64,000 nt of DNA from positions 34,315-98,314 of IMG/VR virus record IMGVR_UViG_3300032241_003073, one strand, 5' to 3'. A model generated the notes under the pieces. The model saw only the letters and a program-made list of their open reading frames with translations, had not been told where the DNA came from and did no database searches. Of this stretch, positions 1 to 64,000 are shown one piece after another; within the stretch, counting starts at the first letter, position 1, and every line of letters begins with the position of its first letter. The stretch is from a virus. A program made the translations under genes and the position numbers.

Positions 1-140
1 TAATTGATTTTATTTTCTTTTTGTTCAATAAATTTTTCAATTAAATATTTTCTTAAATTAATTGGCAATTTATAAACTTTTTCAGGTTCTAATTCCATAT
101 GATACAAAAAGAAAAAAATTTCTTCAATAGTTATTGGCAT
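1..140 (-). CDS. Small tail-cluster protein, second paralog (cut by window edge)
   Basis: Begins with ATG at 138-140 and runs off the left edge. The visible 46 residues start MPITIEEIFFFLYHMEL and contain a conserved core (YKLPINLRKYLIEKF). They closely match the neighbouring small product at 175-303, so the two are tandem duplicates. Position directly downstream of the gp26-like baseplate gene suggests a tail or baseplate assembly role; I recall similar small proteins beside gp26 in marine T4-like phages. Function unknown. Confidence 0.6.
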   Translation of the reverse strand, partial: MPITIEEIFFFLYHMELEPEKVYKLPINLRKYLIEKFIEQKENKIN

Positions 141-174
141 TTTTTGCTCCAAAAATTATTTAACGACGCAAAAT

Positions 175-390
175 TTAATGTTTCTTTTTACGGGCAGCTT
201 CCATTGCTTGATTTTCTTTTTCTTTTTGCTCAATAAATTTTTCAATTAAAAATTTTCTTAAATTAATTGGCAATTTATAAGTTTTTTCAGGTTCTAATCC
301 CATGTGATACAAAAAGAAAAAAGTTTCTTCATTGGTTGCTGTCCAAAATTCTAAGCTTGGGTCTTGTCCTTCTTGCGTCGAGGGGAGAAA
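175..390 (-). CDS. Small tail-cluster protein, first paralog, possibly made by -1 frameshift
   Basis: Stop TAA at 175-177. Similarity to the paralog at 1-140 starts with the EETFFFLYHM segment, upstream of the only in-frame ATG (301-303). The frame stays open upstream into the 3' end of the gp26-like gene, with no ATG or ribosome site. The gp26-like gene carries a T TTT TTC heptamer at 387-393, and a -1 slip there would enter exactly this frame, giving a gp26 extension of about 70 residues. Alternatives are a non-ATG start (TTG at 312) or a sequence error. The protein ends in a basic tail (ARKKKH). The end coordinate given is the presumed slip point. Confidence 0.45.
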   Translation of the reverse strand, partial: FLPSTQEGQDPSLEFWTATNEETFFFLYHMGLEPEKTYKLPINLRKFLIEKFIEQKEKENQAMEAARKKKH

Positions 391-1466
391 AAATTTGATT
401 CAATTGGTAAATCAATTTCAAAATCCTGTAAGCAGCTTGGGCAAATGATTTCTACGCTTGTGTTTACTCCGAAAGGAGGTTCATTAATGCAATTTCTAAT
501 ATAAGATACATCGCTCATAGGAAGATTTTTAATTAAAATTTGCAATTCGTTTTTGTTTTCTATGCCATCAATATTGTTTAATAGCATTGCCGTTCGATAG
601 GTAAGAGTATCATCTGTGGCCGAATCGCCAAACATTTTTATTTTTCTTTCACGATAATTAGAAATTTCTTGTTCATCTCGTCCTGTAGAAAGTCGATAAG
701 AAAATGGAAGTTTCGTAGTTGGAAGAACGTCTTGTAAATTTGGTCCAAATTCATCTGGACAACTGTCAACATAAAGAGCGTTTAAATCAATGGATGTGCT
801 GAATTTTCTTTCGCACTCAGGACATTTAATTTCAACATCGTAGTTTGACCCATAGGAAATGCCACGAAGATAAATTAAAAGATATATTCTGTCAATACTT
901 AGCAATTGATCTGTTCGGAATTTTTCTTTGATACATTTTTGAAAAATCATATCCATTGCTTGTCCCTTTTTGACAAGACGAGATGTTGCTAAAATTTGTT
1001 CTTCTTCGCCAGTCATAGTTCTAATCGAAACAATTCCATTAGAAGGTCCATTTGATCCATCATAAAACCTTCCCTTGGAAGGAAGTTCAATTTCTTCATA
1101 AACAGAATTTGTTCCTTTTAGTTCTTCTAATAGTTCTTTTAGGTGATTGGAAGAATTTCCCGAACTTCTATTTTGTGGTTGTGGCGATGGGTTTTGTCCA
1201 AATCCACTCTTGGGTTCAGGCATCACTCCTTGACTTTTTTCTGCTCTAATCGCTTGAAGAAATTCAGGAGGAATATTTCCTTTAATGTTTAATCCTTCTA
1301 ATGGTCTAATATTCGTGTCTTCATGGGAACTTTGCTTTATTCTTTCTGAAACATTTAATTTGTTTAATTCATCTTCTTCTGTTTGATGAGAATGAGATTC
1401 GTACATTCCTTCTTGATGAGGTTGCTCTTGATGGGGTCTTCTTGGGCGAAAGCTTTCATCTGCCAT
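351..1466 (-). CDS. Baseplate protein, T4 gp26-like
   Basis: 371 residues. The first ~110 residues are hydrophilic and His/Gln/Pro-rich. From about residue 120 it shows features I associate with the T4 gp26-type baseplate family: ELPSKGRFYDG, IRTMTGEEEQILATSRL, then ...IYLLIYLRGISYGSNYDVEIKCPEC. Two CxxC pairs (CPEC, CPSC) suggest a zinc site. T4 gp26 is ~208 residues, so the N-terminal extension is extra. The start is supported by a ribosome site (AAGGAG) upstream of ATG at 1466. It heads the minus-strand cluster with the two small paralogs downstream. Confidence 0.7.
   Translation of the reverse strand: MADESFRPRRPHQEQPHQEGMYESHSHQTEEDELNKLNVSERIKQSSHEDTNIRPLEGLNIKGNIPPEFLQAIRAEKSQGVMPEPKSGFGQNPSPQPQNRSSGNSSNHLKELLEELKGTNSVYEEIELPSKGRFYDGSNGPSNGIVSIRTMTGEEEQILATSRLVKKGQAMDMIFQKCIKEKFRTDQLLSIDRIYLLIYLRGISYGSNYDVEIKCPECERKFSTSIDLNALYVDSCPDEFGPNLQDVLPTTKLPFSYRLSTGRDEQEISNYRERKIKMFGDSATDDTLTYRTAMLLNNIDGIENKNELQILIKNLPMSDVSYIRNCINEPPFGVNTSVEIICPSCLQDFEIDLPIESNFFSPRRKKDKTQA
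387..393 (-). promoter_or_regulatory. Candidate -1 ribosomal slippery heptamer (T TTT TTC)
   Basis: Read on the minus strand in the gp26-like frame the codons are AAT TTT TTC, which is a canonical X XXY YYZ site. It lies 12 codons before the gp26-like stop. A -1 slip gives an open frame that leads into the small paralog. No strong stimulatory hairpin was evident downstream. Confidence 0.35.
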
Positions 1467-1525
1467 ATTTTATCTCCTTAGATTACTAATTTATAATCAA
1501 GATATCTTATGGTTAATATAGCTTT

Positions 1526-1885
1526 ATGGAAATAAATTTAAAAAATATTGAAGAATTAATTTTTTTTGACAAAAAATTGCAAGATCTACTGCCAGAATAC
1601 CGTCATATATTTGATCAATGGCAAATCGGACAAAGAGTTCCTGGAATGAAATCTCTAGGACAAAGAAGTGTTTTTGAATTGCTTAATTCTTTAGGAAAAA
1701 AAGAAATTAGTGTTTTACAGAATTATTTTAATGATATAATTGTTTTAAACAGAATTAACAATAAAATTGTTGATCATTATCAATCATTTTTTGATGATCA
1801 AAATGATTTATGTCAATTTTTTGATTATAAAGATTTTTGTTTAACTATGGATAAAGATAAATTTAATATTACTTTTTGGAGATAA
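1526..1885 (+). CDS. Hypothetical phage protein, 119 aa
   Basis: Not recognised. Mixed-charge soluble protein with a motif-like central stretch (GQRVPGMKSLGQRSVFELL). First gene of a five-gene plus-strand run (1526-4044) with almost no spacing. No clear ribosome site; an AT-rich TTAATATAG lies just before the ATG and may be promoter-like. Confidence 0.7.
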   Translation: MEINLKNIEELIFFDKKLQDLLPEYRHIFDQWQIGQRVPGMKSLGQRSVFELLNSLGKKEISVLQNYFNDIIVLNRINNKIVDHYQSFFDDQNDLCQFFDYKDFCLTMDKDKFNITFWR

Positions 1886-1888
1886 ATT

Positions 1889-2218
1889 ATGAGTTTGCAA
1901 GTTTTGATTCTATTTGTTTTAAGCACAATTGGAATGTGTCACATTATTGTTGATGGCTCTATTATGGAATGGTTTAGGAATTATTTAAAAGAATTTTGCA
2001 CAAAAATTGGAATTCCTAGTTTTGGAGGAGTGGTAGATTGTTATCTTTGTTGTGGAACATGGTGCGGGTTTTTTATGGGATTAGTTTGGATTTCACACAA
2101 TCCATTTCAAGTTTTTGCATGCGGTTGTGCTGGAGGTTTTCTTTCTAATCTTGCGGCTGTGATTCTTAATTGGGTGGAAGCTTCAACTATGGTGAATTTG
2201 CCAAATGAAAATAATTAA
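1889..2218 (+). CDS. Small membrane protein with CxxCxxxWC motif
   Basis: 109 residues, with hydrophobic segments at about 3-18 and 58-95. The central motif DCYLCCGTWCGFFMGL resembles small inner-membrane proteins of T4-like phages (DUF1360-like: Cys pair followed by G-x-W at the start of a helix). The motif could bind metal or form disulfides. It starts 3 nt after the previous gene and overlaps the next by 14 nt, so it is co-translated. Role unknown. Confidence 0.65.
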   Translation: MSLQVLILFVLSTIGMCHIIVDGSIMEWFRNYLKEFCTKIGIPSFGGVVDCYLCCGTWCGFFMGLVWISHNPFQVFACGCAGGFLSNLAAVILNWVEASTMVNLPNENN

Positions 2219-2513
2219 TTTTTATCAATTTTTTTGTGATAATTGTAGTTATAAAAGAATTTCTACAGGATCTGATATTCAAGATTTAATTCAATTAAAA
2301 CAAAATGCTATACCTCGTGGATCGCCATACCTAGATAAACATACAAATGAAAAAATTGTACCTCCTCCTATAAGTCGATCAAAAATTTTTAAGTGTCCGA
2401 AATGTGGACATGCGATTAAACCTTTTAAATTAAAAGAGGAAAGTTCAAATGACAGGAAAATCAGTGGGATTGATGGAAGTGAAACAGGCTTTACGGGACA
2501 AGAGATTTCGTGA
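2205..2513 (+). CDS. Small zinc-ribbon protein
   Basis: 102 residues. Two CxxC pairs, FCDNC near residue 10 and CPKCGH near residue 64, form a probable zinc ribbon with a long insert between. Overlaps the preceding membrane gene by 14 nt and the next gene by 65 nt. Function unknown; zinc ribbons of this kind are common small accessory proteins in T4-like phages. Confidence 0.65.
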   Translation: MKIINFYQFFCDNCSYKRISTGSDIQDLIQLKQNAIPRGSPYLDKHTNEKIVPPPISRSKIFKCPKCGHAIKPFKLKEESSNDRKISGIDGSETGFTGQEIS

Positions 2514-2832
2514 AAGTTTGCCGGGCGAACTACAACCAGAAATACAAAAATATTTACAAAATCCAGGGTGTGCCTGTAATGTTCCTATTTATAAAAAAAT
2601 TATGATTGAAGCCAAGCAACAACTTCAAAATTATTATCCAAACAGATCAATTGCTAACTTGGAAGAAGAAGCTTCTAAATTAGCTGAAAATCATTTTAGT
2701 GTGATAAATTGTCATGTTGATGAGTTAGAAGAAAAACTAAGAAGGCTCAATCCTGGAAGAAAACAATTAGCCGTAGCAAGGTATGAGGACAGAGTTACTG
2801 TGGTTGTTAATGAATTAGATTTAGTTTTTTAA
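2449..2832 (+). CDS. Conserved phage protein, 127 aa
   Basis: Predicted soluble and helical. Contains VKQALRDKRFRESLP and a Cys-rich patch NPGCACNVPIYKKIM, which I associate with unnamed proteins of marine T4-like phages. Long overlap with the upstream zinc-ribbon gene suggests translational coupling. Function unknown. Confidence 0.65.
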   Translation: MTGKSVGLMEVKQALRDKRFRESLPGELQPEIQKYLQNPGCACNVPIYKKIMIEAKQQLQNYYPNRSIANLEEEASKLAENHFSVINCHVDELEEKLRRLNPGRKQLAVARYEDRVTVVVNELDLVF

Positions 2833-2841
2833 GGGGAAATT

Positions 2842-4044
2842 ATGATAAATCGTAGTGAAATTGGAGATGTTCTGAATCATTTTGGATTGGTTGGCAATGG
2901 AATTGAAATTGGTGTTCAAAAAGGAGAATTTTCTAAAGAAATTCTTTCTTCTTGGAAAGGCGAAAAATTATATCTTGTAGATTGTTGGCAAAAACAAGAA
3001 AATTATGATGATATTGCAAATAAAGATGATAATGAACAAGAAGAAAATTATAAACAAACATTAAAAAATGTGGAAAAATATAAAAAAAGAGTAAAAGTTA
3101 TCAAAGCTTTTAGTAAAGATGCAGCAAACAGTTTTGAGGACGGGTTTTTTGATTTTATTTATATAGATGCTAATCATTCTTATGAAGCTGTTAAAGAAGA
3201 TTTAAATTTATGGTATCCTAAGCTAAAAGATGGTGGAATGTTTTGTGGTCATGACTTTTTAGAAGGAAGATTCTACGATAGTGATTTTGGCGTAAAGTCT
3301 GCTGTTACAGAATTCGCAAGATATTTGAATAAAGAGCCTTATGTTTGCGGTTGCACGTCTTGGTATTTTTTCAAATCAAAAGATTCTAAAAAAAAAAAAA
3401 TAGGGTTATTAAATGTTTATGATCAAAATTATCAGAGTTTAGCTGATATTACAATTCAAAATAAAAAAGATTATTGTGACTTACATGGATATGAATTTAT
3501 AGATTTTTCAATTGCAAAAAATAATACTGGAAAACATGTTGCATTTAGCAAATTTTATGCAGCACTTAAAAAGATGTATAATTACGATTGGATATTTTAT
3601 AATGATTTGGACTCATTGATCATGAATTACAATATAAAATTGGAAAGTTTTATAGACAATAATTATGACATGATTGTAAGTTATGACATTAATGGATTAA
3701 ATTCTGGACAATGGTTTGTTAAAAATTCTCCGTGGGCTCATAGTTTTATGAAAAAAGTTTTTTGTAGAGATGAATTTAATGAATTTGGAGGATGGGCAGA
3801 CCAAATAGCTTTTTGCAACACTTGGTTATATTCAGGTGAAGCAATGCAAAAAACTAAAGTCGTTCCTCAAAAATTATTTAATTCTTATTTGTATGAAACT
3901 TTTGGAAAAAACGATGAAGGTGATAGTCCATATTGGCCACAAGGTCAATTTCAAAAAGGTGATTTTTGTCTTCATTTTTGCGGCATGCCACACGATATGA
4001 GAGAATCTTATATCAAACAATATTTACCAATGGTGATTAAATAG
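2842..4044 (+). CDS. SAM methyltransferase fused to GT34-type glycosyltransferase
   Basis: 400 residues in two parts. Residues ~1-175 look like a class I methyltransferase of the Methyltransf_24 type: GIEIGVQKGEFSKEIL (SAM-binding motif), FDFIYIDANHSYEAVKEDL, then LKDGGMFCGHDF. Residues ~185-400 look like a galactosyltransferase of the GMA12/MNN10 (GT34) type: FSKFYAALKKM, DWIFYNDLDSLI (acidic metal motif), GWADQIAFCN. The junction is encoded by a run of 13 A residues (3388-3400), where loss of one A gives an immediate TAG. Ribosome site AAGGGGA. Likely modifies a surface glycan or the virion; target unknown. Confidence 0.8.
   Translation: MINRSEIGDVLNHFGLVGNGIEIGVQKGEFSKEILSSWKGEKLYLVDCWQKQENYDDIANKDDNEQEENYKQTLKNVEKYKKRVKVIKAFSKDAANSFEDGFFDFIYIDANHSYEAVKEDLNLWYPKLKDGGMFCGHDFLEGRFYDSDFGVKSAVTEFARYLNKEPYVCGCTSWYFFKSKDSKKKKIGLLNVYDQNYQSLADITIQNKKDYCDLHGYEFIDFSIAKNNTGKHVAFSKFYAALKKMYNYDWIFYNDLDSLIMNYNIKLESFIDNNYDMIVSYDINGLNSGQWFVKNSPWAHSFMKKVFCRDEFNEFGGWADQIAFCNTWLYSGEAMQKTKVVPQKLFNSYLYETFGKNDEGDSPYWPQGQFQKGDFCLHFCGMPHDMRESYIKQYLPMVIK
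3388..3400 (+). repeat. A13 homopolymer at methyltransferase/glycosyltransferase junction
   Basis: Thirteen A residues encode the Lys linker between the two enzyme domains. Transcription slippage by one base, or a one-base change, separates the domains: twelve As put TAG directly in frame, leaving the methyltransferase alone. Confidence 0.6.
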
Positions 4045-4999
4045 TGACATATCCTTTTGTTGAATCTTTAATTCTTTCGCAAGAATTAATCATTTTTTCA
4101 GGATATTCTTTGTATTTTGATATTTCTACCGGATAATCATCATCTCTTCTTCTTTTTTGTCCAATAATTAAAGCGTTTTCATAAAAATCTTTGGCTTTTT
4201 CATAATCCTTTACAGCGTAATAAATATCACCAAGTAAGCACCAAAATTCAGACATGGTTGGCATTTTCGCAATACAAGGAACTATAAATTTAATTGCACT
4301 ATGATAATCTTTTTTAATGTAACAATTAACCATTGAACAATAGTAATTTGTCATATAGACAGATACTCCGTTTGATTTTTCTTGATGTAGATAAAGATCT
4401 GCTAAATTTAAAAAAGAATCCCAATTTTTATTTATTAGGTGGAAGCATGCTGTGTAATATATTGGTTCTGTCGCTAAAGGGTTTTTAGATTGCCATTTTT
4501 TAAGTAAATCTAAATGTATGTCTGAATTTTGATTATTGCCAGAAGATATATAAATTTCTGTGGGTTTTGAGTTTTTAAAATTGATTGTTTCGTAAACGGG
4601 GTTTTTAAATTTAATTTCCATTTCTTTATGAAACAATCTAATTTGCTTTGTGATTATGTCATTCTGTATTATCGAGACATTATAAACATCTTCTTTTTTT
4701 TTGATTAATTCTTTTATTTCATCTTTTCCGCTTATTAGTATTTCCCATGGTTCTATATAAAAGTTCCATGGACTTTCTGAAATTTTTAACATTTCATTTT
4801 TAATTTGAGATAAGTCATTATTTAATTCTATTTTAATTGGATTTAATTTATATTTGTTACATAGGCTTACAGTGTTATCTTTAGATCCGATATCGCAAAT
4901 AATTATTTTAGAATTTAAATTAAAAACAGATTCAATAGTCTTTTCAATTGTGCTTTCATTGTTCCTGGTCATGATGTGAATCGTCAGAGGTGATATCAT
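4037..4999 (-). CDS. Family 2 glycosyltransferase with TPR-like C-terminus
   Basis: 320 residues. N-terminal GT-A fold typical of GT2: LTIHIMTRNNESTIEKTIESV, then IIICDIGSKDNTV. The C-terminal half has TPR-like repeats (FWCLLGDIYYAVKDYEKAKDFYENAL). Similar GT2-TPR proteins modify peptides or surface glycans. Convergent with the methyltransferase-GT34 gene, overlapping it by 8 nt, so these may belong to one glycan-modifying set. The first 44 nt overlap the upstream small gene. Confidence 0.75.
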   Translation of the reverse strand: MISPLTIHIMTRNNESTIEKTIESVFNLNSKIIICDIGSKDNTVSLCNKYKLNPIKIELNNDLSQIKNEMLKISESPWNFYIEPWEILISGKDEIKELIKKKEDVYNVSIIQNDIITKQIRLFHKEMEIKFKNPVYETINFKNSKPTEIYISSGNNQNSDIHLDLLKKWQSKNPLATEPIYYTACFHLINKNWDSFLNLADLYLHQEKSNGVSVYMTNYYCSMVNCYIKKDYHSAIKFIVPCIAKMPTMSEFWCLLGDIYYAVKDYEKAKDFYENALIIGQKRRRDDDYPVEISKYKEYPEKMINSCERIKDSTKGYVTI

Positions 5000-5150
5000 C
5001 TTTTTTCCTGAATTTTTGTTGTATTAGCCAATCAATTGCGGAAGATTCTAATGGCATTTCTTCTTTTTTGTATTGATCACGTAAATTTCTGTAAAATTTT
5101 GATACATTTGGTTTTTCTAATATTTCAATTAATATTTCATATATTTTCAT
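4956..5150 (-). CDS. Hypothetical 64 aa protein
   Basis: Small charged protein beginning MKIYEILIEILEKP with an acidic His/Asp-rich tail. The N-terminus weakly resembles the capsid-targeting peptides found on many proteins here. Overlaps the downstream glycosyltransferase by 44 nt. Function unknown. Confidence 0.55.
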   Translation of the reverse strand: MKIYEILIEILEKPNVSKFYRNLRDQYKKEEMPLESSAIDWLIQQKFRKKDDITSDDSHHDQEQ

Positions 5151-5240
5151 ATTTGTTACTAAAATAGTTTAAGAAAGAATAAATTGTCGGCAGTATATAG
5201 ATATCCTTTCTAAGATCTTTTGATAAATTTAAGGAGTTTG

Positions 5241-5789
5241 ATGGCAACAGAATATCTGAACAATAAAGTCTTTGAAATACTTATTGTTAAATTTCAACAA
5301 TCTAAGAAAAATAGAAATAAGTATAAAATGTTTATGGATGATATTATTGCCACAGAACAAAGGACTTTAAAAAGAGGAAAGTTTAAAAAGCCAGAATCTT
5401 GGATAGAAGCAGAAAAAACTTATTTATTGGTAGATTCTGAATTTCAAGAGATACAAGGACAATTAGCTATAGCATTTTACACTCTTTCTCAAAATATTGT
5501 TAGATATGCTAAATTTAATCTTATTGATCAAGACGATGCAATTCAAGATGGTGTAATGGTTTGTTTTGAAAAAATAGATAGATTTGATCCCAAAAAAGGC
5601 AAAGCATTTAATTATATGACAACTTGTATATTGAATGCTTTTCGTCAGCTTTATAGAACGGCAAGAAATTATAATGAATTAAAAAGAAAATATTTAGATC
5701 TTATGCAGATTCAGATGGAACAACAGTTGCCCGCATCGAAAAACAAAGGATATATTAAAAAAAATTATAATTTCAATGAAATGTTATAA
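5241..5789 (+). CDS. 55: Late-transcription sigma factor, T4 gp55-like
   Basis: 182 residues, against 185 for T4 gp55. The sigma-region-2-like part is clear: LIDQDDAIQDGVMVCFEKI, DRFDPKKGKAFNYMT, NAFRQLYRTARNYNELKRKY. gp55 directs host RNA polymerase to TATAAATA late promoters, and matching boxes occur in this window. Start chosen at 5241 because AAGGAG (5231-5236) sits 4 nt upstream; the longer reading from 5220 lacks a site. An AT-rich TATATAGATA (5193-5202) may be its promoter. Confidence 0.88.
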   Translation: MATEYLNNKVFEILIVKFQQSKKNRNKYKMFMDDIIATEQRTLKRGKFKKPESWIEAEKTYLLVDSEFQEIQGQLAIAFYTLSQNIVRYAKFNLIDQDDAIQDGVMVCFEKIDRFDPKKGKAFNYMTTCILNAFRQLYRTARNYNELKRKYLDLMQIQMEQQLPASKNKGYIKKNYNFNEML

Positions 5790-5855
5790 AAAATATTTGA
5801 ATTTTTTGATTTAAATTTTATAATTATATGTTATTTAAATTATTTGGCTGGTAAA

Positions 5856-6113
5856 ATGAAAAATTATATTAGTAATTCTTTTGATCAATTGGAAAACCAA
5901 GAACTTATTCAAAAATTAGTAGATAATGGATATGGATCTCTTGTAGATGCTTTTTTGCTTAATGACAGTAAAGTTTACACAAAAAAGGGAAGATTGAATA
6001 AAAGCGGCGCATGTCGGGTTATGAAGTGCAAACCTAAAGATCTTGAAGATGCAATTAAGGCTTGTCAAGAATTGTTGCAAAAAGAAATGGATTTTGAAGA
6101 AAACGTCGATTAG
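5856..6113 (+). CDS. Small conserved phage protein next to gp55
   Basis: About 85 residues from ATG 5856; the upstream TTG is less likely. Charged and helical, with the segment KKGRLNKSGACRVMKCKPKD in the middle. Co-directional with gp55 and 66 nt after it. A late co-activator role (gp33-like) is conceivable from context, but I see no sequence match to T4 gp33. Function unknown. Confidence 0.6.
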   Translation: MKNYISNSFDQLENQELIQKLVDNGYGSLVDAFLLNDSKVYTKKGRLNKSGACRVMKCKPKDLEDAIKACQELLQKEMDFEENVD

Positions 6114-6153
6114 GCCGTTATCATAATCAAGTTGGGTTGTATTTTGGGTTCGT

Positions 6154-6675
6154 TTAAAGAGATCCTGCATAATCAATGTATGCTCTATCATATCTAATTG
6201 TCAGATCGCAAGTAATAACTTCTGACGTAGACATGTCTAGTTCCCCGAATTCTACTGATTGAGGCCATATTGACTCAAATATCCACGATTCAATTGCTTC
6301 TCCGCAACCATCATAAAGTTCCAATATGCCTTGTGGTTTTTTAAAATTATTTAGCGTGGGGTTAAACTCTCCTTTGTCTGGATTATATGCTAATTTTATC
6401 CATTCAAAAACTGGATGAGATATATTATTTTTAAGATCGTATAGTGTTAATGTGATTGGCTTCCATTCAGGTCTTCCTGGAAAATAAACAGTTTCTGTAA
6501 CATGCTGTGCTTCAATTTCTTTAAAAGAAACTGATGGTCTCGCCCCTTTAGATGGAGGCAAAGAATTGACGCCTTGGGCACTAACTCCATCAATTTTAAA
6601 CAGCCAACGATTTTTTCTTTTAAAACAAGCATTTGGACTCTCTAGTCCAAAGTCAAATCCCATTGATCTTGCCAT
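6154..6675 (-). CDS. Tail tube protein, gp19-like (short paralog)
   Basis: 173 residues, near T4 gp19 (163). Tube-family features: FKRKNRWLFKIDGV, RPSVSFKEIE, VYFPGRPEWKPITLTLYDL, LELYDGCGEAIESW, WPQSVEFGELDMSTSEV. It parallels the 226-residue protein at 6748-7428 along its length, so one may build the tube and the other cap or start it, as gp54 does in T4. Stop of the upstream paralog and a hairpin lie just before it. Ribosome site AGAGGT before ATG. Confidence 0.85.
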   Translation of the reverse strand: MARSMGFDFGLESPNACFKRKNRWLFKIDGVSAQGVNSLPPSKGARPSVSFKEIEAQHVTETVYFPGRPEWKPITLTLYDLKNNISHPVFEWIKLAYNPDKGEFNPTLNNFKKPQGILELYDGCGEAIESWIFESIWPQSVEFGELDMSTSEVITCDLTIRYDRAYIDYAGSL

Positions 6676-6693
6676 TTAAACCTCTTGATATAT

Positions 6694-6737
6694 AAAAACA
6701 CCTTGCTATCAATATAGTTTGATAGCAAGGTGTTTTT
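6694..6737 (-). terminator. Strong intrinsic terminator between the two tube genes
   Basis: A 17-19 bp perfect inverted repeat (aaaaacaccttgctatc / gatagcaaggtgttttt) with a short loop. In the minus direction it lies directly after the 226-residue tube gene and ends in a U-run. It would lower expression of the second tube gene relative to the first. Confidence 0.85.
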
Positions 6738-6747
6738 ATTTTTAATT

Positions 6748-7428
6748 TCACGCAACAGAGTTTCCGCCCAATCCTGGAGGAAAAGACCCAATTGGACCAC
6801 CACCAGTGCCAGTACCAGCACCAGATCTTCCACCAGATCCTCCTCCAGAAGTACATCCACTGCAAATAGAGTATGGGTCTTTTGATCCACATAGATTTGT
6901 GTATGTCACTTCTGAATAACGAAGAGTCGCTTCAATTGTAACTTCTTCAGAAGAACTAAAATCAAGTTCTCCAAAATTAATTGCTTGTGGCCACATGTTG
7001 TCAAGATCCCATATTTCCAACTCAGTTCCACAACCATCATATAGTGTTAATATACCTGCTCCAGAATAACCTTTGCCAGTTCCTCCTTGTGGTCCTTTTC
7101 TTGACATTTGTTGCAATCCAACTGGGTCAAGAAAGTTATAAACAGAAGCTAACCAACTATAAAGAGTTGTTATGTCTGATCCTGGCCCAAACAAGTCATA
7201 AAAAGTAACTGTTATAGTTTCCCAAGATGCTTTGCCTGGAATCCACATTTTTCCATTAAGAAAATTTATTTCAGTTTCTTCAATGCTTACATTAGGACGA
7301 GATGCTATTTTAACCAAGTAAGGCGAAATGGTTGATCCGTTCCAATCTATTTGAAGCGTCCATCTAAATTTTCTTTTAAATCCTATATTTGGTCCGGCCA
7401 ATGCCCCCATTCCCATATTTATTGCCAT
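6748..7428 (-). CDS. 19: Tail tube protein, gp19-like (Gly-rich tail)
   Basis: 226 residues. The first ~175 match the tube fold: FKRKFRWTLQIDW, RPNVSIEETEI, WETITVTFYDL, LTLYDGCGTELEIWDL, WPQAINFGELDFSSSEEVT. The last ~45 residues are a Gly/Ser/Pro-rich tail absent from the paralog. It follows the sheath gene, as gp19 follows gp18 in T4, and has the strong ribosome site AAAAGGAG. Most likely the main tube subunit. Confidence 0.87.
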   Translation of the reverse strand: MAINMGMGALAGPNIGFKRKFRWTLQIDWNGSTISPYLVKIASRPNVSIEETEINFLNGKMWIPGKASWETITVTFYDLFGPGSDITTLYSWLASVYNFLDPVGLQQMSRKGPQGGTGKGYSGAGILTLYDGCGTELEIWDLDNMWPQAINFGELDFSSSEEVTIEATLRYSEVTYTNLCGSKDPYSICSGCTSGGGSGGRSGAGTGTGGGPIGSFPPGLGGNSVA

Positions 7429-7452
7429 TTTTTATCTCCTTTTTTAATTATA

Positions 7453-9837
7453 TTATAATGTTGTTGCAGGCTCCGTAAAACTTCCGGTTCGATGTATAGA
7501 AAATTCTAAGAAGATAAACTCAGCAGCACGTACTGGTTGAATCCCAATTTGAGCACGGAATTCATTTCTATCTACTACATCTGGTGTATTTAATGTTGCA
7601 TCGGCTACAATGATAAAATCATTAATGCCACGACCAACTTTTACTTGATTTAGAATTCCTGACGCAACTCTAATAAATTTATTTTGGAAAATAGAATCAT
7701 TTGGATCAAAAAGAAGTTGGCGACTAGCAATTCTAATTTCTTTTTCAATATAGAACATTAATCTTCTAACATTTACACGATCCAAAGCTGTTGGGGTTCT
7801 TTGCATGGTTTTTTGTCCCCATACCAAGAATCCATTGACATCTGGGAATTGAACAATTGGATTAATACAGTTACGATTTCCATACATCAAGTCACGTTCG
7901 GCAAGTGTGGGTCTGTTGTAAATATCTGTAATTCCAGGAACAATGCCACGAGTCATTCCAGCAGGAGCAAACCAAGGAGCCGACAAATTGTCGCTACGAG
8001 CAATTGTTGCTAATATTGCACCACTTGGAGGAATCCAAACATCTACTTGATTGTAATTGTCACGATACTTAACCCATGGCCAATAAAGAGCACCAAAATC
8101 CGAATCAAATCTGGTTCCATTTAATGGATGTGCTCCATTTTGCCATGCTGTTATTTCATCTACCGTTAGACCAAAAGGAGGGTCAATAATTGCCAAGCAA
8201 TCTTGTCTATAGTTTTGACAAAAATCTAATAGTGCGGAAACAACTGATGTGCTTGGGTGTCCAGGAACAGCAATTAAGTCAATATCAATTTGTTCTGGTT
8301 CGGATAGAGTATAAATTCCTGTGTATCCAACGCTGTTTCCTATTAGCAAAGAGTCTTGTTTATCTGGATCGGCAGGAATACCATCAGTTCCTCCAGAAAG
8401 GCTATATGTTCCATTTAAAGGGCCAGCACCTTCTGCCATGTTGTCTGTCACTCTGATATAGTCAGAAACTAGTGAAATATATGTTTCAACATAGTAGCTG
8501 CTTGTTTGATCTTTACTTAGATTTCCCCAAGATTCTACTCCAACCCCATTGTTGAAAACCTGAAGAACAAAGTGTCCCTGGCGGGTATCGTTTGTTATGA
8601 CAACTTGAGTTGAGTTTCCATCAATACCTGGGCTATCTGCAAAAACAGAGAACGAATTGCTTCCAGTTGTGTTTGCGGCACCTGTTACCAATCCATAGCT
8701 TGGAACACCAACATTTCCAGTGACTCCTTCTGGAGTATAGCCACTTTGTGTAATTGTGGTTAAACCAAAAATATCTTGTGCGGTTCCATCTGGTTTAACT
8801 CTAATTCGGGCATCAGTTCCGGTGTGATTTGTAGTAAATTCAAGATTATTTCCAACAGCTTTTGCAGTCCATCCTCCTGGTAAGCTACCACCATCAGAAA
8901 CTTTTTCTGCATTAATTGCTGTTACAATATTAGAAATTGTATTTGTTGATCCTTCTAGAGAAGACAAATCAATAACTTGAACGACTCCGTCAATTAAAAC
9001 ATTATCTGTTCCATCTACAACAATTTCTAGATTTAATCCGGTTAGTCCTGTGAAGTCATAATTTCCGCTAGTTTGATAGCTAACATTAGGATATTGTCCC
9101 ATGGTTCCAAGAACAGTTGCTTTGGTCATTCCTGTTCCTAAACCAGTTACGTTTCCGTTAAGAACAGTGTCTCCGTAAATAGCATTTTGAACAGAAACTA
9201 GTTCGATAGAAGCGTTTGGACCATATGCCCAGAACGATTTTACTCCAATTGTTTCGCTTGATGTTACGTAAAATTCAATTCCGTCATTTTCATAATCAAG
9301 TTGGCTGTTTAGTTCTGCAACTAATTCGGCAACAGTATATGCATTTCCAGTGTATGGTGCTGGTCTATTAGCATCAGAAAAAACAACTAAAGTCTTTGAT
9401 GATAGATTCTCGTTTAATCTCCATCTGAAGAATGAATCAACATCAAATGAATAAGGTCCAGTTGTTGCAGATTCGATTTTTACTAGTGTTCCAGCAGCGG
9501 GAACATTGACCATTGCTGTTAATGCTTGCTCATCACTTACTGGATCAACATCAGCAACACGAACAACGAATAATTCTGTCGCTACTAACAAATAAAGTTG
9601 AGCCGCATAGATTAGGAATGGATCGCTCACGTCTGGATGTGGATTTCCGAAGGTTTGTTTAAGCTGGCGACTTGTTGTAATAAGAGTCGGCAGATTAACT
9701 GGACCTTTGGAAGCGAAACCAACCAAGCCCGCACGATGAAAAGATTGATTGGGCGCAATATAGCTTAAATCTTTTTCAGTTATTCTAACACTTGGGCTAA
9801 TTGTGTTTGAAGGCGGGAACCCTTGTAAAATCGCCAT
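7453..9837 (-). CDS. 18: Tail sheath protein, gp18-like
   Basis: 794 residues, longer than T4 gp18 (659). N-terminus SPSVRITEKDLSYI is sheath-like, and the C-terminal ~300 residues form the conserved sheath domain: DCLAIIDPP, WPWVKYRD, WIPPSGAILATIARSD, RRLMFYIEKEIRIASRQLLFDPND, AEFIFLEFSIHRTGSF. The central ~400 residues are repetitive beta-rich sequence, probably surface-exposed insert domains. Followed by the tube gene, preceded by small neck/tail genes. Contracts around the tube during infection. Confidence 0.93.
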   Translation of the reverse strand: MAILQGFPPSNTISPSVRITEKDLSYIAPNQSFHRAGLVGFASKGPVNLPTLITTSRQLKQTFGNPHPDVSDPFLIYAAQLYLLVATELFVVRVADVDPVSDEQALTAMVNVPAAGTLVKIESATTGPYSFDVDSFFRWRLNENLSSKTLVVFSDANRPAPYTGNAYTVAELVAELNSQLDYENDGIEFYVTSSETIGVKSFWAYGPNASIELVSVQNAIYGDTVLNGNVTGLGTGMTKATVLGTMGQYPNVSYQTSGNYDFTGLTGLNLEIVVDGTDNVLIDGVVQVIDLSSLEGSTNTISNIVTAINAEKVSDGGSLPGGWTAKAVGNNLEFTTNHTGTDARIRVKPDGTAQDIFGLTTITQSGYTPEGVTGNVGVPSYGLVTGAANTTGSNSFSVFADSPGIDGNSTQVVITNDTRQGHFVLQVFNNGVGVESWGNLSKDQTSSYYVETYISLVSDYIRVTDNMAEGAGPLNGTYSLSGGTDGIPADPDKQDSLLIGNSVGYTGIYTLSEPEQIDIDLIAVPGHPSTSVVSALLDFCQNYRQDCLAIIDPPFGLTVDEITAWQNGAHPLNGTRFDSDFGALYWPWVKYRDNYNQVDVWIPPSGAILATIARSDNLSAPWFAPAGMTRGIVPGITDIYNRPTLAERDLMYGNRNCINPIVQFPDVNGFLVWGQKTMQRTPTALDRVNVRRLMFYIEKEIRIASRQLLFDPNDSIFQNKFIRVASGILNQVKVGRGINDFIIVADATLNTPDVVDRNEFRAQIGIQPVRAAEFIFLEFSIHRTGSFTEPATTL

Positions 9838-9841
9838 AGTC

Positions 9842-10063
9842 TTATTCTCCCTTTCGTATCTTGTTTGATATGTGTCTTGTGGAAATTAATCCATTCTTCT
9901 CTGCTCTATCTATGTATTCAGTTGCTCTTTCTTCTTCTAAAAGATAAACATTTTTTCCTGAACCTATCCCTGGAATGTTTAGTACAGTAGAAGAGCGTGT
10001 AGCCGTCCTGGACTTTACAATTAACTGAACTGGGAACTTGTTTTTGTTTCTAATTTCTAACAT
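9842..10063 (-). CDS. Small tail-cluster protein between gp15 and gp18
   Basis: 73 residues, beginning MLEIRNKNKFPVQLIVKS with a NIPGIGSGKNVYLLEEE centre. Similar small proteins precede the sheath gene in T4-like marine phages as I recall. Overlaps the gp15 gene by 7 nt and ends 5 nt before the sheath start, so it is translated within the tail operon. Probably virion-associated. Confidence 0.65.
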   Translation of the reverse strand: MLEIRNKNKFPVQLIVKSRTATRSSTVLNIPGIGSGKNVYLLEEERATEYIDRAEKNGLISTRHISNKIRKGE

Positions 10064-11025
10064 TCTAATTCCTTAACAGATTCTTCTATTCTTGAGATAA
10101 CTTGAGTTATTTCTTCTTCGCTCATGCCATCAACAAAATCAATTTTTGTTCTCAGCACGGCTTTTTTGCGTTCAATCGGTTGAGGTATATATGTTTCTAC
10201 TGTCAAATTAAATTCATATTTAATTATTCTTATTGCTTGATCTCCAGGTTCAGACTCTAGATTATTGGCAATAGAATCCAGTTTTACTATGACTTCCCAA
10301 GGAACGCCAGTTACTCTTATGTATGCTGTTTGGCTAAATTTTAACAAAATTTGTTCAATTATTTGATTCATATCTTCACGATACATTGTCCAAGATGTTA
10401 TTGTGTATCCAATGTTAATTGGAACGCCTCTGGAAAGTCCAAAAATTGTATCTCTTTTATATTTTTCGTTAATTGTTAGTCCTGGTTTTCCATTTTCTCT
10501 AAAATAATTTATTGCTTTATGATAAGTGTATCGGTTTAAATCATAATCAATTTGTGTTTGAGAAATTGCAATCATTGGAAGTTTAATTCGATCCACCACT
10601 AGTGTTTCATCTTTTCTTACATTATCTTGAACAATTGCAGCTACAGCTTTTTCTGGTGGTCCCAAAATAACAGGTATTGGCCATGCTTTTCCGTCCTCAT
10701 CAATTACAACCACATTGCTAAATAAATCAATCATTGCTTCATCTGTGCCACGAATTGATTTAGAATAACGATAGAGGACATTTCTGTCGGGATTTTCAGG
10801 ATCATCAATAATCAATCCTCTTTGGGCTGGATCACAATCTACCCTTGTTCCGAATCCCCTTTTTTTCATGGTTTCATTTTTAAGAAATCCCAAGCTATCA
10901 GGATCTCTTAAATTTTCTGAATCGTCTTTGCCACAATATGGTGGAGAAACATCAAAATTTGGATCGTTAAAAGATGTTCCTTTAATTCCGCAATCGTTTA
11001 AATTTTTTTGTTGATGATTTAGCAT
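10057..11025 (-). CDS. 15: Tail sheath stabiliser/terminator, gp15-like
   Basis: 322 residues, against 272 in T4. After a ~75-residue extension comes AMIDLFSNVVV, matching the DLFSNI segment of T4 gp15, then KLPMIAISQTQIDYDLNRY and the key MYREDMNQIIEQILLKF, which aligns with the YEDDMFQIVEQILPYF region of T4 gp15. gp15 caps the finished tail and joins it to the neck. Its place upstream of gp18 fits. Confidence 0.8.
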   Translation of the reverse strand: MLNHQQKNLNDCGIKGTSFNDPNFDVSPPYCGKDDSENLRDPDSLGFLKNETMKKRGFGTRVDCDPAQRGLIIDDPENPDRNVLYRYSKSIRGTDEAMIDLFSNVVVIDEDGKAWPIPVILGPPEKAVAAIVQDNVRKDETLVVDRIKLPMIAISQTQIDYDLNRYTYHKAINYFRENGKPGLTINEKYKRDTIFGLSRGVPINIGYTITSWTMYREDMNQIIEQILLKFSQTAYIRVTGVPWEVIVKLDSIANNLESEPGDQAIRIIKYEFNLTVETYIPQPIERKKAVLRTKIDFVDGMSEEEITQVISRIEESVKELEC

Positions 11026-11063
11026 TTTTCCTCTATAATTACATATTCAACTGAGATTAAATT

Positions 11064-11891
11064 ATGGACAAGTTAGAAATTAAATATAGGTTGTGGCATA
11101 AAGGAGTTCCCCCACGTCAAATTAAATTACAGATTCCTGGATGGTCTGGTGAACAAAACAGCCATACAGATGGAGACAAACCACAGCCCTGGCACTGTCC
11201 CCCGTTTGTTGATGGTGCCACTTATGGATTGGAGCTTTATTATCCATTTGAAACTGAGTGTCATGTGCGATTAGTAGATGGAAAAGTTGTATTTGAAGGT
11301 GATTTTGATAAAGATCAAATACAATGTCCCGATGTGAAATTGCCTCCTTTTATGTCTTTTGCTCCCGGTCATTTTGGGATGACTTCTGCTTTGGATATTC
11401 AAGTTCCTACAGGTTATGTTTTAAGAACAGAGCCTCACCCAAGGTATTACACAAGTGAATGCAACACAGTTCCTTGTTGCATTCCTGGCCACATTCAAAC
11501 CGAGTGGTGGCCAAAATTCTTTTTTGTTGTTTTTAAGAATCCACTTCCAGGGCAAACTATTATTTTTAGGCAAGGGGAGCCATATGGACAAATTCTTATA
11601 ATTTCAAAAAAAATAAGCTATGATATAAAAGAAATGACTTTAGGCGAATCTTTAGAACGAGCAGATTGTGATAATAAAATCAATAAATATTGTAAAAGAT
11701 TTGTTAAAAATGATTGGCATGATCATTTGGGTCATAATTTTGATGATAAATATAAAGTTTTAAGCTCAATTTGCTCCAAACACGGGGCAGATTCTGTGAA
11801 AGACTTTATAAAATCAGTTGCAAAAAAAATAGAAGAAAAGAAAAAGATCCCATTTAAATTTTTCAAAAAAGGAAAAAATGAAAAGCTTTAA
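11064..11891 (+). CDS. Conserved hypothetical protein, DUF6065-like
   Basis: 275 residues. Resembles the DUF6065 family: QPWHCPPFVDGATYGLELYY, PPFMSFAPGHFGMTSA, RTEPHPRYYTSEC, FFFVVFKNPLPGQ, GEPYGQIL. The family occurs in bacteria and phages without known function. Divergent from gp15 across a 38 bp gap; the last 14 nt overlap the next small gene. The C-terminus is Lys-rich. Confidence 0.65.
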   Translation: MDKLEIKYRLWHKGVPPRQIKLQIPGWSGEQNSHTDGDKPQPWHCPPFVDGATYGLELYYPFETECHVRLVDGKVVFEGDFDKDQIQCPDVKLPPFMSFAPGHFGMTSALDIQVPTGYVLRTEPHPRYYTSECNTVPCCIPGHIQTEWWPKFFFVVFKNPLPGQTIIFRQGEPYGQILIISKKISYDIKEMTLGESLERADCDNKINKYCKRFVKNDWHDHLGHNFDDKYKVLSSICSKHGADSVKDFIKSVAKKIEEKKKIPFKFFKKGKNEKL

Positions 11892-12039
11892 AATAAAAAA
11901 AAGAGAAAATAGGCAGCCAATTTTTATTGCTGGTCCTTCTATAGTCTCTTTCAAGAAGCCGAAATTGCCATTTTTACTTTTTACAAAAATTCATAAGCCA
12001 GGAATCCAAAATAATTCCAAATTTATATTTTTGCCTTAA
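11878..12039 (+). CDS. Small basic protein, 53 aa
   Basis: ATG at 11878 preceded by GGAAAAA. Begins MKSFKIKKRENRQP, with a C-terminal Pro/Phe/Lys-rich stretch. It fills the gap between the DUF6065-like gene and the convergent Gln-rich gene, overlapping each by a few bases, which fits the genome's tight packing. Function unknown. Confidence 0.45.
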   Translation: MKSFKIKKRENRQPIFIAGPSIVSFKKPKLPFLLFTKIHKPGIQNNSKFIFLP

Positions 12040-12407
12040 CCTTGTGCTTGTTGTTGTGAAAATTGTTGATTTTGGTCTTGGTTGGATTGATCGGGCTGAT
12101 TTTGAAATTGGTTAGATTGATCGGTTTGATTTTGATCAGATGAATTGTCTGCGTTTGCTCCAATTTCTTTGGAGAATTTGTTAAAAGCATTTTTGAATGA
12201 GTCATCTGAAACATTTTTTAAAGTTTCAAGGGCTTTTTTAACTTCAGGATCATCAAGAGGATTTCCAATTGCTGGAGATGTTTGTCCTCCTTGAACATCA
12301 GGGGTAGGAGGCGATTGTTGTTGTGATTGCTGCTGCATATCATTTGAATTTTGCATCATTGCATTTTCTTTTAGTATTTTTTGATAAAATTCATAAAACG
12401 ATTTCAT
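12036..12407 (-). CDS. Gln/Asn-rich protein with capsid-targeting-like N-terminus
   Basis: 123 residues from ATG 12407, chosen because AGGTG lies upstream; the longer frame only extends into the neck gene. Starts MKSFYEFYQKILKEN, matching the capsid-targeting pattern with an L-K-E cleavage-like site. The rest is low-complexity Gln/Asn/Pro sequence around a short helical region (PEVKKALETLKNVSDDSF). Probably an internal head protein. Confidence 0.65.
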   Translation of the reverse strand: MKSFYEFYQKILKENAMMQNSNDMQQQSQQQSPPTPDVQGGQTSPAIGNPLDDPEVKKALETLKNVSDDSFKNAFNKFSKEIGANADNSSDQNQTDQSNQFQNQPDQSNQDQNQQFSQQQAQG

Positions 12408-12415
12408 TTTTTCAC

Positions 12416-12958
12416 CTATACAATTTTTATTTTTAAGTCTGGTTGTTTTTGGGTAACTTTGCCTTCTCCAGTAACCACGTCTTCTTGGAATCTTTGGCAA
12501 ATTAATTCAATTCTCAAAACCCCCCACATTTTAAATTCGGCCAAGTTTCTTTGAACTATTACCCAATTTTCACGCAAATGTGGAGTGAATAATCTTGATC
12601 CAATTTTAGGAGGATGTCCTATATTTTGCAAAACTGCTCTATAGTTTAATTCAAACTTCATTTCATCTGGGGCATCAATTCCAAATTGATTTAATAAGTT
12701 TTGTGATGGAATGGGTTCATAATTACACCATAATTGAACAGGATTGTTTGAAAAAATCTTTCCTCTTGCTTCCAAATACACTGGATCTATCATATTTGGA
12801 GTAATAATTACTTCATAATAATAAATTGGAGATCCGCCACGCAATAACGCTTCTTGATCCCATAAATTAAAAAGATCAAATGTACGGTCATTTGGATCAT
12901 ACATTTGTGTGCTTCCACGCAGTTGATAGCAAGTTCCGTCTAGATTTTTTAATGCCAT
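12416..12958 (-). CDS. Neck protein, gp14-like (probable)
   Basis: 180 residues beginning MALKNLDGTCYQLRG. The middle resembles the T4 gp14 layout: LWDQEALLRGGSPIYYYEV, a fold-conserved FGIDAPDEMKFELN, then GSRLFTPHLRENWVI and VQRNLAEFKMWGVLRIELICQ. It sits in the neck/tail-completion block with gp15 and gp13-like genes. The assignment rests on pattern and context, so it is moderate. Confidence 0.5.
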   Translation of the reverse strand: MALKNLDGTCYQLRGSTQMYDPNDRTFDLFNLWDQEALLRGGSPIYYYEVIITPNMIDPVYLEARGKIFSNNPVQLWCNYEPIPSQNLLNQFGIDAPDEMKFELNYRAVLQNIGHPPKIGSRLFTPHLRENWVIVQRNLAEFKMWGVLRIELICQRFQEDVVTGEGKVTQKQPDLKIKIV

Positions 12959-12969
12959 AATTTATATAG

Positions 12970-13398
12970 TTAATTAAGTGTTATTTTAGGAGTTATTGCT
13001 ATTTGTCCACCATCAGTCGTTGGCAAAACATAAGGAGAAACTGTAAATCTTTCCACCCACAACAATTGAGGAGTTGCCTCGCTTGTTGTTACATAATATC
13101 CATAAACAGTTGCAATTGCTGTAAATGTAAAAATTTGTTGAGGATAGGATGCAGAACTTACTCCTCCTGAAGTTCCTACTGTCCAATTTGTTCCTGTTAA
13201 AGTAATTGGACTATATCCAGCTTGTGTTGCTTCTGTTAGGTCTCCAATAACAGTATTTTTTCCTGGTGTAATATTGTTTGTAAAAAGTCTAAGTAATCTC
13301 TGACCTCCAGATGGGGCCGATCCTCCATCTTGTGCTTGTTGATTGATAATATATTGAAGCATTAAAACATCTGCTGTATTTGGAACTACTAAAGACAT
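12970..13398 (-). CDS. Putative virion protein, 142 aa
   Basis: Ala/Thr/Gly-rich beta protein beginning MSLVVPNTADVLMLQYIIN. Contains LRLFTNNITPGKNTVIGDLTEA, GYSPITLTGTNW and VYGYYVTTSE, a pattern I associate with unnamed phage structural proteins found near head/tail genes. Ribosome site AAAAAAGGAAA before ATG. Probably a decoration or neck-associated protein. Confidence 0.6.
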   Translation of the reverse strand: MSLVVPNTADVLMLQYIINQQAQDGGSAPSGGQRLLRLFTNNITPGKNTVIGDLTEATQAGYSPITLTGTNWTVGTSGGVSSASYPQQIFTFTAIATVYGYYVTTSEATPQLLWVERFTVSPYVLPTTDGGQIAITPKITLN

Positions 13399-13440
13399 AA
13401 TTTTTTCCTTTTTTATTTTTTTAAATGACTAATATATTAT

Positions 13441-14106
13441 ATGGCAATTCGTAATAAAGATGGCACTGTATATAGATTATCTGCACCGAATCCTGTTATG
13501 AATACTCAAGAACTATGGAAAGAGTATCAAATTCACAATATGGAATGGGATACTGAAAAAATTGAAGAAGTTGAATTTATTCAAAAAAATGATGAACCGC
13601 AATATCAAGATGATTTTATTTCTAATTTAGACAAAGCAAAAGAAGAAATAAATGAAAAAGAAGAAATAAAGCCTAAAGAGGAAATAAAAGCAAAAGAGGA
13701 AAAGTTTGATTATATTTCTGAAGGAGAATCAAAAGTAGAAGGCTTTTCAAGAAAATCTATTATTAAGCCTGATCCTAAAGATGATGATGAAGAACAAGAT
13801 GTCATTAAAAAAGTTTTTATTCATTGTCTTCCTGCAAAGATTCGAGAGAGAAAAGATTCACTTTATGGTGATTCTTATAAAACTGTACAATACGATGCTC
13901 CAACATCTTTTGAAGGTGTGGTTTTGCGTCAAGAGGATTTATTTATAGATGTTTGGGTAGATTTTGATGGCATTGGAATTGGTTCTATTCTTTATCCAAA
14001 AGAAAATTTTAAAAGATGGTGGAGAGTTCAAGAAAAAATGAAAAAAGCAGGAGGTTGGATATTGACGGCAGTTCCATCAAGTTTCCAACCTTCTTTCGAA
14101 TTATGA
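13441..14106 (+). CDS. Hypothetical protein sharing N-terminal peptide with the gp14-like protein
   Basis: 221 residues. The first ~13 residues (MAIRNKDGTVYRL) match those of the gp14-like protein (MALKNLDGTCYQL). A Glu/Lys-rich linker (~residues 60-120) separates them from a C-terminal domain with FIHCLPAKIRERKDSLYGDS and WVDFDGIGIGSILYPKENF. Probably a virion protein. No ribosome site; an AT-rich box lies directly before ATG. Confidence 0.55.
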   Translation: MAIRNKDGTVYRLSAPNPVMNTQELWKEYQIHNMEWDTEKIEEVEFIQKNDEPQYQDDFISNLDKAKEEINEKEEIKPKEEIKAKEEKFDYISEGESKVEGFSRKSIIKPDPKDDDEEQDVIKKVFIHCLPAKIRERKDSLYGDSYKTVQYDAPTSFEGVVLRQEDLFIDVWVDFDGIGIGSILYPKENFKRWWRVQEKMKKAGGWILTAVPSSFQPSFEL

Positions 14107-14373
14107 TTTTGTTTCTCCCGGCACAATTCTGGCAACCAATCCTGCTTTTTTAAGTTGCTCTCGATGATCTTCTACAGCTTTTGTGTATGCTGTTTCATAC
14201 ACATCTCTTATTAGCTTTAAAAAAGAATTTAAATCACCTTCAGTCATTAGGGAAACACTCAGTCTTTCAATAATTGGTTCGTTTGAAGAGTATTTTTCTT
14301 GCAATACTTCAAACATTGTTTTTTTTATATAATGACTACGAGGATTACTCATAAAGTCCATCCAATTTGCCAC
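14101..14373 (-). CDS. Hypothetical phage protein, 90 aa
   Basis: Soluble helical protein beginning MANWMDFMSNPRSHYIKKTMFEVLQEKY. It starts 2 nt after the 935-residue gene, probably translationally coupled to it, and converges on the plus-strand neighbour with a 6 nt overlap. Function unknown. Confidence 0.65.
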   Translation of the reverse strand: MANWMDFMSNPRSHYIKKTMFEVLQEKYSSNEPIIERLSVSLMTEGDLNSFLKLIRDVYETAYTKAVEDHREQLKKAGLVARIVPGETKS

Positions 14374-14374
14374 T

Positions 14375-17182
14375 TCAATCTCCTCTCTCTTTTAATGCTT
14401 TTTGAATGTTTTGAATTGAAGATTGGTATTGTTTCATCTCTTCTTCGTTTTGCGTTAATTTTATTTTTGTTTCAAACCATTGCAAAAGATTGTTTAGAGA
14501 TTTTGGATTGGTTGTTTTGTCATATAACCATAATGAATTATGAGCAATTCCAACATAATCTCCTTTTGCTTTTTGTTCTGCAAAATTACCATTGTTCATT
14601 GGTATCGTTGGAACAGATAAAGTTGGTTTTGGCGTTATTATTCTTGCAGCTTTTTTAATTTCTTCAGGCTTTTGTGAGAATCCAAATTTTTTGTCAATTT
14701 CTTTTTGTAGTAGTGATAATATTGATTCGTCGTTTGAAGCATTTATTTGGGCTGCAATGCCAAGTGCGGCTTTGCTGTATTTTTCTCCTGTTTTTGGTTT
14801 CGCTATTTTTTCTATTTGTGATTCTTCCATATTTTGTTTTTCAACCAAATCTAAAAATCTTTCTAAAGAATCTAATGCTTCTTGTTCTTTTGGATTTTTT
14901 TGCATTGTAATAATGCCTTCTGATTCTTTTGCTTGCACAACCAAAGGATGTTTTTCAAATGCTTGCAATAAAGACTCAGATGTTTTATTTCCTTCTTTTA
15001 TCCAAGAAATAATTGTTTTTTGTGCTGTATTGTCTGCTTGTTCTTGAGATGTTCCTGTTTTTTGTTGAATTAATTCCGCAAGTGTATTTTTAAGTTTAAC
15101 TTGGAATATGATTTTATCATGAAGTCCCAATTCATAAATATCTGCATTTTTTTCTGCGTCTGTGCTTTGAGCAACTGTTTGCTTTGCTGCTGTGTTGATT
15201 TCATCTGTCATTTTTGCATCTTTTCTTATGGAAGATAATGAAGATCTTAAATTTTGTAAATCATAAGGAAAATTACGACCAGAAGTGTCTAGTATTTTTT
15301 GTCCTTTTTTCCTTTTTTCTTCAGAAGACGATCCATATAAAGATGCAGGGCCTTCTTTCGTTCGTGATTCAATTTCTGCTGTAATATTTTTTTCTTCTCC
15401 TCCTCCTGAGAAGTATTGTGTTTTTTGGATTTGTCCTAAAATCCTAGTTCTACGAGTTCCACCTCCAGATAAATCTTTTTGTAAAACAACGCCGATTTTA
15501 TTGCGTGCAAAGTCTCTTCTTCCTGCTGCATCTAATAATTTCTTGTTTCCTAGATCTGCTATCATTTTCATAAAAACTAATTGATGAAAATCTTCTATTT
15601 CACTTCTTAATATTTCTATTTCATGGTTTGTTGCACCGCCACATCCATGTTTTAAACATTGTCTAATTCCCATTATAATATCTTCAAGATAATCTCCTTT
15701 TCCTGGCTCAAAATTGTTTTTTGAATCAATTCCGCCTCTTCTTTGAGAATTAATTATTTTTTCATATAGTTCATTATATTGTGGATCTGCTGGCGTGACT
15801 TTTGTTGATCTTTCGCTGCTTTTGTTTATACTCATAGACCCAGGAGATTCATGTCTTGTTCCTTGGAATTCTTCATCATTAACTTTAACAAATTGTTTGT
15901 TGTGTCCTCTTAATTTTTCTTTTGGAACATTAATGATTCTTTGTCCTGTTTGTGGATCTGTTATAAAATCATTTTTTTCTTTTCCTAATTCACGCAAATA
16001 ATGAGCGGGATTTACAATTGGAACCATTTTTTCAACTAGGTTTCCGTTTTCATGCAGAATTCTTTTTTCAAAAGGTAAATATAATGGAGGGTTTTTAATT
16101 TTGCCTCCTTCTATTGTTGGAGAAAACCCATCTTCATTCACTCCGGGAATTGGCGGTCCTTTTAACTCTCCTGATTTTATCATCTGTTTCAGTTTAATAT
16201 CTGTAATTTCTTCTGCTTTCTTTTTTCTTTTTGTTATATTTTTTGCATATTCTGGATCGTGTTCTAATTTTAATAATTCTTGATTTAAAATAATTTCTTT
16301 GGCTCGTGATACAGTAAATGTATCTTCAAATCCATTTACCTCTTGCCATACTACATCCTTTGGAAGATCTCCAAACATTCTATGACTATTGGCATTTAAA
16401 AAATCTCTTAACGCACTTTGAATAACTTGATTTTTAGGAAAATTCATTCCTTGGGTTGTTCTTGTGGGATCTTTATCTTCTTCATCATTATCTTCATATT
16501 CATCGGAAATTGGATTTGTCATGTCAAACCCATATAGACCTTTGCCAGAAGGAAGTCCTGACTCTGGATGAAAATCCTCTCCGTGTGTGGTTTCTAATTT
16601 GTGATATAAACGATTAAGATATGGTTTTGCTCTAAATTTTGTTACTTTTTTAACACCAACTTTTTTATCGCTTGAATTTAATGAGAATTCTACTTCTTCA
16701 TTTGGATCTTCTAAAAGATGTGGAGTTTTTTGTTTAACATAATAATGTGCAATTTGTTTTGCTTTTTCCATAATTTGATTATCACTTAATCCTTTTGTGC
16801 TTGTTAAATGATTAAATTCTTCTTTATCTAAAAAATATTTTTTAATTGAATCAAAATTTTTTTCTTTTATTCCTTGGTATATTTCATCTATAATTTCGCC
16901 TTCTTTGTGATCTTCTTGTCTGTGATTATGAAGCCTTTCTACAGCTTTAAATAACATGTCATATCTGGCTTTTATGGCATTTTTCCAATAATCATGTGGA
17001 AATTGTTTTAGAAAATTAATATCTTCTTTGTCAATTTTGATAGGATATTCATTTCTTATATCACCAAATCTTGCCATTTCATGGAAAATTTTGAAATAGT
17101 TTGGCCTTAAAAATTCATATTTTGAATTTTCACTAAAATCTTTTAAAATGAAGTCACGAAATGATTTAATTAATGAAGCCAT
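14375..17182 (-). CDS. Large hydrophilic protein, probable virion/internal protein
   Basis: 935 residues, not recognised. Very Lys/Glu/Asn-rich with Pro-rich patches. The N-terminus MASLIKSFRDFILKDFSENS resembles the capsid-targeting peptide family in this window. No transmembrane segment. A Gly-rich segment near residues 575-600 (GGGTRRTRILGQ) and a helical C-terminus are the only landmarks. It lies between neck genes. Its size and position suggest a packaged or structural protein, perhaps comparable in role to T4 Alt, although I see no ADP-ribosyltransferase motif. Confidence 0.7.
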   Translation of the reverse strand: MASLIKSFRDFILKDFSENSKYEFLRPNYFKIFHEMARFGDIRNEYPIKIDKEDINFLKQFPHDYWKNAIKARYDMLFKAVERLHNHRQEDHKEGEIIDEIYQGIKEKNFDSIKKYFLDKEEFNHLTSTKGLSDNQIMEKAKQIAHYYVKQKTPHLLEDPNEEVEFSLNSSDKKVGVKKVTKFRAKPYLNRLYHKLETTHGEDFHPESGLPSGKGLYGFDMTNPISDEYEDNDEEDKDPTRTTQGMNFPKNQVIQSALRDFLNANSHRMFGDLPKDVVWQEVNGFEDTFTVSRAKEIILNQELLKLEHDPEYAKNITKRKKKAEEITDIKLKQMIKSGELKGPPIPGVNEDGFSPTIEGGKIKNPPLYLPFEKRILHENGNLVEKMVPIVNPAHYLRELGKEKNDFITDPQTGQRIINVPKEKLRGHNKQFVKVNDEEFQGTRHESPGSMSINKSSERSTKVTPADPQYNELYEKIINSQRRGGIDSKNNFEPGKGDYLEDIIMGIRQCLKHGCGGATNHEIEILRSEIEDFHQLVFMKMIADLGNKKLLDAAGRRDFARNKIGVVLQKDLSGGGTRRTRILGQIQKTQYFSGGGEEKNITAEIESRTKEGPASLYGSSSEEKRKKGQKILDTSGRNFPYDLQNLRSSLSSIRKDAKMTDEINTAAKQTVAQSTDAEKNADIYELGLHDKIIFQVKLKNTLAELIQQKTGTSQEQADNTAQKTIISWIKEGNKTSESLLQAFEKHPLVVQAKESEGIITMQKNPKEQEALDSLERFLDLVEKQNMEESQIEKIAKPKTGEKYSKAALGIAAQINASNDESILSLLQKEIDKKFGFSQKPEEIKKAARIITPKPTLSVPTIPMNNGNFAEQKAKGDYVGIAHNSLWLYDKTTNPKSLNNLLQWFETKIKLTQNEEEMKQYQSSIQNIQKALKERGD

Positions 17183-17229
17183 ATTACACCTTTACTAGTT
17201 TCAATCGGATTTATGATATATATGTTACT

Positions 17230-18099
17230 ATGAACAATAATATGCTATTTATTCCCCGGCCAACTTCTGATCAATATTCTCAACTTTGTTGTGGTGGTTG
17301 TAATGATTTAGGTCCAACAGATCCTATAGATAGAATTGGACCACGTAAAAATAGAGAAAAAGTTCGTGGGCAAATTAAAGATTATGTGTTAACAATGCTG
17401 GGAGCACCCGTACTTCCATTAGAGTTAGACGATCAACAAGTTGAAAATTCTATAGATTTTGCACTTCAAGTTTTTGAGGATTATGCTCCTATGGAATATT
17501 TTCAATATTATACTTTTTATACCGTTCCCGGACAAAGTGTTTATAAACTACCACCAGACGTTGGTTTTATAAGACAAATATCATATAAAGAAACTGCAAA
17601 CTATGCATTTTCGGCTTCAGATTTAGGAGGAGTAATTCCTTTAGAATATATGGGTGCTGGAGCTTACGGATCTATTGCAGGTGGTATTAATCCACAACAA
17701 CCTGTTTGGGGTAAAATGGCAGATTGGGTAATGTACAAACAATATGAAGATATGTATAATAGAATTTCAGGCCAGCAGGGAGGATGGGAGTATCTAGCAG
17801 GATATAATCATGTGAAATTGTATCCTATTCCATATAGAACATATCCTGTTGCTGTCCACTATTTACAAAGAAGACCCGACTTTAGGCTTGTCACTCAGGC
17901 AATGCAAGAAGGTGCCTTGGCATTTGCTAAAATTATTTTAGGAAGAATTCGCAGTCGTATATCCAATCCTCCAGGGCCAAATGGTGGAATTCAATTGGAT
18001 GGAGCCACAATTCTTGCAGAAGGACTACAAGAAAAAAAAGATTGGGAAGAAAGACTGATTAACAGATTTGGTGATTTGCTCGGACCACGCATGATGTGA
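17230..18099 (+). CDS. 13: Neck protein, gp13-like
   Basis: About 289 residues from ATG 17230, against 309 in T4 gp13. The longer frame from 17173 overlaps the divergent gene. Connector-type features: QIKDYVLTMLGAPVLPLELDDQQVENSIDFALQ, FYTVPGQSVYKLPPDVGFIRQI, LYPIPYRTYPVAVHYL, and a C-terminal helix ending RFGDLLGPRMM. Closes the head after packaging together with gp14. An AT-rich TATATATG lies just before the start instead of a ribosome site. Confidence 0.68.
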   Translation: MNNNMLFIPRPTSDQYSQLCCGGCNDLGPTDPIDRIGPRKNREKVRGQIKDYVLTMLGAPVLPLELDDQQVENSIDFALQVFEDYAPMEYFQYYTFYTVPGQSVYKLPPDVGFIRQISYKETANYAFSASDLGGVIPLEYMGAGAYGSIAGGINPQQPVWGKMADWVMYKQYEDMYNRISGQQGGWEYLAGYNHVKLYPIPYRTYPVAVHYLQRRPDFRLVTQAMQEGALAFAKIILGRIRSRISNPPGPNGGIQLDGATILAEGLQEKKDWEERLINRFGDLLGPRMM

Positions 18100-18124
18100 C
18101 GTGTAATTTTTATAAAAGGCAAAA

Positions 18125-18982
18125 ATGAGAAGAAAAAAAAATCAAATTTGTGCATTTTCTTGGTATGGTGGAAAAACTTATCACTTAGATTGGATTTTAC
18201 CCATTATAAATCAAGTAGATCACAAAATTTATATTGAATCTTTTGGTGGATCTGCTGCTGTATTGCTAAATAAAAAACCAAGCCCAATAGAAGTTTATAA
18301 TGATATTCATGGAGATCTTGTGAATTTTTTTAGGGTTCTTAGAACAGAAGGAGAAGATTTGATTTCTCTTTTACAGTTGACTCCTTACAGCAGAGAAGAA
18401 TTTGTATTATCGTGCGAAATTCCAAAAAATTTATCACCATTAGAAAGAGCAAGAATGTTTTTTGTTAGAGCGAGACAAATTAGAAATGGCCTTGCTACTA
18501 ATGCGACTCCTGGAAAGTGGAGTTATACAAAAAAAGATGTAAGAAGAAATTGGGCATTGCCTATCAGTCAATGGTTTAATGCTATAGATTCGTTAGAAGA
18601 TATTTGCACTCGAATTGGTCAAGTTCAAATTGAAAATTTAGATGCATTCGATATTATTCAAAGATATGATACTCCTGAGTCTTTGCATTATATAGATCCT
18701 CCTTATTTGTTAAGTTCTAGAACTGGAGGAAAAAATTATGAATATGAATACAATGAAGATCAGCATGTTAATTTAATTAATTTACTATTAAATTTAAAAG
18801 GCAAAGTTGTTATTTCGGGTTACAAGAATGAATTATATCCTTCTTTGTTGAAAGGTTGGAATGAATATAGAAGGGCTGAATCTTTTGCAAATACAACTTT
18901 AAATAATGGTGAAAAAAAGTTAAGACAAGAAGTTATTTGGACAAATTTTGAATGCTCATTAGGCAAAGAAGGTTGGGAATGA
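18125..18982 (+). CDS. DNA adenine methyltransferase, Dam/D12 class
   Basis: 285 residues. SAM-binding FSWYGGKTYHL at residues 11-21 and YIESFGGSAAVLLNKKP; VYNDIHGDLVNFFRVLR; catalytic IDPPY near residue 190; VVISGYKNELY. Methylates adenine N6, typically to protect phage DNA or host-mimic it. The stop overlaps the next gene start (ATGA), so the genes are coupled. A second, more divergent D12 enzyme lies at 36146-36874. Confidence 0.88.
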   Translation: MRRKKNQICAFSWYGGKTYHLDWILPIINQVDHKIYIESFGGSAAVLLNKKPSPIEVYNDIHGDLVNFFRVLRTEGEDLISLLQLTPYSREEFVLSCEIPKNLSPLERARMFFVRARQIRNGLATNATPGKWSYTKKDVRRNWALPISQWFNAIDSLEDICTRIGQVQIENLDAFDIIQRYDTPESLHYIDPPYLLSSRTGGKNYEYEYNEDQHVNLINLLLNLKGKVVISGYKNELYPSLLKGWNEYRRAESFANTTLNNGEKKLRQEVIWTNFECSLGKEGWE

Positions 18983-19578
18983 AGAACTTCCAAAATTGGC
19001 GAAACGAACAAAATATAGAAAAAAATAAAGATTTTTACGTTACCAGAGATGAGTTTTTAAATATTTGTCAAAAATATTTTGATTCTAATCTTCGTGGATC
19101 TATGAAAACTCATCATGAGTACATGCAAGAAAATTTAACAGAAGCTGTAGAAACTTCAAGATATTCAATTGAAGTTAATTATAGAACTACGACTAAAGAA
19201 GCTTTGGAAGGGTTTGCCAAAATTTGTTTGGGATATGTTAGTGCAGCATTAAAGAATCATGGATATCATACAAAACATGTTTTTTCTGAAAAACCTTTAA
19301 GACTTTTAATTTCTTCTAGAAATTGGGATGATGGAGAGTGGACGGGAGTTGTGACATGGCATCCTGATCATAATTGTTTTGTAATTAGCAAAGGTTTTTA
19401 TAATAAAGATCGTAAAACTGTGTCTATTCAAAGTTCACAAAAATGTAATGCAAATTCAGCCTCCGATGTCTCTAAAGAGTTACATAACATGATGAATCAT
19501 TTAAAAAATCAACCAGATAAAACATCAGAAAAAATTAAATTACGTCCTGTACCTTTGAAGAGAGGACCAAAAACATGA
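18979..19578 (+). CDS. Hypothetical protein with capsid-targeting-like N-terminus
   Basis: 199 residues from ATG 18979, which overlaps the methylase stop; GAAGG lies upstream. Starts MKNFQNWRNEQN. The body has VETSRYSIEVNYRTTTKEALEGFAKICLGYVSAALKNHGY and HVFSEKPLRLLISSRNWDDGEW, an unnamed conserved pattern. Overlaps the Nudix gene by 4 nt. Probably packaged in the head; function unknown. Confidence 0.65.
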   Translation: MKNFQNWRNEQNIEKNKDFYVTRDEFLNICQKYFDSNLRGSMKTHHEYMQENLTEAVETSRYSIEVNYRTTTKEALEGFAKICLGYVSAALKNHGYHTKHVFSEKPLRLLISSRNWDDGEWTGVVTWHPDHNCFVISKGFYNKDRKTVSIQSSQKCNANSASDVSKELHNMMNHLKNQPDKTSEKIKLRPVPLKRGPKT

Positions 19579-20060
19579 TTGAATTTTCAAAATGGCGAGA
19601 AAAAAAATTAAATGAACAATTTCACAGAATTGGCAAAGACAGTAAAAAATATTGGGGGCGACTTGGTGCTGGAATATTGTTTACAGATGGAGAGCGTGTT
19701 CTTCTTTTAAGAAGAGATGGCAGCAGTGATAATAAAGGATGTTGGGGAATTCCAGGAGGTAGAGCAAAAGACGGAGAAGCACCAATTGATGTTGCACGAA
19801 GGGAAACAAAAGAAGAATGCGGTTCGGCTGAAGGTCAAAGATTTGCACATTTTCACAGTGTGGATGGAGCCCATCATTTTCATACTTATTTGTTTGCAAT
19901 AGCTTCGCCTTTTGATGTTGAGCTTTCTAAAGAGCACAATCAGTGGAAATGGGTCAAATTAGACAAAGTAAAAGATCTAGATTTACATCCTCGCCTTAAA
20001 AAAGATTGGCCTAGTTTTTTAAAGGCGATAAAGAAAAAATTTTCTTTAAAAGATGATTGA
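19575..20060 (+). CDS. Nudix hydrolase with capsid-targeting-like N-terminus
   Basis: 161 residues. A complete Nudix box at about 62-83, G-x5-E-x7-R-E-T-K-E-E-C-G, hydrolyses nucleoside diphosphate-linked substrates with Mg. The leader MIEFSKWREKKLNEQ fits the capsid-targeting pattern, with L-N-E as a gp21-type cut site. If processed, the mature enzyme would be injected with DNA. HFHSVDGAHHFHTYLF and EHNQWKWVKLDKV are substrate-side strands. Substrate not predictable. Confidence 0.85.
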   Translation: MIEFSKWREKKLNEQFHRIGKDSKKYWGRLGAGILFTDGERVLLLRRDGSSDNKGCWGIPGGRAKDGEAPIDVARRETKEECGSAEGQRFAHFHSVDGAHHFHTYLFAIASPFDVELSKEHNQWKWVKLDKVKDLDLHPRLKKDWPSFLKAIKKKFSLKDD

Positions 20061-20109
20061 ATTTATGATTTGTATTTTGTATATTTAAAATTTTAAGGAA
20101 TAATGTCAG

Positions 20110-20505
20110 ATGTTTGAATTAATTCTTGTGGTTTTGATGCAAGTTCGGCCTGACACGACAACCGAAAAAATAATTGTTCAAAAAGTAGAAATTATTTTAA
20201 GAGACACAGACGAATCAAAAAACTTAATTCATCCAGAAGCCACCCAATTAAAAAAAATTAAAAAAGAAAGAATTTGGGTTGATTCTGGTTGTGTAAAAAT
20301 TTTTGGTAACGATTGGTGTCTTGTTCCGATAAACATAACAGTTGGTCCTAAAAAAGTAGTAAGATCTTTTTTTATTGGCGAGAAAATAAATGAAAATTGG
20401 AAATTTATTGATGAGCCTAATTATCGTGATATAGTTTCAAAAAATTCTTATTATATTTCAGATAATATAAAAATTTTTGTTGAAAAACATTTTTTCTCAT
20501 ATTAG
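20110..20505 (+). CDS. Hypothetical protein, 131 aa
   Basis: Begins MFELILVVLMQVRP, a short hydrophobic N-terminus that could be a weak signal or the first strand. The rest is Lys/Ile-rich with two Cys (SGCVKIFGNDWCLVPI). A TAAGGAATAATGTCAG sequence upstream supplies a ribosome site. Function unknown. Confidence 0.55.
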   Translation: MFELILVVLMQVRPDTTTEKIIVQKVEIILRDTDESKNLIHPEATQLKKIKKERIWVDSGCVKIFGNDWCLVPINITVGPKKVVRSFFIGEKINENWKFIDEPNYRDIVSKNSYYISDNIKIFVEKHFFSY

Positions 20506-20538
20506 AATTGTGATATGAAATTTTATAAGGACTTTCAA

Positions 20539-21354
20539 ATGAAAGATAAAGATCCGTTGGGTGATCGAATGAAGGGTTATGAAAAACAATACGATGGGAA
20601 TTTAATGGATTTACTTCCCATTTGTGCAAGAATTGATGGAAGGTGCTTTCATTCTTTTACTGCTGGTCTAAATAGACCTTATGATTTAGGCTTGCAAAAA
20701 ATAATGATTGAAACAACAAAATATCTCATAAATGAAACCAATGCTCTTATTGGATATACTCAATCAGATGAAATTAGTTTGATATGGTATCACGACAAAT
20801 CAGAGAAAAGTCAATTGTTTTTTGGTGGAAGAATAATGAAATTGAACAGCATGTTGTCCTCGATGGCGACAGCTTTTTTCAATAAAAATTTATCTAATTT
20901 TATCCCATCTAAATCTGATAAAATGCCAATGTTTGATTCTAGGATTTGGCAAGTTCCAAATAAGACGGAAGCTGCCAATTATTTGTATTGGAGAGAAGCT
21001 GACGCAATTAGAAATTCCATCAGCATGGCGGCTCAACATTATTATTCTCACAATCAATTGCATAAAAAAACTTCTTCTGAAAAGAAAAAAATGCTTTTAG
21101 AAAAAGGAGTGGTCTGGGAAAATTACCCAGACCATTTTAAAAAAGGTTGTTATTTGAGGAAGTCTTTGTTTAAAAGAAAGTTCACATCAGAAGAAATTGA
21201 AAAATTGCCTTTGAAACATGAAGCGAGATTAAATCCAGATTTGTTAATTTCTAGGTGTGAAGTGTGTGAAATTGAAGACATTCCTTTATTTAAAAATATT
21301 TCTAATAAAAAAGAATTTATTTTTGATTTAGATTTTCCCTTAATTAAGGATTGA
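20539..21354 (+). CDS. Thg1-like 3'-5' nucleotidyltransferase
   Basis: 271 residues from ATG 20539, preceded by AAGGA; the ORF also reads from an ATG at 20515 without a site. Core motifs of tRNA-His guanylyltransferase-like proteins: GDRMKGYE, ICARIDGRCFHSFTAGL, ALIGYTQSDEISLIW (metal-binding acidic residues), then WREADAIRNSISMAAQHYYS. Thg1-like proteins add nucleotides 3'-5' to RNA 5' ends, repairing or editing tRNA. Probably maintains or alters tRNAs during infection. Confidence 0.87.
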   Translation: MKDKDPLGDRMKGYEKQYDGNLMDLLPICARIDGRCFHSFTAGLNRPYDLGLQKIMIETTKYLINETNALIGYTQSDEISLIWYHDKSEKSQLFFGGRIMKLNSMLSSMATAFFNKNLSNFIPSKSDKMPMFDSRIWQVPNKTEAANYLYWREADAIRNSISMAAQHYYSHNQLHKKTSSEKKKMLLEKGVVWENYPDHFKKGCYLRKSLFKRKFTSEEIEKLPLKHEARLNPDLLISRCEVCEIEDIPLFKNISNKKEFIFDLDFPLIKD

Positions 21355-21357
21355 CAC

Positions 21358-21726
21358 ATGTGGCAAATTGATGATCAATTTATTGAAAAAACCTCAATTG
21401 GTTCTTTGGAGCCAATTGAGGTTTTGTTTGAGGTTGGATGTGAAGCAATAACTTATGTTTCTTATGGTTTAAATCAAGAATTAATATTGGTTCATATTCT
21501 TTGTGTCTCTGGTTCTACATCTCGTTATTTGGCCGTACAAATTGATAATCAAACATTTGAAGATTTAAAAAATGATCGAATTTATTTTTTTAAACCATTT
21601 AAAAATAAGAAATGTTGGATTGTTGATATAGTTCCCGATAAGTTAACACAATGGAGAATAGAGAATTTATTTCTTGTTGATTTTTTTTCAATCCCCAAAA
21701 AATATTTGCCAATTGATCGTGATTAA
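21358..21726 (+). CDS. Hypothetical protein, 122 aa
   Basis: Beta-rich soluble protein, MWQIDDQFIEKTSIGS..., with VHILCVSGSTSRYLAVQI in the middle. Starts 3 nt after the Thg1-like gene and converges with a minus-strand gene by 4 nt. Not recognised. Confidence 0.6.
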   Translation: MWQIDDQFIEKTSIGSLEPIEVLFEVGCEAITYVSYGLNQELILVHILCVSGSTSRYLAVQIDNQTFEDLKNDRIYFFKPFKNKKCWIVDIVPDKLTQWRIENLFLVDFFSIPKKYLPIDRD

Positions 21727-22208
21727 TCGTGTAAAATAATTTCAACACCATCAAGTGGATCTTCAGTTAGAAGAACTTCGGATCGCTTTTTGGTGGGATA
21801 TGTGTTGTCATTTAGTGGTCGGCTTTCTTGATTCACAATGATAGTTTCTACTTTTCCATTGTGTGTAATTGTATCTGGCTGATCAAGTAATAATTTTTTT
21901 TCTTGAGACACGTTTTCCTCCATTGTTTGTGGTTGCAAATTTTGATTTGTTATTTTAGGAGATATTTCTTCTACAAATCTAAGAAGATTCATTGGAGATC
22001 CAACCCATTTCATATAATAGCTATCTCCTTGAAATCTTTTTCTTGGTCCAACCATTCTAATTCCTGAATCTGTTGGTTTGGGAAGTTTTAAATCGCCATC
22101 GGTGTTGTTTTCATATACATAAACACCTGTTCCGCCCATATCATGCTTTAATTTTTCTTCATGAACTTGTCTTCGTTCATAACGATTCAATCTTGGTGCA
22201 TATTTCAT
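21723..22208 (-). CDS. Hypothetical protein, 161 aa
   Basis: Begins MKYAPRLNRYERRQVHEEK; contains GIRMVGPRKRFQGDSYYMKWVG and a disordered C-terminal half with an acidic end. Ribosome site AAAGG upstream. Could be virion-associated, but nothing is recognised. Confidence 0.6.
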   Translation of the reverse strand: MKYAPRLNRYERRQVHEEKLKHDMGGTGVYVYENNTDGDLKLPKPTDSGIRMVGPRKRFQGDSYYMKWVGSPMNLLRFVEEISPKITNQNLQPQTMEENVSQEKKLLLDQPDTITHNGKVETIIVNQESRPLNDNTYPTKKRSEVLLTEDPLDGVEIILHD

Positions 22209-22312
22209 TTTTTTTACCTTTCTTTAAGCTTATGGTAATTATGAGGTTGAATATTTTTTCCAAACATCATAATATTATAATATGGTCGTTTGGTAATTTT
22301 TTGGAGAAAACA

Positions 22313-22648
22313 ATGAAAAATAAAATGAAAACGCCTCCTTCTTGGACAAATGTTTATCCGCAAGGAACAAAAGAGGGCGATGAAGAACAGGGTTTTTTTA
22401 TTGCTTTAAGCAGAAATCCTAAGTGGCAATGGCGTTCTACTGCACAAATTGCAAAAGAATCTAATTTGACGAGAGAAAGGGTGGACGAAATACTGAATAA
22501 GTATTGGAAAAAAGGAATGGTTTTCCAAAATCCATCAAATGAAGACCAATGGGGTTACTGGGAACGTGTGCCTGAAATGCTGCCAAAAGACGAGAAATCT
22601 ATAACAGAAAAAGATCATGAATATCGAATTAAAAAGGCAAAAAACTAA
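22313..22648 (+). CDS. Small winged-helix protein
   Basis: 111 residues from ATG 22313 with TTGGAG upstream; the longer frame is antisense to the neighbouring gene. The centre WQWRSTAQIAKESNLTRERVDEILNKYWKKGMVFQNP has helix-turn-helix/wing character (MarR-like layout), followed by WGYWERVPE. Possible transcription regulator or host-takeover factor. Followed at once by a terminator. Confidence 0.6.
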   Translation: MKNKMKTPPSWTNVYPQGTKEGDEEQGFFIALSRNPKWQWRSTAQIAKESNLTRERVDEILNKYWKKGMVFQNPSNEDQWGYWERVPEMLPKDEKSITEKDHEYRIKKAKN

Positions 22649-22650
22649 AA

Positions 22651-22682
22651 AAAAAACCACAGCTTATGGCTGTGGTTTTTTT
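22651..22682. terminator. Bidirectional intrinsic terminator
   Basis: aaaaaaccacagc-ttatg-gctgtggttttttt: a 13 bp arm with A/T tracts on both sides, between convergent genes. Confidence 0.85.
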
Positions 22683-22683
22683 A

Positions 22684-22917
22684 TCAACCAGATGTATCTG
22701 GTTTCTTTTTTGGATTTCCGTTCTTATCATACCCCATTTTAAATAAAGCATCAGCAGCATAAGGTGTAAAATAAGCATCTGGATATTGGTGGCGAACATA
22801 AGCATCTGGATAAGCCCAATATGCAATTCCCGCTCTTTTTATTCCAGACTTTTCGTCGTGCTTATAAAGTGGCAATTCTTTTTTAGATTCGCCTGCCCAT
22901 TGAATAAATGATTTCAT
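22684..22917 (-). CDS. Small protein with capsid-targeting-like N-terminus
   Basis: 77 residues from ATG 22917 (AGGA upstream). Begins MKSFIQWAGESKKELPLYK, then a Tyr/Ala/Asp-rich stretch (YWAYPDAYVRHQYPDAYF) with a repeated YPDAY. Probably an internal head protein; function unknown. Confidence 0.6.
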   Translation of the reverse strand: MKSFIQWAGESKKELPLYKHDEKSGIKRAGIAYWAYPDAYVRHQYPDAYFTPYAADALFKMGYDKNGNPKKKPDTSG

Positions 22918-22929
22918 ATTTTTCCTCAT

Positions 22930-23107
22930 TCTTACTGTTTGAGTTTAAACTCTCTTGTTATTATATATGAGTTTGTTTGTAATTTTAAAAATTACTGACT
23001 TTTTTAAATTTTTTATAAAAAAATATTGATTTACAAGCAGTTAGTAACTAAAATTAAAAAAGTGATGGATTTGCATCACAGATTTTTAAAAGGGCATAGG
23101 AAAAGAG
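22930..23107. promoter_or_regulatory. Divergent intergenic region with hairpin GTGATG-N6-CATCAC
   Basis: 178 bp between the divergent genes at 22917 and 23108. Holds an inverted repeat gtgatg-gatttg-catcac at 23062-23079, 29 bp before the plus-strand ATG, which could be an operator or a 5' leader hairpin. The ribosome site is a weak AGG (23098-23100) in GGCATAGGAAAAGAG. No tRNA-like structure seen. Confidence 0.4.
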
Positions 23108-23413
23108 ATGAGCAACACACTTTCTGTTCGATTGACTGGCCGAAAGACTGAAACAAGCGAATATTATGAAGGAACTGTAAGCATTGTTGGGCTAAAGCCA
23201 ACCAAGTTGGCACGCCGCAGCGATGGTGGAACTCAGTTCCCTAATAAGTCCGCAGTAGGTGGAGCAGCTAGGGCTTTGGCAAAGTCTTTGGGTTTTGCTG
23301 ATGTTGCTGTTGAAGATACAACCAAGCCCAAGGTTGCTTCTGTAAAGAAGGCAGCGGCCAAGAAGTCACCAATTAAGAAGTCTGCAAATCAAAGTACAAA
23401 TAATAATTCTTGA
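23108..23413 (+). CDS. Small basic protein with histone-like Lys/Ala tail
   Basis: 101 residues. N-terminal ~70 residues form a small domain (LSVRLTGRKTETSEYYEGTV, GAARALAKSLGF). The last ~30 are Lys/Ala/Pro/Ser-rich (VKKAAAKKSPIKKSA), like a histone H1 tail. Its codons are visibly richer in G/C than the neighbours', as in the capsid genes, suggesting high expression. Likely DNA-binding; fold not recognised. Bounded by a leader hairpin and a strong terminator as its own unit. Confidence 0.65.
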   Translation: MSNTLSVRLTGRKTETSEYYEGTVSIVGLKPTKLARRSDGGTQFPNKSAVGGAARALAKSLGFADVAVEDTTKPKVASVKKAAAKKSPIKKSANQSTNNNS

Positions 23414-23433
23414 TTTTTACAAACTTTTTAAAT

Positions 23434-23478
23434 AAAAAAGGGACAAATAAGCAATAAGTGCTTATTTGTCCCTTTTTT
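23434..23478 (+). terminator. Strong intrinsic terminator
   Basis: aaaaaagggacaaataagc / gcttatttgtccctttttt, a near-perfect 19 bp stem with a 7 nt loop and T-run, after the basic protein gene. Confidence 0.9.
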
Positions 23479-23491
23479 ATTTTAGATTTTT

Positions 23492-23499
23492 CATAAATA
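23492..23499 (+). promoter_or_regulatory. Late-promoter-like box CATAAATA, 5 nt from start codon
   Basis: CATAAATA followed by five bases and ATG (23505), with no ribosome site between. Matches the T4 late consensus TATAAATA except at position 1. Implies a leaderless or near-leaderless late mRNA. Confidence 0.5.
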
Positions 23500-23504
23500 C
23501 ATAT

Positions 23505-23690
23505 ATGGATAATTCACAGACTACAAATGGATTAAATAGTTCTGGATGTGGTTGTGGTAAAAATAATTCTAAATCTATTGTTAAACCAAAACCATTAAGC
23601 CAAAAACAAGAAGATTTAATTAACAGAATTCAAAAAACAAATCATAAAAATGATTCTGTTTATAAAACAAATACACGTTATTTTATTTGA
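23505..23690 (+). CDS. Small Cys-Gly protein, 61 aa
   Basis: Starts MDNSQTTNGLNSSGCGCGKN; the CGCGK cluster could bind metal. Rest is Lys/Asn-rich. The ORF start further upstream lies inside the terminator, so 23505 is preferred. Followed 9 nt later by another protein with a similar Cys motif. Confidence 0.55.
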   Translation: MDNSQTTNGLNSSGCGCGKNNSKSIVKPKPLSQKQEDLINRIQKTNHKNDSVYKTNTRYFI

Positions 23691-23699
23691 GGAGTTAAT

Positions 23700-23906
23700 A
23701 TGGCATGTGGATGTAAAAAAGGAAATTCTAAAGGTTCGCCTCCATCAAATGGAAATGCTGTTCGACGTGCAAATGCATTATCGCCTCAAGTTTTTAATCC
23801 GTCACAACAACCTCAACAGCCATTAAATTCGGCTGGGATAAGTGCAGAAAGACGTAAGGTTCAAGCAGTTAGAAGGGATGCAATTAGAAAAGCTTTTAAT
23901 AAATAA
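23700..23906 (+). CDS. Small Cys-Gly protein, 68 aa
   Basis: MACGCKKGNSKGSPPSNG start, then a basic helical end (SAERRKVQAVRRDAIRKAF). GAGGAG upstream of ATG. The CGCKKG motif echoes CGCGK of the preceding gene. Tiny proteins with an N-terminal C-G-C motif are frequent in T4-like phages; function unknown. Confidence 0.6.
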   Translation: MACGCKKGNSKGSPPSNGNAVRRANALSPQVFNPSQQPQQPLNSAGISAERRKVQAVRRDAIRKAFNK

Positions 23907-23910
23907 AAAA

Positions 23911-24732
23911 TTATTTTGAAATATCAATTGAATTATTTATTTTTGGCATATTCCAATATAAAGAATTCAATTCTTTGTTGATTGTTAAGTTAGAAACATT
24001 CCAATCCAATTTAATATCTTCCTCATGCCAAGTGATTAATATTCTGCTTGGCAAATTGTTTTCAAAATTATCATACTCAGTGCTTGCCATAATTTTTTTA
24101 TATTCATCATATAAATATCTTCCAATTACATTTTTGCTGGTGGGATCTACTATTATTGTGACAATTACTTTTTTGTTGTTACTGCTGATTCTGTTTTGTT
24201 TTATGATCCAATAATTATTGGATTTTGAAATTTCTATATTTTTTGAATCAATTTCGTTAATTCCGATTGACTCCATGATCCAGAATGGATTTAGAACTGT
24301 TCTAAGATTTGTTTTAGATAAATTTTCATATTGAGAATAGTACAAAGCAGAAGGAGTCATTCTTTTGGACCAGAACCAAAACAATTCTTCGTTTGATCCT
24401 ATGTCCATTTCTGTTCCAGTAAAAAAAGTTTTTATTATAAGTCTAAACTTTTTTTCTTTTTCCATTGCCAGTTCTCCATTTGCTCGTGCAAAAAACTTTC
24501 CTTGTTTTAAAATAATTGGCATATTTGAAAGGTAAATATTTTTAATTTTTTTGTTTTTTTCATTAATTGTTTGAATTACTTCATATATTTCGTGTTTTTT
24601 ATCTGGAATTTCTTGTTTTTCTAAAATATGTTCTGAAGTCGCTAAATAAATTGGCTTTATTTTTAAGCTGTTAAAAAATAAAACCAAATATAACATTAAA
24701 TTTAAAAAAAATATGATAAGAAGTTTTTTCAT
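23911..24732 (-). CDS. Membrane-anchored or secreted LolA-like protein
   Basis: 273 residues. Hydrophobic N-terminus (residues ~4-20) is a signal/anchor. Contains ARANGELAMEKEKKFRLIIK and EMDIGSNEELFWFWSKRM, a pattern I associate with LolA-like exported proteins of Planctomycetota, followed by PFWIMESIGI. LolA-like folds bind lipids or lipoproteins in the periplasm. Unusual in a phage: it may alter the host envelope, and it hints at the host lineage. Confidence 0.6.
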   Translation of the reverse strand: MKKLLIIFFLNLMLYLVLFFNSLKIKPIYLATSEHILEKQEIPDKKHEIYEVIQTINEKNKKIKNIYLSNMPIILKQGKFFARANGELAMEKEKKFRLIIKTFFTGTEMDIGSNEELFWFWSKRMTPSALYYSQYENLSKTNLRTVLNPFWIMESIGINEIDSKNIEISKSNNYWIIKQNRISSNNKKVIVTIIVDPTSKNVIGRYLYDEYKKIMASTEYDNFENNLPSRILITWHEEDIKLDWNVSNLTINKELNSLYWNMPKINNSIDISK

Positions 24733-24802
24733 TTATTTTACTTTTAAAATGTGAATTCAATCATATATAGATTTATCCAGTTTAGATCGAAAGAGGAACA
24801 TT

Positions 24803-25714
24803 ATGCTATCATACAAACAATGGAAAACTTTGAATGAATCAGTAATGCCTAGCTTCACACTTGGCATTGCATCTCCTTCAAATCTTGGAATTCAATCTCC
24901 ATTTGCTATGGATTTGGAAGAAGCCAAAAAAATGGCAAAAAAGAAATATAAGAAAAAGTTCAAAGATGAAGAAGAAGACGATGATGAAACAGGCGATGGA
25001 GAAATGGTTAAGCCATCATCTGATAAAGATGAGCCAGATGTTGATGTAGATGTTGATTCGGACGAAGATTCAGATGAAGACAAAAACGTTTGCTCTAAAT
25101 GTGGAATGATGTCTAAAAAGAAATCAAAGATGAAGTCCAAAAAGAAAATGTGGTCTGATGACGATGATCAAGACGATGATTCTGAAGATGACGACGATCA
25201 AGACGATGAAGAAAAGTCTAAAGATGATGATGAAGAAGACGAAGAGGGCGATGATGAAGTTTCACCAAAGAAGATGATGTCTAAAAAGAAAATGAAGTCC
25301 GACGAAGAAGATGAAGATGAAGATGAAGACGATGGTAATGAAGAAGATGATGATGACGAAGACGAAGGCGAAGAAGACGAAGACGATGAAGGCGACGAGG
25401 AAGATGACGAAGATGACGAAGAAGAAGGCGACGATAAGCCTTCAAATAAAATGATGTCTAAAAAGAAAATGCTTAAAGGCAATCAACACAAGATTGACAT
25501 GAACAAAAATGGCAAAATTGACGCTGAAGACTTTAAGATTCTTAAAAACAAAAAGAAGAAAAATAAAAAGAAGGATGATTTGTCGGAAGATTCTTCTTGG
25601 TGGAACAGTGTTCAAAGCATGAATGTTTCTCCTTACACAAAATACAGTGATGGCTGTGAAAGTTTATTCACACCAATTGACACTGAAAATTTAACTCAAG
25701 GTGTTCGCTCCTAA
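24803..25714 (+). CDS. Extremely acidic internal protein with EF-hand-like motif
   Basis: 303 residues. Starts MLSYKQWKTLNES: capsid-targeting pattern with an L-N-E cut site. Residues ~50-225 are long Asp/Glu runs broken by repeated basic islands (MSKKKMKS-like, four or five copies). Near residues 230-248 lies DMNKNGKIDAEDFKIL, an EF-hand/dockerin-type loop, then a Lys cluster. SD AGAGGAA. Acidic internal proteins may act as scaffold, DNA mimic or counter-ion sink; which is unknown. Terminator follows. Confidence 0.75.
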   Translation: MLSYKQWKTLNESVMPSFTLGIASPSNLGIQSPFAMDLEEAKKMAKKKYKKKFKDEEEDDDETGDGEMVKPSSDKDEPDVDVDVDSDEDSDEDKNVCSKCGMMSKKKSKMKSKKKMWSDDDDQDDDSEDDDDQDDEEKSKDDDEEDEEGDDEVSPKKMMSKKKMKSDEEDEDEDEDDGNEEDDDDEDEGEEDEDDEGDEEDDEDDEEEGDDKPSNKMMSKKKMLKGNQHKIDMNKNGKIDAEDFKILKNKKKKNKKKDDLSEDSSWWNSVQSMNVSPYTKYSDGCESLFTPIDTENLTQGVRS

Positions 25715-25738
25715 TTAAATGTATCTAATTTTGTAAAT

Positions 25739-25770
25739 AAAAAAGCCACAATTTTACTTGTGGCTTTTTT
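25739..25770 (+). terminator. Intrinsic terminator
   Basis: aaaaaagccaca-attttact-tgtggctttttt, a 12 bp stem with T-run, 24 nt after the acidic protein gene. Confidence 0.85.
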
Positions 25771-25882
25771 ATTTACAATAAAAATTTTAATTAAATTGTT
25801 TTTGATGTTTTTCATCAATGCATTTTTTGCAATAATTAAATCGTTCAAGGTTTTTTGCGATCTCAATTTTTTAGAGGTAGAT

Positions 25883-26041
25883 ATGCAGATAAATAATTTT
25901 TGGATTGATAGAATTAATGAGAAAAATGTTCTTAAAGTTGTTGAATGGGCACACAGACAGGGAATTTTGATTGAGAATTTGACAATATCTGATATAATTG
26001 AAGCTGCAAAGTCTTATCTTCGTGATCCATCTCATGCGTGA
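25883..26041 (+). CDS. Small protein, 52 aa
   Basis: ATG 25883 with AGAGGT upstream; the longer upstream frame is hydrophobic noise over the terminator. Begins MQINNFWIDRINEKN; a single predicted helical domain. Six bases before the Prim-Pol gene, likely the same transcript. Function unknown. Confidence 0.55.
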   Translation: MQINNFWIDRINEKNVLKVVEWAHRQGILIENLTISDIIEAAKSYLRDPSHA

Positions 26042-26047
26042 AAATTT

Positions 26048-26776
26048 ATGTTAAAATGGTATGATGCTTATGTTTCTGTCGGACTAAAGCCAATTGCAAT
26101 TTTTTGTGGAACAAAAATACCAGTTGGTCAAGATTGGAATAAAAATTGGGAACCAAATAAATGGCGAGATTATTTCAAGAGTGATTCCTATAATATGGGA
26201 ATATTGCTTGGAGAAATAATAGATGTAGAAGGAGATACATCTGAAGCCAATAATTTTTTATTGGAAATGATTGGCGATACTGAACATCCAATGTTTAGTA
26301 GCTCGAAATCAATTCATCATTTGTTTTTAAATCCAGATCCTAAATTAACTCGTTGGTCTTTTAATGGAATAGAATTTAGAGGTCATAAACATCAATCAGT
26401 TGTTCCCCCATCTGTTCATGATGACGGAACTCCTTATAAATGGATGGTTAATTCAAATTCTTATTTTAAAATACCAAATTTACCACCATCGCTTTTAGAT
26501 TTTTATTTTCAAAATAAAAATCTAAATAAAAATAAATTTTCGCAAAAGCATAAAAATAAGCCAGGACACAAAAGAACAGAATGTAAAAAATGTGGCGGCT
26601 ATTTTTACATTCATAAAAAAAGATTGATATTAGAAGTTAAAGCGTTTGCAATTATGGGGCAATTATGGTCATGTCACGGTTGTCGTCAAGCCGACGTTAA
26701 AGAGATGTGTCGATCTATTCGAAAAAATTTAAATAAGGATCAAAGTTCTCGTTTCTTTCCTGTATGGAAAGATTGA
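26048..26776 (+). CDS. Primase-polymerase (Prim-Pol)-like protein with zinc ribbon
   Basis: 242 residues. Residues ~1-155 match the bifunctional primase/polymerase N-terminal family: LKPIAIFCGTKIPVGQDW, YNMGILLGEIIDVEGD (catalytic acids), SSKSIHHLFL, IEFRGHKHQSVVPPSVHDDG, YKW. A C-terminal zinc ribbon follows (CKKCGG ... CHGC). No helicase domain is attached. Makes primers or synthesises DNA; could serve phage replication or be a standalone TLS-type enzyme. Convergent 62 nt overlap with the esterase gene. Confidence 0.75.
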   Translation: MLKWYDAYVSVGLKPIAIFCGTKIPVGQDWNKNWEPNKWRDYFKSDSYNMGILLGEIIDVEGDTSEANNFLLEMIGDTEHPMFSSSKSIHHLFLNPDPKLTRWSFNGIEFRGHKHQSVVPPSVHDDGTPYKWMVNSNSYFKIPNLPPSLLDFYFQNKNLNKNKFSQKHKNKPGHKRTECKKCGGYFYIHKKRLILEVKAFAIMGQLWSCHGCRQADVKEMCRSIRKNLNKDQSSRFFPVWKD

Positions 26777-27377
26777 ATATTTCTGCGATCCATTCTCCAG
26801 CATCACTAATATTTTCTTTAGAAATATAATGTCCATCTGAATCATTTTCAATTGTTTTTATTTTATAGTTTTTTTCGATAAACGCATTTTTCATTGGGAT
26901 ATATCTTTCTTTCCAATCAAAACAATCATCATTTTGATTGTGAAAAAGTAAAAATGGAGTTTTGTGTTTTGATGGAAGCAATTTATCTGGTTCTAAAATT
27001 GCACCATTGTGAACCACAACGCCTCCAAAAGGTTCATCTGAAGTAGAGGCAATTTGAATTGCCATAACCGCTCCTGCTGAAAATCCCGCAAGAACTATTT
27101 CTGATCTATTAACATTGTGGTCTTTCTCAATTTTTTTTATACAAATGTCTAAGTCGGGAACTGAAATTTTTAACCCCCAAACCGCATTCATTTGATCGTT
27201 TTCTCCATTGGGTATTGGATACCATTCATCAAATGGATCAATACCTATAATTTGCATGGGTACTCCAGAAAATTTAGAATACCCATGCAACAAGTTATAT
27301 GCAGTTTGTCCTCTTCCTGGCAATACTATGATTGTTCCATAATATGTGTCTGGAGTATAATTTACAATGTTATACAT
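26715..27377 (-). CDS. Alpha/beta-hydrolase (phospholipase/carboxylesterase type)
   Basis: 220 residues. TIIVLPGRGQTAYN near the N-terminus (oxyanion strand), nucleophile elbow GFSAGAVM, catalytic Asp in FHNQNDDCF, catalytic His in DSDGHYIS. Order and spacing fit the Abhydrolase_2 esterases. No signal peptide, so it acts in the cytoplasm or virion. Its last 62 nt overlap the Prim-Pol gene on the other strand, and it abuts the amidoligase gene. Confidence 0.8.
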   Translation of the reverse strand: MYNIVNYTPDTYYGTIIVLPGRGQTAYNLLHGYSKFSGVPMQIIGIDPFDEWYPIPNGENDQMNAVWGLKISVPDLDICIKKIEKDHNVNRSEIVLAGFSAGAVMAIQIASTSDEPFGGVVVHNGAILEPDKLLPSKHKTPFLLFHNQNDDCFDWKERYIPMKNAFIEKNYKIKTIENDSDGHYISKENISDAGEWIAEIFNLSIQERNENFDPYLNFFE

Positions 27378-28315
27378 TATTTAATTTTCCATTCAATATA
27401 GGGGTCTGGAAGATTTACTCCAGATAATTTTTCAATTTCTTGAAATAGATTTTCTGGTAAATAATTGCTGATAAAAATCATAAATTTTTGTGCTAACTTT
27501 TTATCGCACGTATCAATTGCTCTTCTTAGTGAATTTACATCATAGCCAAAGCAATGATAGGCTTCACTTGGATCTTCTTCTAGTAAATCTTCATCTACTG
27601 ACCAAAATCTTTCATGTTGTTTGGTTTCAACAAAATTTAAAGAAAATTTAGTCAAATCGTAAATTAGAGATGCTATTTTAGGCGAAGAAAACCAAAAATT
27701 TCCAAGAGTTCTGTATTCTATTCCATATTCTGGAGTTCTGTGAGATCCAGCATGACCATAAATTCTTCTTCTGGCTTTTGATGTTGGATCGGTGTCGATA
27801 AAAATAGATGGTATTCCTAAAAATAGGTCCATCATTCTGACCACGCTAAAAGCATTTGAAGGATCTTGAAGCATGTTCGATCCAATATGGATGTGTCCAC
27901 CCGCTGAACGAAAAGGAGTTTTAAACTGAAAATATCCGTCCAAGAGTTCAACATCTTCATCTGGAGGATAATCGCACTCTAACGTGTACACATTCCATTC
28001 TGGGCTACATCCAGCAACTTTTGCATCCATACAATTTAATTCTTTTTTAGGATAATTCGCAGATGCTTTAATTGTAAATTTATTTTTCCCAATTGCATCT
28101 GATAATCCCTGTAAAGATTTTCTAATGTTTTCTATTGATTCATCTTTTGTGTTGGCTGGTTTGATTGCAATTTCGGCCAACACATTATCAAAATAATAAT
28201 GATTATTTTGTTTTACAATTGCACGCTCTTTTTTAGGAAGAATGCCAATTGCACTTTTTAATTCGTTTTGACTCGTAAGCATGAATTCAGGATCAGATCC
28301 AAAAGAAAAGTTCAT
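27377..28315 (-). CDS. phiEco32-type COOH-NH2 (ATP-grasp-like) amidoligase
   Basis: 312 residues. Features of the phage COOH.NH2 ligase type 2 family: FGSDPEFML at the N-terminus, FDNVLAEIAIKPA, GCSPEWNVY, FRSAGGHIHIGSNML, AGSHRTPEYGIEYRTLGNFW. The family is predicted to form amide bonds using ATP, joining an amine to a carboxylate on a peptide or metabolite. Start preceded by GAGGA. Ten bases downstream of the gene at 28325-29137, with which it presumably works. Confidence 0.8.
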   Translation of the reverse strand: MNFSFGSDPEFMLTSQNELKSAIGILPKKERAIVKQNNHYYFDNVLAEIAIKPANTKDESIENIRKSLQGLSDAIGKNKFTIKASANYPKKELNCMDAKVAGCSPEWNVYTLECDYPPDEDVELLDGYFQFKTPFRSAGGHIHIGSNMLQDPSNAFSVVRMMDLFLGIPSIFIDTDPTSKARRRIYGHAGSHRTPEYGIEYRTLGNFWFSSPKIASLIYDLTKFSLNFVETKQHERFWSVDEDLLEEDPSEAYHCFGYDVNSLRRAIDTCDKKLAQKFMIFISNYLPENLFQEIEKLSGVNLPDPYIEWKIK

Positions 28316-28324
28316 TGCAAATCC

Positions 28325-29137
28325 TCATTTTTGATAGTGCCAGTACGGAACAAGAACGTTTTGGCCAAGAGATTTATACGTTAAATCCTTAGCAAACCCG
28401 ATAGCTCCCAAGCAATTGTGAATGGTGTCTACATTCATACTGCTTGGGTAGTTCAACTGAATATCTCGACAGAAGATTCGTCGATCTCCAACTCTCAAAA
28501 TTTTTTGAAAAGCGGGATCAATTTTTTGTAAAAAAAATGCATCTTTTCTTTGGTAAGGTTTAATTTCGCCAGAAACAATTCCTTGTATTGTTTCGGTAAA
28601 ATGTTTTCCTTCTGTATGGCAAAACCCAGTTCTTAAAAAAAGAGAGTAAAGCGAAAGCATTGGAGGAGCTTGAATCCATCTTTTGCTTCCTTCAAACATA
28701 AAAATTCCAGATTTTTTGTAACAATCTGGAGGCGAGGCACACCTTCTTACAAATGATTTTTTTATTTTTAATTGATTTTCAATTTGATTGATGAAATCAA
28801 CAACCTTTGTAATTTTTTTTGAAAAACTTTTATCCTTTGGATTGGTTATTAGCAGTCTGGTTCGGTCTAAACAAGGAAGAGGATCAGTGAATGGATTAAA
28901 CTTGAATTTATATATTGAAATATTTTTTTTGTTTGTTGCAGAATAAATTACATCTTGTAGAAAGTCTTTGCACCAAACAAAAGGGTGACATTGTTCGTAA
29001 TTTGAGGAAACAAGAGAATATTCTAATCCCTTAGAATATATTTGAAGTATTTTATAATTTGCTTCAACAGGCTTCCATTTTATATGACGACTATATCCTT
29101 CCATATAATCCTCTTTTGTTGTGGGGCAAAATTTCAT
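28325..29137 (-). CDS. Unknown protein paired with the amidoligase
   Basis: 270 residues, not recognised. Contains HPFVWCKDFLQDVIYS, TRLLITNPKDKSFSKKI, an RWIQAPPMLSLYSLFLRTGF segment and a C-terminal VPYWHYQK. It precedes the amidoligase in the same short operon, so it may be a partner, substrate or second enzyme. A TATATAAA box directly abuts its ATG with no ribosome site. Confidence 0.65.
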   Translation of the reverse strand: MKFCPTTKEDYMEGYSRHIKWKPVEANYKILQIYSKGLEYSLVSSNYEQCHPFVWCKDFLQDVIYSATNKKNISIYKFKFNPFTDPLPCLDRTRLLITNPKDKSFSKKITKVVDFINQIENQLKIKKSFVRRCASPPDCYKKSGIFMFEGSKRWIQAPPMLSLYSLFLRTGFCHTEGKHFTETIQGIVSGEIKPYQRKDAFFLQKIDPAFQKILRVGDRRIFCRDIQLNYPSSMNVDTIHNCLGAIGFAKDLTYKSLGQNVLVPYWHYQK

Positions 29138-29197
29138 TTTATATAATATCTTTTAAATTTCTTCGATCAATATATTTTTAGAAAAAAAATTTAAAAC

Positions 29198-29205
29198 GTA
29201 AATAA
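29198..29205 (+). promoter_or_regulatory. Late-promoter-like box GTAAATAA, 3 nt from start codon
   Basis: GTAAATAA then TGT then ATG (29209). No Shine-Dalgarno sequence. Similar to the other boxes lying on start codons in this window. Confidence 0.35.
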
Positions 29206-29208
29206 TGT

Positions 29209-29514
29209 ATGTTTGGATTTCGTCAATTTATCGCTGATCGGGGCAACGACTCAAGTATAATTAATTTATACCTCAACAATCCCAAAATGAGGATTTCTGA
29301 AATTGCAAACGAATTTGGGAAGTCAGATGCGGAAATATACCGTATTCTTCACACACATCAGGTTTCCCCCAATCGTTTGAAAATTAATCATCAAAAAGTT
29401 CATAATCTTTTTAATTTAGGTTGGAGTATTAAAGAAATTGCACAATTTACAGGATACACTCCTAGAAATGTTCGATATATAATTTCAAAAAATATTTCCG
29501 AAGGTGGAAAATAA
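29209..29514 (+). CDS. Double helix-turn-helix protein
   Basis: 101 residues. Two HTH-like segments: MRISEIANEFGKSDAEIYRIL and WSIKEIAQFTGYTPRNVRYII. The N-terminus MFGFRQFIADRGN loosely resembles the capsid-targeting peptides. Last base overlaps the start of the next gene (ATAATGG). May regulate transcription. Confidence 0.65.
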   Translation: MFGFRQFIADRGNDSSIINLYLNNPKMRISEIANEFGKSDAEIYRILHTHQVSPNRLKINHQKVHNLFNLGWSIKEIAQFTGYTPRNVRYIISKNISEGGK

Positions 29515-30350
29515 TGGCAATTGGAGAAAACGATATAATTTTGTCTTATTCTGGTGGATCGTCAAATGCCGATCCCAATCTTTCATTGGGCGGGGATATC
29601 TCGGAGCAGCCTATTTTAAGCACAAGATTGTTTAATGATGTTTCAGAAGCACAGTCGGCATCTGGATCTATTAATTATCGGTGTATTTATTTAAACAATC
29701 ATAGTAGTGATGGATATTTGTACAACAGCACTATCAATGTTGTTTATACAAATTCCAGCGATGTTGTTGTAGAAGTGGGAATTGGATCTTCGAATGATAT
29801 TTCTTTGATATCTACAAATGACCGTCAAATTGTAACCATTATAAATGGTCCGAATGCAACTGGAGGTAATTTTACTTTAACATTTAAAAATGTTGTTGAT
29901 TATGATGTTGTTGTCTATTGGAATGCTGATTTGGCAACTTTCTCTAATAATTTTCAAAATGCTCTAAGATTGATTCCAGATTTACAAAATGTTCAAGTTT
30001 CAGCATCAATTTTAAGCCCTAATATTGTTTTTGAAGTAGACTTTACTGGTGGTCGATATTATGATCCATTTGTTTTAAAAAGCAATAATTTAATTTGTAT
30101 ATATACCACCTATATTTTTATATCCAAGGCTGTCAATGGATATCCGTTCAACTCTAAAGCCAGCGAAATAGATGTTGAAACCACGCCACCAGCAAACATT
30201 TCTTTTTATTCTTCTGTAGCTGTTGGGAAAATTCAGCCATTAGATGCTTTGCCGATATGGATTAAAAGAACTGTGCCGCCCAATGCGGCAGCAGTTCAAA
30301 ATGATGGATTTACTTTAAATATTGAAGGGCATGGTCTTCCAGTTATTTAA
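29514..30350 (+). CDS. Putative virion structural protein (fibre/baseplate type)
   Basis: 278 residues, Ser/Asn/Val-rich and beta-rich. Begins MAIGENDIILSYSGGSSNADPNLSLGG and contains FNDVSEAQSASGSINYRCIYLNNH, a pattern I recall from unnamed structural proteins of large phages. The C-terminus PLDALPIWIKRTVPPNAAA looks like a tail-protein motif. Convergent with the protease gene. Confidence 0.65.
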   Translation: MAIGENDIILSYSGGSSNADPNLSLGGDISEQPILSTRLFNDVSEAQSASGSINYRCIYLNNHSSDGYLYNSTINVVYTNSSDVVVEVGIGSSNDISLISTNDRQIVTIINGPNATGGNFTLTFKNVVDYDVVVYWNADLATFSNNFQNALRLIPDLQNVQVSASILSPNIVFEVDFTGGRYYDPFVLKSNNLICIYTTYIFISKAVNGYPFNSKASEIDVETTPPANISFYSSVAVGKIQPLDALPIWIKRTVPPNAAAVQNDGFTLNIEGHGLPVI

Positions 30351-31312
30351 CTGTGAGAGTGGACCCATTCTTCTAATTTTCTTGGGTCGATAATTCCAAA
30401 TCCTTCAAAAAATTGTTGACCAGCAAACTGAGGGCTTTTTGTTGGAATTGTATATTCTTTCATTGCTTGAATATAATCTTTATTGTTTTCAAGCTTTATA
30501 TCTAATCCCTTTTTTCTTTTGTAAGATAAAAGTAAAGCCGCAACACCAACGGCAAATGGATTCGCCATGCTTGTTCCCGATAAAATGGCATACCAATTAT
30601 CTGGAACTGTGCTTAATATTTTTACTCCTGGTGCAACAAAATCTAAATCTGGACCAGTGCAGCTAAAAGATGCTCTTTCAAATTTTTCATCAACTGCTCC
30701 AATTCCAATGACTTCTGGATACGCAGCAGGGTAAAAAATTTGTCTGGTTCTCCCAGCGTTTCCGGCAGCACACCACGTTACACAACCTTTAGAAGCGGCA
30801 TATAATATCGCTTCGTGAATTATATCCATTTGTGAAGGAGATCCTAAACTCATTGTTATAAAATCCACTCCTTGATCTGCTGCCCAACATATACCATTGG
30901 CAACATCAGATAAATTGCCAGAACCTTGACTGTCTAAAACTTTAACTGGTAAAACTTTTGATTTTGGTGCAATACCAACAACCCCTCTATTGGCGTTATT
31001 TCCACAAATAATGCCACACACATGCGTTCCATGACATGCATCATCGTCTGGAGTATTGCTTGGATTTAAAAAATTCTTTCCGGGAAGAAGATTGTCAACT
31101 AGATCTTCATGATCTAAGTCTGCTCCCGTGTCTAGAACAGCTATGGTTACATTTTCACCCTGCGTGTACTTCCACGCTTCTGGGAGATTAAATGCTGTAA
31201 TTTCCCATGCGATTTGGGTTTTAACTTCTTGAATGCTAACAACATCTTCTCTGACATAAGGAAGAAGGTTGCATTTATTGTGTTGCTTGTGTTGTTTGAC
31301 TCGTTTCGCCAT
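30347..31312 (-). CDS. Subtilisin-like serine protease (S8)
   Basis: 321 residues from ATG 31312, preceded by a perfect AGGAGG. Catalytic triad visible: Asp in VTIAVLDTGADLDHEDL, His in HGTHVCGIICG, Ser in SGTSMANPFAVGVAALLL. Residues ~1-50 form a short pro-region-like segment; no signal peptide. Possible roles are virion protein maturation, host protein cleavage or cell exit. Overlaps the upstream gene by 38 nt. Confidence 0.88.
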   Translation of the reverse strand: MAKRVKQHKQHNKCNLLPYVREDVVSIQEVKTQIAWEITAFNLPEAWKYTQGENVTIAVLDTGADLDHEDLVDNLLPGKNFLNPSNTPDDDACHGTHVCGIICGNNANRGVVGIAPKSKVLPVKVLDSQGSGNLSDVANGICWAADQGVDFITMSLGSPSQMDIIHEAILYAASKGCVTWCAAGNAGRTRQIFYPAAYPEVIGIGAVDEKFERASFSCTGPDLDFVAPGVKILSTVPDNWYAILSGTSMANPFAVGVAALLLSYKRKKGLDIKLENNKDYIQAMKEYTIPTKSPQFAGQQFFEGFGIIDPRKLEEWVHSHS

Positions 31313-31728
31313 TTGTTGTAGCCTCCTGCTTTGCGTTCCAAAATCCTGCGTTATATTTTGCAACTATAAAATCAATTAAATAGCTGACTAATATATTTAT
31401 TACAAAACTTTTAATTTGTCCAGAAAAAGGTTGAAGCCATATTGGAAAAGCTTGGATTACGATATAATCAAATAATCTGCTTGCTATTGTCATTACGGCA
31501 GCTTTTTTGTCTGTTCCTGTTGGAATAATTTTTTCTGCTAATAAAATTGATTCATCAATAACTTCCATCATGAAAATTGTTGATTTCATTAAATATTTTT
31601 GATTAATCAAAAATATTTGTTTTATTTTTGGATTCGCTTGATCCCATTTTTTTTTTTGACTCTTGAATGTAAGATTCAAGTTTAGAAATTGCATCTTGTA
31701 TTTCAATTCCAGAAAAATTTTTGTTCAT
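31275..31728 (-). CDS. Hypothetical protein interrupted by an A11 frameshift
   Basis: A natural start, ATG at 31728, encodes MNKNFSGIEIQDAISKLES before an 11-A run (31647-31657 on the plus strand as T11). In that frame translation stops 15 codons later. One base fewer in the run would join it to an open frame of ~125 codons (KKKWDQANPKIKQIF... MKSTIFMMEVIDES) with a hydrophobic C-terminal half. Either transcription slippage restores the protein, or the run was miscounted in sequencing. Confidence 0.55.
31647..31657 (-). repeat. A11 homopolymer, probable slippage site
   Basis: Eleven A residues (minus strand) at the point where the reading frame of the 31275-31728 gene shifts. Confidence 0.6.
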
Positions 31729-31758
31729 GGTTATCTCGCTCTCTACATTATATATATT

Positions 31759-32376
31759 TTAATTTTTAATTTGTTTAATTAAACTTTCGAGAGCATTCCA
31801 ATCATTGTAAGATTCTATGTCCCAAGAACTTCCAAAAATATGAAAAATGCTGTTGTCATCACATTTATTTATCATTTCTTGTGCAAATAATTCCCAGCTT
31901 TTTTCTTTGTATTCAATTCTATCAATGCCTATCTGAACCGTGCATTGAATAGAATGGGGGTCATTTCCAGGATTTAAACTTCCAGTTATACTTGTTCTTG
32001 CGGTTGTATATCCAGCACCTTTTATAAGAGCTTTGTTTAAAGAATTTAAACTGTTTCTTGGATATGCAAAAGATTTTATTTCTTGTCCCGTTACATCTTG
32101 CCAATATTTTTTTGAACTATGAATCTCCATGCTTATGGCTTGGATCATTCTTTTGTTCATTGGTTTGTTTGTAACAGATTTAGATCCAATTTCAAATTTG
32201 CTGGCAATTTGTTCGCAATCTTTTTCTGATAGCCAAGAGCTTGTCATTGCTAAATCTTTTGCGGCACCAATCATAGAGGGCCAATAGAATATTGTTTCTA
32301 TTTCATATTTTGCCATCAAATCAGCCATTCTTAAATCTGCGGTTGACCCATCATCCCAAGATGCAATGATTTTCAT
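31759..32376 (-). CDS. Polysaccharide deacetylase (NodB)-like protein with altered metal site
   Basis: 205 residues from ATG 32376 (AGGG upstream). NodB-like: IIASWDDGSTADLRMADLM (catalytic Asp pair), FAYPRNSLN, C-terminal IFHIFGSSWD. In the second motif the usual H-S/T-x-x-H metal ligands read KSVTN (FEIGSKSVTNKPM), so both histidines are missing. It may be inactive, use another metal geometry, or bind glycans only. Downstream of and overlapping a glycosyltransferase fusion gene. Confidence 0.75.
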   Translation of the reverse strand: MKIIASWDDGSTADLRMADLMAKYEIETIFYWPSMIGAAKDLAMTSSWLSEKDCEQIASKFEIGSKSVTNKPMNKRMIQAISMEIHSSKKYWQDVTGQEIKSFAYPRNSLNSLNKALIKGAGYTTARTSITGSLNPGNDPHSIQCTVQIGIDRIEYKEKSWELFAQEMINKCDDNSIFHIFGSSWDIESYNDWNALESLIKQIKN

Positions 32377-34357
32377 TTTTTCCCTCATCTAATAATTCAA
32401 TTATTTTATTCCACATATCTTCTACAGAAACTTTATTTATACAATCTAGAGTGTTCGTTTTGCATTTGTGAGTTGTTTTGCTAGCAAATAAACTTTGATT
32501 GTGATGACAGCCAAGACATGTCAAATTGTTCGCAGTAATGCTTTTCATTTTTTTGCTGTAAAGAATTAAATTTGGACTCACAGATCCAAAAAAAGCTATT
32601 CCAGGAATATTGAAAGATTGTGCGATATGCATGGGAAAAGAATCAATTCCTATAAAAAATTTGGAATTTTTCATAATCCATGCTGTTTGTCGTGGAGTAG
32701 TTTTAAATCTTGCATCTATAGTGCAAGGAATAAATGTTTTTTCTGTTGATCCTCCAACAGAAACAATTTTTTCTCCTCTTTCCAATAGTCTTTGTGCTAT
32801 TTCTGCAAATTTTTCTTGAGGCCAATTTCTTCCCGCCCAATTTGTTGATCCTGCATGAATTACAATGTAATCATTTGGAAGTTTAAAACTTATATTAGGA
32901 TCTGCATTAATTGTTACTTTACAATCTTCTTTTTTTACTCCAACAGCTTCGGCAAAATTATCTAGCAAATTAGTTCTAGGTCTTATTTCACAAGATAAAT
33001 AGTCTAAATCATAAAAAACATTATAATTTATATTTTTTATTTCACTTGTTTTTATAATTTCATCAATATATGGATTTTTTTCAACTACAGTTGTCAAGTC
33101 AGTTGCAAAAGTAATTTTTACGTCTGAATACTTTTTTTTAAGTGCCGCACAAACCCCAGAAGCAACAAGAACGTCTCCGTGCGATGCTCTTCTTTTTATC
33201 AAAATGTTTTTAACTGGATTCTGATTGACATTTCTGGCTTGAGAAAAAAGTAAATCATCAATTCTGTGGGAATGAACCCATTTATTCATAAAATATTTAA
33301 TGTTGTTTTGTATAAATGCATGACCTCCAGAAGAAGTATGTCCAGCTTTATGGTATATTCTTGAATTAGGTTGAAACATAATTTTATATCCTAATTCCCT
33401 GACAGTCATACAAAGATCTGTATCCTCCCAATAACCAATTCTGTAATTGGGATTAAATCCACCAACATATTTAAATAGATCTGATTTTATTGCAAAACAA
33501 CAACCAGTAACCATTTCTCTTTCGCCAATTTCTAACAAATCTTGTGGTGCGTTTTCGACTTTATAGGGATTTTTCAAAAAGTGTTTTTTGTGTGTTGAAA
33601 AACCAATGTGTTTAAAACTCTTGCTGCCCCAATCCCATTCTGATCCGGCACTGTGAATGATTTCGGTTTGTCCTCTTTTTTGTATCTGCAAATTGCCAAC
33701 CATGCCAACCGAAGAATCTTGAAATAATTCAATCATCGGTTCAATCCAGTTGGGGGTTAACACTGTATCTGCATTTAAAAATATTAAAAATTTCCCAGAA
33801 GCAAATTCCACTCCAGAATTACAGGCTTGTCCATATCCTTTATTGGCATAATTTTGAATTATTTTTCCAATTGGATTTTTAATTTCACGTCTTCTTTTTT
33901 CCCATAATTTTAACACAACATCTTTAGATGATTGAGGACAACAATCATCTACAAATATTATTTCAGTTGAATATTTATTTTCTAAAGGAAATGTGGAAAT
34001 TAGTTCCTCTAAAACAGAAGCACTCTTATAAAGAGGTATTATAATTGATACATCTACATTTTTTTTATTTTGAAACCATTCTGGAGTTTCAATTTCTTTT
34101 GATCCAATAAATAATATATTGGGAGAAAAACTAAGATCATTTTTATTTTCTGTAATTGTTCTATTTTCAAATCTTTTTATATTTTTACTTTCCTGTATGA
34201 TTCTTTCTTGTAATATTTTTTCTTTGGCTTTAAAATCTATGTTATTTGAATTTCTTAGCGTGGAAGCAGTTGGCTTTTGATTTAATGCTTCTTTTATTTT
34301 TTTCTCATATTCAGATTTTCTTGTAGGATTTTGATATACTATTTTTTTATTATGCAT
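32351..34357 (-). CDS. GT2-GT9 glycosyltransferase fusion
   Basis: 668 residues. Residues ~105-370 are a family 2 transferase: VSIIIPLYKSASVLEELI, EIIFVDDCCPQSS, FLNADTVLTPNW (DxD-like), GYWEDTDLCMTVRELGY (ED). Residues ~390-660 are a GT9 (heptosyltransferase-like) domain: RRASHGDVLVASGVCAALKKKY, YIVIHAGSTNWAGRNWP, FIGIDSFPMHIAQSFNIPGIAFFG. GT9 enzymes build LPS-type cores. Likely remodels host surface sugars, perhaps for exclusion of other phages, or glycosylates virions. Confidence 0.87.
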   Translation of the reverse strand: MHNKKIVYQNPTRKSEYEKKIKEALNQKPTASTLRNSNNIDFKAKEKILQERIIQESKNIKRFENRTITENKNDLSFSPNILFIGSKEIETPEWFQNKKNVDVSIIIPLYKSASVLEELISTFPLENKYSTEIIFVDDCCPQSSKDVVLKLWEKRRREIKNPIGKIIQNYANKGYGQACNSGVEFASGKFLIFLNADTVLTPNWIEPMIELFQDSSVGMVGNLQIQKRGQTEIIHSAGSEWDWGSKSFKHIGFSTHKKHFLKNPYKVENAPQDLLEIGEREMVTGCCFAIKSDLFKYVGGFNPNYRIGYWEDTDLCMTVRELGYKIMFQPNSRIYHKAGHTSSGGHAFIQNNIKYFMNKWVHSHRIDDLLFSQARNVNQNPVKNILIKRRASHGDVLVASGVCAALKKKYSDVKITFATDLTTVVEKNPYIDEIIKTSEIKNINYNVFYDLDYLSCEIRPRTNLLDNFAEAVGVKKEDCKVTINADPNISFKLPNDYIVIHAGSTNWAGRNWPQEKFAEIAQRLLERGEKIVSVGGSTEKTFIPCTIDARFKTTPRQTAWIMKNSKFFIGIDSFPMHIAQSFNIPGIAFFGSVSPNLILYSKKMKSITANNLTCLGCHHNQSLFASKTTHKCKTNTLDCINKVSVEDMWNKIIELLDEGKNENHCILG

Positions 34358-34360
34358 TTA

Positions 34361-34744
34361 TTATCCTGATGCCATTGGCTGCAATGGTGGAGAAGGTTTT
34401 TGTAGCGGATCACGTTCAGGCATCATTGGAGTAGCACGTTCAGAATTTGTATTAATATTTTGTTTTTCATTGTTGAATCCATGTCGATTGGCAATGTTGT
34501 TAACAACATAATAAATTGTTTCTATTGCTTTTTGTTTGTTCATTCTATTTTTATCAACGATTTGCAGAAAAGATTCTATTCTTCTTTGTAAATCATTTTG
34601 AAAATTTTCTAAATTTTCATTTTCATTGGCCGGTTCATGGTTTGCAGTAACATTAGATTGATTTTGCATAGAAGGATTTTGACCAACAGGGAGTGTTGGG
34701 CTTTCTGCATTATTTCCTTGTATGTATTCAAAAAAAGTTTTCAT
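34361..34744 (-). CDS. Protein with capsid-targeting-like N-terminus, 127 aa
   Basis: Begins MKTFFEYIQGNNAESP, then Asn/Gln/Pro-rich sequence around a helical core (LQRRIESFLQIVDKNRMNKQKAIETIYYVV). Ribosome site GAGGAG inside the upstream gene, overlapping its end by 4 nt. Probably packaged in the head. Function unknown. Confidence 0.65.
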   Translation of the reverse strand: MKTFFEYIQGNNAESPTLPVGQNPSMQNQSNVTANHEPANENENLENFQNDLQRRIESFLQIVDKNRMNKQKAIETIYYVVNNIANRHGFNNEKQNINTNSERATPMMPERDPLQKPSPPLQPMASG

Positions 34745-35070
34745 TGCTCCTCTGTTGGAATGGAATCAGGATCAGAATCGTCAGGCAAGCCAGTCTTAAT
34801 TAATTTTTTATTTTTACTTGTAAAAGTATCTGAATCTGAATTTGTCACCTTTTCTAAAGCATGTTTTATTTTTTCGTGCCAAGTTGAAATTTTTGTTGTG
34901 GGAACATCGAGAAGATCTGAAAGTCCTTCCGAATTATTTATAACAAGCAAAAAATCGTCCCAAAAAGAATCATTTACACCTATACCAGTGCGAATTGCAG
35001 ACATCGACAAGTCATCTATTTTAGGCGATTTGTCATTTTGCATGTTCTCCCACAATTTTTGAAAATTCAT
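34741..35070 (-). CDS. Conserved phage protein, 109 aa
   Basis: ATG 35070 (AGGAT upstream) is preferred to 35085. Starts MNFQKLWENMQNDK; contains GVNDSFWDDFLLVINNSEGLSDLLDVP and KISTWHEKIKHAL, which I recall as a conserved unnamed T4-like marine phage family. Weakly capsid-targeting-like leader. Function unknown. Confidence 0.6.
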   Translation of the reverse strand: MNFQKLWENMQNDKSPKIDDLSMSAIRTGIGVNDSFWDDFLLVINNSEGLSDLLDVPTTKISTWHEKIKHALEKVTNSDSDTFTSKNKKLIKTGLPDDSDPDSIPTEEQ

Positions 35071-35081
35071 TTTTATCCTAT

Positions 35082-35378
35082 TCAATTTTCAGAAACAATT
35101 TGTAATACGTCATCTAGAGATCCGGTTACATATGTTTTTTTTAAATAAATTGCATTGTAGCCAGTTGCTGTAAAAGTATCTCCATGATGCAAATAACCTT
35201 TAGGTCCAATTCCTTCAATATTTCCACGTAATAAATTAGGAAGGAAAATAGATCTGGTGTTTCTCATATTATCCGCTTCTGAAACAGTTTCATTTCCAGA
35301 AATTGTAGTTTTGTTCGGCTGTAGAAAACCAGTTCTTCCTATTGTTTCCAAATTTACCTTAAAAGTTATTGTTTTCAT
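35082..35378 (-). CDS. Hypothetical protein, 98 aa
   Basis: Beta-rich: MKTITFKVNLETIGRTGFL, NGNETV-like loop and GPKGYLHHGDTFTATGYNAIY. Overlaps the upstream gene by 4 nt and belongs to the minus-strand run 34361-35593. Not recognised. Confidence 0.6.
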   Translation of the reverse strand: MKTITFKVNLETIGRTGFLQPNKTTISGNETVSEADNMRNTRSIFLPNLLRGNIEGIGPKGYLHHGDTFTATGYNAIYLKKTYVTGSLDDVLQIVSEN

Positions 35379-35593
35379 TTTTCTTCTCCATTATTTTTAT
35401 TTAAATTCCTTTTCATAGAAATTCCAAAAAAAAGTTTTTCAGGATCAAAATTTGATTTAATTGATTTTTCTGGCGTTACATTTTTAGACTTAACGCCATT
35501 TTTCCCAAATCCCATATCTGAATTGGAACGATTGTCCCAAATTTCTCCAGCCCCTTGAGGCGAATCCTTAGAAAGCCATTCTTTGAAACTCAT
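35375..35593 (-). CDS. Small protein with capsid-targeting-like N-terminus, 72 aa
   Basis: Starts MSFKEWLSKDSPQG; remainder Lys/Asn/Gly-rich and probably disordered. No ribosome site; a CATAAATA box lies 4 nt before the ATG. Confidence 0.55.
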   Translation of the reverse strand: MSFKEWLSKDSPQGAGEIWDNRSNSDMGFGKNGVKSKNVTPEKSIKSNFDPEKLFFGISMKRNLNKNNGEEK

Positions 35594-35597
35594 ATTC

Positions 35598-35605
35598 TAT
35601 TTATG
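35598..35605 (-). promoter_or_regulatory. Late-promoter-like box CATAAATA, 4 nt from start codon
   Basis: On the minus strand CATAAATA-GAAT-ATG (start at 35593). Same arrangement as at 23492 on the plus strand. Confidence 0.5.
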
Positions 35606-35622
35606 ATTTTATTTAAATAAAA

Positions 35623-35880
35623 TCATTCTCTTGACTTCAACCAATGAAAAACTTGTTCTATATTGTCCTTGGCAACTGCAATGTGGTCATTTGCCCAATC
35701 GTGACCATTAGAAATTCTGTTGTCAATTTCTGTTTGGTTCATTTTTAAAATTTCTTGGATGGCATCTTGAATGGTTTTAAGATTGGCAAAAAACATATAA
35801 TGTTTCTTATCTTCTTCTTCATTTAACCATTCGCTCTCTGTAATGATTCCTGATAAATACTTTATATATTTAATGTCCAT
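35623..35880 (-). CDS. Hypothetical protein, 85 aa
   Basis: MDIKYIKYLSGIITESEWLNEEED start, with possible L-N-E cut site, then helical (LKTIQDAIQEILKMNQTEI, WANDHIAVAKDNIEQVFHWL). AAGGAT upstream. May be a processed internal protein. Function unknown. Confidence 0.55.
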   Translation of the reverse strand: MDIKYIKYLSGIITESEWLNEEEDKKHYMFFANLKTIQDAIQEILKMNQTEIDNRISNGHDWANDHIAVAKDNIEQVFHWLKSRE

Positions 35881-35888
35881 TTTTAATC

Positions 35889-36113
35889 CTATTTTGTAAT
35901 TTTATGACGAAAAGATACTGCGAACGGGTTGACTTTTTGTGAGCCAAATGCTTTTTTTTCTGCAACTTTTTGTAAGGCTGCATCAACTTCTGATGTCGAA
36001 TGCTTATCGCATGTTTTTAATTGAACATTATTTAAATGAACTCCAAAAAATATGCCATCTTTTTTGTTTATTTTTGTAACGCTATTTTTACATCCTGGCA
36101 TTTGACATTTCAT
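35889..36113 (-). CDS. Small zinc-finger-like protein, 74 aa
   Basis: ATG 36113 with GGAGT upstream. Cys pattern CQMPGC near the start and TCDKH later could form a C-C-C-H zinc site. Basic C-terminus. Sits immediately downstream of the second adenine methylase. Function unknown. Confidence 0.55.
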   Translation of the reverse strand: MKCQMPGCKNSVTKINKKDGIFFGVHLNNVQLKTCDKHSTSEVDAALQKVAEKKAFGSQKVNPFAVSFRHKITK

Positions 36114-36145
36114 TGGCACACTCCTTTTGAACTAATTTTATATAT

Positions 36146-36874
36146 TTAAAAGTTTTTAAATAAAACTTCCGATTTCTCGGTTTTATTCTTTTCTACATTC
36201 CATTCTTTGTAAATTCTCTTATAAAGAGGAGACATGCATCCACTAATTAAAACTTTTCCATCATATGAATTTAATATTCTTGATAATTCTATATGATCAT
36301 CTGTTGTCATTTCAGAAGAATAAACACTTTTAGATACTTTTGCTTCGTGCAGATATGGCGGGTCACAATAAACCAAAGTGTCTGAAGCATTAAAAACTTC
36401 TAGAACTTCTATTGCCGGTTTATTGAAAATATAAACTTCTTTTATTCTTTCTGTTAAAATTAAAAGTTCTTTTAATGTTTTGGTCCAAGATTCAGAATTT
36501 TGTGATTTTGCAAATGTTTTTTTTAATCCATTTTGACTCATTCTATTCAAAATAAATTCATTTATAGCTTGATCCAAATAATCATTAAATTTATTTTTTT
36601 TTAATGATCTTACAAATGTGTCTTCGCAATATTTGCAAAGACTTAAACGACGAATAAATTCTTTAGGTTCGTCTCGAAGAGCCCGGTACACTGTTATCAA
36701 ATTAGAATCAATATCATTGATAGATTCAACTTTTGATGTTTTTTTGTTTAGTGCTACTGATATTTCCCCCCCAAATGGCTCTAAATATGTCATTTCTTCA
36801 TACTGTTCTGGAAAATTGCTGATGATCCAAGAACTTAAATTCTTTTTCTTTTTTTTCAATGCTGATTTAATCAT
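36146..36874 (-). CDS. Second DNA adenine methyltransferase (D12 class, divergent)
   Basis: 242 residues. YLEPFGGEISVALNKKTSK, INDIDSNLITVYRALRD, catalytic YCDPPYLHEA near residue 175, VLISGCMSPLYKRIY. The first SAM motif (usually Y-x-G-G-K) is degenerate, with a poly-Lys start. May have a different target from the enzyme at 18125-18982. SD AAGGAAT. Confidence 0.8.
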   Translation of the reverse strand: MIKSALKKKKKNLSSWIISNFPEQYEEMTYLEPFGGEISVALNKKTSKVESINDIDSNLITVYRALRDEPKEFIRRLSLCKYCEDTFVRSLKKNKFNDYLDQAINEFILNRMSQNGLKKTFAKSQNSESWTKTLKELLILTERIKEVYIFNKPAIEVLEVFNASDTLVYCDPPYLHEAKVSKSVYSSEMTTDDHIELSRILNSYDGKVLISGCMSPLYKRIYKEWNVEKNKTEKSEVLFKNF

Positions 36875-36875
36875 T

Positions 36876-37082
36876 TTATTCCTTACTTTTAGAATGTATT
36901 ATGTGATTGCATTTGCTGCAAATAAAATCAAAAGGCCCATATCCTAACTTCGATCCTTCCCAAAACCATCCTAAATCTGGATTTTTTAATTGACACTTTT
37001 CACAAAGTATATTGATTTTTTGTTCATTTTCTGGAAGCTTCTCATCAATCCAAAAATAACAATCTTCTTTTGTTTCGTTCAT
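36876..37082 (-). CDS. Small zinc-ribbon protein
   Basis: 68 residues from ATG 37082 (GAGGAT upstream). CEKC and CSKC pairs flank a Trp/Gly-rich loop (LGWFWEGSKLGYGPFDFI). Adjacent to the methylase gene with 1 nt between. Function unknown. Confidence 0.6.
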   Translation of the reverse strand: MNETKEDCYFWIDEKLPENEQKINILCEKCQLKNPDLGWFWEGSKLGYGPFDFICSKCNHIIHSKSKE

Positions 37083-37132
37083 ACTTGCTATCCTCAACAC
37101 TAAATAATATGACTTAATAGAGAGTTAAACTT

Positions 37133-37477
37133 ATGAATCCTTCCAAACAAGCGTGTTCTGTTTATCAAAGATTATCAAAAAGTACATTATTAGCCTTATT
37201 GAATAGTAAAATTGATACTTCTAAAGTTGTTGTTGTTTCATCTGGACAAGTTATTGATGTGACAAATATTCCTTCTGTAGATGTAAATGTTAATATACAT
37301 AATGGAGTTTGGGTTTATTATGAAGAATATCAACCAAAAAGAATGTTGATGACAAATCCTAATTGGAATATTGCTAGTTTTGATTCTAAATCAAGGATGG
37401 TTTGTGTGCAAATATATTCTAAATCAGGATTTCAAGTGTTAAGCATAGATTTGCCAGAACCTGCTCCTAAATTTTGA
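37133..37477 (+). CDS. Hypothetical protein, 114 aa
   Basis: MNPSKQACSVYQRLSKSTLLALLNSKID, then beta-rich Val/Asn sequence ending VLSIDLPEPAPKF. Ribosome site AGAGAG upstream. Not recognised; the Pro-rich end suggests a structural protein. Confidence 0.55.
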   Translation: MNPSKQACSVYQRLSKSTLLALLNSKIDTSKVVVVSSGQVIDVTNIPSVDVNVNIHNGVWVYYEEYQPKRMLMTNPNWNIASFDSKSRMVCVQIYSKSGFQVLSIDLPEPAPKF

Positions 37478-37518
37478 TAATATATTATATATAATTTATA
37501 TTTCTAAGAGAGGAATTA

Positions 37519-38607
37519 ATGAAAACATTTTATGAAAGCTTATCAAAAACCAAAAACACTCTTTTATTAAAGGAATGTTTTGTTTTAATGTCTCAAAAAG
37601 GTGTTGATCCAAATAAATTTGTTGAATGGTATTGCTCAGAAGGATTTATACATCAAAAAAATGGTAATTTGCCAAAACAACTTCAAGAGTGGGCTATTTC
37701 AGAGGGAGCGTGGGGAACTGGATTAGGTGCTACAGCAGGTACTATGATGGCTGGTCCAATAGGAGGAGCAGTTGGTGGATATCTTGGAAATAAAGTTGGA
37801 AATTGGCTTGGAACTCAATTTAATCAACAGCAGAATCAACCAGCCGATCAAAATCAACCTAATCAGAACCAACAACCTAATCAAAATGATAAAATTAATG
37901 CAGCAAAAGCGTTAACAAATTTTCATAAATTTTATCAAAATTCTCCTTCTTTACAACAACAAATTAATAATCCTGAATTTAACAATGCTTTGACTGGTTT
38001 AATTGGCATGTTAAATGACCCTAAATTAGAAACAATAGATTATTTATACCAATTACAAAAGCAATATAACATTGACCCTTTAAAATTGGTTGATTGGTAT
38101 ATTAAAGAAGGCCAATATTTAAATGAATCAATTGGAGATTGGGCTAGAAATGCTTGGGGATCGGCAAAAAATATGTTGAGCAGATTTCAACAAATGCCTC
38201 AAAACGATCAGGATGCATTAAACCAATTGAATCAAGCTATTGCCGTTTTAAAAAATTCTAACATTAAAAATGTTCAATTTAAAAATGCACTACAAATAAT
38301 TCAAAATTCTTTAAATAAATCTTCATCATCTAATCCAAATCAAAAATTAGAATCTTATGAAAATATTATAGAAGAAATGATGAGTTTGATAAAATCTTCA
38401 TTAAGACCTGATTCTAAAATTAAAAATATGGAGAATATATTAGATAAAATTAATTTTAATCATATTAATAGAAAAAGATTATATGATATGATCGTAAAAC
38501 AAATGGATAATGATAATTTAACTCGTGGAAAAAAACCTGATGATTTCGGATTTACAGAAACTCCTCAGCCTAGAAGAAATAATATTATCAATATTTATGG
38601 TCAATAA
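37519..38607 (+). CDS. Glycine-zipper protein with capsid-targeting-like N-terminus
   Basis: 362 residues. Leader MKTFYESLSKTK. Residues ~63-98 form a glycine-zipper stretch (repeated G-x3-G, ending GNKVGNWLG), typical of membrane-inserting or pore segments. A Gln/Asn/Pro linker follows. Two similar segments, around residue 28 (GVDPNKFVEWYCSEGF) and residue 190 (NIDPLKLVDWYIKEGQ), point to an internal duplication. SD GAGAGGAA. Candidate ejected protein that inserts in the host membrane. Confidence 0.7.
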   Translation: MKTFYESLSKTKNTLLLKECFVLMSQKGVDPNKFVEWYCSEGFIHQKNGNLPKQLQEWAISEGAWGTGLGATAGTMMAGPIGGAVGGYLGNKVGNWLGTQFNQQQNQPADQNQPNQNQQPNQNDKINAAKALTNFHKFYQNSPSLQQQINNPEFNNALTGLIGMLNDPKLETIDYLYQLQKQYNIDPLKLVDWYIKEGQYLNESIGDWARNAWGSAKNMLSRFQQMPQNDQDALNQLNQAIAVLKNSNIKNVQFKNALQIIQNSLNKSSSSNPNQKLESYENIIEEMMSLIKSSLRPDSKIKNMENILDKINFNHINRKRLYDMIVKQMDNDNLTRGKKPDDFGFTETPQPRRNNIINIYGQ

Positions 38608-38608
38608 A

Positions 38609-38767
38609 ATGGACAGGGTTGAAATTACAATTTGCTTTATCTTCCCCATTGTTACGAACGAAAAGTTTTTGTTTAATTATGGTTATTCGCTGAACAATAT
38701 TTGCAATTCAAATTTTTGGATAAAAAGTGGTAATCACCCCCCCTCAATTTTACAAGCTCCAAAATAA
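38609..38767 (+). CDS. Possible small ORF inside an inverted-repeat element
   Basis: ATG 38609 overlaps the end of the upstream gene and gives 52 codons (MDRVEITICFIFPIV...). No ribosome site, and it lies within the inverted-repeat-bounded segment 38612-38795, so it may be chance. Confidence 0.2.
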   Translation: MDRVEITICFIFPIVTNEKFLFNYGYSLNNICNSNFWIKSGNHPPSILQAPK

Positions 38768-38795
38768 TTCGATTATTGTAATTTCAAACCCTGTC
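38612..38795. repeat. 184 bp element bounded by a 19 bp inverted repeat
   Basis: gacagggttgaaattacaa at 38612-38630 and ttgtaatttcaaaccctgtc at 38776-38795 are inverted copies differing by one inserted base. The interior holds a ggtaatcacc mini-hairpin. It could be the closing stem of a structured RNA or a small MITE-like insertion. This is the largest gap between firm genes. Confidence 0.6.
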
Positions 38796-38807
38796 GGGAA
38801 GTTTCCT

Positions 38808-39176
38808 TTATAATAAAAATAGATTTGCCGAAAGAATTATGCAAACCTGATGAATAAATTGATCAAATCCGATAGAAATGAAAAATTTTCCAATCTGACC
38901 ATTAGACCAAAATAATTTATTCATTCTACTCGTGACATAATCTGTAATCCAATGAAGACCAAAGTTTAACACAGCGAAATCTACAACGCTAATGTCCCAA
39001 CCTTTCAATAAATAGGCCCCACAAGATATCACTATTGTATAAACTAAAACATGAAGAGTCAATATATAAATATTTTTACTTTTATTTTCAGCTAACCATC
39101 GGTTTTGTAAAACAAAGTCGCCAATCCAATGAAAAAAAAGTAAAAGAATTAATTTTTCGCACATGATTAAATCCAT
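38808..39176 (-). CDS. DUF3307-like membrane protein
   Basis: 122 residues with about three hydrophobic segments. FFHWIGDFVLQNRWLAENKSKN, then FAVLNFGLHWITDYVTSRMNK and DQFIHQVCIIL match the DUF3307 pattern of His/Asp-rich membrane proteins. Start may be the internal ATG at 39164. Overlaps the upstream gene by 10 nt. Role unknown. Confidence 0.7.
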   Translation of the reverse strand: MDLIMCEKLILLLFFHWIGDFVLQNRWLAENKSKNIYILTLHVLVYTIVISCGAYLLKGWDISVVDFAVLNFGLHWITDYVTSRMNKLFWSNGQIGKFFISIGFDQFIHQVCIILSANLFLL

Positions 39177-39451
39177 CCGGTACTGATTGCAGTCTTGATG
39201 TCGTCCATTGTAACGTGTCTTCCTAAAACTTCCGATACTGATTCTATAAAATGTTTCTCAATACTTTTTTGAATTTCTCTTCGGAATTGTGGCCCCATTT
39301 TCATTGCTTCAAAATAAGAATTCATGTCAACAGACCAATCTAAAAGTTCACCATCAATAAAAATTGCTTTCTCAATTCCACCACCTTGAGCCGGTCTCAT
39401 CTTGACTTCGAACTTTTTTTTGTTTTCTGGAGGTAATATTTCTTCGCTCAT
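39167..39451 (-). CDS. Conserved T4-like phage protein, 94 aa
   Basis: Contains IFIDGELLDWSVDMNSYFEAMKMGP, RREIQKSIEKHFIESVSEVLGR and ends IKTAISTGWI. I recall closely similar unnamed proteins in marine T4-like phages. Function unknown. Confidence 0.7.
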   Translation of the reverse strand: MSEEILPPENKKKFEVKMRPAQGGGIEKAIFIDGELLDWSVDMNSYFEAMKMGPQFRREIQKSIEKHFIESVSEVLGRHVTMDDIKTAISTGWI

Positions 39452-39474
39452 AAAAATAATATAGTTTTTATTGT

Positions 39475-39482
39475 GTAAATAT
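39475..39482 (+). promoter_or_regulatory. Late-promoter-like box GTAAATAT, 3 nt from start codon
   Basis: GTAAATAT-TAT-ATG (39486), with no ribosome site upstream of the start. Confidence 0.35.
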
Positions 39483-39485
39483 TAT

Positions 39486-40022
39486 ATGCAATTTCAAAAT
39501 TGGTTATTCATTAATGAGTCAAATCTTCAAAGTCTTTATTCAAGCACAGTTAAAGCCTTCCCCAGAACACTGAAAAGACAATATTCTATTGATCCAATAA
39601 AAATCATAGAATTAAAATGGTTGCCATTTTTAGGAATGAAAACCTTGTTTGTTAAAGGGTTGGCACATAGTGATGAAAGCGGAAAAGATTATAATTCTAT
39701 GATATTATTCAAAGGAGTTAATTATCAAGAAAACAAAAATAAAAAAAATTTGATAGAAATTATTGCAAATGATGGAAACCAATACATTTTTGAAAAAATA
39801 AATCAAAAAAATGAAGTTTTAGTTCGATGCGATTGCAAAGATTTCCTTTATCGTTTTAATTATTTTAATCATAAAGATGAGTCTTTATATGGAAAAGTCA
39901 GAAAGAAATATGAAGCAAAAATCAATCCAGGTTCATCTAACCCATCAGAAATGCCTGGATTGTGCAAGCACTTAATTAAACTTGCCAAAGCATTAGATCA
40001 ATCAGGAATTTTGGAGGATTAA
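39486..40022 (+). CDS. SWIM-zinc-like protein with capsid-targeting-like N-terminus
   Basis: 178 residues from ATG 39486. Leader MQFQNWLFINES with an I-N-E cut site. C-terminal half: VRCDCKDFLYRFNYFN ... EMPGLCKHLIKLAKAL, a CxC...CxH arrangement like SWIM zinc fingers, which bind nucleic acid or protein. Next gene starts 2 nt downstream. Possibly packaged. Confidence 0.7.
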   Translation: MQFQNWLFINESNLQSLYSSTVKAFPRTLKRQYSIDPIKIIELKWLPFLGMKTLFVKGLAHSDESGKDYNSMILFKGVNYQENKNKKNLIEIIANDGNQYIFEKINQKNEVLVRCDCKDFLYRFNYFNHKDESLYGKVRKKYEAKINPGSSNPSEMPGLCKHLIKLAKALDQSGILED

Positions 40023-40024
40023 AT

Positions 40025-40585
40025 ATGGAAAAGGAATTTAAATTGTTGATCGAAACTATAGCGAAATTTGAAGGTGCATCTATTATAAACACAAATGTTG
40101 AAGCAACTTGGATTCATTTTAAATTAAAATCAGAAGCAAGTTTGGCCGCATTGTCCAATCAAATTCTTGATGTTAAAGATCAATATCCTTGCAATTTGTT
40201 AATACTATCCAATCAATATAACCCAAATGATTTTTCTTATCAATTAATTATTGAAGCAGAAGATCGTTTCATGGCAATGAAAATTTTAACAAAGAAATTA
40301 ATGGCTGTTTTAGAAAATGGTCAAGATATTAAAAAAGTTACACAAAAAGAATTAGGATTGCCAGATCTTTCTATGGTTACAGTTAGACAGATGGCAAATG
40401 AATTGAAAACAAGACAAAATATAACATTTGCTCTTGTTTGGACCGAAAACAATAATTCCGACAATATTGCAGTTGAAGGAAAAGGAGATCCAAATCAAGT
40501 TATTGGATTGCTTTCAAGAGGTTCACATATTGCAATAGAATGGGCAGATAAAGATTTTAAATTTTTTCAGTCAGAAGAAGATTAA
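40025..40585 (+). CDS. Hypothetical protein, 186 aa
   Basis: Soluble alpha/beta protein starting MEKEFKLLIETIAKFEG, with a helical centre (AMKILTKKLMAVLENG) and LKTRQNITFALVWTEN. Ribosome site GGAGG. Co-transcribed with the SWIM-like gene and ended by a terminator. Not recognised. Confidence 0.65.
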   Translation: MEKEFKLLIETIAKFEGASIINTNVEATWIHFKLKSEASLAALSNQILDVKDQYPCNLLILSNQYNPNDFSYQLIIEAEDRFMAMKILTKKLMAVLENGQDIKKVTQKELGLPDLSMVTVRQMANELKTRQNITFALVWTENNNSDNIAVEGKGDPNQVIGLLSRGSHIAIEWADKDFKFFQSEED

Positions 40586-40587
40586 AT

Positions 40588-40631
40588 AAAATAGGGGCAT
40601 TAGTGAAACGCACACTAATGCCCCTATTTTA
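40588..40631. terminator. Bidirectional intrinsic terminator
   Basis: aaaataggggcattagtg / cactaatgcccctatttt, an 18 bp perfect stem between convergent genes. Confidence 0.92.
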
Positions 40632-40662
40632 CGCTTAATTAGAAAGATAAATTAAAGATAAA

Positions 40663-41004
40663 TTATTGATGACCAGTTTTGATTACTGCATAATTAACAG
40701 TTGCTCCGCTGCCACCAGTAATAACAAATCTCCAATCATTTGAACTAGAAACAGCAGTTAAACCAGTAGAAACGTAAGAAAAATTATTGCTGTTAGAAGT
40801 TAACAATACAGTGTAATCACTTACAGATCCAATTGGGGCTGCAAACAAAACAGTTCCCGTGGTTCCAGATAAAGTGATTGATCCTGCCACAACAACTTTG
40901 GGTCCAATTAACTTTGAAACACCAAGAGTCATTCTTTCCGATCCTTTTTGATTGCCTTCGGCACTTCCAGGTCCGCTTACTCCTGTTACGCTTGTTGCGC
41001 CCAT
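40663..41004 (-). CDS. Putative virion decoration/fibre protein
   Basis: 113 residues, Gly/Ser/Thr/Val-rich: MGATSVTGVSGPGSAEGNQ, KVVVAGSITLSGTTGTVLF, DWRFVITGGSGATVNYAVI. Strong ribosome site AAGGAGG, compact terminator and richer codons suggest high expression, as for a capsid or tail surface protein. Confidence 0.6.
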   Translation of the reverse strand: MGATSVTGVSGPGSAEGNQKGSERMTLGVSKLIGPKVVVAGSITLSGTTGTVLFAAPIGSVSDYTVLLTSNSNNFSYVSTGLTAVSSSNDWRFVITGGSGATVNYAVIKTGHQ

Positions 41005-41120
41005 ATCTTCACCTCCTTATAGTTTAGATTCTATATTATTTATATTTTTGATCTTTAAAATAAACTATTTTTTGGAAAAAATATTGCGAAAAGTATATAA
41101 TAAACATATTAAGGAGAAAA

Positions 41121-41693
41121 ATGACTTATCAGTGTGGACCAAATTTAAAAGACATTCAAAGACAGGTTATTTATGGGACCATTCTAGGAGGATCTTCTAT
41201 TATTCGTCCTGCTCGTGGCAAAAATTGTTATTTGGCAATGAGGGATAATAATAGTTTGTGGCTTTCTTACAAGATAGAAATGCTAGAAGATTTTTTTAAA
41301 ATGGACCAAAACACAATTCGAAAAGATAAAAACACTTATAGATGCTACAGCGTTGCTTATCCTGTTTTCAATAAAATTTATGATGTTTTTTATCAAGAGG
41401 AAAATAAAATTGTAACCAAAGAAATTTTAGAAACTCTTTCGGATGAGGCTTGGATGATTTGGTTCGTAGATGCAGGAAGAAAAAGTAAGAAAAAAGTTTA
41501 TTTGAGAACCCATAAATTTGGAAAAGAAGGAACTCAAATTATAGTTGATTATTTTAATTCTTTAGAATGCTCTTGTGAGTTGCATCAATGCAGAGGCAGA
41601 TATGAAGTTGTTTTTGACAATAAAGGTTCTTATGAATTTCTTTCTATAATAGCTCATAAAATTCCTAATTTTTTAATTCATAAATACGAATAA
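41121..41693 (+). CDS. Free-standing LAGLIDADG homing endonuclease
   Basis: 190 residues. QVIYGTILGGSSIIRP at the N-terminus and ILETLSDEAWMIWFVDAGRK later are the two LAGLIDADG-type motifs, the second ending in the catalytic acid. CYLAMRDNNSLWLSYKIEMLEDFF and RTHKFGKEGTQIIVDYFNSL follow the family layout. Cuts DNA lacking the insertion and spreads by repair. TATATAATAAAC and AAGGAG lie upstream. Not within a recognisable intron. Confidence 0.75.
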   Translation: MTYQCGPNLKDIQRQVIYGTILGGSSIIRPARGKNCYLAMRDNNSLWLSYKIEMLEDFFKMDQNTIRKDKNTYRCYSVAYPVFNKIYDVFYQEENKIVTKEILETLSDEAWMIWFVDAGRKSKKKVYLRTHKFGKEGTQIIVDYFNSLECSCELHQCRGRYEVVFDNKGSYEFLSIIAHKIPNFLIHKYE

Positions 41694-41709
41694 AAGGGGA
41701 TAATTTTTT

Positions 41710-42399
41710 ATGTATGACGCAATTATAATTTCAGATCTTCATTTGGGAAGCAATGTTTGTCAATCTAAAGAAATTTTAAAATTTTTACATCTTATTGATA
41801 ATTTGGAAATTATTACTGATAAATTAATCATTAATGGAGATTTTTTTGATTCTTGGGATTTCAGAAGATTGTCCAAACAACATTGGAAAATACTTTCAGC
41901 AATAAGAAAAATTTCAAAAAAAATTCAAATTGTTTGGATTAATGGAAATCATGACGGACCTTCAGAAGTAATATCACATCTTATAGGTGTTGAAGTAGCT
42001 GAAGAATTTATTTTACAAAGTGGATTTGAAAAAATTATGATTATTCATGGACATCAATTTGATGATTTCATTGTAGATCATCCAATTATAACTGAAATTG
42101 CTGATTTCTTTTATAGACAACTTCAAAAAATACATATTTTTTGGGCAAAAAACGCTAAAAAATACAGCAAAACATTTCTTCGTTGCTCAGAAAAAATTGA
42201 AAAACGTGCAAAAGAATATGCATTCCAAAAAGATTGTAGGGCAGTTTGTTGCGGACATACACATTTAGAATTAAAATCTATTGGTTTAATTGATTATTAT
42301 AATAGTGGATGTTGGACAGAATTACCATGTTCTTATTTGACGCTTCAAGCGGGGAATGTTCAATTAAACCACTTTTTTACAAACCAGGAGAAGAAGTAA
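41710..42399 (+). CDS. LpxH-like metallophosphoesterase
   Basis: 229 residues with all calcineurin-type motifs in order: ISDLHLGS, INGDFFDSWD, INGNHDG, IHGHQFD, CCGHTHLELKS. The layout matches UDP-2,3-diacylglucosamine diphosphatases (lipid A pathway) and their relatives. It could change host lipid A or hydrolyse nucleotides. No signal peptide. SD AAAAGGGG. Confidence 0.82.
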   Translation: MYDAIIISDLHLGSNVCQSKEILKFLHLIDNLEIITDKLIINGDFFDSWDFRRLSKQHWKILSAIRKISKKIQIVWINGNHDGPSEVISHLIGVEVAEEFILQSGFEKIMIIHGHQFDDFIVDHPIITEIADFFYRQLQKIHIFWAKNAKKYSKTFLRCSEKIEKRAKEYAFQKDCRAVCCGHTHLELKSIGLIDYYNSGCWTELPCSYLTLQAGNVQLNHFFTNQEKK

Positions 42400-42574
42400 C
42401 TCCTCCGCTACTTGCACAAGCACCTCCTGGACCTGGACCACCACCCATGCCACACAATTTCAAATCGTGTGGCTTTGGCTTAATATCTCTCGGTCCAGGT
42501 TTTCCAACAGAATTTTGAGCCTTTCCTTTGCTGAACCAAACTTCCTGTAGTGATAACCATTTTTTAAATTGCAT
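42377..42574 (-). CDS. Small Gly/Pro-rich protein with capsid-targeting-like N-terminus
   Basis: 65 residues: MQFKKWLSLQEVWFSKGK with an L-Q-E cut site, then Gly/Pro/Ser-rich tail (GGGPGPGGACASSGG). Convergent 23 nt overlap with the phosphoesterase gene. Start box GTAAATAA lies 3 nt upstream. Confidence 0.6.
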   Translation of the reverse strand: MQFKKWLSLQEVWFSKGKAQNSVGKPGPRDIKPKPHDLKLCGMGGGPGPGGACASSGGVTSSPGL

Positions 42575-42577
42575 GAT

Positions 42578-42585
42578 TTATTTAC
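42578..42585 (-). promoter_or_regulatory. Late-promoter-like box GTAAATAA, 3 nt from start codon
   Basis: Minus strand GTAAATAA-ATC-ATG (42574). An AGGAT lies just upstream of the box. Confidence 0.35.
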
Positions 42586-42609
42586 ATCCTGACTCACTTA
42601 AACCTTAGA

Positions 42610-42646
42610 TATAAATATATATGTTCAATGATAATATATATAAATA
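42610..42646 (+). promoter_or_regulatory. Two exact TATAAATA late-promoter boxes
   Basis: TATAAATA occurs at 42610-42617 and 42639-42646, 34 bp or more before the ATG at 42680. This is the exact T4 late consensus recognised through gp55. Confidence 0.6.
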
Positions 42647-42679
42647 ATAAGGTGAAATTCTTGATTCGGAGAAAATCAA

Positions 42680-43030
42680 ATGAAAAAGTTTTTAATTTTT
42701 TGTGCCACAGTAATTTTCCCTCCTCTTCTTATTTTAGCAATAATTAATATTTTAAAAATTTCTCCAGAACCATATCATCCCATTTCAGATTTTCCAATAG
42801 CAGAAAATAAATCTCAAAAAGAAAATATGATTGGTTCAGAGAAAGAAATTGCAAAAATGTATCCACCAAAAAAAATTCAATCAGATTCTTATATGAAGGG
42901 TTATTGGGATGGGAAAAATGGAAAGGCTCTAGGTCCAATTCAATGGATTCTTAATGATGAATATCGTCAAGGACATATGGTTGGAGCATATGACAAAAAA
43001 AATAAAATTGAAAGATATGAAAATCCTTAA
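42680..43030 (+). CDS. Membrane-anchored small protein
   Basis: 116 residues. An N-terminal hydrophobic segment (residues ~4-26) follows MKK, giving a signal anchor. The outer part has DSYMKGYWDGKNGKALGPIQW and QGHMVGAYDKKNK. SD CGGAG. Probably located in the host inner membrane; function unknown. Confidence 0.65.
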   Translation: MKKFLIFCATVIFPPLLILAIINILKISPEPYHPISDFPIAENKSQKENMIGSEKEIAKMYPPKKIQSDSYMKGYWDGKNGKALGPIQWILNDEYRQGHMVGAYDKKNKIERYENP

Positions 43031-43270
43031 TTATTTTTTTTCTACTAATTTTATAAATTCACTGTTGGAAAGATATGTTTTTGGATTTCTTAAAATTTTA
43101 TTCATCAATTCTTTTCCTTTTGGTGAATTTAAATGTTCCCAAACATAATGTCTTGTAGAAATATCATATTTTTCAAAAACTTCCCTCAAAGATTTCACCA
43201 AAGATGTCATCGCCTGAACTTTGCTGCTGCTAATTTCTTTGGCCTCTTTAAATTCTTGATATGATTTCAT
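43031..43270 (-). CDS. Internal-protein-like, capsid-targeting N-terminus, 79 aa
   Basis: MKSYQEFKEAKEISSS is the closest match in the window to the T4 internal-protein leader MKTYQEFIAEA. The rest is helical and basic (TSLVKSLREVFEKYDI, WEHLNSPKGKELMNKIL). SD AAAGGT. Probably packaged and cleaved by gp21. Confidence 0.7.
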   Translation of the reverse strand: MKSYQEFKEAKEISSSKVQAMTSLVKSLREVFEKYDISTRHYVWEHLNSPKGKELMNKILRNPKTYLSNSEFIKLVEKK

Positions 43271-43278
43271 TTTTACCT

Positions 43279-43581
43279 TTATATTATTGGTCTTTCTTTG
43301 ACTTTTTTAAGCATGTTTGATGCATCTTCTCGAACATTCGGATTATATGCGTACCAATTGTACAAATGTCCAAAAACCAAGTGACAATTATGATCTTCAC
43401 ACAGAGTAATTAGATTAGAATCATCCAGTTCTTTTGTTTCGTCTAAATGAAATGGAACGCAATGGTGTACCTGTAATTTTTTGGTTCCTCCACAAGCAGC
43501 ACAAGTTGGCTCATTTTTCAAGTGTTTTTTTCTAACAGTCTGCCATTGACCGGATCGTGGCACATTTAAAATGTTAACCAT
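43279..43581 (-). CDS. HNH endonuclease
   Basis: 100 residues from ATG 43581 (AAAGGAG upstream). CAAC zinc pair, LQVHHCVPFHLD, DDSNLITLCEDHNCHLVFGHL: complete H-N-H with Cys ligands. Resembles small HNH proteins of bacteria, including planctomycetes as I recall. Could be a homing nuclease or a repair/packaging nuclease. Confidence 0.82.
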   Translation of the reverse strand: MVNILNVPRSGQWQTVRKKHLKNEPTCAACGGTKKLQVHHCVPFHLDETKELDDSNLITLCEDHNCHLVFGHLYNWYAYNPNVREDASNMLKKVKERPII

Positions 43582-43664
43582 TTCTCCTTTAGAAAAAAAA
43601 GAATTAATATAATTTAATGTTGTTTTGATCATTATAAATTTATTTATTGATTCATACATAAATT

Positions 43665-43850
43665 ATGCAAACATTTCAACAATTTTTAGAGTCAAAAGAA
43701 AAAAAGAAAAAACACAAGCTCAGACTCGGAATGGACATAGAAGGAGAGCCAGTAGTTGTGGGCGATGATCCTCCTAAAAAAAATAAATTAAAAATGACGC
43801 TATCAAATGAAGGCGAGCCAGTAATTATAAAGAAGCAAAGGAAAAAATGA
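43665..43850 (+). CDS. Small basic protein with capsid-targeting-like N-terminus
   Basis: 61 residues: MQTFQQFLESKEKKKK, then two related units (GMDIEGEPVVVGDDPPKK and TLSNEGEPVIIKKQRKK). CATAAATT immediately precedes ATG with no ribosome site. Probably an internal head protein that binds DNA. Confidence 0.6.
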   Translation: MQTFQQFLESKEKKKKHKLRLGMDIEGEPVVVGDDPPKKNKLKMTLSNEGEPVIIKKQRKK

Positions 43851-44266
43851 GAACAATTTCAGATTTTAAAAATTCAAATTCAATAAAAAATGAATCAACA
43901 TCGAGTGAAAAGAATGTAACTTCTATGTTTTCAAAACTTTTTGAATCAAGAGATTTTGCACATTATGCACATCTAAAATCAAAATCTTATGCAGAGCATA
44001 AGGCTTTAGGAAGCTTTTATGAAGAAATTATAGAACTGGCAGATACTTTTTATGAGACTTATGCTGGACAATATGGTCAAGTTAGCTTTAATTTGTCTTC
44101 TACTCCAAAAGATTCAAATGTTATTAGTTATATGGAAAATTTAGGCAAAACACTGGCAGATGGTCACTCATTGTTAGAAAAAAATGACACACATCTTCAT
44201 AATATCTTGGATGAAATTGTTGGTCTGATTTATCAAACATGCTATAAATTAAAATATTTAAAATGA
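43847..44266 (+). CDS. DUF5856-like phage protein
   Basis: 139 residues. Helical core FAHYAHLKSKSYAEHKALGSFYEEIIELADTFYETYAGQYG matches a family common in T4-like phages (DUF5856-like, four-helix, loosely ferritin-like pattern). N-terminus MRTISDFKNSNS may be a weak capsid-targeting leader. Overlaps the previous gene by 4 nt. Confidence 0.65.
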   Translation: MRTISDFKNSNSIKNESTSSEKNVTSMFSKLFESRDFAHYAHLKSKSYAEHKALGSFYEEIIELADTFYETYAGQYGQVSFNLSSTPKDSNVISYMENLGKTLADGHSLLEKNDTHLHNILDEIVGLIYQTCYKLKYLK

Positions 44267-44300
44267 AAATTTTTATAAAATTTATCACCAAAAGTTAAAT

Positions 44301-45155
44301 TTATTTTCTGGTTAAAGTAAAACGATCTCCTGATATTGTTATATCCCAACCAGACGAAAAATATTTTTCAACTAATCTTTTATAAATTGCCGCTCGACGA
44401 TTTTCTTTTCTTAAATATCCTTCTTGAGATAAAGATTGAATTGCTATTGAGGTATCTTTTAAATATTCATATAATCGCTCAATATCAAAATCCAAATATT
44501 TAAAAGATCCTCTTTCTATTTCATTCCTTAAATTATAAATAAATACTTCTAATTCTCGACCTTGATTGCTTTGAGGTTGTGCTGTCATATAAATATTAAT
44601 GTCTCTAATGAACTCTAGCCATTTTTCTTTATTGAAGTCTGGCTCAGGGCCGGGAATTGGACGGTTAAGCTTATTAAATAAATCAATTCTTTGTTGATTA
44701 GGAGGAAGCATCGTTGTTACATGACTTTTTATTGCATTTTTAAATTGATTTAATATTTCATTTGTATTCTTTATAAGAGTAACAGCATCCATTCCTCTGA
44801 TTAATTTTTCATCTCCCTGACCACTATGAGCAGTAAATGTAAATTTATTTGCATGAATCTTATCTGATTCTCTTTTTAAAAGACCAAGAACCCCAGGCAA
44901 TATTTCAGGATCTCGATACCTCTCGCCAGAACTAGCATTATCATCCAATACATTATTTACATAAAAAATAACTTGATATTCTTTGTTCCAATTGTCTATA
45001 AGTTGAACCTCCACTTTATTTTTTAGCTTTGTAGTGAAATTAATCTTTATCATTGGCTTTGCGTTATTTGTAGAAGCGTTTTTTATTGTGTTTTTTCTAC
45101 GGTATCCTTTAGGTATTACAGGTTCTATAATTTCTAGCCAATTTCTAAAATTCAT
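44301..45155 (-). CDS. Conserved protein with capsid-targeting-like N-terminus, 284 aa
   Basis: ATG 45155 has AAGGAT upstream; the longer frame overlaps the divergent gene. Leader MNFRNWLEIIEPVIPKG. Contains VQLIDNWNKEYQVIFYVNN, RYRDPEILPGVLGLLKRESDKI, NKFTFTAHSGQGDEKL. Similar unnamed proteins occur in marine T4-like phages as I recall. Function unknown; may be packaged. Confidence 0.65.
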   Translation of the reverse strand: MNFRNWLEIIEPVIPKGYRRKNTIKNASTNNAKPMIKINFTTKLKNKVEVQLIDNWNKEYQVIFYVNNVLDDNASSGERYRDPEILPGVLGLLKRESDKIHANKFTFTAHSGQGDEKLIRGMDAVTLIKNTNEILNQFKNAIKSHVTTMLPPNQQRIDLFNKLNRPIPGPEPDFNKEKWLEFIRDINIYMTAQPQSNQGRELEVFIYNLRNEIERGSFKYLDFDIERLYEYLKDTSIAIQSLSQEGYLRKENRRAAIYKRLVEKYFSSGWDITISGDRFTLTRK

Positions 45156-45179
45156 GCGAAATCCTTTTGTTTTTATATA

Positions 45180-45187
45180 TATAAAGA
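45180..45187 (+). promoter_or_regulatory. Late-promoter-like box TATAAAGA, 5 nt from start codon
   Basis: TATATATATAAAGA-TAATT-ATG (45193). No ribosome site between box and start. Confidence 0.45.
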
Positions 45188-45192
45188 TAATT

Positions 45193-45918
45193 ATGCAATT
45201 CAAACAATATATTTACGAATCTGAAACAACATTGCAGTACCATGACAATTTAAATGAAAAGTTGTGGTCAAATAAAGTGTTGCATAAAAAAATAAAAAAT
45301 CATCTTTTAAAAATTGCATCTGCTTGGCAAGAATTTGCAAAAATACCAGAATCTGCCGTTTTAGATATAATTATAACAGGAGGAAATGCAAATTATAATT
45401 ATACAGAATTTAGCGATATAGATTTACATTTGTTCGTAGATAAGAATAAAATAGCAGCATGCAACAAAGATGTTCTTAATGATTATCTTTTGGATAAAAA
45501 AGCACTTTGGGCCTTGCATCATGACATTAAAGTTGTTGGTTATCCTGTTGAGCTTTATGCGCAAGATGTAAATGAGCCAACATCAAAAAATCAAGGCGTT
45601 TATAGTTTGTTGAAAAATAAATGGATAAAGCCACCTGTTAAAGAAAAAGTAAATTTTAATGATCCATTAATTAAACACAAAGTCGCATCAATAAAACATC
45701 ACATTGACTTTTTTGTTAACAACAAATCAAATGATGTTAAAAAAATGCAAGAATATAAAGAAAAAATACGCAAACTGCGAGCAGCATCTGTTCAGAAAGG
45801 TGGAGAGTTTAGTATAGAAAATCTAGTGTTTAAAGAACTTAGAAATAAAGGATATATTGAAAAATTCCACGATTATATTGATCATGCTCAAGATCACGAC
45901 TTGAGTTTGAAAAAATAA
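45193..45918 (+). CDS. Nucleotidyltransferase with capsid-targeting-like N-terminus
   Basis: 241 residues from ATG 45193. Leader MQFKQYIYESE with an I-Y-E cut site. VLDIIITGGNANYNYTEFSDIDLHLFVD is a pol-beta-type nucleotidyltransferase motif (GG ... SDIDLH), and a third acid may lie in VELYAQD. It transfers NMP to an RNA, protein or small molecule. Packaged delivery would let it act early in the host. Target unknown. Confidence 0.75.
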   Translation: MQFKQYIYESETTLQYHDNLNEKLWSNKVLHKKIKNHLLKIASAWQEFAKIPESAVLDIIITGGNANYNYTEFSDIDLHLFVDKNKIAACNKDVLNDYLLDKKALWALHHDIKVVGYPVELYAQDVNEPTSKNQGVYSLLKNKWIKPPVKEKVNFNDPLIKHKVASIKHHIDFFVNNKSNDVKKMQEYKEKIRKLRAASVQKGGEFSIENLVFKELRNKGYIEKFHDYIDHAQDHDLSLKK

Positions 45919-45922
45919 TTAA

Positions 45923-45932
45923 TATATAAATC
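45923..45932 (+). promoter_or_regulatory. Late-promoter-like box TATATAAATC directly before ATG
   Basis: TATATAAATC runs straight into ATG (45933), leaving no room for a ribosome site. Confidence 0.4.
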
Positions 45933-46505
45933 ATGCAATTCAAAAATTTTTTAGAAAATTCAGAAAATAATAAAAAACGCATTTTAGTGCTGATCCATCC
46001 AGAATGTTGTGCTGAATTAGGTCCAGATCAAGCAAAAAAATACGTAGAATCACTTACAAGGGATTCTAATAAATTTGATTACATAATAACTCATGCTTTC
46101 ACATCAAGCTCTGATTGGGTTGATAATTCAATTTTGTCAAATGAAAGTAAAGAAGCTTGGAAAATTTTAAGAAAAGTTTCTGAGTCAATTAGTGATGTTT
46201 TTTTATGGAATCCTAAAGACATGTATGGGTGTTCTTACAGCAAAGAATTGCCCGATTATTTAATTGAGAATCCCGAATCCGAAATTTATATGGCGGGAGG
46301 CTATGAAAGCAATTGTTTGTGGATTGCATATCGGCAATTATTTGAAAAATTAAATTGGGTTTTAAAAGAAAACAAAACAAAAGTTCATTATTATAAGCCT
46401 CTTATTTTTACGAATAAAATTTCTGGTTATGCTTATCCCGAACCAAGATATCGTGACGACTTTCATCCTAGTAAAATTTCTTATAAAAATTCATTTGAAA
46501 ATTAA
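45933..46505 (+). CDS. Hypothetical enzyme-like protein with capsid-targeting-like N-terminus
   Basis: 190 residues. Leader MQFKNFLENSENNKK, then alpha/beta sequence: RILVLIHPECCAELGPDQAKKYVESL, FDYIITHAF, SEIYMAGGYESNCLWIAYRQL. The last segment recalls isochorismatase-like hydrolases (GG-x-x-x-x-C), but the other family residues are not evident. Function unknown. Confidence 0.6.
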   Translation: MQFKNFLENSENNKKRILVLIHPECCAELGPDQAKKYVESLTRDSNKFDYIITHAFTSSSDWVDNSILSNESKEAWKILRKVSESISDVFLWNPKDMYGCSYSKELPDYLIENPESEIYMAGGYESNCLWIAYRQLFEKLNWVLKENKTKVHYYKPLIFTNKISGYAYPEPRYRDDFHPSKISYKNSFEN

Positions 46506-46541
46506 CATTAAATTTGTTAGTGTTCAAGTGGAGATTTCAAA

Positions 46542-46973
46542 ATGATGTATTTGTCTCATGTCGATAATAGTGAATATGTAATGGCAATTGAATTGGATGA
46601 TAGCTTTTTAAAATATATCAAAGAAATTGAACAAAAATTGTTAGAAACAAATTTGGATATTGCGATTGTTGAAATAACTTTTGATGCAACAAAAGCAAGG
46701 CTAATTGAAGACGGATTCTATCCTTATGAAGATAGGCAAATTCATGCAATAACAAATGGAGAAGACCCATTAGATTATTACCGATTTCATATAAGCAAGT
46801 ATTATTTTCCGAAAGAAGAATATTGGGAAGAACTAAAGCCAGATAAAGTTTATTTGAAATTTTATAATGGCAACTTTTTTGGTTTTCGTTTCATCAAGAA
46901 CACTATTAATGGTCGTGAGGATTATGAAGGAATTTCAATAAGAATTAACGATTGGGAGCATTTTTTATCATGA
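46542..46973 (+). CDS. Hypothetical protein, 143 aa
   Basis: Soluble acidic protein, MMYLSHVDNSEYVMAIELDDSF, with ALITFDATKAR-like and DPLDYYRFHISKYYFPKEEYW segments. GTGGAG upstream. Not recognised. Confidence 0.6.
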   Translation: MMYLSHVDNSEYVMAIELDDSFLKYIKEIEQKLLETNLDIAIVEITFDATKARLIEDGFYPYEDRQIHAITNGEDPLDYYRFHISKYYFPKEEYWEELKPDKVYLKFYNGNFFGFRFIKNTINGREDYEGISIRINDWEHFLS

Positions 46974-47120
46974 TTCAAACAACTTTTTTTTGGCAATCTC
47001 AGCTTGTTCTAAAGTCATAACGCCAGCCTTTACCATAAGATCAATACGATCTTTTCTTGGCATTAATTTAAATTTTTCCATGGATTCTTTTATTTTTTCA
47101 ACAGATGATTTAGTATTCAT
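46968..47120 (-). CDS. Small helical protein, 50 aa
   Basis: ATG at 47118-47120, stop at 46968. MNTKSSVEKIKESMEKFKLMPRKDRIDLMVKAGVM... is strongly helical with plausible heptads. Overlaps the upstream coiled-coil gene by 11 nt and converges on the plus-strand gene by 6 nt. GGAATAG upstream of ATG. Function unknown. Confidence 0.55.
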   Translation of the reverse strand: MNTKSSVEKIKESMEKFKLMPRKDRIDLMVKAGVMTLEQAEIAKKKLFES

Positions 47121-47352
47121 AATCTATTCCTATCGTTCCTTCTTGATATGCATCAAAGGCTTTTTGAGCAGCACTCGTTAGTTCTTCGGGAGTTAATGGA
47201 TCAATTCCTGTCATGAATTTGATATATTCTAATTTTAAATTATTTTCTTTTAATTGTATATTTAATTCTTTTAATTCTTTTATTTTTCGCTTGAATTCTT
47301 TTATTTCTTTTTTTATTTTATTATTTTTTTCATACGTGGCCACTTTTAACAT
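47110..47352 (-). CDS. Small coiled-coil protein, 80 aa
   Basis: Residues ~8-45 are a Lys/Glu/Leu coiled coil (KIKKEIKEFKRKIKELKEL), followed by MTGIDPLTPEELTSAAQKAF. Likely paired with the 50-residue protein downstream. Function unknown. Confidence 0.6.
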   Translation of the reverse strand: MLKVATYEKNNKIKKEIKEFKRKIKELKELNIQLKENNLKLEYIKFMTGIDPLTPEELTSAAQKAFDAYQEGTIGIDYEY

Positions 47353-47456
47353 TTAACAACATTATACTATATTAGTTTTATAAAAGTTAAAAAACAAAAT
47401 AATCGTTAATTTTCATATATAATGTGAACAAAAAATTAAGTTTAATGGGAATTTAA

Positions 47457-48581
47457 ATGCCGCTATACTATCCTCCTTTGGCTCTTACTCTTGGTGGAAA
47501 CACAACAGGAACAGCAACCATTATTAGTAATGGTACAGCTACACTTGCTGGAGGTAATAATATTACACTTTCGATGGCTACAGCAGGAGGCAATGCCATC
47601 ACAATTGTAGGTGGTGGATATCAAGGATATCAAGGCTATCAAGGAGCTTCTGGTTTTCAAGGAGCTGCGGGAACTGGTACTGGTGGTGGAGGAGGTGCCG
47701 CTTTTAGTTTGGTTATAAGTGGAAATACGGCAGGAACAACAGCTTCTGTTTCTTCTGGAACAATGACATTAGTTGGAGGAAATAATATAACTCTATCACA
47801 AAATAATAATGCCATAACCATCAATGCAAATTTATTGACTTATTATAATCCAATTTCAATTCCAGGCACTGCGGCTGTCACATATTATGCGATGAGCAAT
47901 GCAACTTCTGGGTCTATGTCATTATATCCATTTCAGGTTATAGAAGGAATGGCTGCTGAGTATGCTGGAATTGTTGTTTCAATGAATTTTGCCACTATTG
48001 GCACTGCTGCTATGTCGCATACAAGCTCGCTACAATGGGGCATTTATTCCCGTGCAACGGGCAGCAATAGCACACAATTGTCTTTAATGGGAAGTAATTC
48101 ACTTTCAATTGCCTATACTTACAATAATTCCTCAATGACTTTTAATCAGGTCACAACAACAAATGCTTCTGGCGTCTATAGCACAGGATCAACATCGGGC
48201 AACAATGTTAGCTTTTCTTCGGGTTATACTGGGCAAAAGTTAATTTTATTGGGATTAAATTCAACAATTCTTCCTGGTCAATATTGGTTGGGATTGCATC
48301 AAAGAGGTAGCACTTCAGGATCACAAGGTGGATTGGCTATTTCGCTTCAAGCCTATATTGCCAGCGGATTAAGTGGATTGGCTCCATTTGGATCATTTTC
48401 TTCTAATTTTAATTCGGGAACGGCATTGGGCGATGTTGTTGGAGGCCCTTGGTGTTTGGGCGGCTATTATTCCGTCCCAAACATGACAGGATTAACCAAT
48501 CAAATCACACTGAGTCAAATGACTATATCATTGACCGCCAATCAAATTGTTCCAACTCTATTTTTTGCTACGAGGATATAA
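47457..48581 (+). CDS. Fibre/adhesin-like protein with collagen-like G-x-Q repeats, copy 1
   Basis: 374 residues. Start MPLYYPPLALTLGGNTTGT, two beta repeats (GGNNITLS), a short G-Y-Q-G-Y-Q-G-A-S-G collagen-like segment near residue 55, and a beta-rich C-terminal domain (GIYSRATGSNSTQLSLMGSN, LILLGLNSTILPGQYWLGL). Nearly collinear with the next gene. SD GGGA. Probably a receptor-binding or head-surface fibre. Confidence 0.7.
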   Translation: MPLYYPPLALTLGGNTTGTATIISNGTATLAGGNNITLSMATAGGNAITIVGGGYQGYQGYQGASGFQGAAGTGTGGGGGAAFSLVISGNTAGTTASVSSGTMTLVGGNNITLSQNNNAITINANLLTYYNPISIPGTAAVTYYAMSNATSGSMSLYPFQVIEGMAAEYAGIVVSMNFATIGTAAMSHTSSLQWGIYSRATGSNSTQLSLMGSNSLSIAYTYNNSSMTFNQVTTTNASGVYSTGSTSGNNVSFSSGYTGQKLILLGLNSTILPGQYWLGLHQRGSTSGSQGGLAISLQAYIASGLSGLAPFGSFSSNFNSGTALGDVVGGPWCLGGYYSVPNMTGLTNQITLSQMTISLTANQIVPTLFFATRI

Positions 48582-48585
48582 AATA

Positions 48586-49680
48586 ATGCCATTGTATTAT
48601 CCGCCATCTATGAATCTTTCTATTGGAGGAAACACTCAAGGAACTACTTCCATTATAAATTCTGGAACAGTAAATCTTGTTGGCGGAAGCAACATAACAT
48701 TATCAGAAGGATCGCAAGGAATTACTATTATTGGAAATCCACAAGGATTTCAAGGGTATCAAGGCAATATCGGTGCGCAAGGATATCCAGGCGCAGGTGC
48801 AAATGGATTAAATATAACAATTGGTGGAAATACAGCAGGCACAAATGCGATAATTAGTTCTGGGAAAATGACATTTGTTGGTGGAAATAATATAACACTT
48901 TCTCAAAACAATAATGCTTTAACTATAAATGCCAATTTATTAAATTATTATAATCCCACGCCAATTATTCAGAGTCAGGAGTTGATTCTAGGATCAATAA
49001 ATGAAACTCAATTATTTACCAATTCTATTAGTTTAATTCCATTTTCTTTGCCAACGGGAATTGCAGCAGAATATGCTGCAATTCTTGCAGCTCCAAATTT
49101 TACTACTGCATCAAATGCTTTTACACAAACTTGCACTTGGAATTGGGGAATTTATTCCCGTGCAACAGGAACAAACAGCACACAATTATCTTTAATGGGT
49201 AGTAATTCATTTTCATTCGCTGCTGCTTATTCGAGTGGTAATTTGAGTTTTACACAAGTAACAACAACATATGCTGGCGGTTCATATGGAACTGGAACAG
49301 TGAGTGGGGGAACTTCACTAGTTTCAGCATATGGTAATAATTGTATAATGTTTTTAGGATTAAATTCAACTATTCTTCCTGGTCAATATTGGTTTGCTAT
49401 AGGATTAAAAAGTAGTGCAACTACAAATGTAACAACCGGTTCAATCACTGGTTTCGGAAACAGTATATGGGTTAGAAGCATAAATGGTCCGAATCTTTCT
49501 CCTATTGGTTCTACTTCTAAATCTACAGGAACGGCGTTGGGTGATTACGCTAATAATTATCCAGGGTTTGGTTATATTGTTTCGTATAATGGTTCTTTAG
49601 CTAATTCAATTGGATTAAATATTGTGACAAGATTTTTAAGCAATGCTATGTTAATGATGCACTTTAGTTCTAGAGTGTAA
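48586..49680 (+). CDS. Fibre/adhesin-like protein with collagen-like repeats, copy 2
   Basis: 364 residues from ATG 48586 (CGAGGAT upstream). Tandem paralog of the previous gene: MPLYYPPSMNLSIGGNTQGT, G-F-Q-G-Y-Q-G-N-I-G segment, shared GNNITLSQNNNALTINANLL, WGIYSRATGTNSTQLSLMGSN and FLGLNSTILPGQYWF. Differences concentrate in loops of the last third, as expected for variable receptor-binding tips. Confidence 0.7.
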   Translation: MPLYYPPSMNLSIGGNTQGTTSIINSGTVNLVGGSNITLSEGSQGITIIGNPQGFQGYQGNIGAQGYPGAGANGLNITIGGNTAGTNAIISSGKMTFVGGNNITLSQNNNALTINANLLNYYNPTPIIQSQELILGSINETQLFTNSISLIPFSLPTGIAAEYAAILAAPNFTTASNAFTQTCTWNWGIYSRATGTNSTQLSLMGSNSFSFAAAYSSGNLSFTQVTTTYAGGSYGTGTVSGGTSLVSAYGNNCIMFLGLNSTILPGQYWFAIGLKSSATTNVTTGSITGFGNSIWVRSINGPNLSPIGSTSKSTGTALGDYANNYPGFGYIVSYNGSLANSIGLNIVTRFLSNAMLMMHFSSRV

Positions 49681-49686
49681 TTTGAA

Positions 49687-49995
49687 CTATACCAGATTTT
49701 CCTCGAAGTCTTCAATTGTTATCTCTACATCTACTGGAGAAACATCTACTGGAGAAGTAATAGATTCGTCGTATTCAATAAATTGTATATCTTTTTTTGA
49801 TTCATAAATTTTACTTATTTCTTCCCAAAAATTTTTAGCGTGATTTTCATTTTGAAAACTTTTATATTGATCCAGAGTTAAAAAACATTGATCTTTTGTC
49901 TCTATAAATGTTTTTAAATAAATCGAATCTATTTCAATATTGTTGGGAAAGTTCACTTTCAGAATATGCTTGGGGCTTTTCTTTAAAATATTCAT
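49687..49995 (-). CDS. Hypothetical protein, 102 aa
   Basis: MNILKKSPKHILKVNFPNN start and acidic C-terminus with a tandem SPVDV repeat (encoded by a 15 bp direct repeat near 49725-49755). Immediately downstream of the composite endonuclease. Function unknown. Confidence 0.55.
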   Translation of the reverse strand: MNILKKSPKHILKVNFPNNIEIDSIYLKTFIETKDQCFLTLDQYKSFQNENHAKNFWEEISKIYESKKDIQFIEYDESITSPVDVSPVDVEITIEDFEENLV

Positions 49996-50001
49996 TTCAG
50001 A

Positions 50002-51570
50002 TTATCCTTTTGCTTTTTTCTTTTCGTATGCTATTTTCATTTTCTCACTTCTACAAGTTTTACACATTGAACAATATCCGTCACGCCTACTTTTATCTAG
50101 AGAAAATTCTTCAAATAATTTAATTTCCTTGCATTTGACGCACTGCTTTTTGCCATCGTTTACATGAGGATTTTCTTTTCTGAAATGTATCTTTGGTTTG
50201 CTGCCAGATATCTTACCACCTTCTCTTTCGCAAATATATCGCCCATTTTTCGCTATGTTTCGATCATAGGTTAATCGTAAAGCAGTGTGTCTCTCTTGGC
50301 AAAAATCACACTGAAATTCTACCTTTTCGGTCGCAATTTTTGTGTCGTAATGTTTTTTTGCTTTCTTTTTGTTATTTTCTTTTTGCTTACGAATCCAGTC
50401 TATATTTCCTGTTGTTTCTGCTATGAAGTTTTTTGCCCAATGGATAATGGCACGATCATTTTTCAAACCAGATTGTTGTTCTGTCCAAATTGAAAATTTG
50501 CAACCAATTGAATTGGCATATTTTTCAGTTTCTAAAATTTGTTTCTGTATATCTATTTCTTTTTGAAATCTAGATTCTGGCTTTACTTCTAAAATCTCTT
50601 TTGAATTATTTGTATATGTAACTTCAATGTCTGGATTGCGACTTTTTCCATCGCTATCAACAAATACATCTGCACGCTTAAAATATAAAACATTTTCATC
50701 TTTTTCTAAAAGATAAATACATCTTAATTCATAAGACGAACCATAAAAAATATCAGATTGACACTTTTTAGATGAGAAATAACCTCTGATATGTGAATGT
50801 TTAAAGTCGCCTTTTTGGTTTTGTTCTGCACACTTTTGAGATAATTTTTGTTTCCAAGTTTTTTTAGTAGGATCAAGTGGATAGACCCATCTTTTCTTAC
50901 CTTTGTCCCATATTTTTTTAAGACCACGCAATTCTGCCCATTCAAATTCTGTCATTCCTTCTGGGCATTTTGATGAGGACTTCTTTTGGCTTTGTTTGCT
51001 AATTCTTTTGTGTGGATTTTTAGTGTCTACATAACAGTAATCTGGTTTGTGATTTTTTTCCAATTGAAACTCTAAGACTGCATAAACATTGCCGTTAGTA
51101 AAACGATTGTCGCTAAAACTGATTATTTCTTCATAATTATTATGTTTGGCCCATTCTACACATCGTGCAAAAAGTTTACTTGCGCCTCCCTGAACATGAA
51201 TTCCGTAAGAAATGCAAAATCTATCCAAAACAATTCTATTTTCAAAAACTTGTCGATTGTGGCGACCAAGTGACATCACGCCAATAAGTTCTTTTTCATA
51301 AAATAATCCAAAATAAACCACTCCAAGATTATTTGATCCTTGAATATGATTTTTTGACAAAAACTCTTTCCCCAACTCATTTTGAATTTCTTTAACTATG
51401 CACTTTCTTCCATGTATTTTTCTATCAAAAACTTTGTTTTGAGATTTTATGAAATTCATACATTGTCGTTTTCTTAATAGCCATTCATCTGAAAAAAACA
51501 CAATACCATCAGACCACTGTTTGTTTTCATGATTTTTTGGGTCGGATATGTCTACAATTGTCACTTGCAT
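50002..51570 (-). CDS. Composite mobile endonuclease: GNAT-like + PD-(D/E)XK + zinc fingers
   Basis: 522 residues. Residues ~55-195 resemble the GNAT-like module often fused to phage homing nucleases: KEFLSKNHIQGSNNLGVVYFGLFY, LIGVMSLGRHNRQ, VQGGASKLFARCVEWAK. Residues ~270-370 hold a nuclease-like core: FYGSSYELRCIYLLE, NPDIEVTYTNNSKEILEVKPE (PD ... ExK). The C-terminus has CDFCQERH and CVKCKEIKLFEEFSLDKS zinc fingers. Probably a selfish endonuclease near the capsid gene. Confidence 0.72.
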   Translation of the reverse strand: MQVTIVDISDPKNHENKQWSDGIVFFSDEWLLRKRQCMNFIKSQNKVFDRKIHGRKCIVKEIQNELGKEFLSKNHIQGSNNLGVVYFGLFYEKELIGVMSLGRHNRQVFENRIVLDRFCISYGIHVQGGASKLFARCVEWAKHNNYEEIISFSDNRFTNGNVYAVLEFQLEKNHKPDYCYVDTKNPHKRISKQSQKKSSSKCPEGMTEFEWAELRGLKKIWDKGKKRWVYPLDPTKKTWKQKLSQKCAEQNQKGDFKHSHIRGYFSSKKCQSDIFYGSSYELRCIYLLEKDENVLYFKRADVFVDSDGKSRNPDIEVTYTNNSKEILEVKPESRFQKEIDIQKQILETEKYANSIGCKFSIWTEQQSGLKNDRAIIHWAKNFIAETTGNIDWIRKQKENNKKKAKKHYDTKIATEKVEFQCDFCQERHTALRLTYDRNIAKNGRYICEREGGKISGSKPKIHFRKENPHVNDGKKQCVKCKEIKLFEEFSLDKSRRDGYCSMCKTCRSEKMKIAYEKKKAKG

Positions 51571-51699
51571 GATTTTCTACCTTTGTGTTGTATTATACCC
51601 CAGTTGAAAAGCCCTTTCAAGGACAGAAATTAAAATAAGTTGAAAGTTTTTGTTTGTTGAGCTATAATAAAATTGTTCAAACAACCAAAGGATTTTCTC
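51571..51699. promoter_or_regulatory. Divergent promoter region between two endonucleases
   Basis: 129 bp. AT-rich boxes (TATAATAA at 51663-51670, TTGTATTATACC near 51580) face outward. AAAGGAT lies 7 nt before the plus-strand ATG at 51700. Confidence 0.35.
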
Positions 51700-52845
51700 A
51701 TGTATCTTCAAGATGTTTCTGATGTGCCGTTCACCACTACTTTGATCAAAATCAAATATGATTGTTGCGGTAAGGAGCATGTTTTAAAATGGAAAGATGC
51801 AAAAGCCAACTATGAAAAGAATCAAGGCAAGCATATTTGTCGATCTTGCGGACTCAAAATCAACAATCCTGCACGAAGTGAAAAGGTAAAAGAAAAAATC
51901 AAGAAAACTAATCTTGAGCGATACGGAGCAACGATAGCTTTAAATACCAAAGAAAATATAGCTGCTCGTGTAGAAAAAATGTTCGGCACTGAGGAAGCTA
52001 CAGCAGCAATTGTTGAAAAACGCAAAACAACTTCACAACAGCGTTATGGTGCAGAACACATTATGAAAACTCAAGAAGGAATTAAAAGACTCAAGGAAGC
52101 GATGCAAGAAAGATATGGAGTAGACTTCCCACTTCAATCAGAAGAAATTAAACAAAAAATGAGAGAAACATGTCAAGAACGATATGGAGTTGACAACCCA
52201 GCACAGCTTCCAGAAGTTCAAATCAAAATGGCAAAAACAACTTTAGAAAAGTATGGAGTTGAACATTATAATCAATTGCCCGAAATGAAGGATTATTTAA
52301 GAGAAAATTGCAGAGATTGGCTCAAAGAGGCATGGGCTAATCCTTGGGCAAAAGGCATTATACGCCCAGAGGACTGGAATCAGAAGCAGAGAGAAACTGT
52401 AATGGAATTGATGAACAAGAATGAATGGAAGTCTGGTCCCAAATATTCAATTAAAGGTCATTATCAAAGTCAAAAATGCAAACGATTAAATTCTATGTTT
52501 CGATCTAGTTACGAACTGAAAACTCATTGGCATTTAGATAATGATCCTGAAGTTGAATGGTATGATTATGAACCTTTTAGAGTTTCATACTATGATGTTG
52601 GACAACATAAAAGATATTATATAATTGATTTTATTGTTAAATATAAAAACATTGAAAGACTATTGGCCATAGAAGTGAAAAATGATTATTCAGAGAAATT
52701 AGAACTTGTTTTACTCAAGAAAAATGCTTTTGAAGAAGAGTGTGGAGAGATGATTGATTATGAGATTTGGTCAAATGAAAAGATTAAATCGCTAAATCTT
52801 GAACTTGATGAATTACTTGAATCATCTTTGGTCACGATCATATAA
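51700..52845 (+). CDS. Homing-type endonuclease with RYG-repeats and PD-(D/E)XK core
   Basis: 381 residues from ATG 51700 (AAAGGAT upstream; the frame also reads from a TTG). N-terminal zinc finger (CCGKEH ... CRSCG), then five ~30-residue DNA-binding repeats each with a RYG or KYG core (ERYGATIAL, QRYGAEHIM, ERYGVDFPL, ERYGVDNPA, EKYGVEHYN). C-terminus: FRSSYELKTHWHLDNDPEVEWYDYEPF, IIDFIVKY, LAIEVKNDY gives PD-(D/E)XK catalysis. Sits beside the capsid gene. Confidence 0.75.
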   Translation: MYLQDVSDVPFTTTLIKIKYDCCGKEHVLKWKDAKANYEKNQGKHICRSCGLKINNPARSEKVKEKIKKTNLERYGATIALNTKENIAARVEKMFGTEEATAAIVEKRKTTSQQRYGAEHIMKTQEGIKRLKEAMQERYGVDFPLQSEEIKQKMRETCQERYGVDNPAQLPEVQIKMAKTTLEKYGVEHYNQLPEMKDYLRENCRDWLKEAWANPWAKGIIRPEDWNQKQRETVMELMNKNEWKSGPKYSIKGHYQSQKCKRLNSMFRSSYELKTHWHLDNDPEVEWYDYEPFRVSYYDVGQHKRYYIIDFIVKYKNIERLLAIEVKNDYSEKLELVLLKKNAFEEECGEMIDYEIWSNEKIKSLNLELDELLESSLVTII

Positions 52846-52862
52846 AAATACCACTCAAAAAT

Positions 52863-52895
52863 AAAAAGACCAGTCATTTCTGACTGGTCTTTTTT
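52863..52895. terminator. Bidirectional intrinsic terminator after the capsid gene
   Basis: aaaaagaccagtca-tttc-tgactggtcttttt, a 14 bp perfect stem, ends both the capsid gene (minus) and the endonuclease gene (plus). Confidence 0.92.
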
Positions 52896-52937
52896 AATCA
52901 ATAAATTCTATGCTTGATTTATCAATGCTCGACAAAA

Positions 52938-54374
52938 TCAGATCACAAAATTTGCAATCGACATTCTAGCATAGAATTTAGCACCTTCACGGAGCAATTT
53001 TTTGCCGTATCTTGTTAGAATTCCCTTACGTGGGCAGAAGCTCTCTGGATCGAGAACAACTGGCGTTTGGGTTAGTGGAACATATGGACAGTAGAAATAA
53101 CCCGAATCCATATATGAATCTCCCTTATATCCCATCAAGATTTGATTGGTTGGGAATAGAGGATCTTTATATAGTCTCCAACGGTTGTTAACTGTTCCAA
53201 CATATTGAATGCCCAAGCTGCTAGTGAATGTCTCAGAAGGAGCAGGAGCGAAACCGGCTGTAGCTGTTTCAAAGATAGAAGCGACTTCAGGGCTGGTTAC
53301 GAGCCAGTTAGCTCCACCACGTAGTGTCTTTCTATGGATGACAGCAGATACTTCAACAACTTTGACGTAAAGGCTTTCATACTTTTCTTTGATTGTTTCG
53401 CCTAGTGCTGTATTGAAGTCCCAAGCAGTAACAGTACCAGAGTTGTTACGTAGGTCAGTAAGAACTTCACGGTCGATTTCTAGGTTGATTTCTTGGGCTA
53501 GAACAGCAGTCAATTCGGCTTCGGCATCCAAGTTGTGTTGGCTGCGAAGGTCTTGTTGTGCTTCATAGCTCCAAACAGCCTTTAGCTTACGAGTCTTAGC
53601 AGCAATTTCTTCTGATTCAATAACTAGATTGATTTCAGGAAGATCTTGTTGGCATTCCATGTTGTACTCATAGCTTAAAACAGCACGGTTTGTTCCTGGG
53701 GTGCCATTCCAAGTAAGAGAAAGTTCGCCAGTGTTTAGACTTAGGCTACCATTGGTAACATATGTTGATGGCGATCCAATGCTTGTTAGTGTAAAGCTGC
53801 CGCTTGAAGAAACAACGAATGTTTGAACAGCAGTGCTTCCAGCATAAATGGTTCCTGTTACAGTACCAGCAAGAATTGGGGTGTGTTCTAGTGGAGCATA
53901 GGTCGAAACAACTCCTGTACCTGGATCAGTTGTTGTTGATTCGTTTTGAACGAACTGATGGGTATAGAAGATGTCGAGGTTTGCAGTACCATCAGCGGTT
54001 TGCATTAAGCTGTTGGCATCATCACCTGGGAATCCACCAATATTGTCGGCACCACGAGTTGCACCTTTGTTGCTGCTGTAGCGGAAACGTAGGTAGTAAA
54101 CTAGACCAGTTGGTCCCAATAGTGGTTGAACGCTAACAATCTTGTTGGCGATTAGTTGTGGGTAAATACGACGAACTAGTGGAATGCTGATTCTCTTGAA
54201 TTGAGCAATATCGCCAGTGTCGGTTGAGACTTCGTTCATAAGTCTCTGATTTTCGAGTAGAACTGCTGTAGCAGAACGAGCATACTTATCTTCGATGCCT
54301 TCGAGGAGTCCGGTTCTGCCCCAACGAGATTCTAACTCCTTAGCTTCGTTTAAAAATCTAGAATTTGCGTTCAT
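52938..54374 (-). CDS. 23: Major capsid protein, gp23-like
   Basis: 478 residues, against 521 in T4. VRRIYPQLIANKIVSVQPLLGPTG matches the conserved region after the gp23 cleavage site, and the end WLVTSPEVASIFE ... PESFCPRKGILTRYGKKLLREGAKFYARM is typical. An L-M-N-E near residue 48 is the likely gp21 cut. Codons are richer in G/C than most of the window, indicating high expression. SD AAAGGAAA after a TAATATAAA box. Confidence 0.95.
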   Translation of the reverse strand: MNANSRFLNEAKELESRWGRTGLLEGIEDKYARSATAVLLENQRLMNEVSTDTGDIAQFKRISIPLVRRIYPQLIANKIVSVQPLLGPTGLVYYLRFRYSSNKGATRGADNIGGFPGDDANSLMQTADGTANLDIFYTHQFVQNESTTTDPGTGVVSTYAPLEHTPILAGTVTGTIYAGSTAVQTFVVSSSGSFTLTSIGSPSTYVTNGSLSLNTGELSLTWNGTPGTNRAVLSYEYNMECQQDLPEINLVIESEEIAAKTRKLKAVWSYEAQQDLRSQHNLDAEAELTAVLAQEINLEIDREVLTDLRNNSGTVTAWDFNTALGETIKEKYESLYVKVVEVSAVIHRKTLRGGANWLVTSPEVASIFETATAGFAPAPSETFTSSLGIQYVGTVNNRWRLYKDPLFPTNQILMGYKGDSYMDSGYFYCPYVPLTQTPVVLDPESFCPRKGILTRYGKKLLREGAKFYARMSIANFVI

Positions 54375-54418
54375 ATTAATTAACTTTCCTTTATATTAAC
54401 TATTTGGAGTATTACTTG

Positions 54419-55315
54419 TTAGGATGATTTTTTTACACCTGATAGGATCAATAGTTGATCAATATCATTGTTTGTGGGTGCTGCGTATTCCGATAAAACA
54501 ACACCTTCGTCTGCAATTTTGCCTCTCCCCGTTACATTCTTTGCTTTTTCAGATCTTTCTTTCTGTTCCGTGATAAAACTGGACTTTTTGTCACGAGAAA
54601 TTGCCTTACGGCTTTCTGTGATAATTTCTTGAGCTTGTCTTACGCTTTCGTTTAGCTTTGTGTTTTCAGTCGATAGACGAATATTACGAGCTTCCATTAG
54701 GCGAAGTTGGCCCTTCATTTCTTCGATTGATTTGTTTGCTTCGTCTAGCTTGCTAGAAGAAACTGTTGCGAAATCTACATCAGATAGATAATTACTTGTT
54801 AGATCAATGATCTTATCTAGAGTAACCTTGTGTTCAGACATGCGAGGATCATTAAGAACATCTCTCTTGGCTTGTTCGTAAATTTCTTGTCCTTTGAATT
54901 GAAGGAATTGATCAACCTTGTCAACAATGTATTCCTTCATTTCTGCTAGCTTCTTGTCGTATTCTTCATACATTTCGACTTCTAGCGATTGATTTTTGTT
55001 TCTCTCTGTCTTTAGAATTTGATATGCTTCTTCGTATCCTTCTTCTAGTGCGGCCTTGTATTCTTCGCCTTGAACTTCTAAGCGATTTCTAAGATCAGCG
55101 ATAATTGCATAAGCTTCTTCGTATCCCTTTTCTGCTGTTTTTTCAGCAGTTTCTAGTTCGCCTGTAAGCTCTGCATAAGCTTCTTCGAGCTTATCGTTGA
55201 ATTCCTTTTCAAGACTGTTCTTGGTTTCTTCTAGCATTTCCTTTACAGCAGATGCTACTTCACCAACTTCAGCTTCAGGTAACATTCTTTTAAGTGCTTC
55301 TGTGATTTTGTCCAT
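54419..55315 (-). CDS. 22: Prohead scaffold (core) protein, gp22-like
   Basis: 298 residues, against 269 in T4. Highly charged, almost wholly coiled-coil, Glu/Lys-rich with repeated YEEAYAI/YQIL segments (three near-copies of EEGYEEAYQIL type). The place between gp21 and gp23 fits the T4 order. Assembles the prohead core and is degraded by gp21. TATATAAAA box upstream at 55331-55339. Confidence 0.85.
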   Translation of the reverse strand: MDKITEALKRMLPEAEVGEVASAVKEMLEETKNSLEKEFNDKLEEAYAELTGELETAEKTAEKGYEEAYAIIADLRNRLEVQGEEYKAALEEGYEEAYQILKTERNKNQSLEVEMYEEYDKKLAEMKEYIVDKVDQFLQFKGQEIYEQAKRDVLNDPRMSEHKVTLDKIIDLTSNYLSDVDFATVSSSKLDEANKSIEEMKGQLRLMEARNIRLSTENTKLNESVRQAQEIITESRKAISRDKKSSFITEQKERSEKAKNVTGRGKIADEGVVLSEYAAPTNNDIDQLLILSGVKKSS

Positions 55316-55460
55316 ATTTCCCCTTGCTAATGCTTTTATATATGCATTTATAAATAAATTTTTAAAAATTTATTTCGCCAAAACTAGCATTCTTAACCTA
55401 AATGCTAGTGTTTACTTGCATATAATACATATGCAGCAGTTTTATTTTTTTAGAGAAAAA

Positions 55461-56429
55461 ATGAAAAATTTATCACAAGAAGTTATTTTTAATTTATTTA
55501 AAGATGCGGGATGCCAACTTTTAAGCGAATATAAGAAGTGCAATATTCCTTTGATTTATATTTGCAAATGCGGAAAAAAGGGGGAAATTACACTTGATAA
55601 ATTTAGAAAAAGAATTAAGAGGGGTGGTGGTTGTGCTTTTTGCGGCAAAAAAGAATGGACAAAAAATCAAGATGAATGTTTGAAAAATTTATATGGAAAA
55701 GTACCAAGAAAATTGATATTGGAATCTATTCCTGGAATGACTTATTCAGATATAAAAAATCGAGCTAATAATTTAGGACTAAAAGGAAATAGAAGATTAG
55801 TTAGCAAGCAAATAAATAAAAAAAGAAAGTATCATATAAATGATTCTTATTTTAATGTTATAAGATCAGAAGCATCATATTGGGCTGGCTTTATGGCTTC
55901 TTCTGGAATTATAAATTATAATAAAAATCAAATTTCAATAAACGTATTCCAAGAAGATCTGGTTCATTTGGAATTATTTAAAAAAACAATTGATTATAAT
56001 GGAAAAATTTATGATTTTAATGGTAAATTATCTTTGCAAATACATGGTGTGGGCGATTGGATTTTTTTGTTAGAAAATAATTATCAAATTACTACAAGAA
56101 AACATTTGCATTTAAAGCCACCATTTGATTTGGACGAATTAAACTCTATGAGTTATATAATTGGCTACATTGATGGTTGTTGTGAAATATCGCTTGATAA
56201 TGATTCAATGAAAATGTTTGGAACTATTGATGTTCTTTCTTGGATAAAGAATTGGTTTGATTATTGGTGTCCATGCGTTCAAAGAAGATATGCCGTGATA
56301 AGAATGGATAGAAATGATCGTTATTTTTATTGTTTATCTGGCAAAAGGGCTAATTATATTTTAAATAAAATGATTAATAATGATTTGCCATTCCTTGAAA
56401 GGAAATGGAAAAGAGGCAATGATAATTGA
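55461..56429 (+). CDS. LAGLIDADG homing endonuclease inserted between gp21 and gp22
   Basis: 322 residues from ATG 55461. N-terminal zinc-finger-like part (CKCGKKG ... CAFCGKK), a helix-turn-helix-like segment (RKLILESIPGMTYSDIKNRANNLGLKG), then LAGLIDADG motifs: SYWAGFMASSGIINY and SYIIGYIDGCCEISL. Antisense to its neighbours and carrying its own terminator, so it is an inserted unit. Likely targets the gp21/gp22 intergenic site in related phages. Confidence 0.75.
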   Translation: MKNLSQEVIFNLFKDAGCQLLSEYKKCNIPLIYICKCGKKGEITLDKFRKRIKRGGGCAFCGKKEWTKNQDECLKNLYGKVPRKLILESIPGMTYSDIKNRANNLGLKGNRRLVSKQINKKRKYHINDSYFNVIRSEASYWAGFMASSGIINYNKNQISINVFQEDLVHLELFKKTIDYNGKIYDFNGKLSLQIHGVGDWIFLLENNYQITTRKHLHLKPPFDLDELNSMSYIIGYIDGCCEISLDNDSMKMFGTIDVLSWIKNWFDYWCPCVQRRYAVIRMDRNDRYFYCLSGKRANYILNKMINNDLPFLERKWKRGNDN

Positions 56430-56450
56430 ATATCATTGCCTCTTTTTTTT
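56413..56450 (+). terminator. Terminator overlapping the endonuclease stop codon
   Basis: gaggcaatgata-attgaa-tatcattgcctc then eight or more Ts. The TGA stop lies in the hairpin loop. It also faces the end of gp21. Confidence 0.92.
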
Positions 56451-56467
56451 CTTTTTAAAAGATAATA

Positions 56468-57127
56468 TTAAATTCTTTTAAGCATTTGTTTCTTTTCTGA
56501 TTCAACAATTCCTCCCAAGCAAGCTATCAAAGCTTCTTTGGATACTTTGGGTTTTGTTGGAATTGAAGAAGTATTATATGTTGGAACATAACTTTCTTTT
56601 TTACCAGAAAATTCTTTTTGATATGCATTATGAGTGCTTGGGTCAGCAACAGCGTCGAATGTGATTAGCTTATAGCTTTCTCCAATAACAAGAATTCCAT
56701 TTTCATCACTTCTGCCGTTTCCAACTCCACGGCTACTAATTCCAACTCTTACACCATCTGATATAAGACTTTTTAGAATTTTACCATGAGGTGTGTTAAG
56801 GATTTCTCCTTCTCCCATTAGGTTGTTTCCTTCCCACCACAATTTTGTGATAATGTGGGAACACTTTTCAAAGTGAATAATTGAATCTGTAGGATGGTCT
56901 AGTTCTCCAACTAGACCACGAGCTTCAACAATTGGAATTAGCTTTTTTAAATTTTCATCAAGAACTGTATACGGGTAAATTCTTTTGTTCTTATTGACTG
57001 CTTCAGCTTCTTGGAATTTACCTCTAAATTTAGTCAAACCTTTATCGGTTGTTGATTCATTTAGACTTAGGGTGAATCCGCTGTTGTTGCAACAGTCAAC
57101 GAATAGACTTAGTTTCTCATCATTCAT
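56468..57127 (-). CDS. 21: Prohead maturation protease, gp21-like
   Basis: 219 residues from ATG 57127 (AAAGGAGT upstream), matching T4 gp21 (212). The longer frame overlaps the core-protein gene and lacks a site. Catalytic features: His78 in GELDHPTDS, Ser131/132 in VGISSRGVGNG, Asp158 in ITFDAVADPS. Cleaves scaffold, capsid and internal proteins after [LI]-x-E, the site seen in many leaders of this window. Confidence 0.92.
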   Translation of the reverse strand: MNDEKLSLFVDCCNNSGFTLSLNESTTDKGLTKFRGKFQEAEAVNKNKRIYPYTVLDENLKKLIPIVEARGLVGELDHPTDSIIHFEKCSHIITKLWWEGNNLMGEGEILNTPHGKILKSLISDGVRVGISSRGVGNGRSDENGILVIGESYKLITFDAVADPSTHNAYQKEFSGKKESYVPTYNTSSIPTKPKVSKEALIACLGGIVESEKKQMLKRI

Positions 57128-57144
57128 TGGACTCCTTTTTAAAA

Positions 57145-58920
57145 TTAAGCTTTGGTTTCGCCCTTGGTTTTGTCCCATGGAGAAGCAGGAACATATGGAT
57201 TCTTTAGATTTGGCCAAGTGTCGCCAGATTGCCAACGACTCCAATCGCTATCGCCATCATCCACTGCTGATTTTTCTTTCATTTTGTAGTCGCCAAATGG
57301 CTTGGGAACGTATGGGTTGCTAAGTGCTGGCCATTCATCGCCATCAGAATGATTGCCCCATGCATTGCTTCTCATTTCGTCTGCCAAATTGTTTTTATAG
57401 CTTTTTCCATCAGATACTGGAGCCGAGTCGCCCCAATCTCCAGGGAATTTGGATGGCACAGCATCTCCAACTTTAGCGGCCCAAGACATACGTGGGTGAT
57501 CTCCACTTACTGTATGATGGACATTGTTATTGTTTACATCCCATGTGTCGTTTGCTCCATCTACATTAGCTTCAACAAAACTATGAATGTAAGAAGCGAT
57601 TGATTCTGCTAGTCCCAAATCAATTTCTGTTTCATAATTTAGAATTGCAGCACATTCTTGCATAAAGTTTTCAGTTTCTGATTGAGTAGCTTCATCACCA
57701 TTCTTTACAGCAACTTTTCGAACTTCATTTAATGCATTGAATAGATCAGAGAACATTTTGAAATTAGCTTGATCAGATTCATCTAGTTTGGCATAGAATC
57801 CATCAACCAATGTTTTAAACTCTTTGTAAGAATCTTCGCATTGTTTGCATTCTGCTGTTACATCAGTTGTGGCTCCTGCCAAATTTCCAATTTTACGAAC
57901 ACGATCAGTATAAGCATTGTGTGCTGTTCTTAGAATAGCTTCGGCCATAAACGAACAAACTTTATCATCATAATTTGATACGTTTGCAGTCTCTAATGCA
58001 GTGGCAATTTGCGAAGATAATTCTTCTTCTGTAGAATAAAGAACATCTGGCCAACGGCTAACAATGGCTTCAAGTGTTTCTTCGAGAGAGATATTGTCAG
58101 AAATATTGTTATATCTCTTGAGATCTGACATTGCTTTGACGAATGCTTGATCTTCAGACAATCTCTTCATTTTTCCACGTAGAACTTTAAGTTCGTGATC
58201 TAGTGTCTTCCAGTTGAAGCTTAGAATCTTGCTTTCGTTTCTCTTTTGAAGAGTTGGAACAGCAACAGCAACAACATTACCTTTGTTATCGGTACGAATA
58301 AAAGATTCAGAAAGAACTGGTCCAAATTCCTTGTAATTAATGTAATTGATTACATTTTCGCACATAACTTGCCATTCTTTGATGGTTTCAGGCTTGATTT
58401 TTTTGGCATAGAAAGCAGTTTTTGGATTTTTTCCTTTCTTGACAAATTTTTTAAGATTCTTTAGATTCTTGAGATTCTTCTTGGATTTTTTCGATGCTAG
58501 TTTTTCTGCCTTTGGCTTGGTTGCTTCGTTTACTAGCAATTCACGCCTAACGAATGGCATGGATAGATAGCTTTCAAATAGATTGCTTGCTTTTGCTTCA
58601 TTATTTTCTAATAAAGAATCAACCATATTTACCAAAACTTGACGAGCAGATTTCTTTTCGCCGCTTTCTTCAATAACTAATTGTTCAATATTTTCAAGAA
58701 CCAATTGATCCTTGTTTAGACTATAAGTAGCATGAACGAAGTTTCCATCTGGTTCTTGATAAGTAACATCAGATTCTCCATAAACAAATAGATTTAAACT
58801 ATCTTTTTCTAGAGAATTTGCCAAAACTTCTTCTGCACCAATTAACTCTTCTTGGGCTTTTGTAAGTGATCCTTCTTCGATTTTTTTGAAAGCATCGAAG
58901 CTGATTAATTTTCTTTTCAT
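57145..58920 (-). CDS. Prohead core/internal protein in the gp67/gp68 position
   Basis: 591 residues from ATG 58920; the preceding TTG is a weaker start, and GGGAG lies upstream. Begins MKRKLISFDAFKKIEEGS, with an I-E-E cut site. Central Lys/Asn/Leu cluster (KKSKKNLKNLKNLKKFVKKG) is very basic. Helical middle and a Trp/Asp-rich C-terminus with two similar units ending NPYVPKPFGDYK and NPYVPASPWDKT. Takes the place of T4 67/68 between portal and protease. Probably core component. Confidence 0.65.
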   Translation of the reverse strand: MKRKLISFDAFKKIEEGSLTKAQEELIGAEEVLANSLEKDSLNLFVYGESDVTYQEPDGNFVHATYSLNKDQLVLENIEQLVIEESGEKKSARQVLVNMVDSLLENNEAKASNLFESYLSMPFVRRELLVNEATKPKAEKLASKKSKKNLKNLKNLKKFVKKGKNPKTAFYAKKIKPETIKEWQVMCENVINYINYKEFGPVLSESFIRTDNKGNVVAVAVPTLQKRNESKILSFNWKTLDHELKVLRGKMKRLSEDQAFVKAMSDLKRYNNISDNISLEETLEAIVSRWPDVLYSTEEELSSQIATALETANVSNYDDKVCSFMAEAILRTAHNAYTDRVRKIGNLAGATTDVTAECKQCEDSYKEFKTLVDGFYAKLDESDQANFKMFSDLFNALNEVRKVAVKNGDEATQSETENFMQECAAILNYETEIDLGLAESIASYIHSFVEANVDGANDTWDVNNNNVHHTVSGDHPRMSWAAKVGDAVPSKFPGDWGDSAPVSDGKSYKNNLADEMRSNAWGNHSDGDEWPALSNPYVPKPFGDYKMKEKSAVDDGDSDWSRWQSGDTWPNLKNPYVPASPWDKTKGETKA

Positions 58921-59100
58921 AATCAATTGACTCCCTGTGCTGTTGTTGAATTTTTTATTCGCAACTACTGCCTATGATGAGGTTATTTATTATAGTCAGC
59001 TTAATTTTTATTAAAGTCGGCTTATTTTTTTTAAAAAAACATAAAATGGATAAACCTCTGGTATATAGTTATGCATGTAAATATAAAAATGAGTGTAAAA

Positions 59101-59454
59101 ATGAAAACATTTCAAGATTATTTGAATGAGAACGATAATGAAGCATCATCTTCTGGGTCTGATGATGCTTATAATGCAGCAATTCAGGCATTTGAAATCG
59201 TTATGTCAAAAAACAGCAAAGCGGCGGTAAATTTTTTAAATGACATTTCTTCAACACTTCCAGAAATTAAAACAATTCTTCAAAAATATGGTTTAGATTC
59301 TTTTAAGTCTGTGAATCCTGGATATGAAAGAAAAAATGGAAGAAAAATAACGCATAAAGGATTGGGAGATTTTTCTACACACGATGTAAATGATCGTAAT
59401 GTTGATGTAATTGCAACTAATGCAGCAGACTCATATCAAAATCCAATTGGATAA
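59101..59454 (+). CDS. Internal-protein-like, capsid-targeting N-terminus, 117 aa
   Basis: ATG 59101 chosen because MKTFQDYLNENDNE matches the capsid-targeting pattern with an L-N-E cut site; two ATGs upstream are in frame. The rest: AYNAAIQAFEIVMSKNSKAAVNFLNDISS, then a basic region. TATATAG lies at 59063. Probably packaged. Function unknown. Confidence 0.65.
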   Translation: MKTFQDYLNENDNEASSSGSDDAYNAAIQAFEIVMSKNSKAAVNFLNDISSTLPEIKTILQKYGLDSFKSVNPGYERKNGRKITHKGLGDFSTHDVNDRNVDVIATNAADSYQNPIG

Positions 59455-59533
59455 AAATTTTATATTGACAATTTATAAGTTTTATGATACATTTTATTTG
59501 GTTTCGATTTTCATTTGAAAAATGAGGTGTGTC

Positions 59534-59875
59534 ATGAAAATAGTTGCTTTTTGCTTTGCGTTTTTTATTGTAAGTGCCAATGCTTTTTCTCAGGAAAAGC
59601 CGATTGTTGAATCTTTAGGTTCAGATGGGAGAGTTCTTCGTAATCCTCCTCAAAGTCTGCCTGGACAATCATATCCTGGATATCAACCATATCCAGCTTA
59701 TTCATATCCTCAACCTTACGCATATCCTTATCAACCTTATTATCCAGCATATCCTGTATATTCTTATCCTCAACCTTACGCATATCCTGTATATCCTCAG
59801 CCGTACTATTCATATCCTCAACCTTACGCATATCCTGTATATGCATACCCACGACACTCACTCTTTTTTCGTTGA
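59534..59875 (+). CDS. Secreted Tyr/Pro-rich repeat protein
   Basis: 113 residues from ATG 59534 (TGAGGT upstream). Signal peptide: basic start, hydrophobic core (IVAFCFAFFIVSANA) and a likely cut after ANA/FSQ. The mature part is mostly Tyr/Pro: repeats of YPQPYAYPVY. Resembles low-complexity surface or extracellular proteins, not phage structural ones. May coat or modify the host surface; host-derived or selected for late function. Confidence 0.7.
   Translation: MKIVAFCFAFFIVSANAFSQEKPIVESLGSDGRVLRNPPQSLPGQSYPGYQPYPAYSYPQPYAYPYQPYYPAYPVYSYPQPYAYPVYPQPYYSYPQPYAYPVYAYPRHSLFFR
59699..59843 (+). repeat. Direct repeats encoding Tyr/Pro-rich units
   Basis: About 30 bp unit (tatcctcaaccttacgcatatcct) in three near-identical copies at about 59705, 59765 and 59814, plus degenerate intervening copies. 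Repeat number could vary by slippage. Confidence 0.85.
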
Positions 59876-59895
59876 TTTTTAGATGATTTTAAAAT

Positions 59896-59925
59896 AAAAA
59901 ACCCCTGCTGTGTCAGGGGTTTTTT
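59896..59925. terminator. Bidirectional intrinsic terminator
   Basis: aaaaaacccctg-ctgtgt-caggggtttttt, a 12 bp stem with A/T tracts, between convergent genes. Confidence 0.92.
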
Positions 59926-59953
59926 ATTTATTTTGGTTTAAACCAAAATAAAT
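59926..59953. repeat. Perfect 28 bp palindrome next to the terminator
   Basis: ATTTATTTTGGTTT followed by its exact inverse, overlapping the last eight codons and stop of the minus-strand zinc protein gene. It abuts the terminator. Confidence 0.85.
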
Positions 59954-60179
59954 TGGCTCTTTTTAATATTTCTTCAGATAGTGCGATTCCGCACATATCT
60001 CCTATTACAGAATCAATTTCGCAAAACGGGCAAATGACTGTTTTTTCTGCATCTGTATAATTTTTAATTTCTTTTACATCAAATATTTTCAAGCAATTAA
60101 AACAACCAGCATTTTTAGATTGTTCTACTAATTTTCTGTTGTGCATTGCAAGTAATGGAAATTCATTAATTCCTGTCAT
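59928..60179 (-). CDS. Small zinc-ribbon cytoplasmic-type protein
   Basis: 83 residues. CFNCLKIFDVKEIKNYTDAEKT, CPFCEIDSVIGDMCG, LSEEILKRANLFWF match a widespread small bacterial family annotated only as cytoplasmic protein, with two CxxC pairs. Overlaps the portal stop by 4 nt. A bacterial-style protein in the head operon; function unknown. Confidence 0.75.
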   Translation of the reverse strand: MTGINEFPLLAMHNRKLVEQSKNAGCFNCLKIFDVKEIKNYTDAEKTVICPFCEIDSVIGDMCGIALSEEILKRANLFWFKPK

Positions 60180-63100
60180 AAATCATTCCCTATGCTATAG
60201 TCGATATCTTCTATGTCTTGTTCGCTTTCATAATCCATAATTTCTAAATCATATTTTTTAATATCTTCAGAATTAGGATCTGGTATATTTATGCCCTCAG
60301 TTGACTTTGTGTTAGAAAGTTCGGGAGCATCATTTTTTTGATTTTGTGAGTTATCGGGAGCAGGCATTTGATCTGGGCTTTGAGATTCATCAGGATTTGG
60401 CATTTCATTAGGACCGCCAGATTCTGCCCCCAATTCTCCTGGATTGTTTTGCTCATCTCCAGGAACTCCAACTCCCAACAATGCTGGATTTTGAGCTAAC
60501 ACTTGTAGTTTTAGATCTTCTAGTTTTTGTAGTTTCAATCTAGCAATTAATTCATCAGCTTCGTCTTCAGAATATTTTAATATTTTTGTTATAATATCAT
60601 AGTCTGACATAATTTGGCTGCTTTTTAACGTTCCTGCATTGCTATATCTTGCAGTTGTAACTTCTGCACGAGATAATTCTCGCCAATCCGAAGGAGCAGT
60701 CATTTTAACTTTTAAGTCTTGATAACTCTCTTCTGGATATCCTCTCAATTCTAGGTGTCTTTCTAAAATTTCTAATATTCCATCTTCGAAATGACTTTGA
60801 AGACGTTCAATCATTCGAGCAAATTTAACATCTTGTGCAGAAAGAGTAATTCTTGTGGCACCTGGATCTTCATTGTTAAAATAATTTTTAGGAAAGTTTA
60901 ACGCTGTTAAGAGTTTGTTTCTAAAATAAACAGCATCATCAATTTCTCCTAAATTTTCTGCTCCTGGTAAAGTATCAATTCTTGTGTTGCTATTTGGTCG
61001 AGTTGGAAGCCATATGTCTTCATCTTGTGCTGGAGGCATCCATCTTTCTTCGACTTGATTGGCACCTGAAGACCCACGATTGCTGGTAACTTTTCTCTTG
61101 CGGAATTGATCTTTTAATCTTTCTAATAGCATTTCAGACTTAAATGGCGGTAATTGTCCGACATCTATATAAAAAACTCTACGCTCAGGAGCACGAGTGT
61201 TATGTGAGCAGCAACCATTAACCACAAAGTTGTGCGGTTTGCCATTTGCAACAGTTATATCGTAAACATGTTCAATTCCATCAGCATCTATTGACCAAAT
61301 ATTTTCATATTTTGGTAATTCACGATGACTTATAGTAATGTTCCAATTTTCGGTTTTTTTCATTACTCGATTGCCAATTTTATGGCCACCTTCACGGACT
61401 CTATGAGTTATGTGGCCACTGCACAATCCTATGCCATGCCACATTTCTTTAATATCTTCAATTAATTCTTTATTGCACAAAGAAATTGTAGAAAACCATA
61501 ATCCTTTTTTTGTATGTCTTTCGCATCCATCAGCGTCAGAAATTCCTTCTATTAAAGCTTTTCTAATTTTTTTATCTGCTTTAAATGCCCAATTAGGAAT
61601 TCTTTTTTTGTATTTATTTGGAATATATCCCATAGCAAGAAAAATTTGACAAGCAATTTTAGAAGATACAATTATTTTTCCTACAGATGAATGTGAGCTT
61701 CTCTTGTCTTTTTCAAAATAAACTTTGCCAAAATATTTTTGTAATAATTTTTTATAATAATCATTAAGTTTTTCATCTGTAGACGTTGCAAATCCTAATT
61801 GTGATCCATGTGCTATGAATCCATCTCCTAGAAAAAATCCAAATAATCTAGCAAATTCTTCATCAACTATTTTGGGAACATTTATTCTTTCTGGATTAAT
61901 TTCTCCTTTGTTGCAAACAACAACATCATCATCTTTAAGATCAAAAGCTTCTTTAATTATATTAAAATCACATTCAGGAACTGTTATTCCGTCACGATAA
62001 ATAAATTGATAAGCCTGTGAAAATAAAGAGCAACTTTGTGCCAATTTTCTTCTGTTTACATTCTTGTTTTTTTGAATTTTTTCTTTTCCTAAACTTTTGA
62101 GAGAATAGCGTTTTTCTCCAAAAAATCTTGGAATTTCTATTGGAATTGATTCTGTGTTTAACACATTTACAAATTGATCTCCTTTTTGCAGATCTTGAAG
62201 ATCTATATATTGTATAATCCCATTTCTGTTAATTAACATTGGATGTGTTTTAGTTCCACGAATTTCTATATGTTGAGATTTAACTTTTAGAATTTCTTGT
62301 TTTCCGTTGTCAATCCAGTCAACCACAGATGTCAAACTTTGTTTTCCTCCCGGAAGTACGCAATATACATTATCGCCAATTTTAATATCTTTAATTGGCA
62401 TCCATCCGTTTTCTGTTCTAACTCGACTATCTCCAGTCAAACAAAGTCTATAGACAACCATTGCATCTTCCATCATTCTTAGGCTGTGTGCAGGACCACG
62501 AGCCGGTTCTATTAGACTTTGTCCATATGGATAAAATGTTTTTCTGTCATCTCCAATTCTAAAATGTATAATTTGACTTGGCGAAAATCGAAGTGCAGTT
62601 GTTTGGTTCAATTCATTTTCATCTTGATCTGTTATTGATCCTCTTAATAGTGCTTGATAGTCTGGTCCTTCTTTGCTTTGCTGATATTCGATTAATTTTC
62701 CTTTAACTGTTTCAATTCTATACATGGTTTCAGGAGGCAACGGAACTGCTTTATAAATACCCTCTTTAGGGTTATCTGGGTTTATAACCATTTCCAAAAA
62801 TAAATCTCCAGATATGCATAAATTCTTAAAATAAGTCCATCCTTGTCGATTCATATTAAGCATTTTTCTGTTTAACAATACAAATTCAGACTCTTTCTTA
62901 ATTTCATCGTTTTCTGTATATATTTTGAATATATTGCCATTTTCATCTTTTTGACAATTGTGTAAAATTACGCTATTTGTAGCAAAACATTTGTGCTTAT
63001 CCACAGACAAATCGTAAACATCTTGTTCTGGTCCTTCTTCTACTCCTATTACTCTACGTCTATCTTCTTTTCTGTATAATTTTCTTACTTCTCTTGAAGT

Positions 63101-63934
63101 GAATCCTTCTTTTACAAGCCATCCTTCAATTGATCCCCATTTATATTCTGTTATTTTTGAAATTTGTCTGGTTCTAAGTCCAGATCCAATCATTCGAATA
63201 ATTCGATTAACTTTCTCGTGTTCCTCGGATGTTTTTCCTGTCTTCCAATCTTCTATAAATTGATGCTCGCTAATCCAACCTTTTAAAAAACTGTATAAAC
63301 GTGGGTATTGTTTGTATTTAATATTAGTTGATGCAGAAACTCTGTAAAATGGCATGAGTTCATCACCAAATTTTAATTTGCCAGTTTCTGTCCATGTTCC
63401 ATCTCTTTTAAGAACTCTATGATCATGAGTTGCTGTGAATTTTGTGCCATTATCTAAAATAATTGTTCTGGTTTTATCCTTTTTAACCAGTCTTGGTGCA
63501 TATGCCCAACCAATAGTATAATCTTTTTGCTCAAAATCATAACAATAGACTAAAAACCTCTCATCAGATTTTTTTTCTGCTAATTCTTTTATTGTAATAA
63601 ATCCTAATGGAGTCGCAATTAATGTATCTCCAGCAACACATGATTCATCTGAAAAAACTGTCATTGCCAGTTCTATTTCTGGAACATTACGCAATCTTTC
63701 ATACTCTTTATATCTCATAGAGCGATTAGAAAGCGTAGTCGTATCTATCATATCGTTTGTTTGACGATAGCTAGTTTGTCCTCCTGGACCGCCACCACCT
63801 TCAAAATCAGTACCTAATGCTTCTGGCGAAGCAATACCAGCGGTACTAAATTGCTTGGGGTCTTTAAGAGCAGATAGTGGATCTCTCTCTGTTGCATATG
63901 TAAAAAGACGAAAAAAATCACTCCATATTGGCAT
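60176..63934 (-). CDS. 20: Portal vertex protein, gp20-like, split by two inteins
   Basis: 1252 residues, but removing the two inteins leaves 609, close to T4 gp20 (524). Extein order: N-terminus to VFSDES, then CQKDENGNIFKIYTENDE ... AHSLRMMEDAMVVYRL, then TRAPERRVFYIDVGQLPP, WLPTRPNSNTRIDTLPGAENLGEIDD and a disordered Asp/Glu/Pro-rich tail. Both insertions fall in conserved portal motifs. Ring at the head vertex for DNA passage. SD AGAGGT. Confidence 0.95.
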   Translation of the reverse strand: MPIWSDFFRLFTYATERDPLSALKDPKQFSTAGIASPEALGTDFEGGGGPGGQTSYRQTNDMIDTTTLSNRSMRYKEYERLRNVPEIELAMTVFSDESCVAGDTLIATPLGFITIKELAEKKSDERFLVYCYDFEQKDYTIGWAYAPRLVKKDKTRTIILDNGTKFTATHDHRVLKRDGTWTETGKLKFGDELMPFYRVSASTNIKYKQYPRLYSFLKGWISEHQFIEDWKTGKTSEEHEKVNRIIRMIGSGLRTRQISKITEYKWGSIEGWLVKEGFTSREVRKLYRKEDRRRVIGVEEGPEQDVYDLSVDKHKCFATNSVILHNCQKDENGNIFKIYTENDEIKKESEFVLLNRKMLNMNRQGWTYFKNLCISGDLFLEMVINPDNPKEGIYKAVPLPPETMYRIETVKGKLIEYQQSKEGPDYQALLRGSITDQDENELNQTTALRFSPSQIIHFRIGDDRKTFYPYGQSLIEPARGPAHSLRMMEDAMVVYRLCLTGDSRVRTENGWMPIKDIKIGDNVYCVLPGGKQSLTSVVDWIDNGKQEILKVKSQHIEIRGTKTHPMLINRNGIIQYIDLQDLQKGDQFVNVLNTESIPIEIPRFFGEKRYSLKSLGKEKIQKNKNVNRRKLAQSCSLFSQAYQFIYRDGITVPECDFNIIKEAFDLKDDDVVVCNKGEINPERINVPKIVDEEFARLFGFFLGDGFIAHGSQLGFATSTDEKLNDYYKKLLQKYFGKVYFEKDKRSSHSSVGKIIVSSKIACQIFLAMGYIPNKYKKRIPNWAFKADKKIRKALIEGISDADGCERHTKKGLWFSTISLCNKELIEDIKEMWHGIGLCSGHITHRVREGGHKIGNRVMKKTENWNITISHRELPKYENIWSIDADGIEHVYDITVANGKPHNFVVNGCCSHNTRAPERRVFYIDVGQLPPFKSEMLLERLKDQFRKRKVTSNRGSSGANQVEERWMPPAQDEDIWLPTRPNSNTRIDTLPGAENLGEIDDAVYFRNKLLTALNFPKNYFNNEDPGATRITLSAQDVKFARMIERLQSHFEDGILEILERHLELRGYPEESYQDLKVKMTAPSDWRELSRAEVTTARYSNAGTLKSSQIMSDYDIITKILKYSEDEADELIARLKLQKLEDLKLQVLAQNPALLGVGVPGDEQNNPGELGAESGGPNEMPNPDESQSPDQMPAPDNSQNQKNDAPELSNTKSTEGINIPDPNSEDIKKYDLEIMDYESEQDIEDIDYSIGNDL
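61199..62443 (-). mobile_element. Portal intein 2 (415 aa) with LAGLIDADG endonuclease
   Basis: Residues 498-912. Starts Cys (CLTGDSRVRTENGWMPIKDI), block B TKTHPMLI, ends with FVVNGCCSHN and then Thr as +1 residue. Between lies a LAGLIDADG endonuclease: LFGFFLGDGFIAHG and LIEGISDADGCERH. Extein junction is MVVYRL/TRAPERR, a highly conserved gp20 motif. Full-size intein, probably active in both splicing and homing. Confidence 0.93.
62957..63640 (-). mobile_element. Portal intein 1 (228 aa), no LAGLIDADG
   Basis: Residues 99-326. Starts Cys (CVAGDTLIATPLGFITIKEL), block B THDHRVLK, block F VYDLSVDKHKCFATNSVILHN with terminal His-Asn, then Cys as +1 residue. The insert between blocks (about residues 205-295) has HTH-like sequence (RTRQISKITEYKWGSIEGWL) and no recognised nuclease. 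Extein junction VFSDES/CQKDENG. Confidence 0.92.
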
Positions 63935-64000
63935 AATATTACCTCTTACTAATTAAATATAGTTTAATTTGTTTTTTTTTAATGAAAGATAAAATGAAGA

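Follow-up and report, generated by a model that had tools for sequence, protein, structure and literature searches.

A putative T4-type capsid-targeting leader on a large and diverse set of phage proteins

Why would a phage begin one protein after another with almost the same few residues and then follow them with sequences that have nothing in common? The question comes from a stretch of 64,000 nt (the window, by which we mean its whole length) that is part of the 98-kb viral record IMGVR_UViG_3300032241_003073, and in which a first-pass annotation had likened 16 N-terminal peptides to the leaders that direct the internal proteins of phage T4 into the head. We argue here that the leader is very probably a T4-type capsid-targeting propeptide carried by an unusually large and diverse protein set. 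The annotation's reading came through each test that can be made on sequence, and it gains from four independent things that can be read in the letters themselves: an [LI]xE motif at the leader/body junction, a leader that can be detached, a leader gene inside the head cluster, and a T4-late-type box just before leader genes; the blind retrieval of T4 ipII and ipIII speaks for it too. Taken as a whole, the set looks to us like a variant of T4's internal-protein system, much enlarged.

The leader genes of the window

All 16 peptides are present, each in its place and on its strand, and 15 of them carry an [FY]xx[FWY] core at residues 3-7. The sixteenth, MKTFYESLSK at 37519, is without the core and is probably no leader gene. 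One leader gene had been overlooked (MFGFRQFIAD at 29209), and the range from 12036 to 59454 takes in only part of the set, since the record has five further leader genes upstream of the window.

The leftmost member is a 123-aa protein at 12036-12407 (minus strand), whose leader MKSFYEFYQKILKE stands before NAMM and includes LKE14; its core is present, and its score with the matrix described below is low. At 18979-19578 (plus), MKNFQNWRNE opens a propeptide of about 55 residues that runs to LTE55/A (the slash marking a predicted cut, here and below) ahead of a conserved body of about 140 residues (RYSIEVNYRT...) with 52 viral orthologs; the Nudix hydrolase at 19575-20060 (plus) begins MIEFSKWREKKLNE/QFHRIG. 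Then come MKSFIQWAGES (77 aa, 22684-22917, minus), a leader that is also on the orthologs in the relatives G002 and G007; MLSYKQWKTLNE/S (303 aa, 24803-25714, plus), its junction [LI]xE being retained in the relatives LR756511, G001 and G007; MFGFRQFIAD (101 aa, 29209-29514, plus), HTH-like by way of its LR756511 ortholog; MKTFFEYIQGN (127 aa, 34361-34744, minus), a weaker match that also scores weakly with the matrix; MSFKEWLSK (72 aa, 35375-35593, minus); and MQFQNWLFINE/S (178 aa, 39486-40022, plus), with a CxC...CKH body that is SWIM-finger-like by eye. Further along are MQFKKWLSLQE/V (65 aa, 42377-42574, minus), MKSYQEFKEAKE (79 aa, 43031-43270, minus), the lysine-rich MQTFQQFLESKE (61 aa, 43665-43850, plus), a DUF5856 protein with the borderline leader MRTISDFKNSN that is a homolog of T4 rI.-1 (MKFSDFSQSGK...; 43847-44266, plus), MNFRNWLEIIE/P (284 aa, 44301-45155, minus), MQFKQYIYE/S (241 aa, 45193-45918, plus) and MQFKNFLEN (190 aa, 45933-46505, plus). 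The last, MKTFQDYLNE/N (117 aa, 59101-59454, plus), lies among the head genes, on the opposite strand, between those for portal and protease.

One leader before many bodies

Could so many similar beginnings be an accident? If the expectation is taken from internal, in-frame ATGs within these genes, a regular expression matches 21 starts in the 98-kb record where 3.1 would be expected (OR 7.3, p=3e-6), and 49 starts where 7.1 would be in LR756511, a relative of 595 kb (p=5e-12). A scoring matrix trained on LR756511 only yields 14 matches in the 98-kb record against 0.56 expected at threshold 7 and 12 against 0 at threshold 9, at which LR756511 itself yields 45 against 1.3; three other huge relatives give 14 against 0.4, 16 against 0.95 and 26 against 2.7. 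T4-type control genomes have 1-6 matches, and the non-T4 controls phiKZ and LR756500 have 0-1. Let loose blind on phage T4, the matrix places IPII and IPIII at ranks 2 and 3 among 458 starts. Leaders are commoner in the record than random starts would give, and chance or gene-start composition is ruled out as the cause by the internal-ATG nulls, the training across genomes and the non-T4 controls. Copying of a cassette at the DNA level is ruled out as well, by leader codons that vary synonymously; what is conserved is therefore the peptide.

The bodies behind the leader are, as had been supposed, mostly strangers to each other. When the 133 leader proteins of five huge genomes were compared with those same genomes and with five T4-type genomes, 87 had no homolog elsewhere, and the cargo is mostly genome-specific. 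The leader, for its part, comes and goes, as the idea of one modular leader would have it, being gained or lost on enzymes that are otherwise orthologous: both Nudix and NADAR have leader-bearing and leaderless orthologs, the leaderless Nudix proteins being those of LR756511, G002, G007 and L217-L220. Recognisable enzymatic folds are a minority of the cargo. As to those that had been named in the window, the Nudix hydrolase at 19575 stands, and the nucleotidyltransferase at 45193 is a weak match just below the Pfam cut-off. The few enzymes that can be recognised have the look of counter-defence, with nucleotides, NAD/ADP-ribose, RNA or SAM as their predicted targets. The 18979 protein gives a fair structure model (mean pLDDT 77, and about 88 in the body), and its body has no match in the PDB at E<0.001. 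The model for the 39486 family is unusable (pLDDT 55), and a viral scan for relatives of 39486 found none, probably because the seed patterns were too specific, though relatives exist in other loci compared.

The junction motif and the head genes

Where would such a leader be cut? The annotation had pointed to [LI]xE, and we looked for this motif right after the core in sequences selected only on the residues that precede it. It is there in 14/23 against 12/104 in the 98-kb record (p=2e-6), in 14/55 against 82/868 in LR756511 (p=8e-4), in 13/31 against 46/588 in G001 (p=8e-7) and in 16/43 against 64/682 in G007 (p=3e-6); the excess in G002 is not significant (p=0.12). The control motifs [KR]xE, [AGST]xE and [LI]x[KR] show no enrichment after the core. 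In the 18979 family the propeptides range from about 10 to 60 residues and are mutually unrelated, yet they end in [LI]xE ahead of the body: the motif is at the junction in 26/29, against 5/323 windows within bodies, and in the structure model the junction site falls in the linker of lowest confidence (residues 51-60). Three other families retain it in all 14 members (6/6 in the 39486 family, 4/4 and 4/4), a placement that argues for the proposed cut site. Against the reading, as with G002, in six window members (those starting at 35593, 43270, 43665, 45933, 22917 and 34744) no canonical [LI]xE stands close to the leader.

The presumed cutter is close at hand. A gp21-type prohead protease is encoded at 56468-57244 (minus; PHROG 207, E=7e-48), together with a gp23-type major capsid protein at 52938-54374 (minus; PHROG 138, E=6e-84) and a gp20-type portal at 60176-63934 (minus), which is split by two intein-like insertions. 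Gp22, which had been listed along with gp21, has no profile match and is assigned to the scaffold gene at 54419-55315 (minus) by position and by an LR756511 ortholog that is 49% identical. The predicted maturation site of the major capsid protein, LMNE/V, aligns with FLTE/A of T4 but, against the pattern, with M or F at P3 in place of L/I. Of 44 related head loci, 34 have the counterpart of the 59101 leader gene in the same place within the cluster.

It might be that the leader proteins are mainly parts of the prohead core, a scaffold to be chopped and expelled rather than a cargo to be delivered. Many of them are small, and 59101, small itself, sits where T4 has core genes 67 and 68. We consider this improbable all the same, since several bearers have intact enzyme folds (Nudix, NADAR, C39 peptidase, SAM-lyase-like, poly(A) polymerase head), and since in the 18979 family [LI]xE is found at the junction and so rarely within the body that the body should survive the protease. 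Another thought, to which we give still less credence, is that the leader sends late proteins to the tail, neck, membrane or replication compartment and is no capsid signal at all; the few bearers that are large or near tail genes, such as the one at 14375-17182 with its borderline leader, would suit it, but the matrix also scores the proven capsid leaders of T4, the motif at the junction is that of a head protease, and one leader gene lies within the head cluster.

Proposed late expression and delivery

Leader genes often have a T4-late-type box (TAAATA-like) 4-5 nt upstream of the ATG (4 nt at 29209, 35593, 39486, 42574, 43665 and 45933), an arrangement that predicts leaderless late mRNAs; the presumed reader of the box is a gp55-like late sigma factor at 5220-5789 (plus). 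A box 1-9 nt from the ATG is found in 34/49 leader genes against 62/734 others in LR756511 (p=1e-22) and in 9/14 against 9/104 in this record (p=7e-6), and a box 3-8 nt upstream is associated with leader genes in G001, G002 and G007 (p<=5e-6). Shine-Dalgarno sites in LR756511 precede 15/49 leader genes against 426/734 others. Since the box also stands upstream of about 20 non-leader genes in LR756511, it marks late genes generally rather than leaders. Ribosomal protein S21 (bS21), considered as a possible helper of leaderless translation, is encoded by some of the relatives but not by others, and a search of this record did not find it. That leaderless mRNAs merely favour certain first codons, with the peptide idle, is a notion that the abutting box and the scarcity of Shine-Dalgarno sites might encourage, but it is barely credible when leader codons differ synonymously, when non-leader genes with the same box have no such peptide, when the leader genes of the head cluster, which mostly have normal ribosome sites and lack a box next to the start, encode the same peptide, and when no start codon can account for an [LI]xE 10-60 residues downstream.

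How, then, would a capsid-targeting propeptide do its work? Late in infection a gp55-type sigma would read the boxes immediately 5' of the leader genes; each protein would be docked on the prohead core by its amphipathic leader (M-K-x-F-x-x-[WFY]-[L]-x-E); and the gp21-type protease would cut after [LI]-x-E, releasing within the head a cargo that would later leave together with the DNA. For the greater part of this cargo, the probable role would lie in the opening minutes, in countering host defences and taking over the host. One removable head tag on dozens of unrelated proteins suggests a large, fast-changing protein kit injected with the DNA. A bolder version, on which we would hardly bet either way, is that late box and leader form a general-purpose delivery unit, joined to freshly acquired genes (Nudix, NADAR, SAM-lyase-like, 2H phosphodiesterase, peptidase and dozens of unknowns), so that each virion would carry 15-45 counter-defence or take-over proteins acting before phage gene expression, and the unknown members would amount to an as yet unread catalogue of novel anti-defence proteins. 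Leader plus [LI]xE would give a simple rule for telling, from raw sequence, which of a phage's unknown proteins are delivered together with its DNA. In five genomes alone it makes testable candidates, as injected effectors or for anti-defence, of some 130 proteins, most of them uncharacterised, and the leaders are candidate tags with which to load phage heads with cargo.

The logic would be that of T4, about tenfold larger and spread across a lineage with hundreds of related IMG/VR contigs; our literature search found no description of a leader expansion of this size. The T4 ipII/ipIII leader is a proven CTS (PMC9026906, PMC12373910), and the likeness extends from the MKTYQEFIAE leader of IPI, IPII and IPIII, which the LR756511 matrix picks up, to one leader before unrelated bodies, an [LI]xE cut (here predicted from sequence), a gp20-21-22-23 head module and a gene set that is highly variable between relatives. 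There are about 3 bearers in T4, whereas each genome here has 14-45; the aromatic core here usually ends in W/Y (MKxFxxW), the propeptides are longer and sometimes two-part, the late box abuts the start codon, and the cargo includes recognisable enzymes. The injected T4 proteins Ip1-3 are gmrSD inhibitors with only the N-terminal leader in common, one defence being defeated by each (PMC12373910); all three inhibit a single restriction family, whereas the predicted enzyme targets here are diverse. The large phages phiKZ and SPN3US likewise pack many proteins, as we predict for this one, their ejection ("E") proteins being cut after glutamate by a gp21-related protease (PMC9026906, PMC5694885). 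Propeptides in SPN3US often exceed 100 residues, and the cleavage motifs are [SA]xE or AxE, whereas the leaders here are short and go with [LI]xE, with no significant enrichment of [AGST]xE; in phiKZ the LR756511 matrix has only its 1 match. In another phage system an N-terminal signal carries an antirestriction protein into the head (PMC9024508), but there the passenger is a single large protein, and here a short leader is common to many.

The leader and its modularity

Judged from sequence, and by every feature that can be tested, the proteins that share this leader (core M-K-x-F-x-x-[WFY]) appear to belong to, and to work like, the capsid-targeting internal-protein system of T4, greatly expanded. 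The first-pass annotation listed 16 such starts, all of which are present in the window, 15 with the aromatic core, and across the complete 98,314-base record (the window being its bases 34315-98314) the motif is indeed enriched at gene starts. With in-frame ATGs from inside the same genes as the null, a regular expression matched 21 starts against 3.1 expected here and 49 against 7.1 in LR756511; a matrix trained on LR756511 alone (threshold 9) matched 12 against 0 and 45 against 1.3. The same matrix found 14, 16 and 26 matches in the huge relatives G001, G002 and G007 (0.4-2.7 expected), 4 in P-SSM2, 3 each in T4, KVP40 and HTVC008M, and 1 in S-PM2 among T4-type controls, and, among further controls, 1 in phiKZ and 0 in LR756500.

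When the 458 starts of T4 are ranked by this matrix, the top three are gp61.1, ipII and ipIII; because the last two are annotated as internal virion proteins, a matrix built from an uncultured phage has picked out the classical capsid-targeting sequence. One difference from T4 is the number, 12 and 45 matches versus 3. Gene 61.1 (19130-, NC_000866; MKTFKEFIKE), annotated as hypothetical, outscores ipII and ipIII, and its product is a candidate for an overlooked T4 internal protein.

That one modular leader precedes unrelated sequences, as had been proposed, held up: of the 133 leader proteins, 87 lack any homolog but themselves in a set of ten genomes, five huge and five of T4 type. Orthologs mostly keep the leader, though leader and linker sequences diverge, and some do without it. 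In the window Nudix protein MIEFSKWREKKLNE precedes QFHRIG, at or close to which its relatives start, and a NADAR protein has the leader in LR756511 and lacks it in the G001 homolog. Leader codons vary synonymously, which argues that selection acts on the peptide.

Cleavage motif and predicted late expression

T4 gp21, the prohead protease, cuts after [LI]xE (PMC9026906). With starts selected solely on residues up to the second aromatic, this motif lies within the next ten residues in 14 of 23 leaders versus 12 of 104 other starts (p=2e-6). The excess recurs in LR756511 (p=8e-4), G001 (p=8e-7) and G007 (p=3e-6) and is not significant in G002 (p=0.12); sham motifs gave no enrichment in this record or LR756511. 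The strongest case is the protein at 18979..19578 (+) with its 52 viral orthologs, whose N-terminal regions run from about 10 to about 60 residues with the leader core as their sole common sequence: [LI]xE occurs in the 12 residues preceding the conserved RYSVEVN body at 26 of 29 unique junctions, versus 5 of 323 windows within bodies. In an AlphaFold model the site falls in the propeptide-body linker, the lowest-confidence part. Three further families keep the junction motif, its middle residue free, in 6/6, 4/4 and 4/4 members. The suggested gp21-type site is found at the junction in these families, and cleavage there is predicted.

A box of late type (TAAATA, TATATA or a close variant, 1-9 nt upstream of ATG) precedes 34 of 49 leader genes versus 62 of 734 others in LR756511 (p=1e-22; spacing peaks at 4-5 nt) and 9 of 14 versus 9 of 104 in this record (p=7e-6), and G001, G002 and G007 agree. 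At T4 late promoters transcription begins about six bases beyond TATAAATA, so a box adjoining the ATG implies that leader-gene mRNAs should begin at or near it. Shine-Dalgarno-like sites precede only 15 of 49 leader genes versus 426 of 734 others in LR756511. Some non-leader genes have the box as well, so it would be a mark of late genes in general and not of the leader itself. Several relatives (G002, G007, G008, LR756511) encode ribosomal protein bS21, which may be connected with the predicted leaderless late mRNAs.

Head genes and proposed cargo

The window encodes a T4-type major capsid protein (MCP, 52938-54374), a portal gp20 (60176-63934) with two intein-like insertions, one carrying a LAGLIDADG endonuclease domain, and a gp55-like late sigma factor (5220-5789). 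Of the claimed gp21 and gp22, the first stands as a T4-type protease (56468-57244); the second, the scaffold, is assigned by position, between the gp21 and MCP genes, and has no profile match. The closest record in annotated collections, LR756511.1 (uncultured phage, 595 kb, without annotation), has an MCP 81% identical, and 337 IMG/VR stretches encode MCP relatives, some on contigs of 340-533 kb. Of 44 related head loci for which sufficient sequence was available, 34 have an opposite-strand leader gene (59101-59454 in the window) upstream of MCP, at a distance of 2.5-9 kb and in most cases 3.6-4 kb; its products typically start MKTFxxYxxLKE or nearly so, the leader core being the best-conserved portion of the N-terminus.

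Recognised domains are a minority of the proposed cargo. Of the diverse cargo suggested for the window, the Nudix protein is recognised, and the nucleotidyltransferase is a weak match. LR756511 adds NADAR, a C39 peptidase, a tRNA-ligase-type (2H) phosphodiesterase and DUF5661; G001 adds a DUF3293/S-AdoMet-lyase-like protein and G007 a poly(A) polymerase head. A role in counter-defence would fit enzymes whose substrates are NAD/ADP-ribose, nucleotides, RNA ends or SAM. The window's DUF5856 protein (43847-44266), with a borderline leader, is a homolog of T4 rI.-1, whose start is also leader-like (MKFSDFSQSGK).

A C-terminal tag and MCP segments

About 17 otherwise unrelated small proteins of G001 (IMGVR_UViG_3300049215_000771; for example at 58393, 117553, 518021, 518238, 518471 and 518743) share a C-terminal tag, [KR]YRSIDD, followed by 1-9 residues. 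Its codons vary synonymously, so the tag peptide itself is under selection; a longer form occurs on only four IMG/VR contigs, and a literature search found no paper describing the tag. Short ORFs of G001 (58162, 351363, 453516, 475593, 517823, 518357, 524424), and others in LR756511, G004, G005 and G007, each carry one MCP segment, often of 50-70 residues at about 30-78% identity, which differs between ORFs. Several in G001 end in the tag, and such ORFs possibly interfere with the capsid of a rival.

Follow-up and report, generated by a model that had tools for sequence, protein, structure and literature searches.

A near-universal intein in a T4-type phage portal gene and the possible retention of its excised protein

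The window, a 64,000-nucleotide stretch of viral DNA, carries on its minus strand a portal precursor ORF that is interrupted by two inteins, and three nuclease-like genes lie nearby. The features considered here are as follows:

50002..51570 (-), nuclease-like gene with Mom/GNAT, HNH-homing and endonuclease VII-like PHROG matches
51673..52845 (+), homing-endonuclease-like gene, DUF7487, weakly TnsA-like
55197..56429 (+), endonuclease-like ORF, phrog_4645
60176..63934 (-), portal (gp20-like) precursor ORF, 1,252 aa, two inteins
63641..63934 (-), N-extein, residues 1-98
62957..63640 (-), intein 1, 228 aa, residues 99-326, class 1 HINT with a non-endonuclease insert
63419..63430 (-), block B of intein 1, T71-x-D-H74
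63233..63340 (-), insert of intein 1, linker and beta-beta-alpha part, intein residues 101-136
63059..63232 (-), insert of intein 1, helix-turn-helix-like part, intein residues 137-194
62444..62956 (-), middle extein, residues 327-497, its first residue being the +1 Cys
61199..62443 (-), intein 2, 415 aa, residues 498-912, class 1 HINT with a LAGLIDADG endonuclease domain
61820..61846 (-), LAGLIDADG motif 1 of intein 2, LFGFFLGDG
61526..61546 (-), LAGLIDADG motif 2 of intein 2, GISDADG
60176..61198 (-), C-extein, starting with TRAPERR

The frame is uninterrupted across the whole ORF, and its identity as a T4-type portal is given by matches to both the Portal_T4 profile and PDB gp20. Pfam detected Portal_T4 in two pieces, Intein_splicing and LAGLIDADG_3, and the NCBIfam models for N-terminal and C-terminal intein splicing regions each matched two stretches. 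The original prediction, namely two Cys-type inteins of 228 and 415 residues, agrees with the boundaries found and with the intact splicing residues: Cys1, block B and terminal His-Asn followed by Cys in intein 1, and an initial Cys, TKTH and terminal His-Asn followed by Thr in intein 2. It had also assigned a LAGLIDADG endonuclease to just one of them, the other having an HTH-like insert, and indeed the LAGLIDADG_3 match covers residues 692-758 only, within intein 2. When the exteins were joined in silico, the predicted product was a T4-type portal of 609 aa, the same length as anticipated. Since T4 gp20 is continuous across site 2 (the alignment pieces stop at chain residue 207 and restart at 208) and intein 2 is missing from many relatives, the inserts are no ordinary portal domains.

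Intein 2 was assigned to the HINT class from Pfam and NCBIfam profiles only; its LAGLIDADG domain was matched by PF14528 (E 3.9e-8), with both motifs located. It occurred sporadically: of 116 distinct relatives whose site 2 was readable, 17 contained it. As both inteins were found together in 17 of these 116, two inteins in one portal are indeed unusual, at least in degree. Among 16 genomes, distances of intein 2 correlated poorly with those of the portal (r = 0.19, 3/13 splits shared). Judged from sequence, intein 2 is thus an ordinary mobile LAGLIDADG homing intein.

Intein 1 was nearly universal. In a first search with the spliced portal, full intein 1 occupied site 1 at 67 of 80 loci; ten of the other 13 did not reach the site, two were cut or frameshifted (L069 and L072) and one was empty. 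L072 was counted as broken, not as empty, because this frameshifted contig has intein pieces in place. The sole empty site (L082) belonged to a distant portal of 29% identity. Two further portal searches yielded 78 and 75 new loci, of which 71 and 69 had intein 1, while the remaining 13 comprised 11 loci cut at the contig end and two empty ones; L142 and L248 are one and the same empty-site contig. Four of six matches to an empty-site pattern (L323, L325, L326 and L328) had no significant portal match and were dropped. Portals at about 30% to 46% identity were not found in these searches, one of which comprised the best 80 of 575 matches, and searching with the portal of a distant member added just one new contig. 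In bacterial and archaeal genomes, scanning revealed a single relative, a Neisseriaceae MAG contig whose portal contains both inteins and which is probably a phage contig binned there. Among phage records searched with intein 1, LR756511 was accompanied by partial splicing-domain matches only.

The splicing domain of intein 1 is strictly conserved. All 129 distinct copies possessed C1, terminal HN and Cys+1, contained no stops and measured 228-237 aa (six of the 129 read as N..H by a coarse pattern), and T71 and H74 were both at 1.00 (rounded) among 117 aligned copies. An AlphaFold model (pLDDT 96) has the HINT fold and superimposed on the Mtu RecA mini-intein with Z 21.9 and rmsd 1.5 over 136 aligned residues. 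As for descent, the same 16 genomes gave r = 0.80 and 8/13 shared splits for intein 1 and portal. With 117 copies, the trees of intein 1 and portal had 63 of 114 splits in common; among the 60 supported intein 1 splits, 52 were unconflicted and eight conflicted, and the overall distance correlation was only 0.58. The trees thus indicate that intein 1 is inherited with the portal, unlike a homing intein.

The insert of intein 1 is nearly constant in length and keeps its invariant residues throughout the 117 aligned copies. In the beta-beta-alpha part, G121, W122 and E125 are invariant and R114 nearly so; the well-kept polar residues are Q111, R114, E125, R126, Q127 and E184. Purifying selection appears to act on the insert, with dN/dS in 38 close pairs amounting to 0.20 for HINT, 0.23 for the beta-beta-alpha part and 0.32 for the HTH part. 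Pfam gave no endonuclease match within intein 1 of the window (residues 99-326). Weak PHROG matches labelled HNH endonuclease occurred in 13 of 46 insert copies, and in both members inspected they were located on the HTH part. Weak Pfam matches to HTH families reached E ~2.5e-4 at best, any one family being matched in at most 14 of 46 members, and the window copy matched no HTH family in Pfam. A Foldseek search of PDB with an AlphaFold model of the insert alone gave no match at E <= 0.001, AraC/LuxR-type helix-turn-helix entries scored Z <=5.6, below the reliable level of the tool, and a profile search of PDB sequences yielded one weak match (8vd6_A, 'CAP REPEAT', E 0.0018). Given these weak matches, we name the fold no further than HTH-like, and the protein would probably bind DNA (best Z 5.6). 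Some copies also showed weak small-terminase PHROG matches, such as generic HTHs give. PF11053 (DNA_Packaging), which we take to represent T4 gp16, was absent from the window's record and from all 12 long relatives searched; replacement of the small terminase by intein 1 is speculation.

In two contigs from different metagenomes, L142 and L327, site 1 of the portal is empty. Both encode a stand-alone intein 1 homologue (235 and 236 residues) between terminase and portal, in the same gene order. These proteins have lost C1, T71 or H74, D210 and H227, and one of them N228 as well, while 8/9 and 9/9 of the insert invariants are kept. The open frame is kept in both genes, and under a simple neutral model this happened in one of 2,000 runs. 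Identity between the two proteins was 32/40 in the beta-beta-alpha part, 71/135 in HINT and 23/58 in the HTH part; dN/dS was 0.445, versus 0.084 for the portals of the same two contigs. Pfam recognised Intein_splicing only, with the L327 protein below the cut-off of that family. Scans with the L142 protein and with both proteins revealed no third contig with a free-standing copy, and all 16 other matches of the two-protein scan were classed as lying inside the portal. Both contigs are adjoined by the same relative (L161) in portal and intein trees, and the relocation was probably one event seen twice. Standing alone and without splicing residues, these proteins have, by sequence, the make-up of a domesticated intein of the HO kind.

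Why, then, does intein 1 stay? Its anatomy, near-universality, descent with the portal, insert selection and splicing-dead free homologues can be read directly from the sequences; its splicing, action in trans and DNA binding we infer. The phage may need the excised piece, because intein 1 is near-universal and a splicing-dead gene is kept in both exceptions. With moderate confidence, we consider it the better-founded reading that intein 1 is a resident element kept for its excised protein, which would act in trans, likely by binding DNA. As counterpoints, the relocation probably happened once, the free-standing proteins show faster evolution with little conservation in their HTH part, eight supported intein 1 splits conflict with the portal tree at a modest overall distance correlation, the HTH matches behind the idea of DNA binding are weak, and near-universality could also reflect a fixed intein which is hard to lose precisely.

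The latter idea leads to another explanation, which we regard as rather unlikely: intein 1 would be a fixed, ageing intein that homed once, lost its endonuclease and is rarely lost precisely, with the free-standing copies being relics or the result of a single recruitment. In the standard homing cycle, an intein is expected to reach fixation first and to see its endonuclease decay thereafter (PMC1654191), and no endonuclease was recognised in intein 1. However, an endonuclease region in decay would be expected to become shorter or more variable, so the constancy of the insert, its invariant residues and the purifying selection speak against this, as does the retention of the protein as an open gene in both empty-site contigs. 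Alternatively, intein 1 might be kept as a switch, its splicing delaying the maturation of the portal or making it conditional, which appears improbable. Conditional splicing has been reported for other inteins (PMC6195587 and PMC8557812), and the splicing residues of intein 1 are perfectly conserved. Nevertheless, L142 and L327 keep the polypeptide without splicing at site 1, and a switch role would not select a splicing-dead free protein. That a homing nuclease has gone unrecognised in the insert, and that intein 1 with its free-standing copies is still selfish, we hold to be very improbable: the beta-beta-alpha shape, R-I-Y and G-W-x-x-E-R-Q-F presumably resemble the N-terminal part of HNH proteins and the weak HNH-labelled PHROG matches, on the HTH part in both members inspected, point the same way, but intein 1 tracks the portal tree while intein 2 does not, and the conserved polar residues form, as far as we can judge, no recognisable HNH, LAGLIDADG or GIY-YIG set.

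According to the model of a resident intein kept for its protein, the portal would be translated as a precursor from which both inteins splice out. Intein 2 would move between phages as a LAGLIDADG homing intein, while the splicing domain of intein 1 would restore the portal and simultaneously free a 228-residue protein, consisting of the HINT core and the beta-beta-alpha/helix-turn-helix insert, for use by the phage in trans. Most likely, this protein would be a DNA-binding factor produced together with the portal. In one lineage, intein 1 would have left the portal to become a gene of its own, located between terminase and portal; there its splicing residues would have decayed while the insert was preserved. 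More tentatively, and with somewhat less than even confidence, splicing may be regarded as a polyprotein device by which a single gene yields the portal as well as a DNA-binding protein that the phage needs, the intein persisting for its second product; that product would have had to stay as a gene beside the terminase once the intein left the portal, and its role may lie in DNA packaging or head-linked regulation.

The head cluster had further been called a hotspot of selfish elements, with three nucleases nearby. At the level of PHROG matches the three nuclease-like genes hold up, and the hotspot stands for them and for intein 2. Intein 1 falls outside it, because its inheritance is linked to the portal, it has no recognisable endonuclease, and its stand-alone copy is splicing-dead where the portal is empty.

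An old question is whether an intein, once fixed, can be retained because its carrier benefits from it. A review from 2006 asks why endonucleases borne by inteins were lost time and again if they had become useful (PMC1654191). Here, one gene holds both a control (mobile intein 2) and a test case (resident intein 1), no loss of intein 1 was seen in the clade without its protein being kept, and some natural portals have an empty site together with a separate gene for the protein. In the part of the literature covered, we came across no description of this portal intein, nor of a stand-alone intein homologue in a phage. Class 1 LAGLIDADG inteins are described in mycobacteriophage terminase and portal genes (PMC5050341), and TerL of a crAss-like phage contains two inteins (PMC7886860), so a double-intein phage packaging gene has already been published. 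In its parts and sporadic occurrence, intein 2 resembles these late-gene inteins. Unlike them, the gene here is a T4-type portal, and intein 1, the companion in this gene, is immobile and present almost throughout the clade. Being clade-fixed and without a recognised endonuclease, intein 1 is similar to inteins fixed after endonuclease decay (PMC1654191), but the region between its splicing halves is a nearly constant, selected domain, neither deleted nor decaying. On sequence grounds, it appears to be a domesticated intein of a kind akin to yeast HO. As with the HO/WHO elements (PMC7282813), a stand-alone, non-splicing intein relative appears to be retained for its own function. HO, however, retains its endonuclease and has a zinc finger, whereas the phage protein contains no recognised nuclease and its splicing-competent form still resides inside the portal in nearly all relatives.

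The window covers the final 64 kb of a virus record of 98,314 bases, and the features considered here are:

60176-63934, minus strand: T4-type portal precursor ORF of 1,252 residues, by profile and structure-sequence matches to portal
Portal residues 99-326, minus strand: intein 1, splicing residues intact
Portal residues 498-912, minus strand: intein 2, splicing residues intact
50002-51570: 522-residue ORF with a Mom/GNAT-like stretch, HNH homing endonuclease family matches and a C-terminal endonuclease VII-like stretch
51673-52845: homing-endonuclease-like protein, its C-terminal part weakly TnsA-like
59522-59875: short ORF in which a likely signal peptide is followed by a dense Tyr-Pro-Gln-Ala repeat

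In the ORF list, the large head-cluster ORF (57145-58926) and the prohead protease (56468-57244) have overlapping frames at their junction, and their starts are provisional. Joined without both inteins, the portal exteins amount to 609 residues. Pfam places a LAGLIDADG domain in intein 2. The predicted model of intein 1 (pLDDT 96) has a HINT fold (Z 21.9 against the Mtu RecA mini-intein), split by an insert of about 94 residues. No Pfam family was named for the insert of the window copy; its predicted fold is a beta-beta-alpha part followed by a helix-turn-helix-like (HTH) bundle. The HTH label is based on profile matches that are weak and were obtained for a minority of the 46 scanned members; this resemblance weakly suggests DNA binding by intein 1.

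The first portal search used the spliced portal as query and peptide patterns that did not span site 1, where intein 1 resides, and thus was not biased to occupied sites. A full intein 1 was present at exactly the same site in 67 of 80 loci. Among the other 13, two carried it broken or cut (L069, L072), ten did not reach the site, and one, the distant portal L082, was without it. In two further searches, many of whose loci were contigs seen before, intein 1 was found in 71 of 78 and 69 of 75 added loci among the matches listed; the 13 loci without it were either ended by the contig end (11) or belonged to one contig, L142 (two). All 129 distinct intein-1 proteins (228-237 residues) start with Cys, end with His-Asn, are followed by Cys and contain no stop. 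Contigs of 527 and 533 kb are among the carriers, as is the 595-kb uncultured phage LR756511; at least some members of the clade are thus very large phages. Twelve long records contained one strong intein-1 match apiece, always in a portal-sized frame, with additional weak matches to other intein-like stretches in two of them. A portal with both inteins was also seen in RXKI01000042.1, likely a phage contig, whose binning in a Neisseriaceae MAG is perhaps a hint to the host.

Judged by its phylogeny, intein 1 is inherited together with the portal. Trees of 117 sequences have 63 of 114 splits in common. Of the 60 intein-1 splits with good support, 52 are compatible with every well-supported portal split and 8 are in conflict. 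Over the whole set, distances in the two trees correlate moderately (r = 0.58, a value reached by none of 999 permutations). The insert is under selection: nine of its positions, including G121, W122, E125, G179 and L188, are at least 95% conserved in the 117 copies, and dN/dS pooled over 38 close, non-independent pairs amounts to 0.20 (HINT part), 0.23 (beta-beta-alpha part) and 0.32 (HTH part).

By its distribution and tree, intein 2 is an ordinary mobile intein. Of 116 distinct relatives with readable site 2, 17 carry it (13 more, unreadable as far as this site, were left out). The four portals nearest to the window's (80-81% identity) are without it, and its closest counterpart (73% identity) is found in a locus, L068, whose portal is 75% identical. 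In the 16 genomes with both inteins, intein-2 distances do not follow those of the portal (r = 0.19, 113 of 999 permutations as high; 3 of 13 splits in common), whereas intein 1 reaches r = 0.80 and 8 of 13. This is the cleanest contrast, as the two inteins behave oppositely on the same genes and genomes. One contig (L074 and L158) has a shortened intein 2 of 262 residues at site 2, in which a pattern search detected neither LAGLIDADG motif; perhaps it represents a natural mini-intein stage. In three other loci (L336, L073, L075), the penultimate His of intein 2 is altered, so that the splice point is preceded by Gly-Asn or Met-Asn; splicing may be impaired or variant there.

Site 1 is uninterrupted in the L142 portal, which shows 60% identity over residues 1-486. 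Upstream of this portal lies an intact 235-residue ORF, a full-length intein-1 homologue. An empty-site DNA pattern, able to match 53 of the 121 distinct junctions known, led back to L142 and to a single new portal contig, L327, which comes from a different metagenome; there too, site 1 is empty, and a separate intein-1 homologue has 236 residues. Divergence between these contigs is 16% in the portal part compared and 44% in the free-standing protein; they are therefore not copies of one assembly error. Both have the order TerL, small ORF, 2H phosphoesterase, free-standing homologue, minus-strand ORF, portal, with one extra ORF before the portal in L327. Where the intein sits in the portal, related phages show the minus-strand ORF, and in some cases the 2H gene, in matching order but have no gene for a free-standing homologue there. 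The start of the L327 free-standing gene overlaps the stop codon of the gene before, and an AGGA-like site precedes the ATG in L142, arrangements often seen in expressed genes. As for the 2H phosphoesterase gene (L142:1706-2251, L327:11221-11781), its L142 product matches Pfam Acb1 (anti-CBASS) above the family cut-off; the packaging cluster may include an anti-defence gene.

When L082 is used as the root of the portal tree, the L142 and L327 portals fall within the intein-bearing clade, adjoining locus L161, with which their free-standing proteins also group in the intein tree (supports 0.905 and 0.933). From this, the free-standing state looks derived. The free-standing proteins have lost Cys1; T71 or H74, D210 and H227 are changed, as is N228 in one. 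Of the nine insert invariants, eight and nine are kept. Identity between the two proteins is 32/40 in the beta-beta-alpha part against 71/135 in HINT (Fisher p = 0.002); in portal-borne pairs with a comparable overall identity, by contrast, the two parts are each at about 0.6. Conservation is lowest in the HTH part (23/58). The dN/dS of 0.445, compared with 0.084 for the same two portals, indicates weaker constraint than on portals, yet is below 1. Under a simple neutral simulation, each copy acquired about 12 stops, and the frame was open in 1 of 2,000 runs.

According to PMC1654191, a fixed parasite is expected to lose the part no longer needed, and a splicing switch should not outlive the loss of splicing. 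In free-standing form, the polypeptide has survived, above all its insert. The simplest account is that excised intein 1 has a job of its own, splicing being the predicted means of its delivery together with the portal. This account is weakened by the relocation out of the portal having probably been a single event, by near-universal presence, which by itself could be inertia, and by the weakness of the HTH resemblance that suggests DNA binding.

In the part of the literature searched, we found no report of a phage intein that is retained throughout a clade alongside a free-standing, splicing-dead descendant. Passages of earlier papers describe two inteins in one packaging gene, the phage TerL (PMC7886860), and portal inteins in mycobacteriophages (PMC5050341). 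HO, which is related to inteins, stands alone and has a function in its host (PMC7282813).
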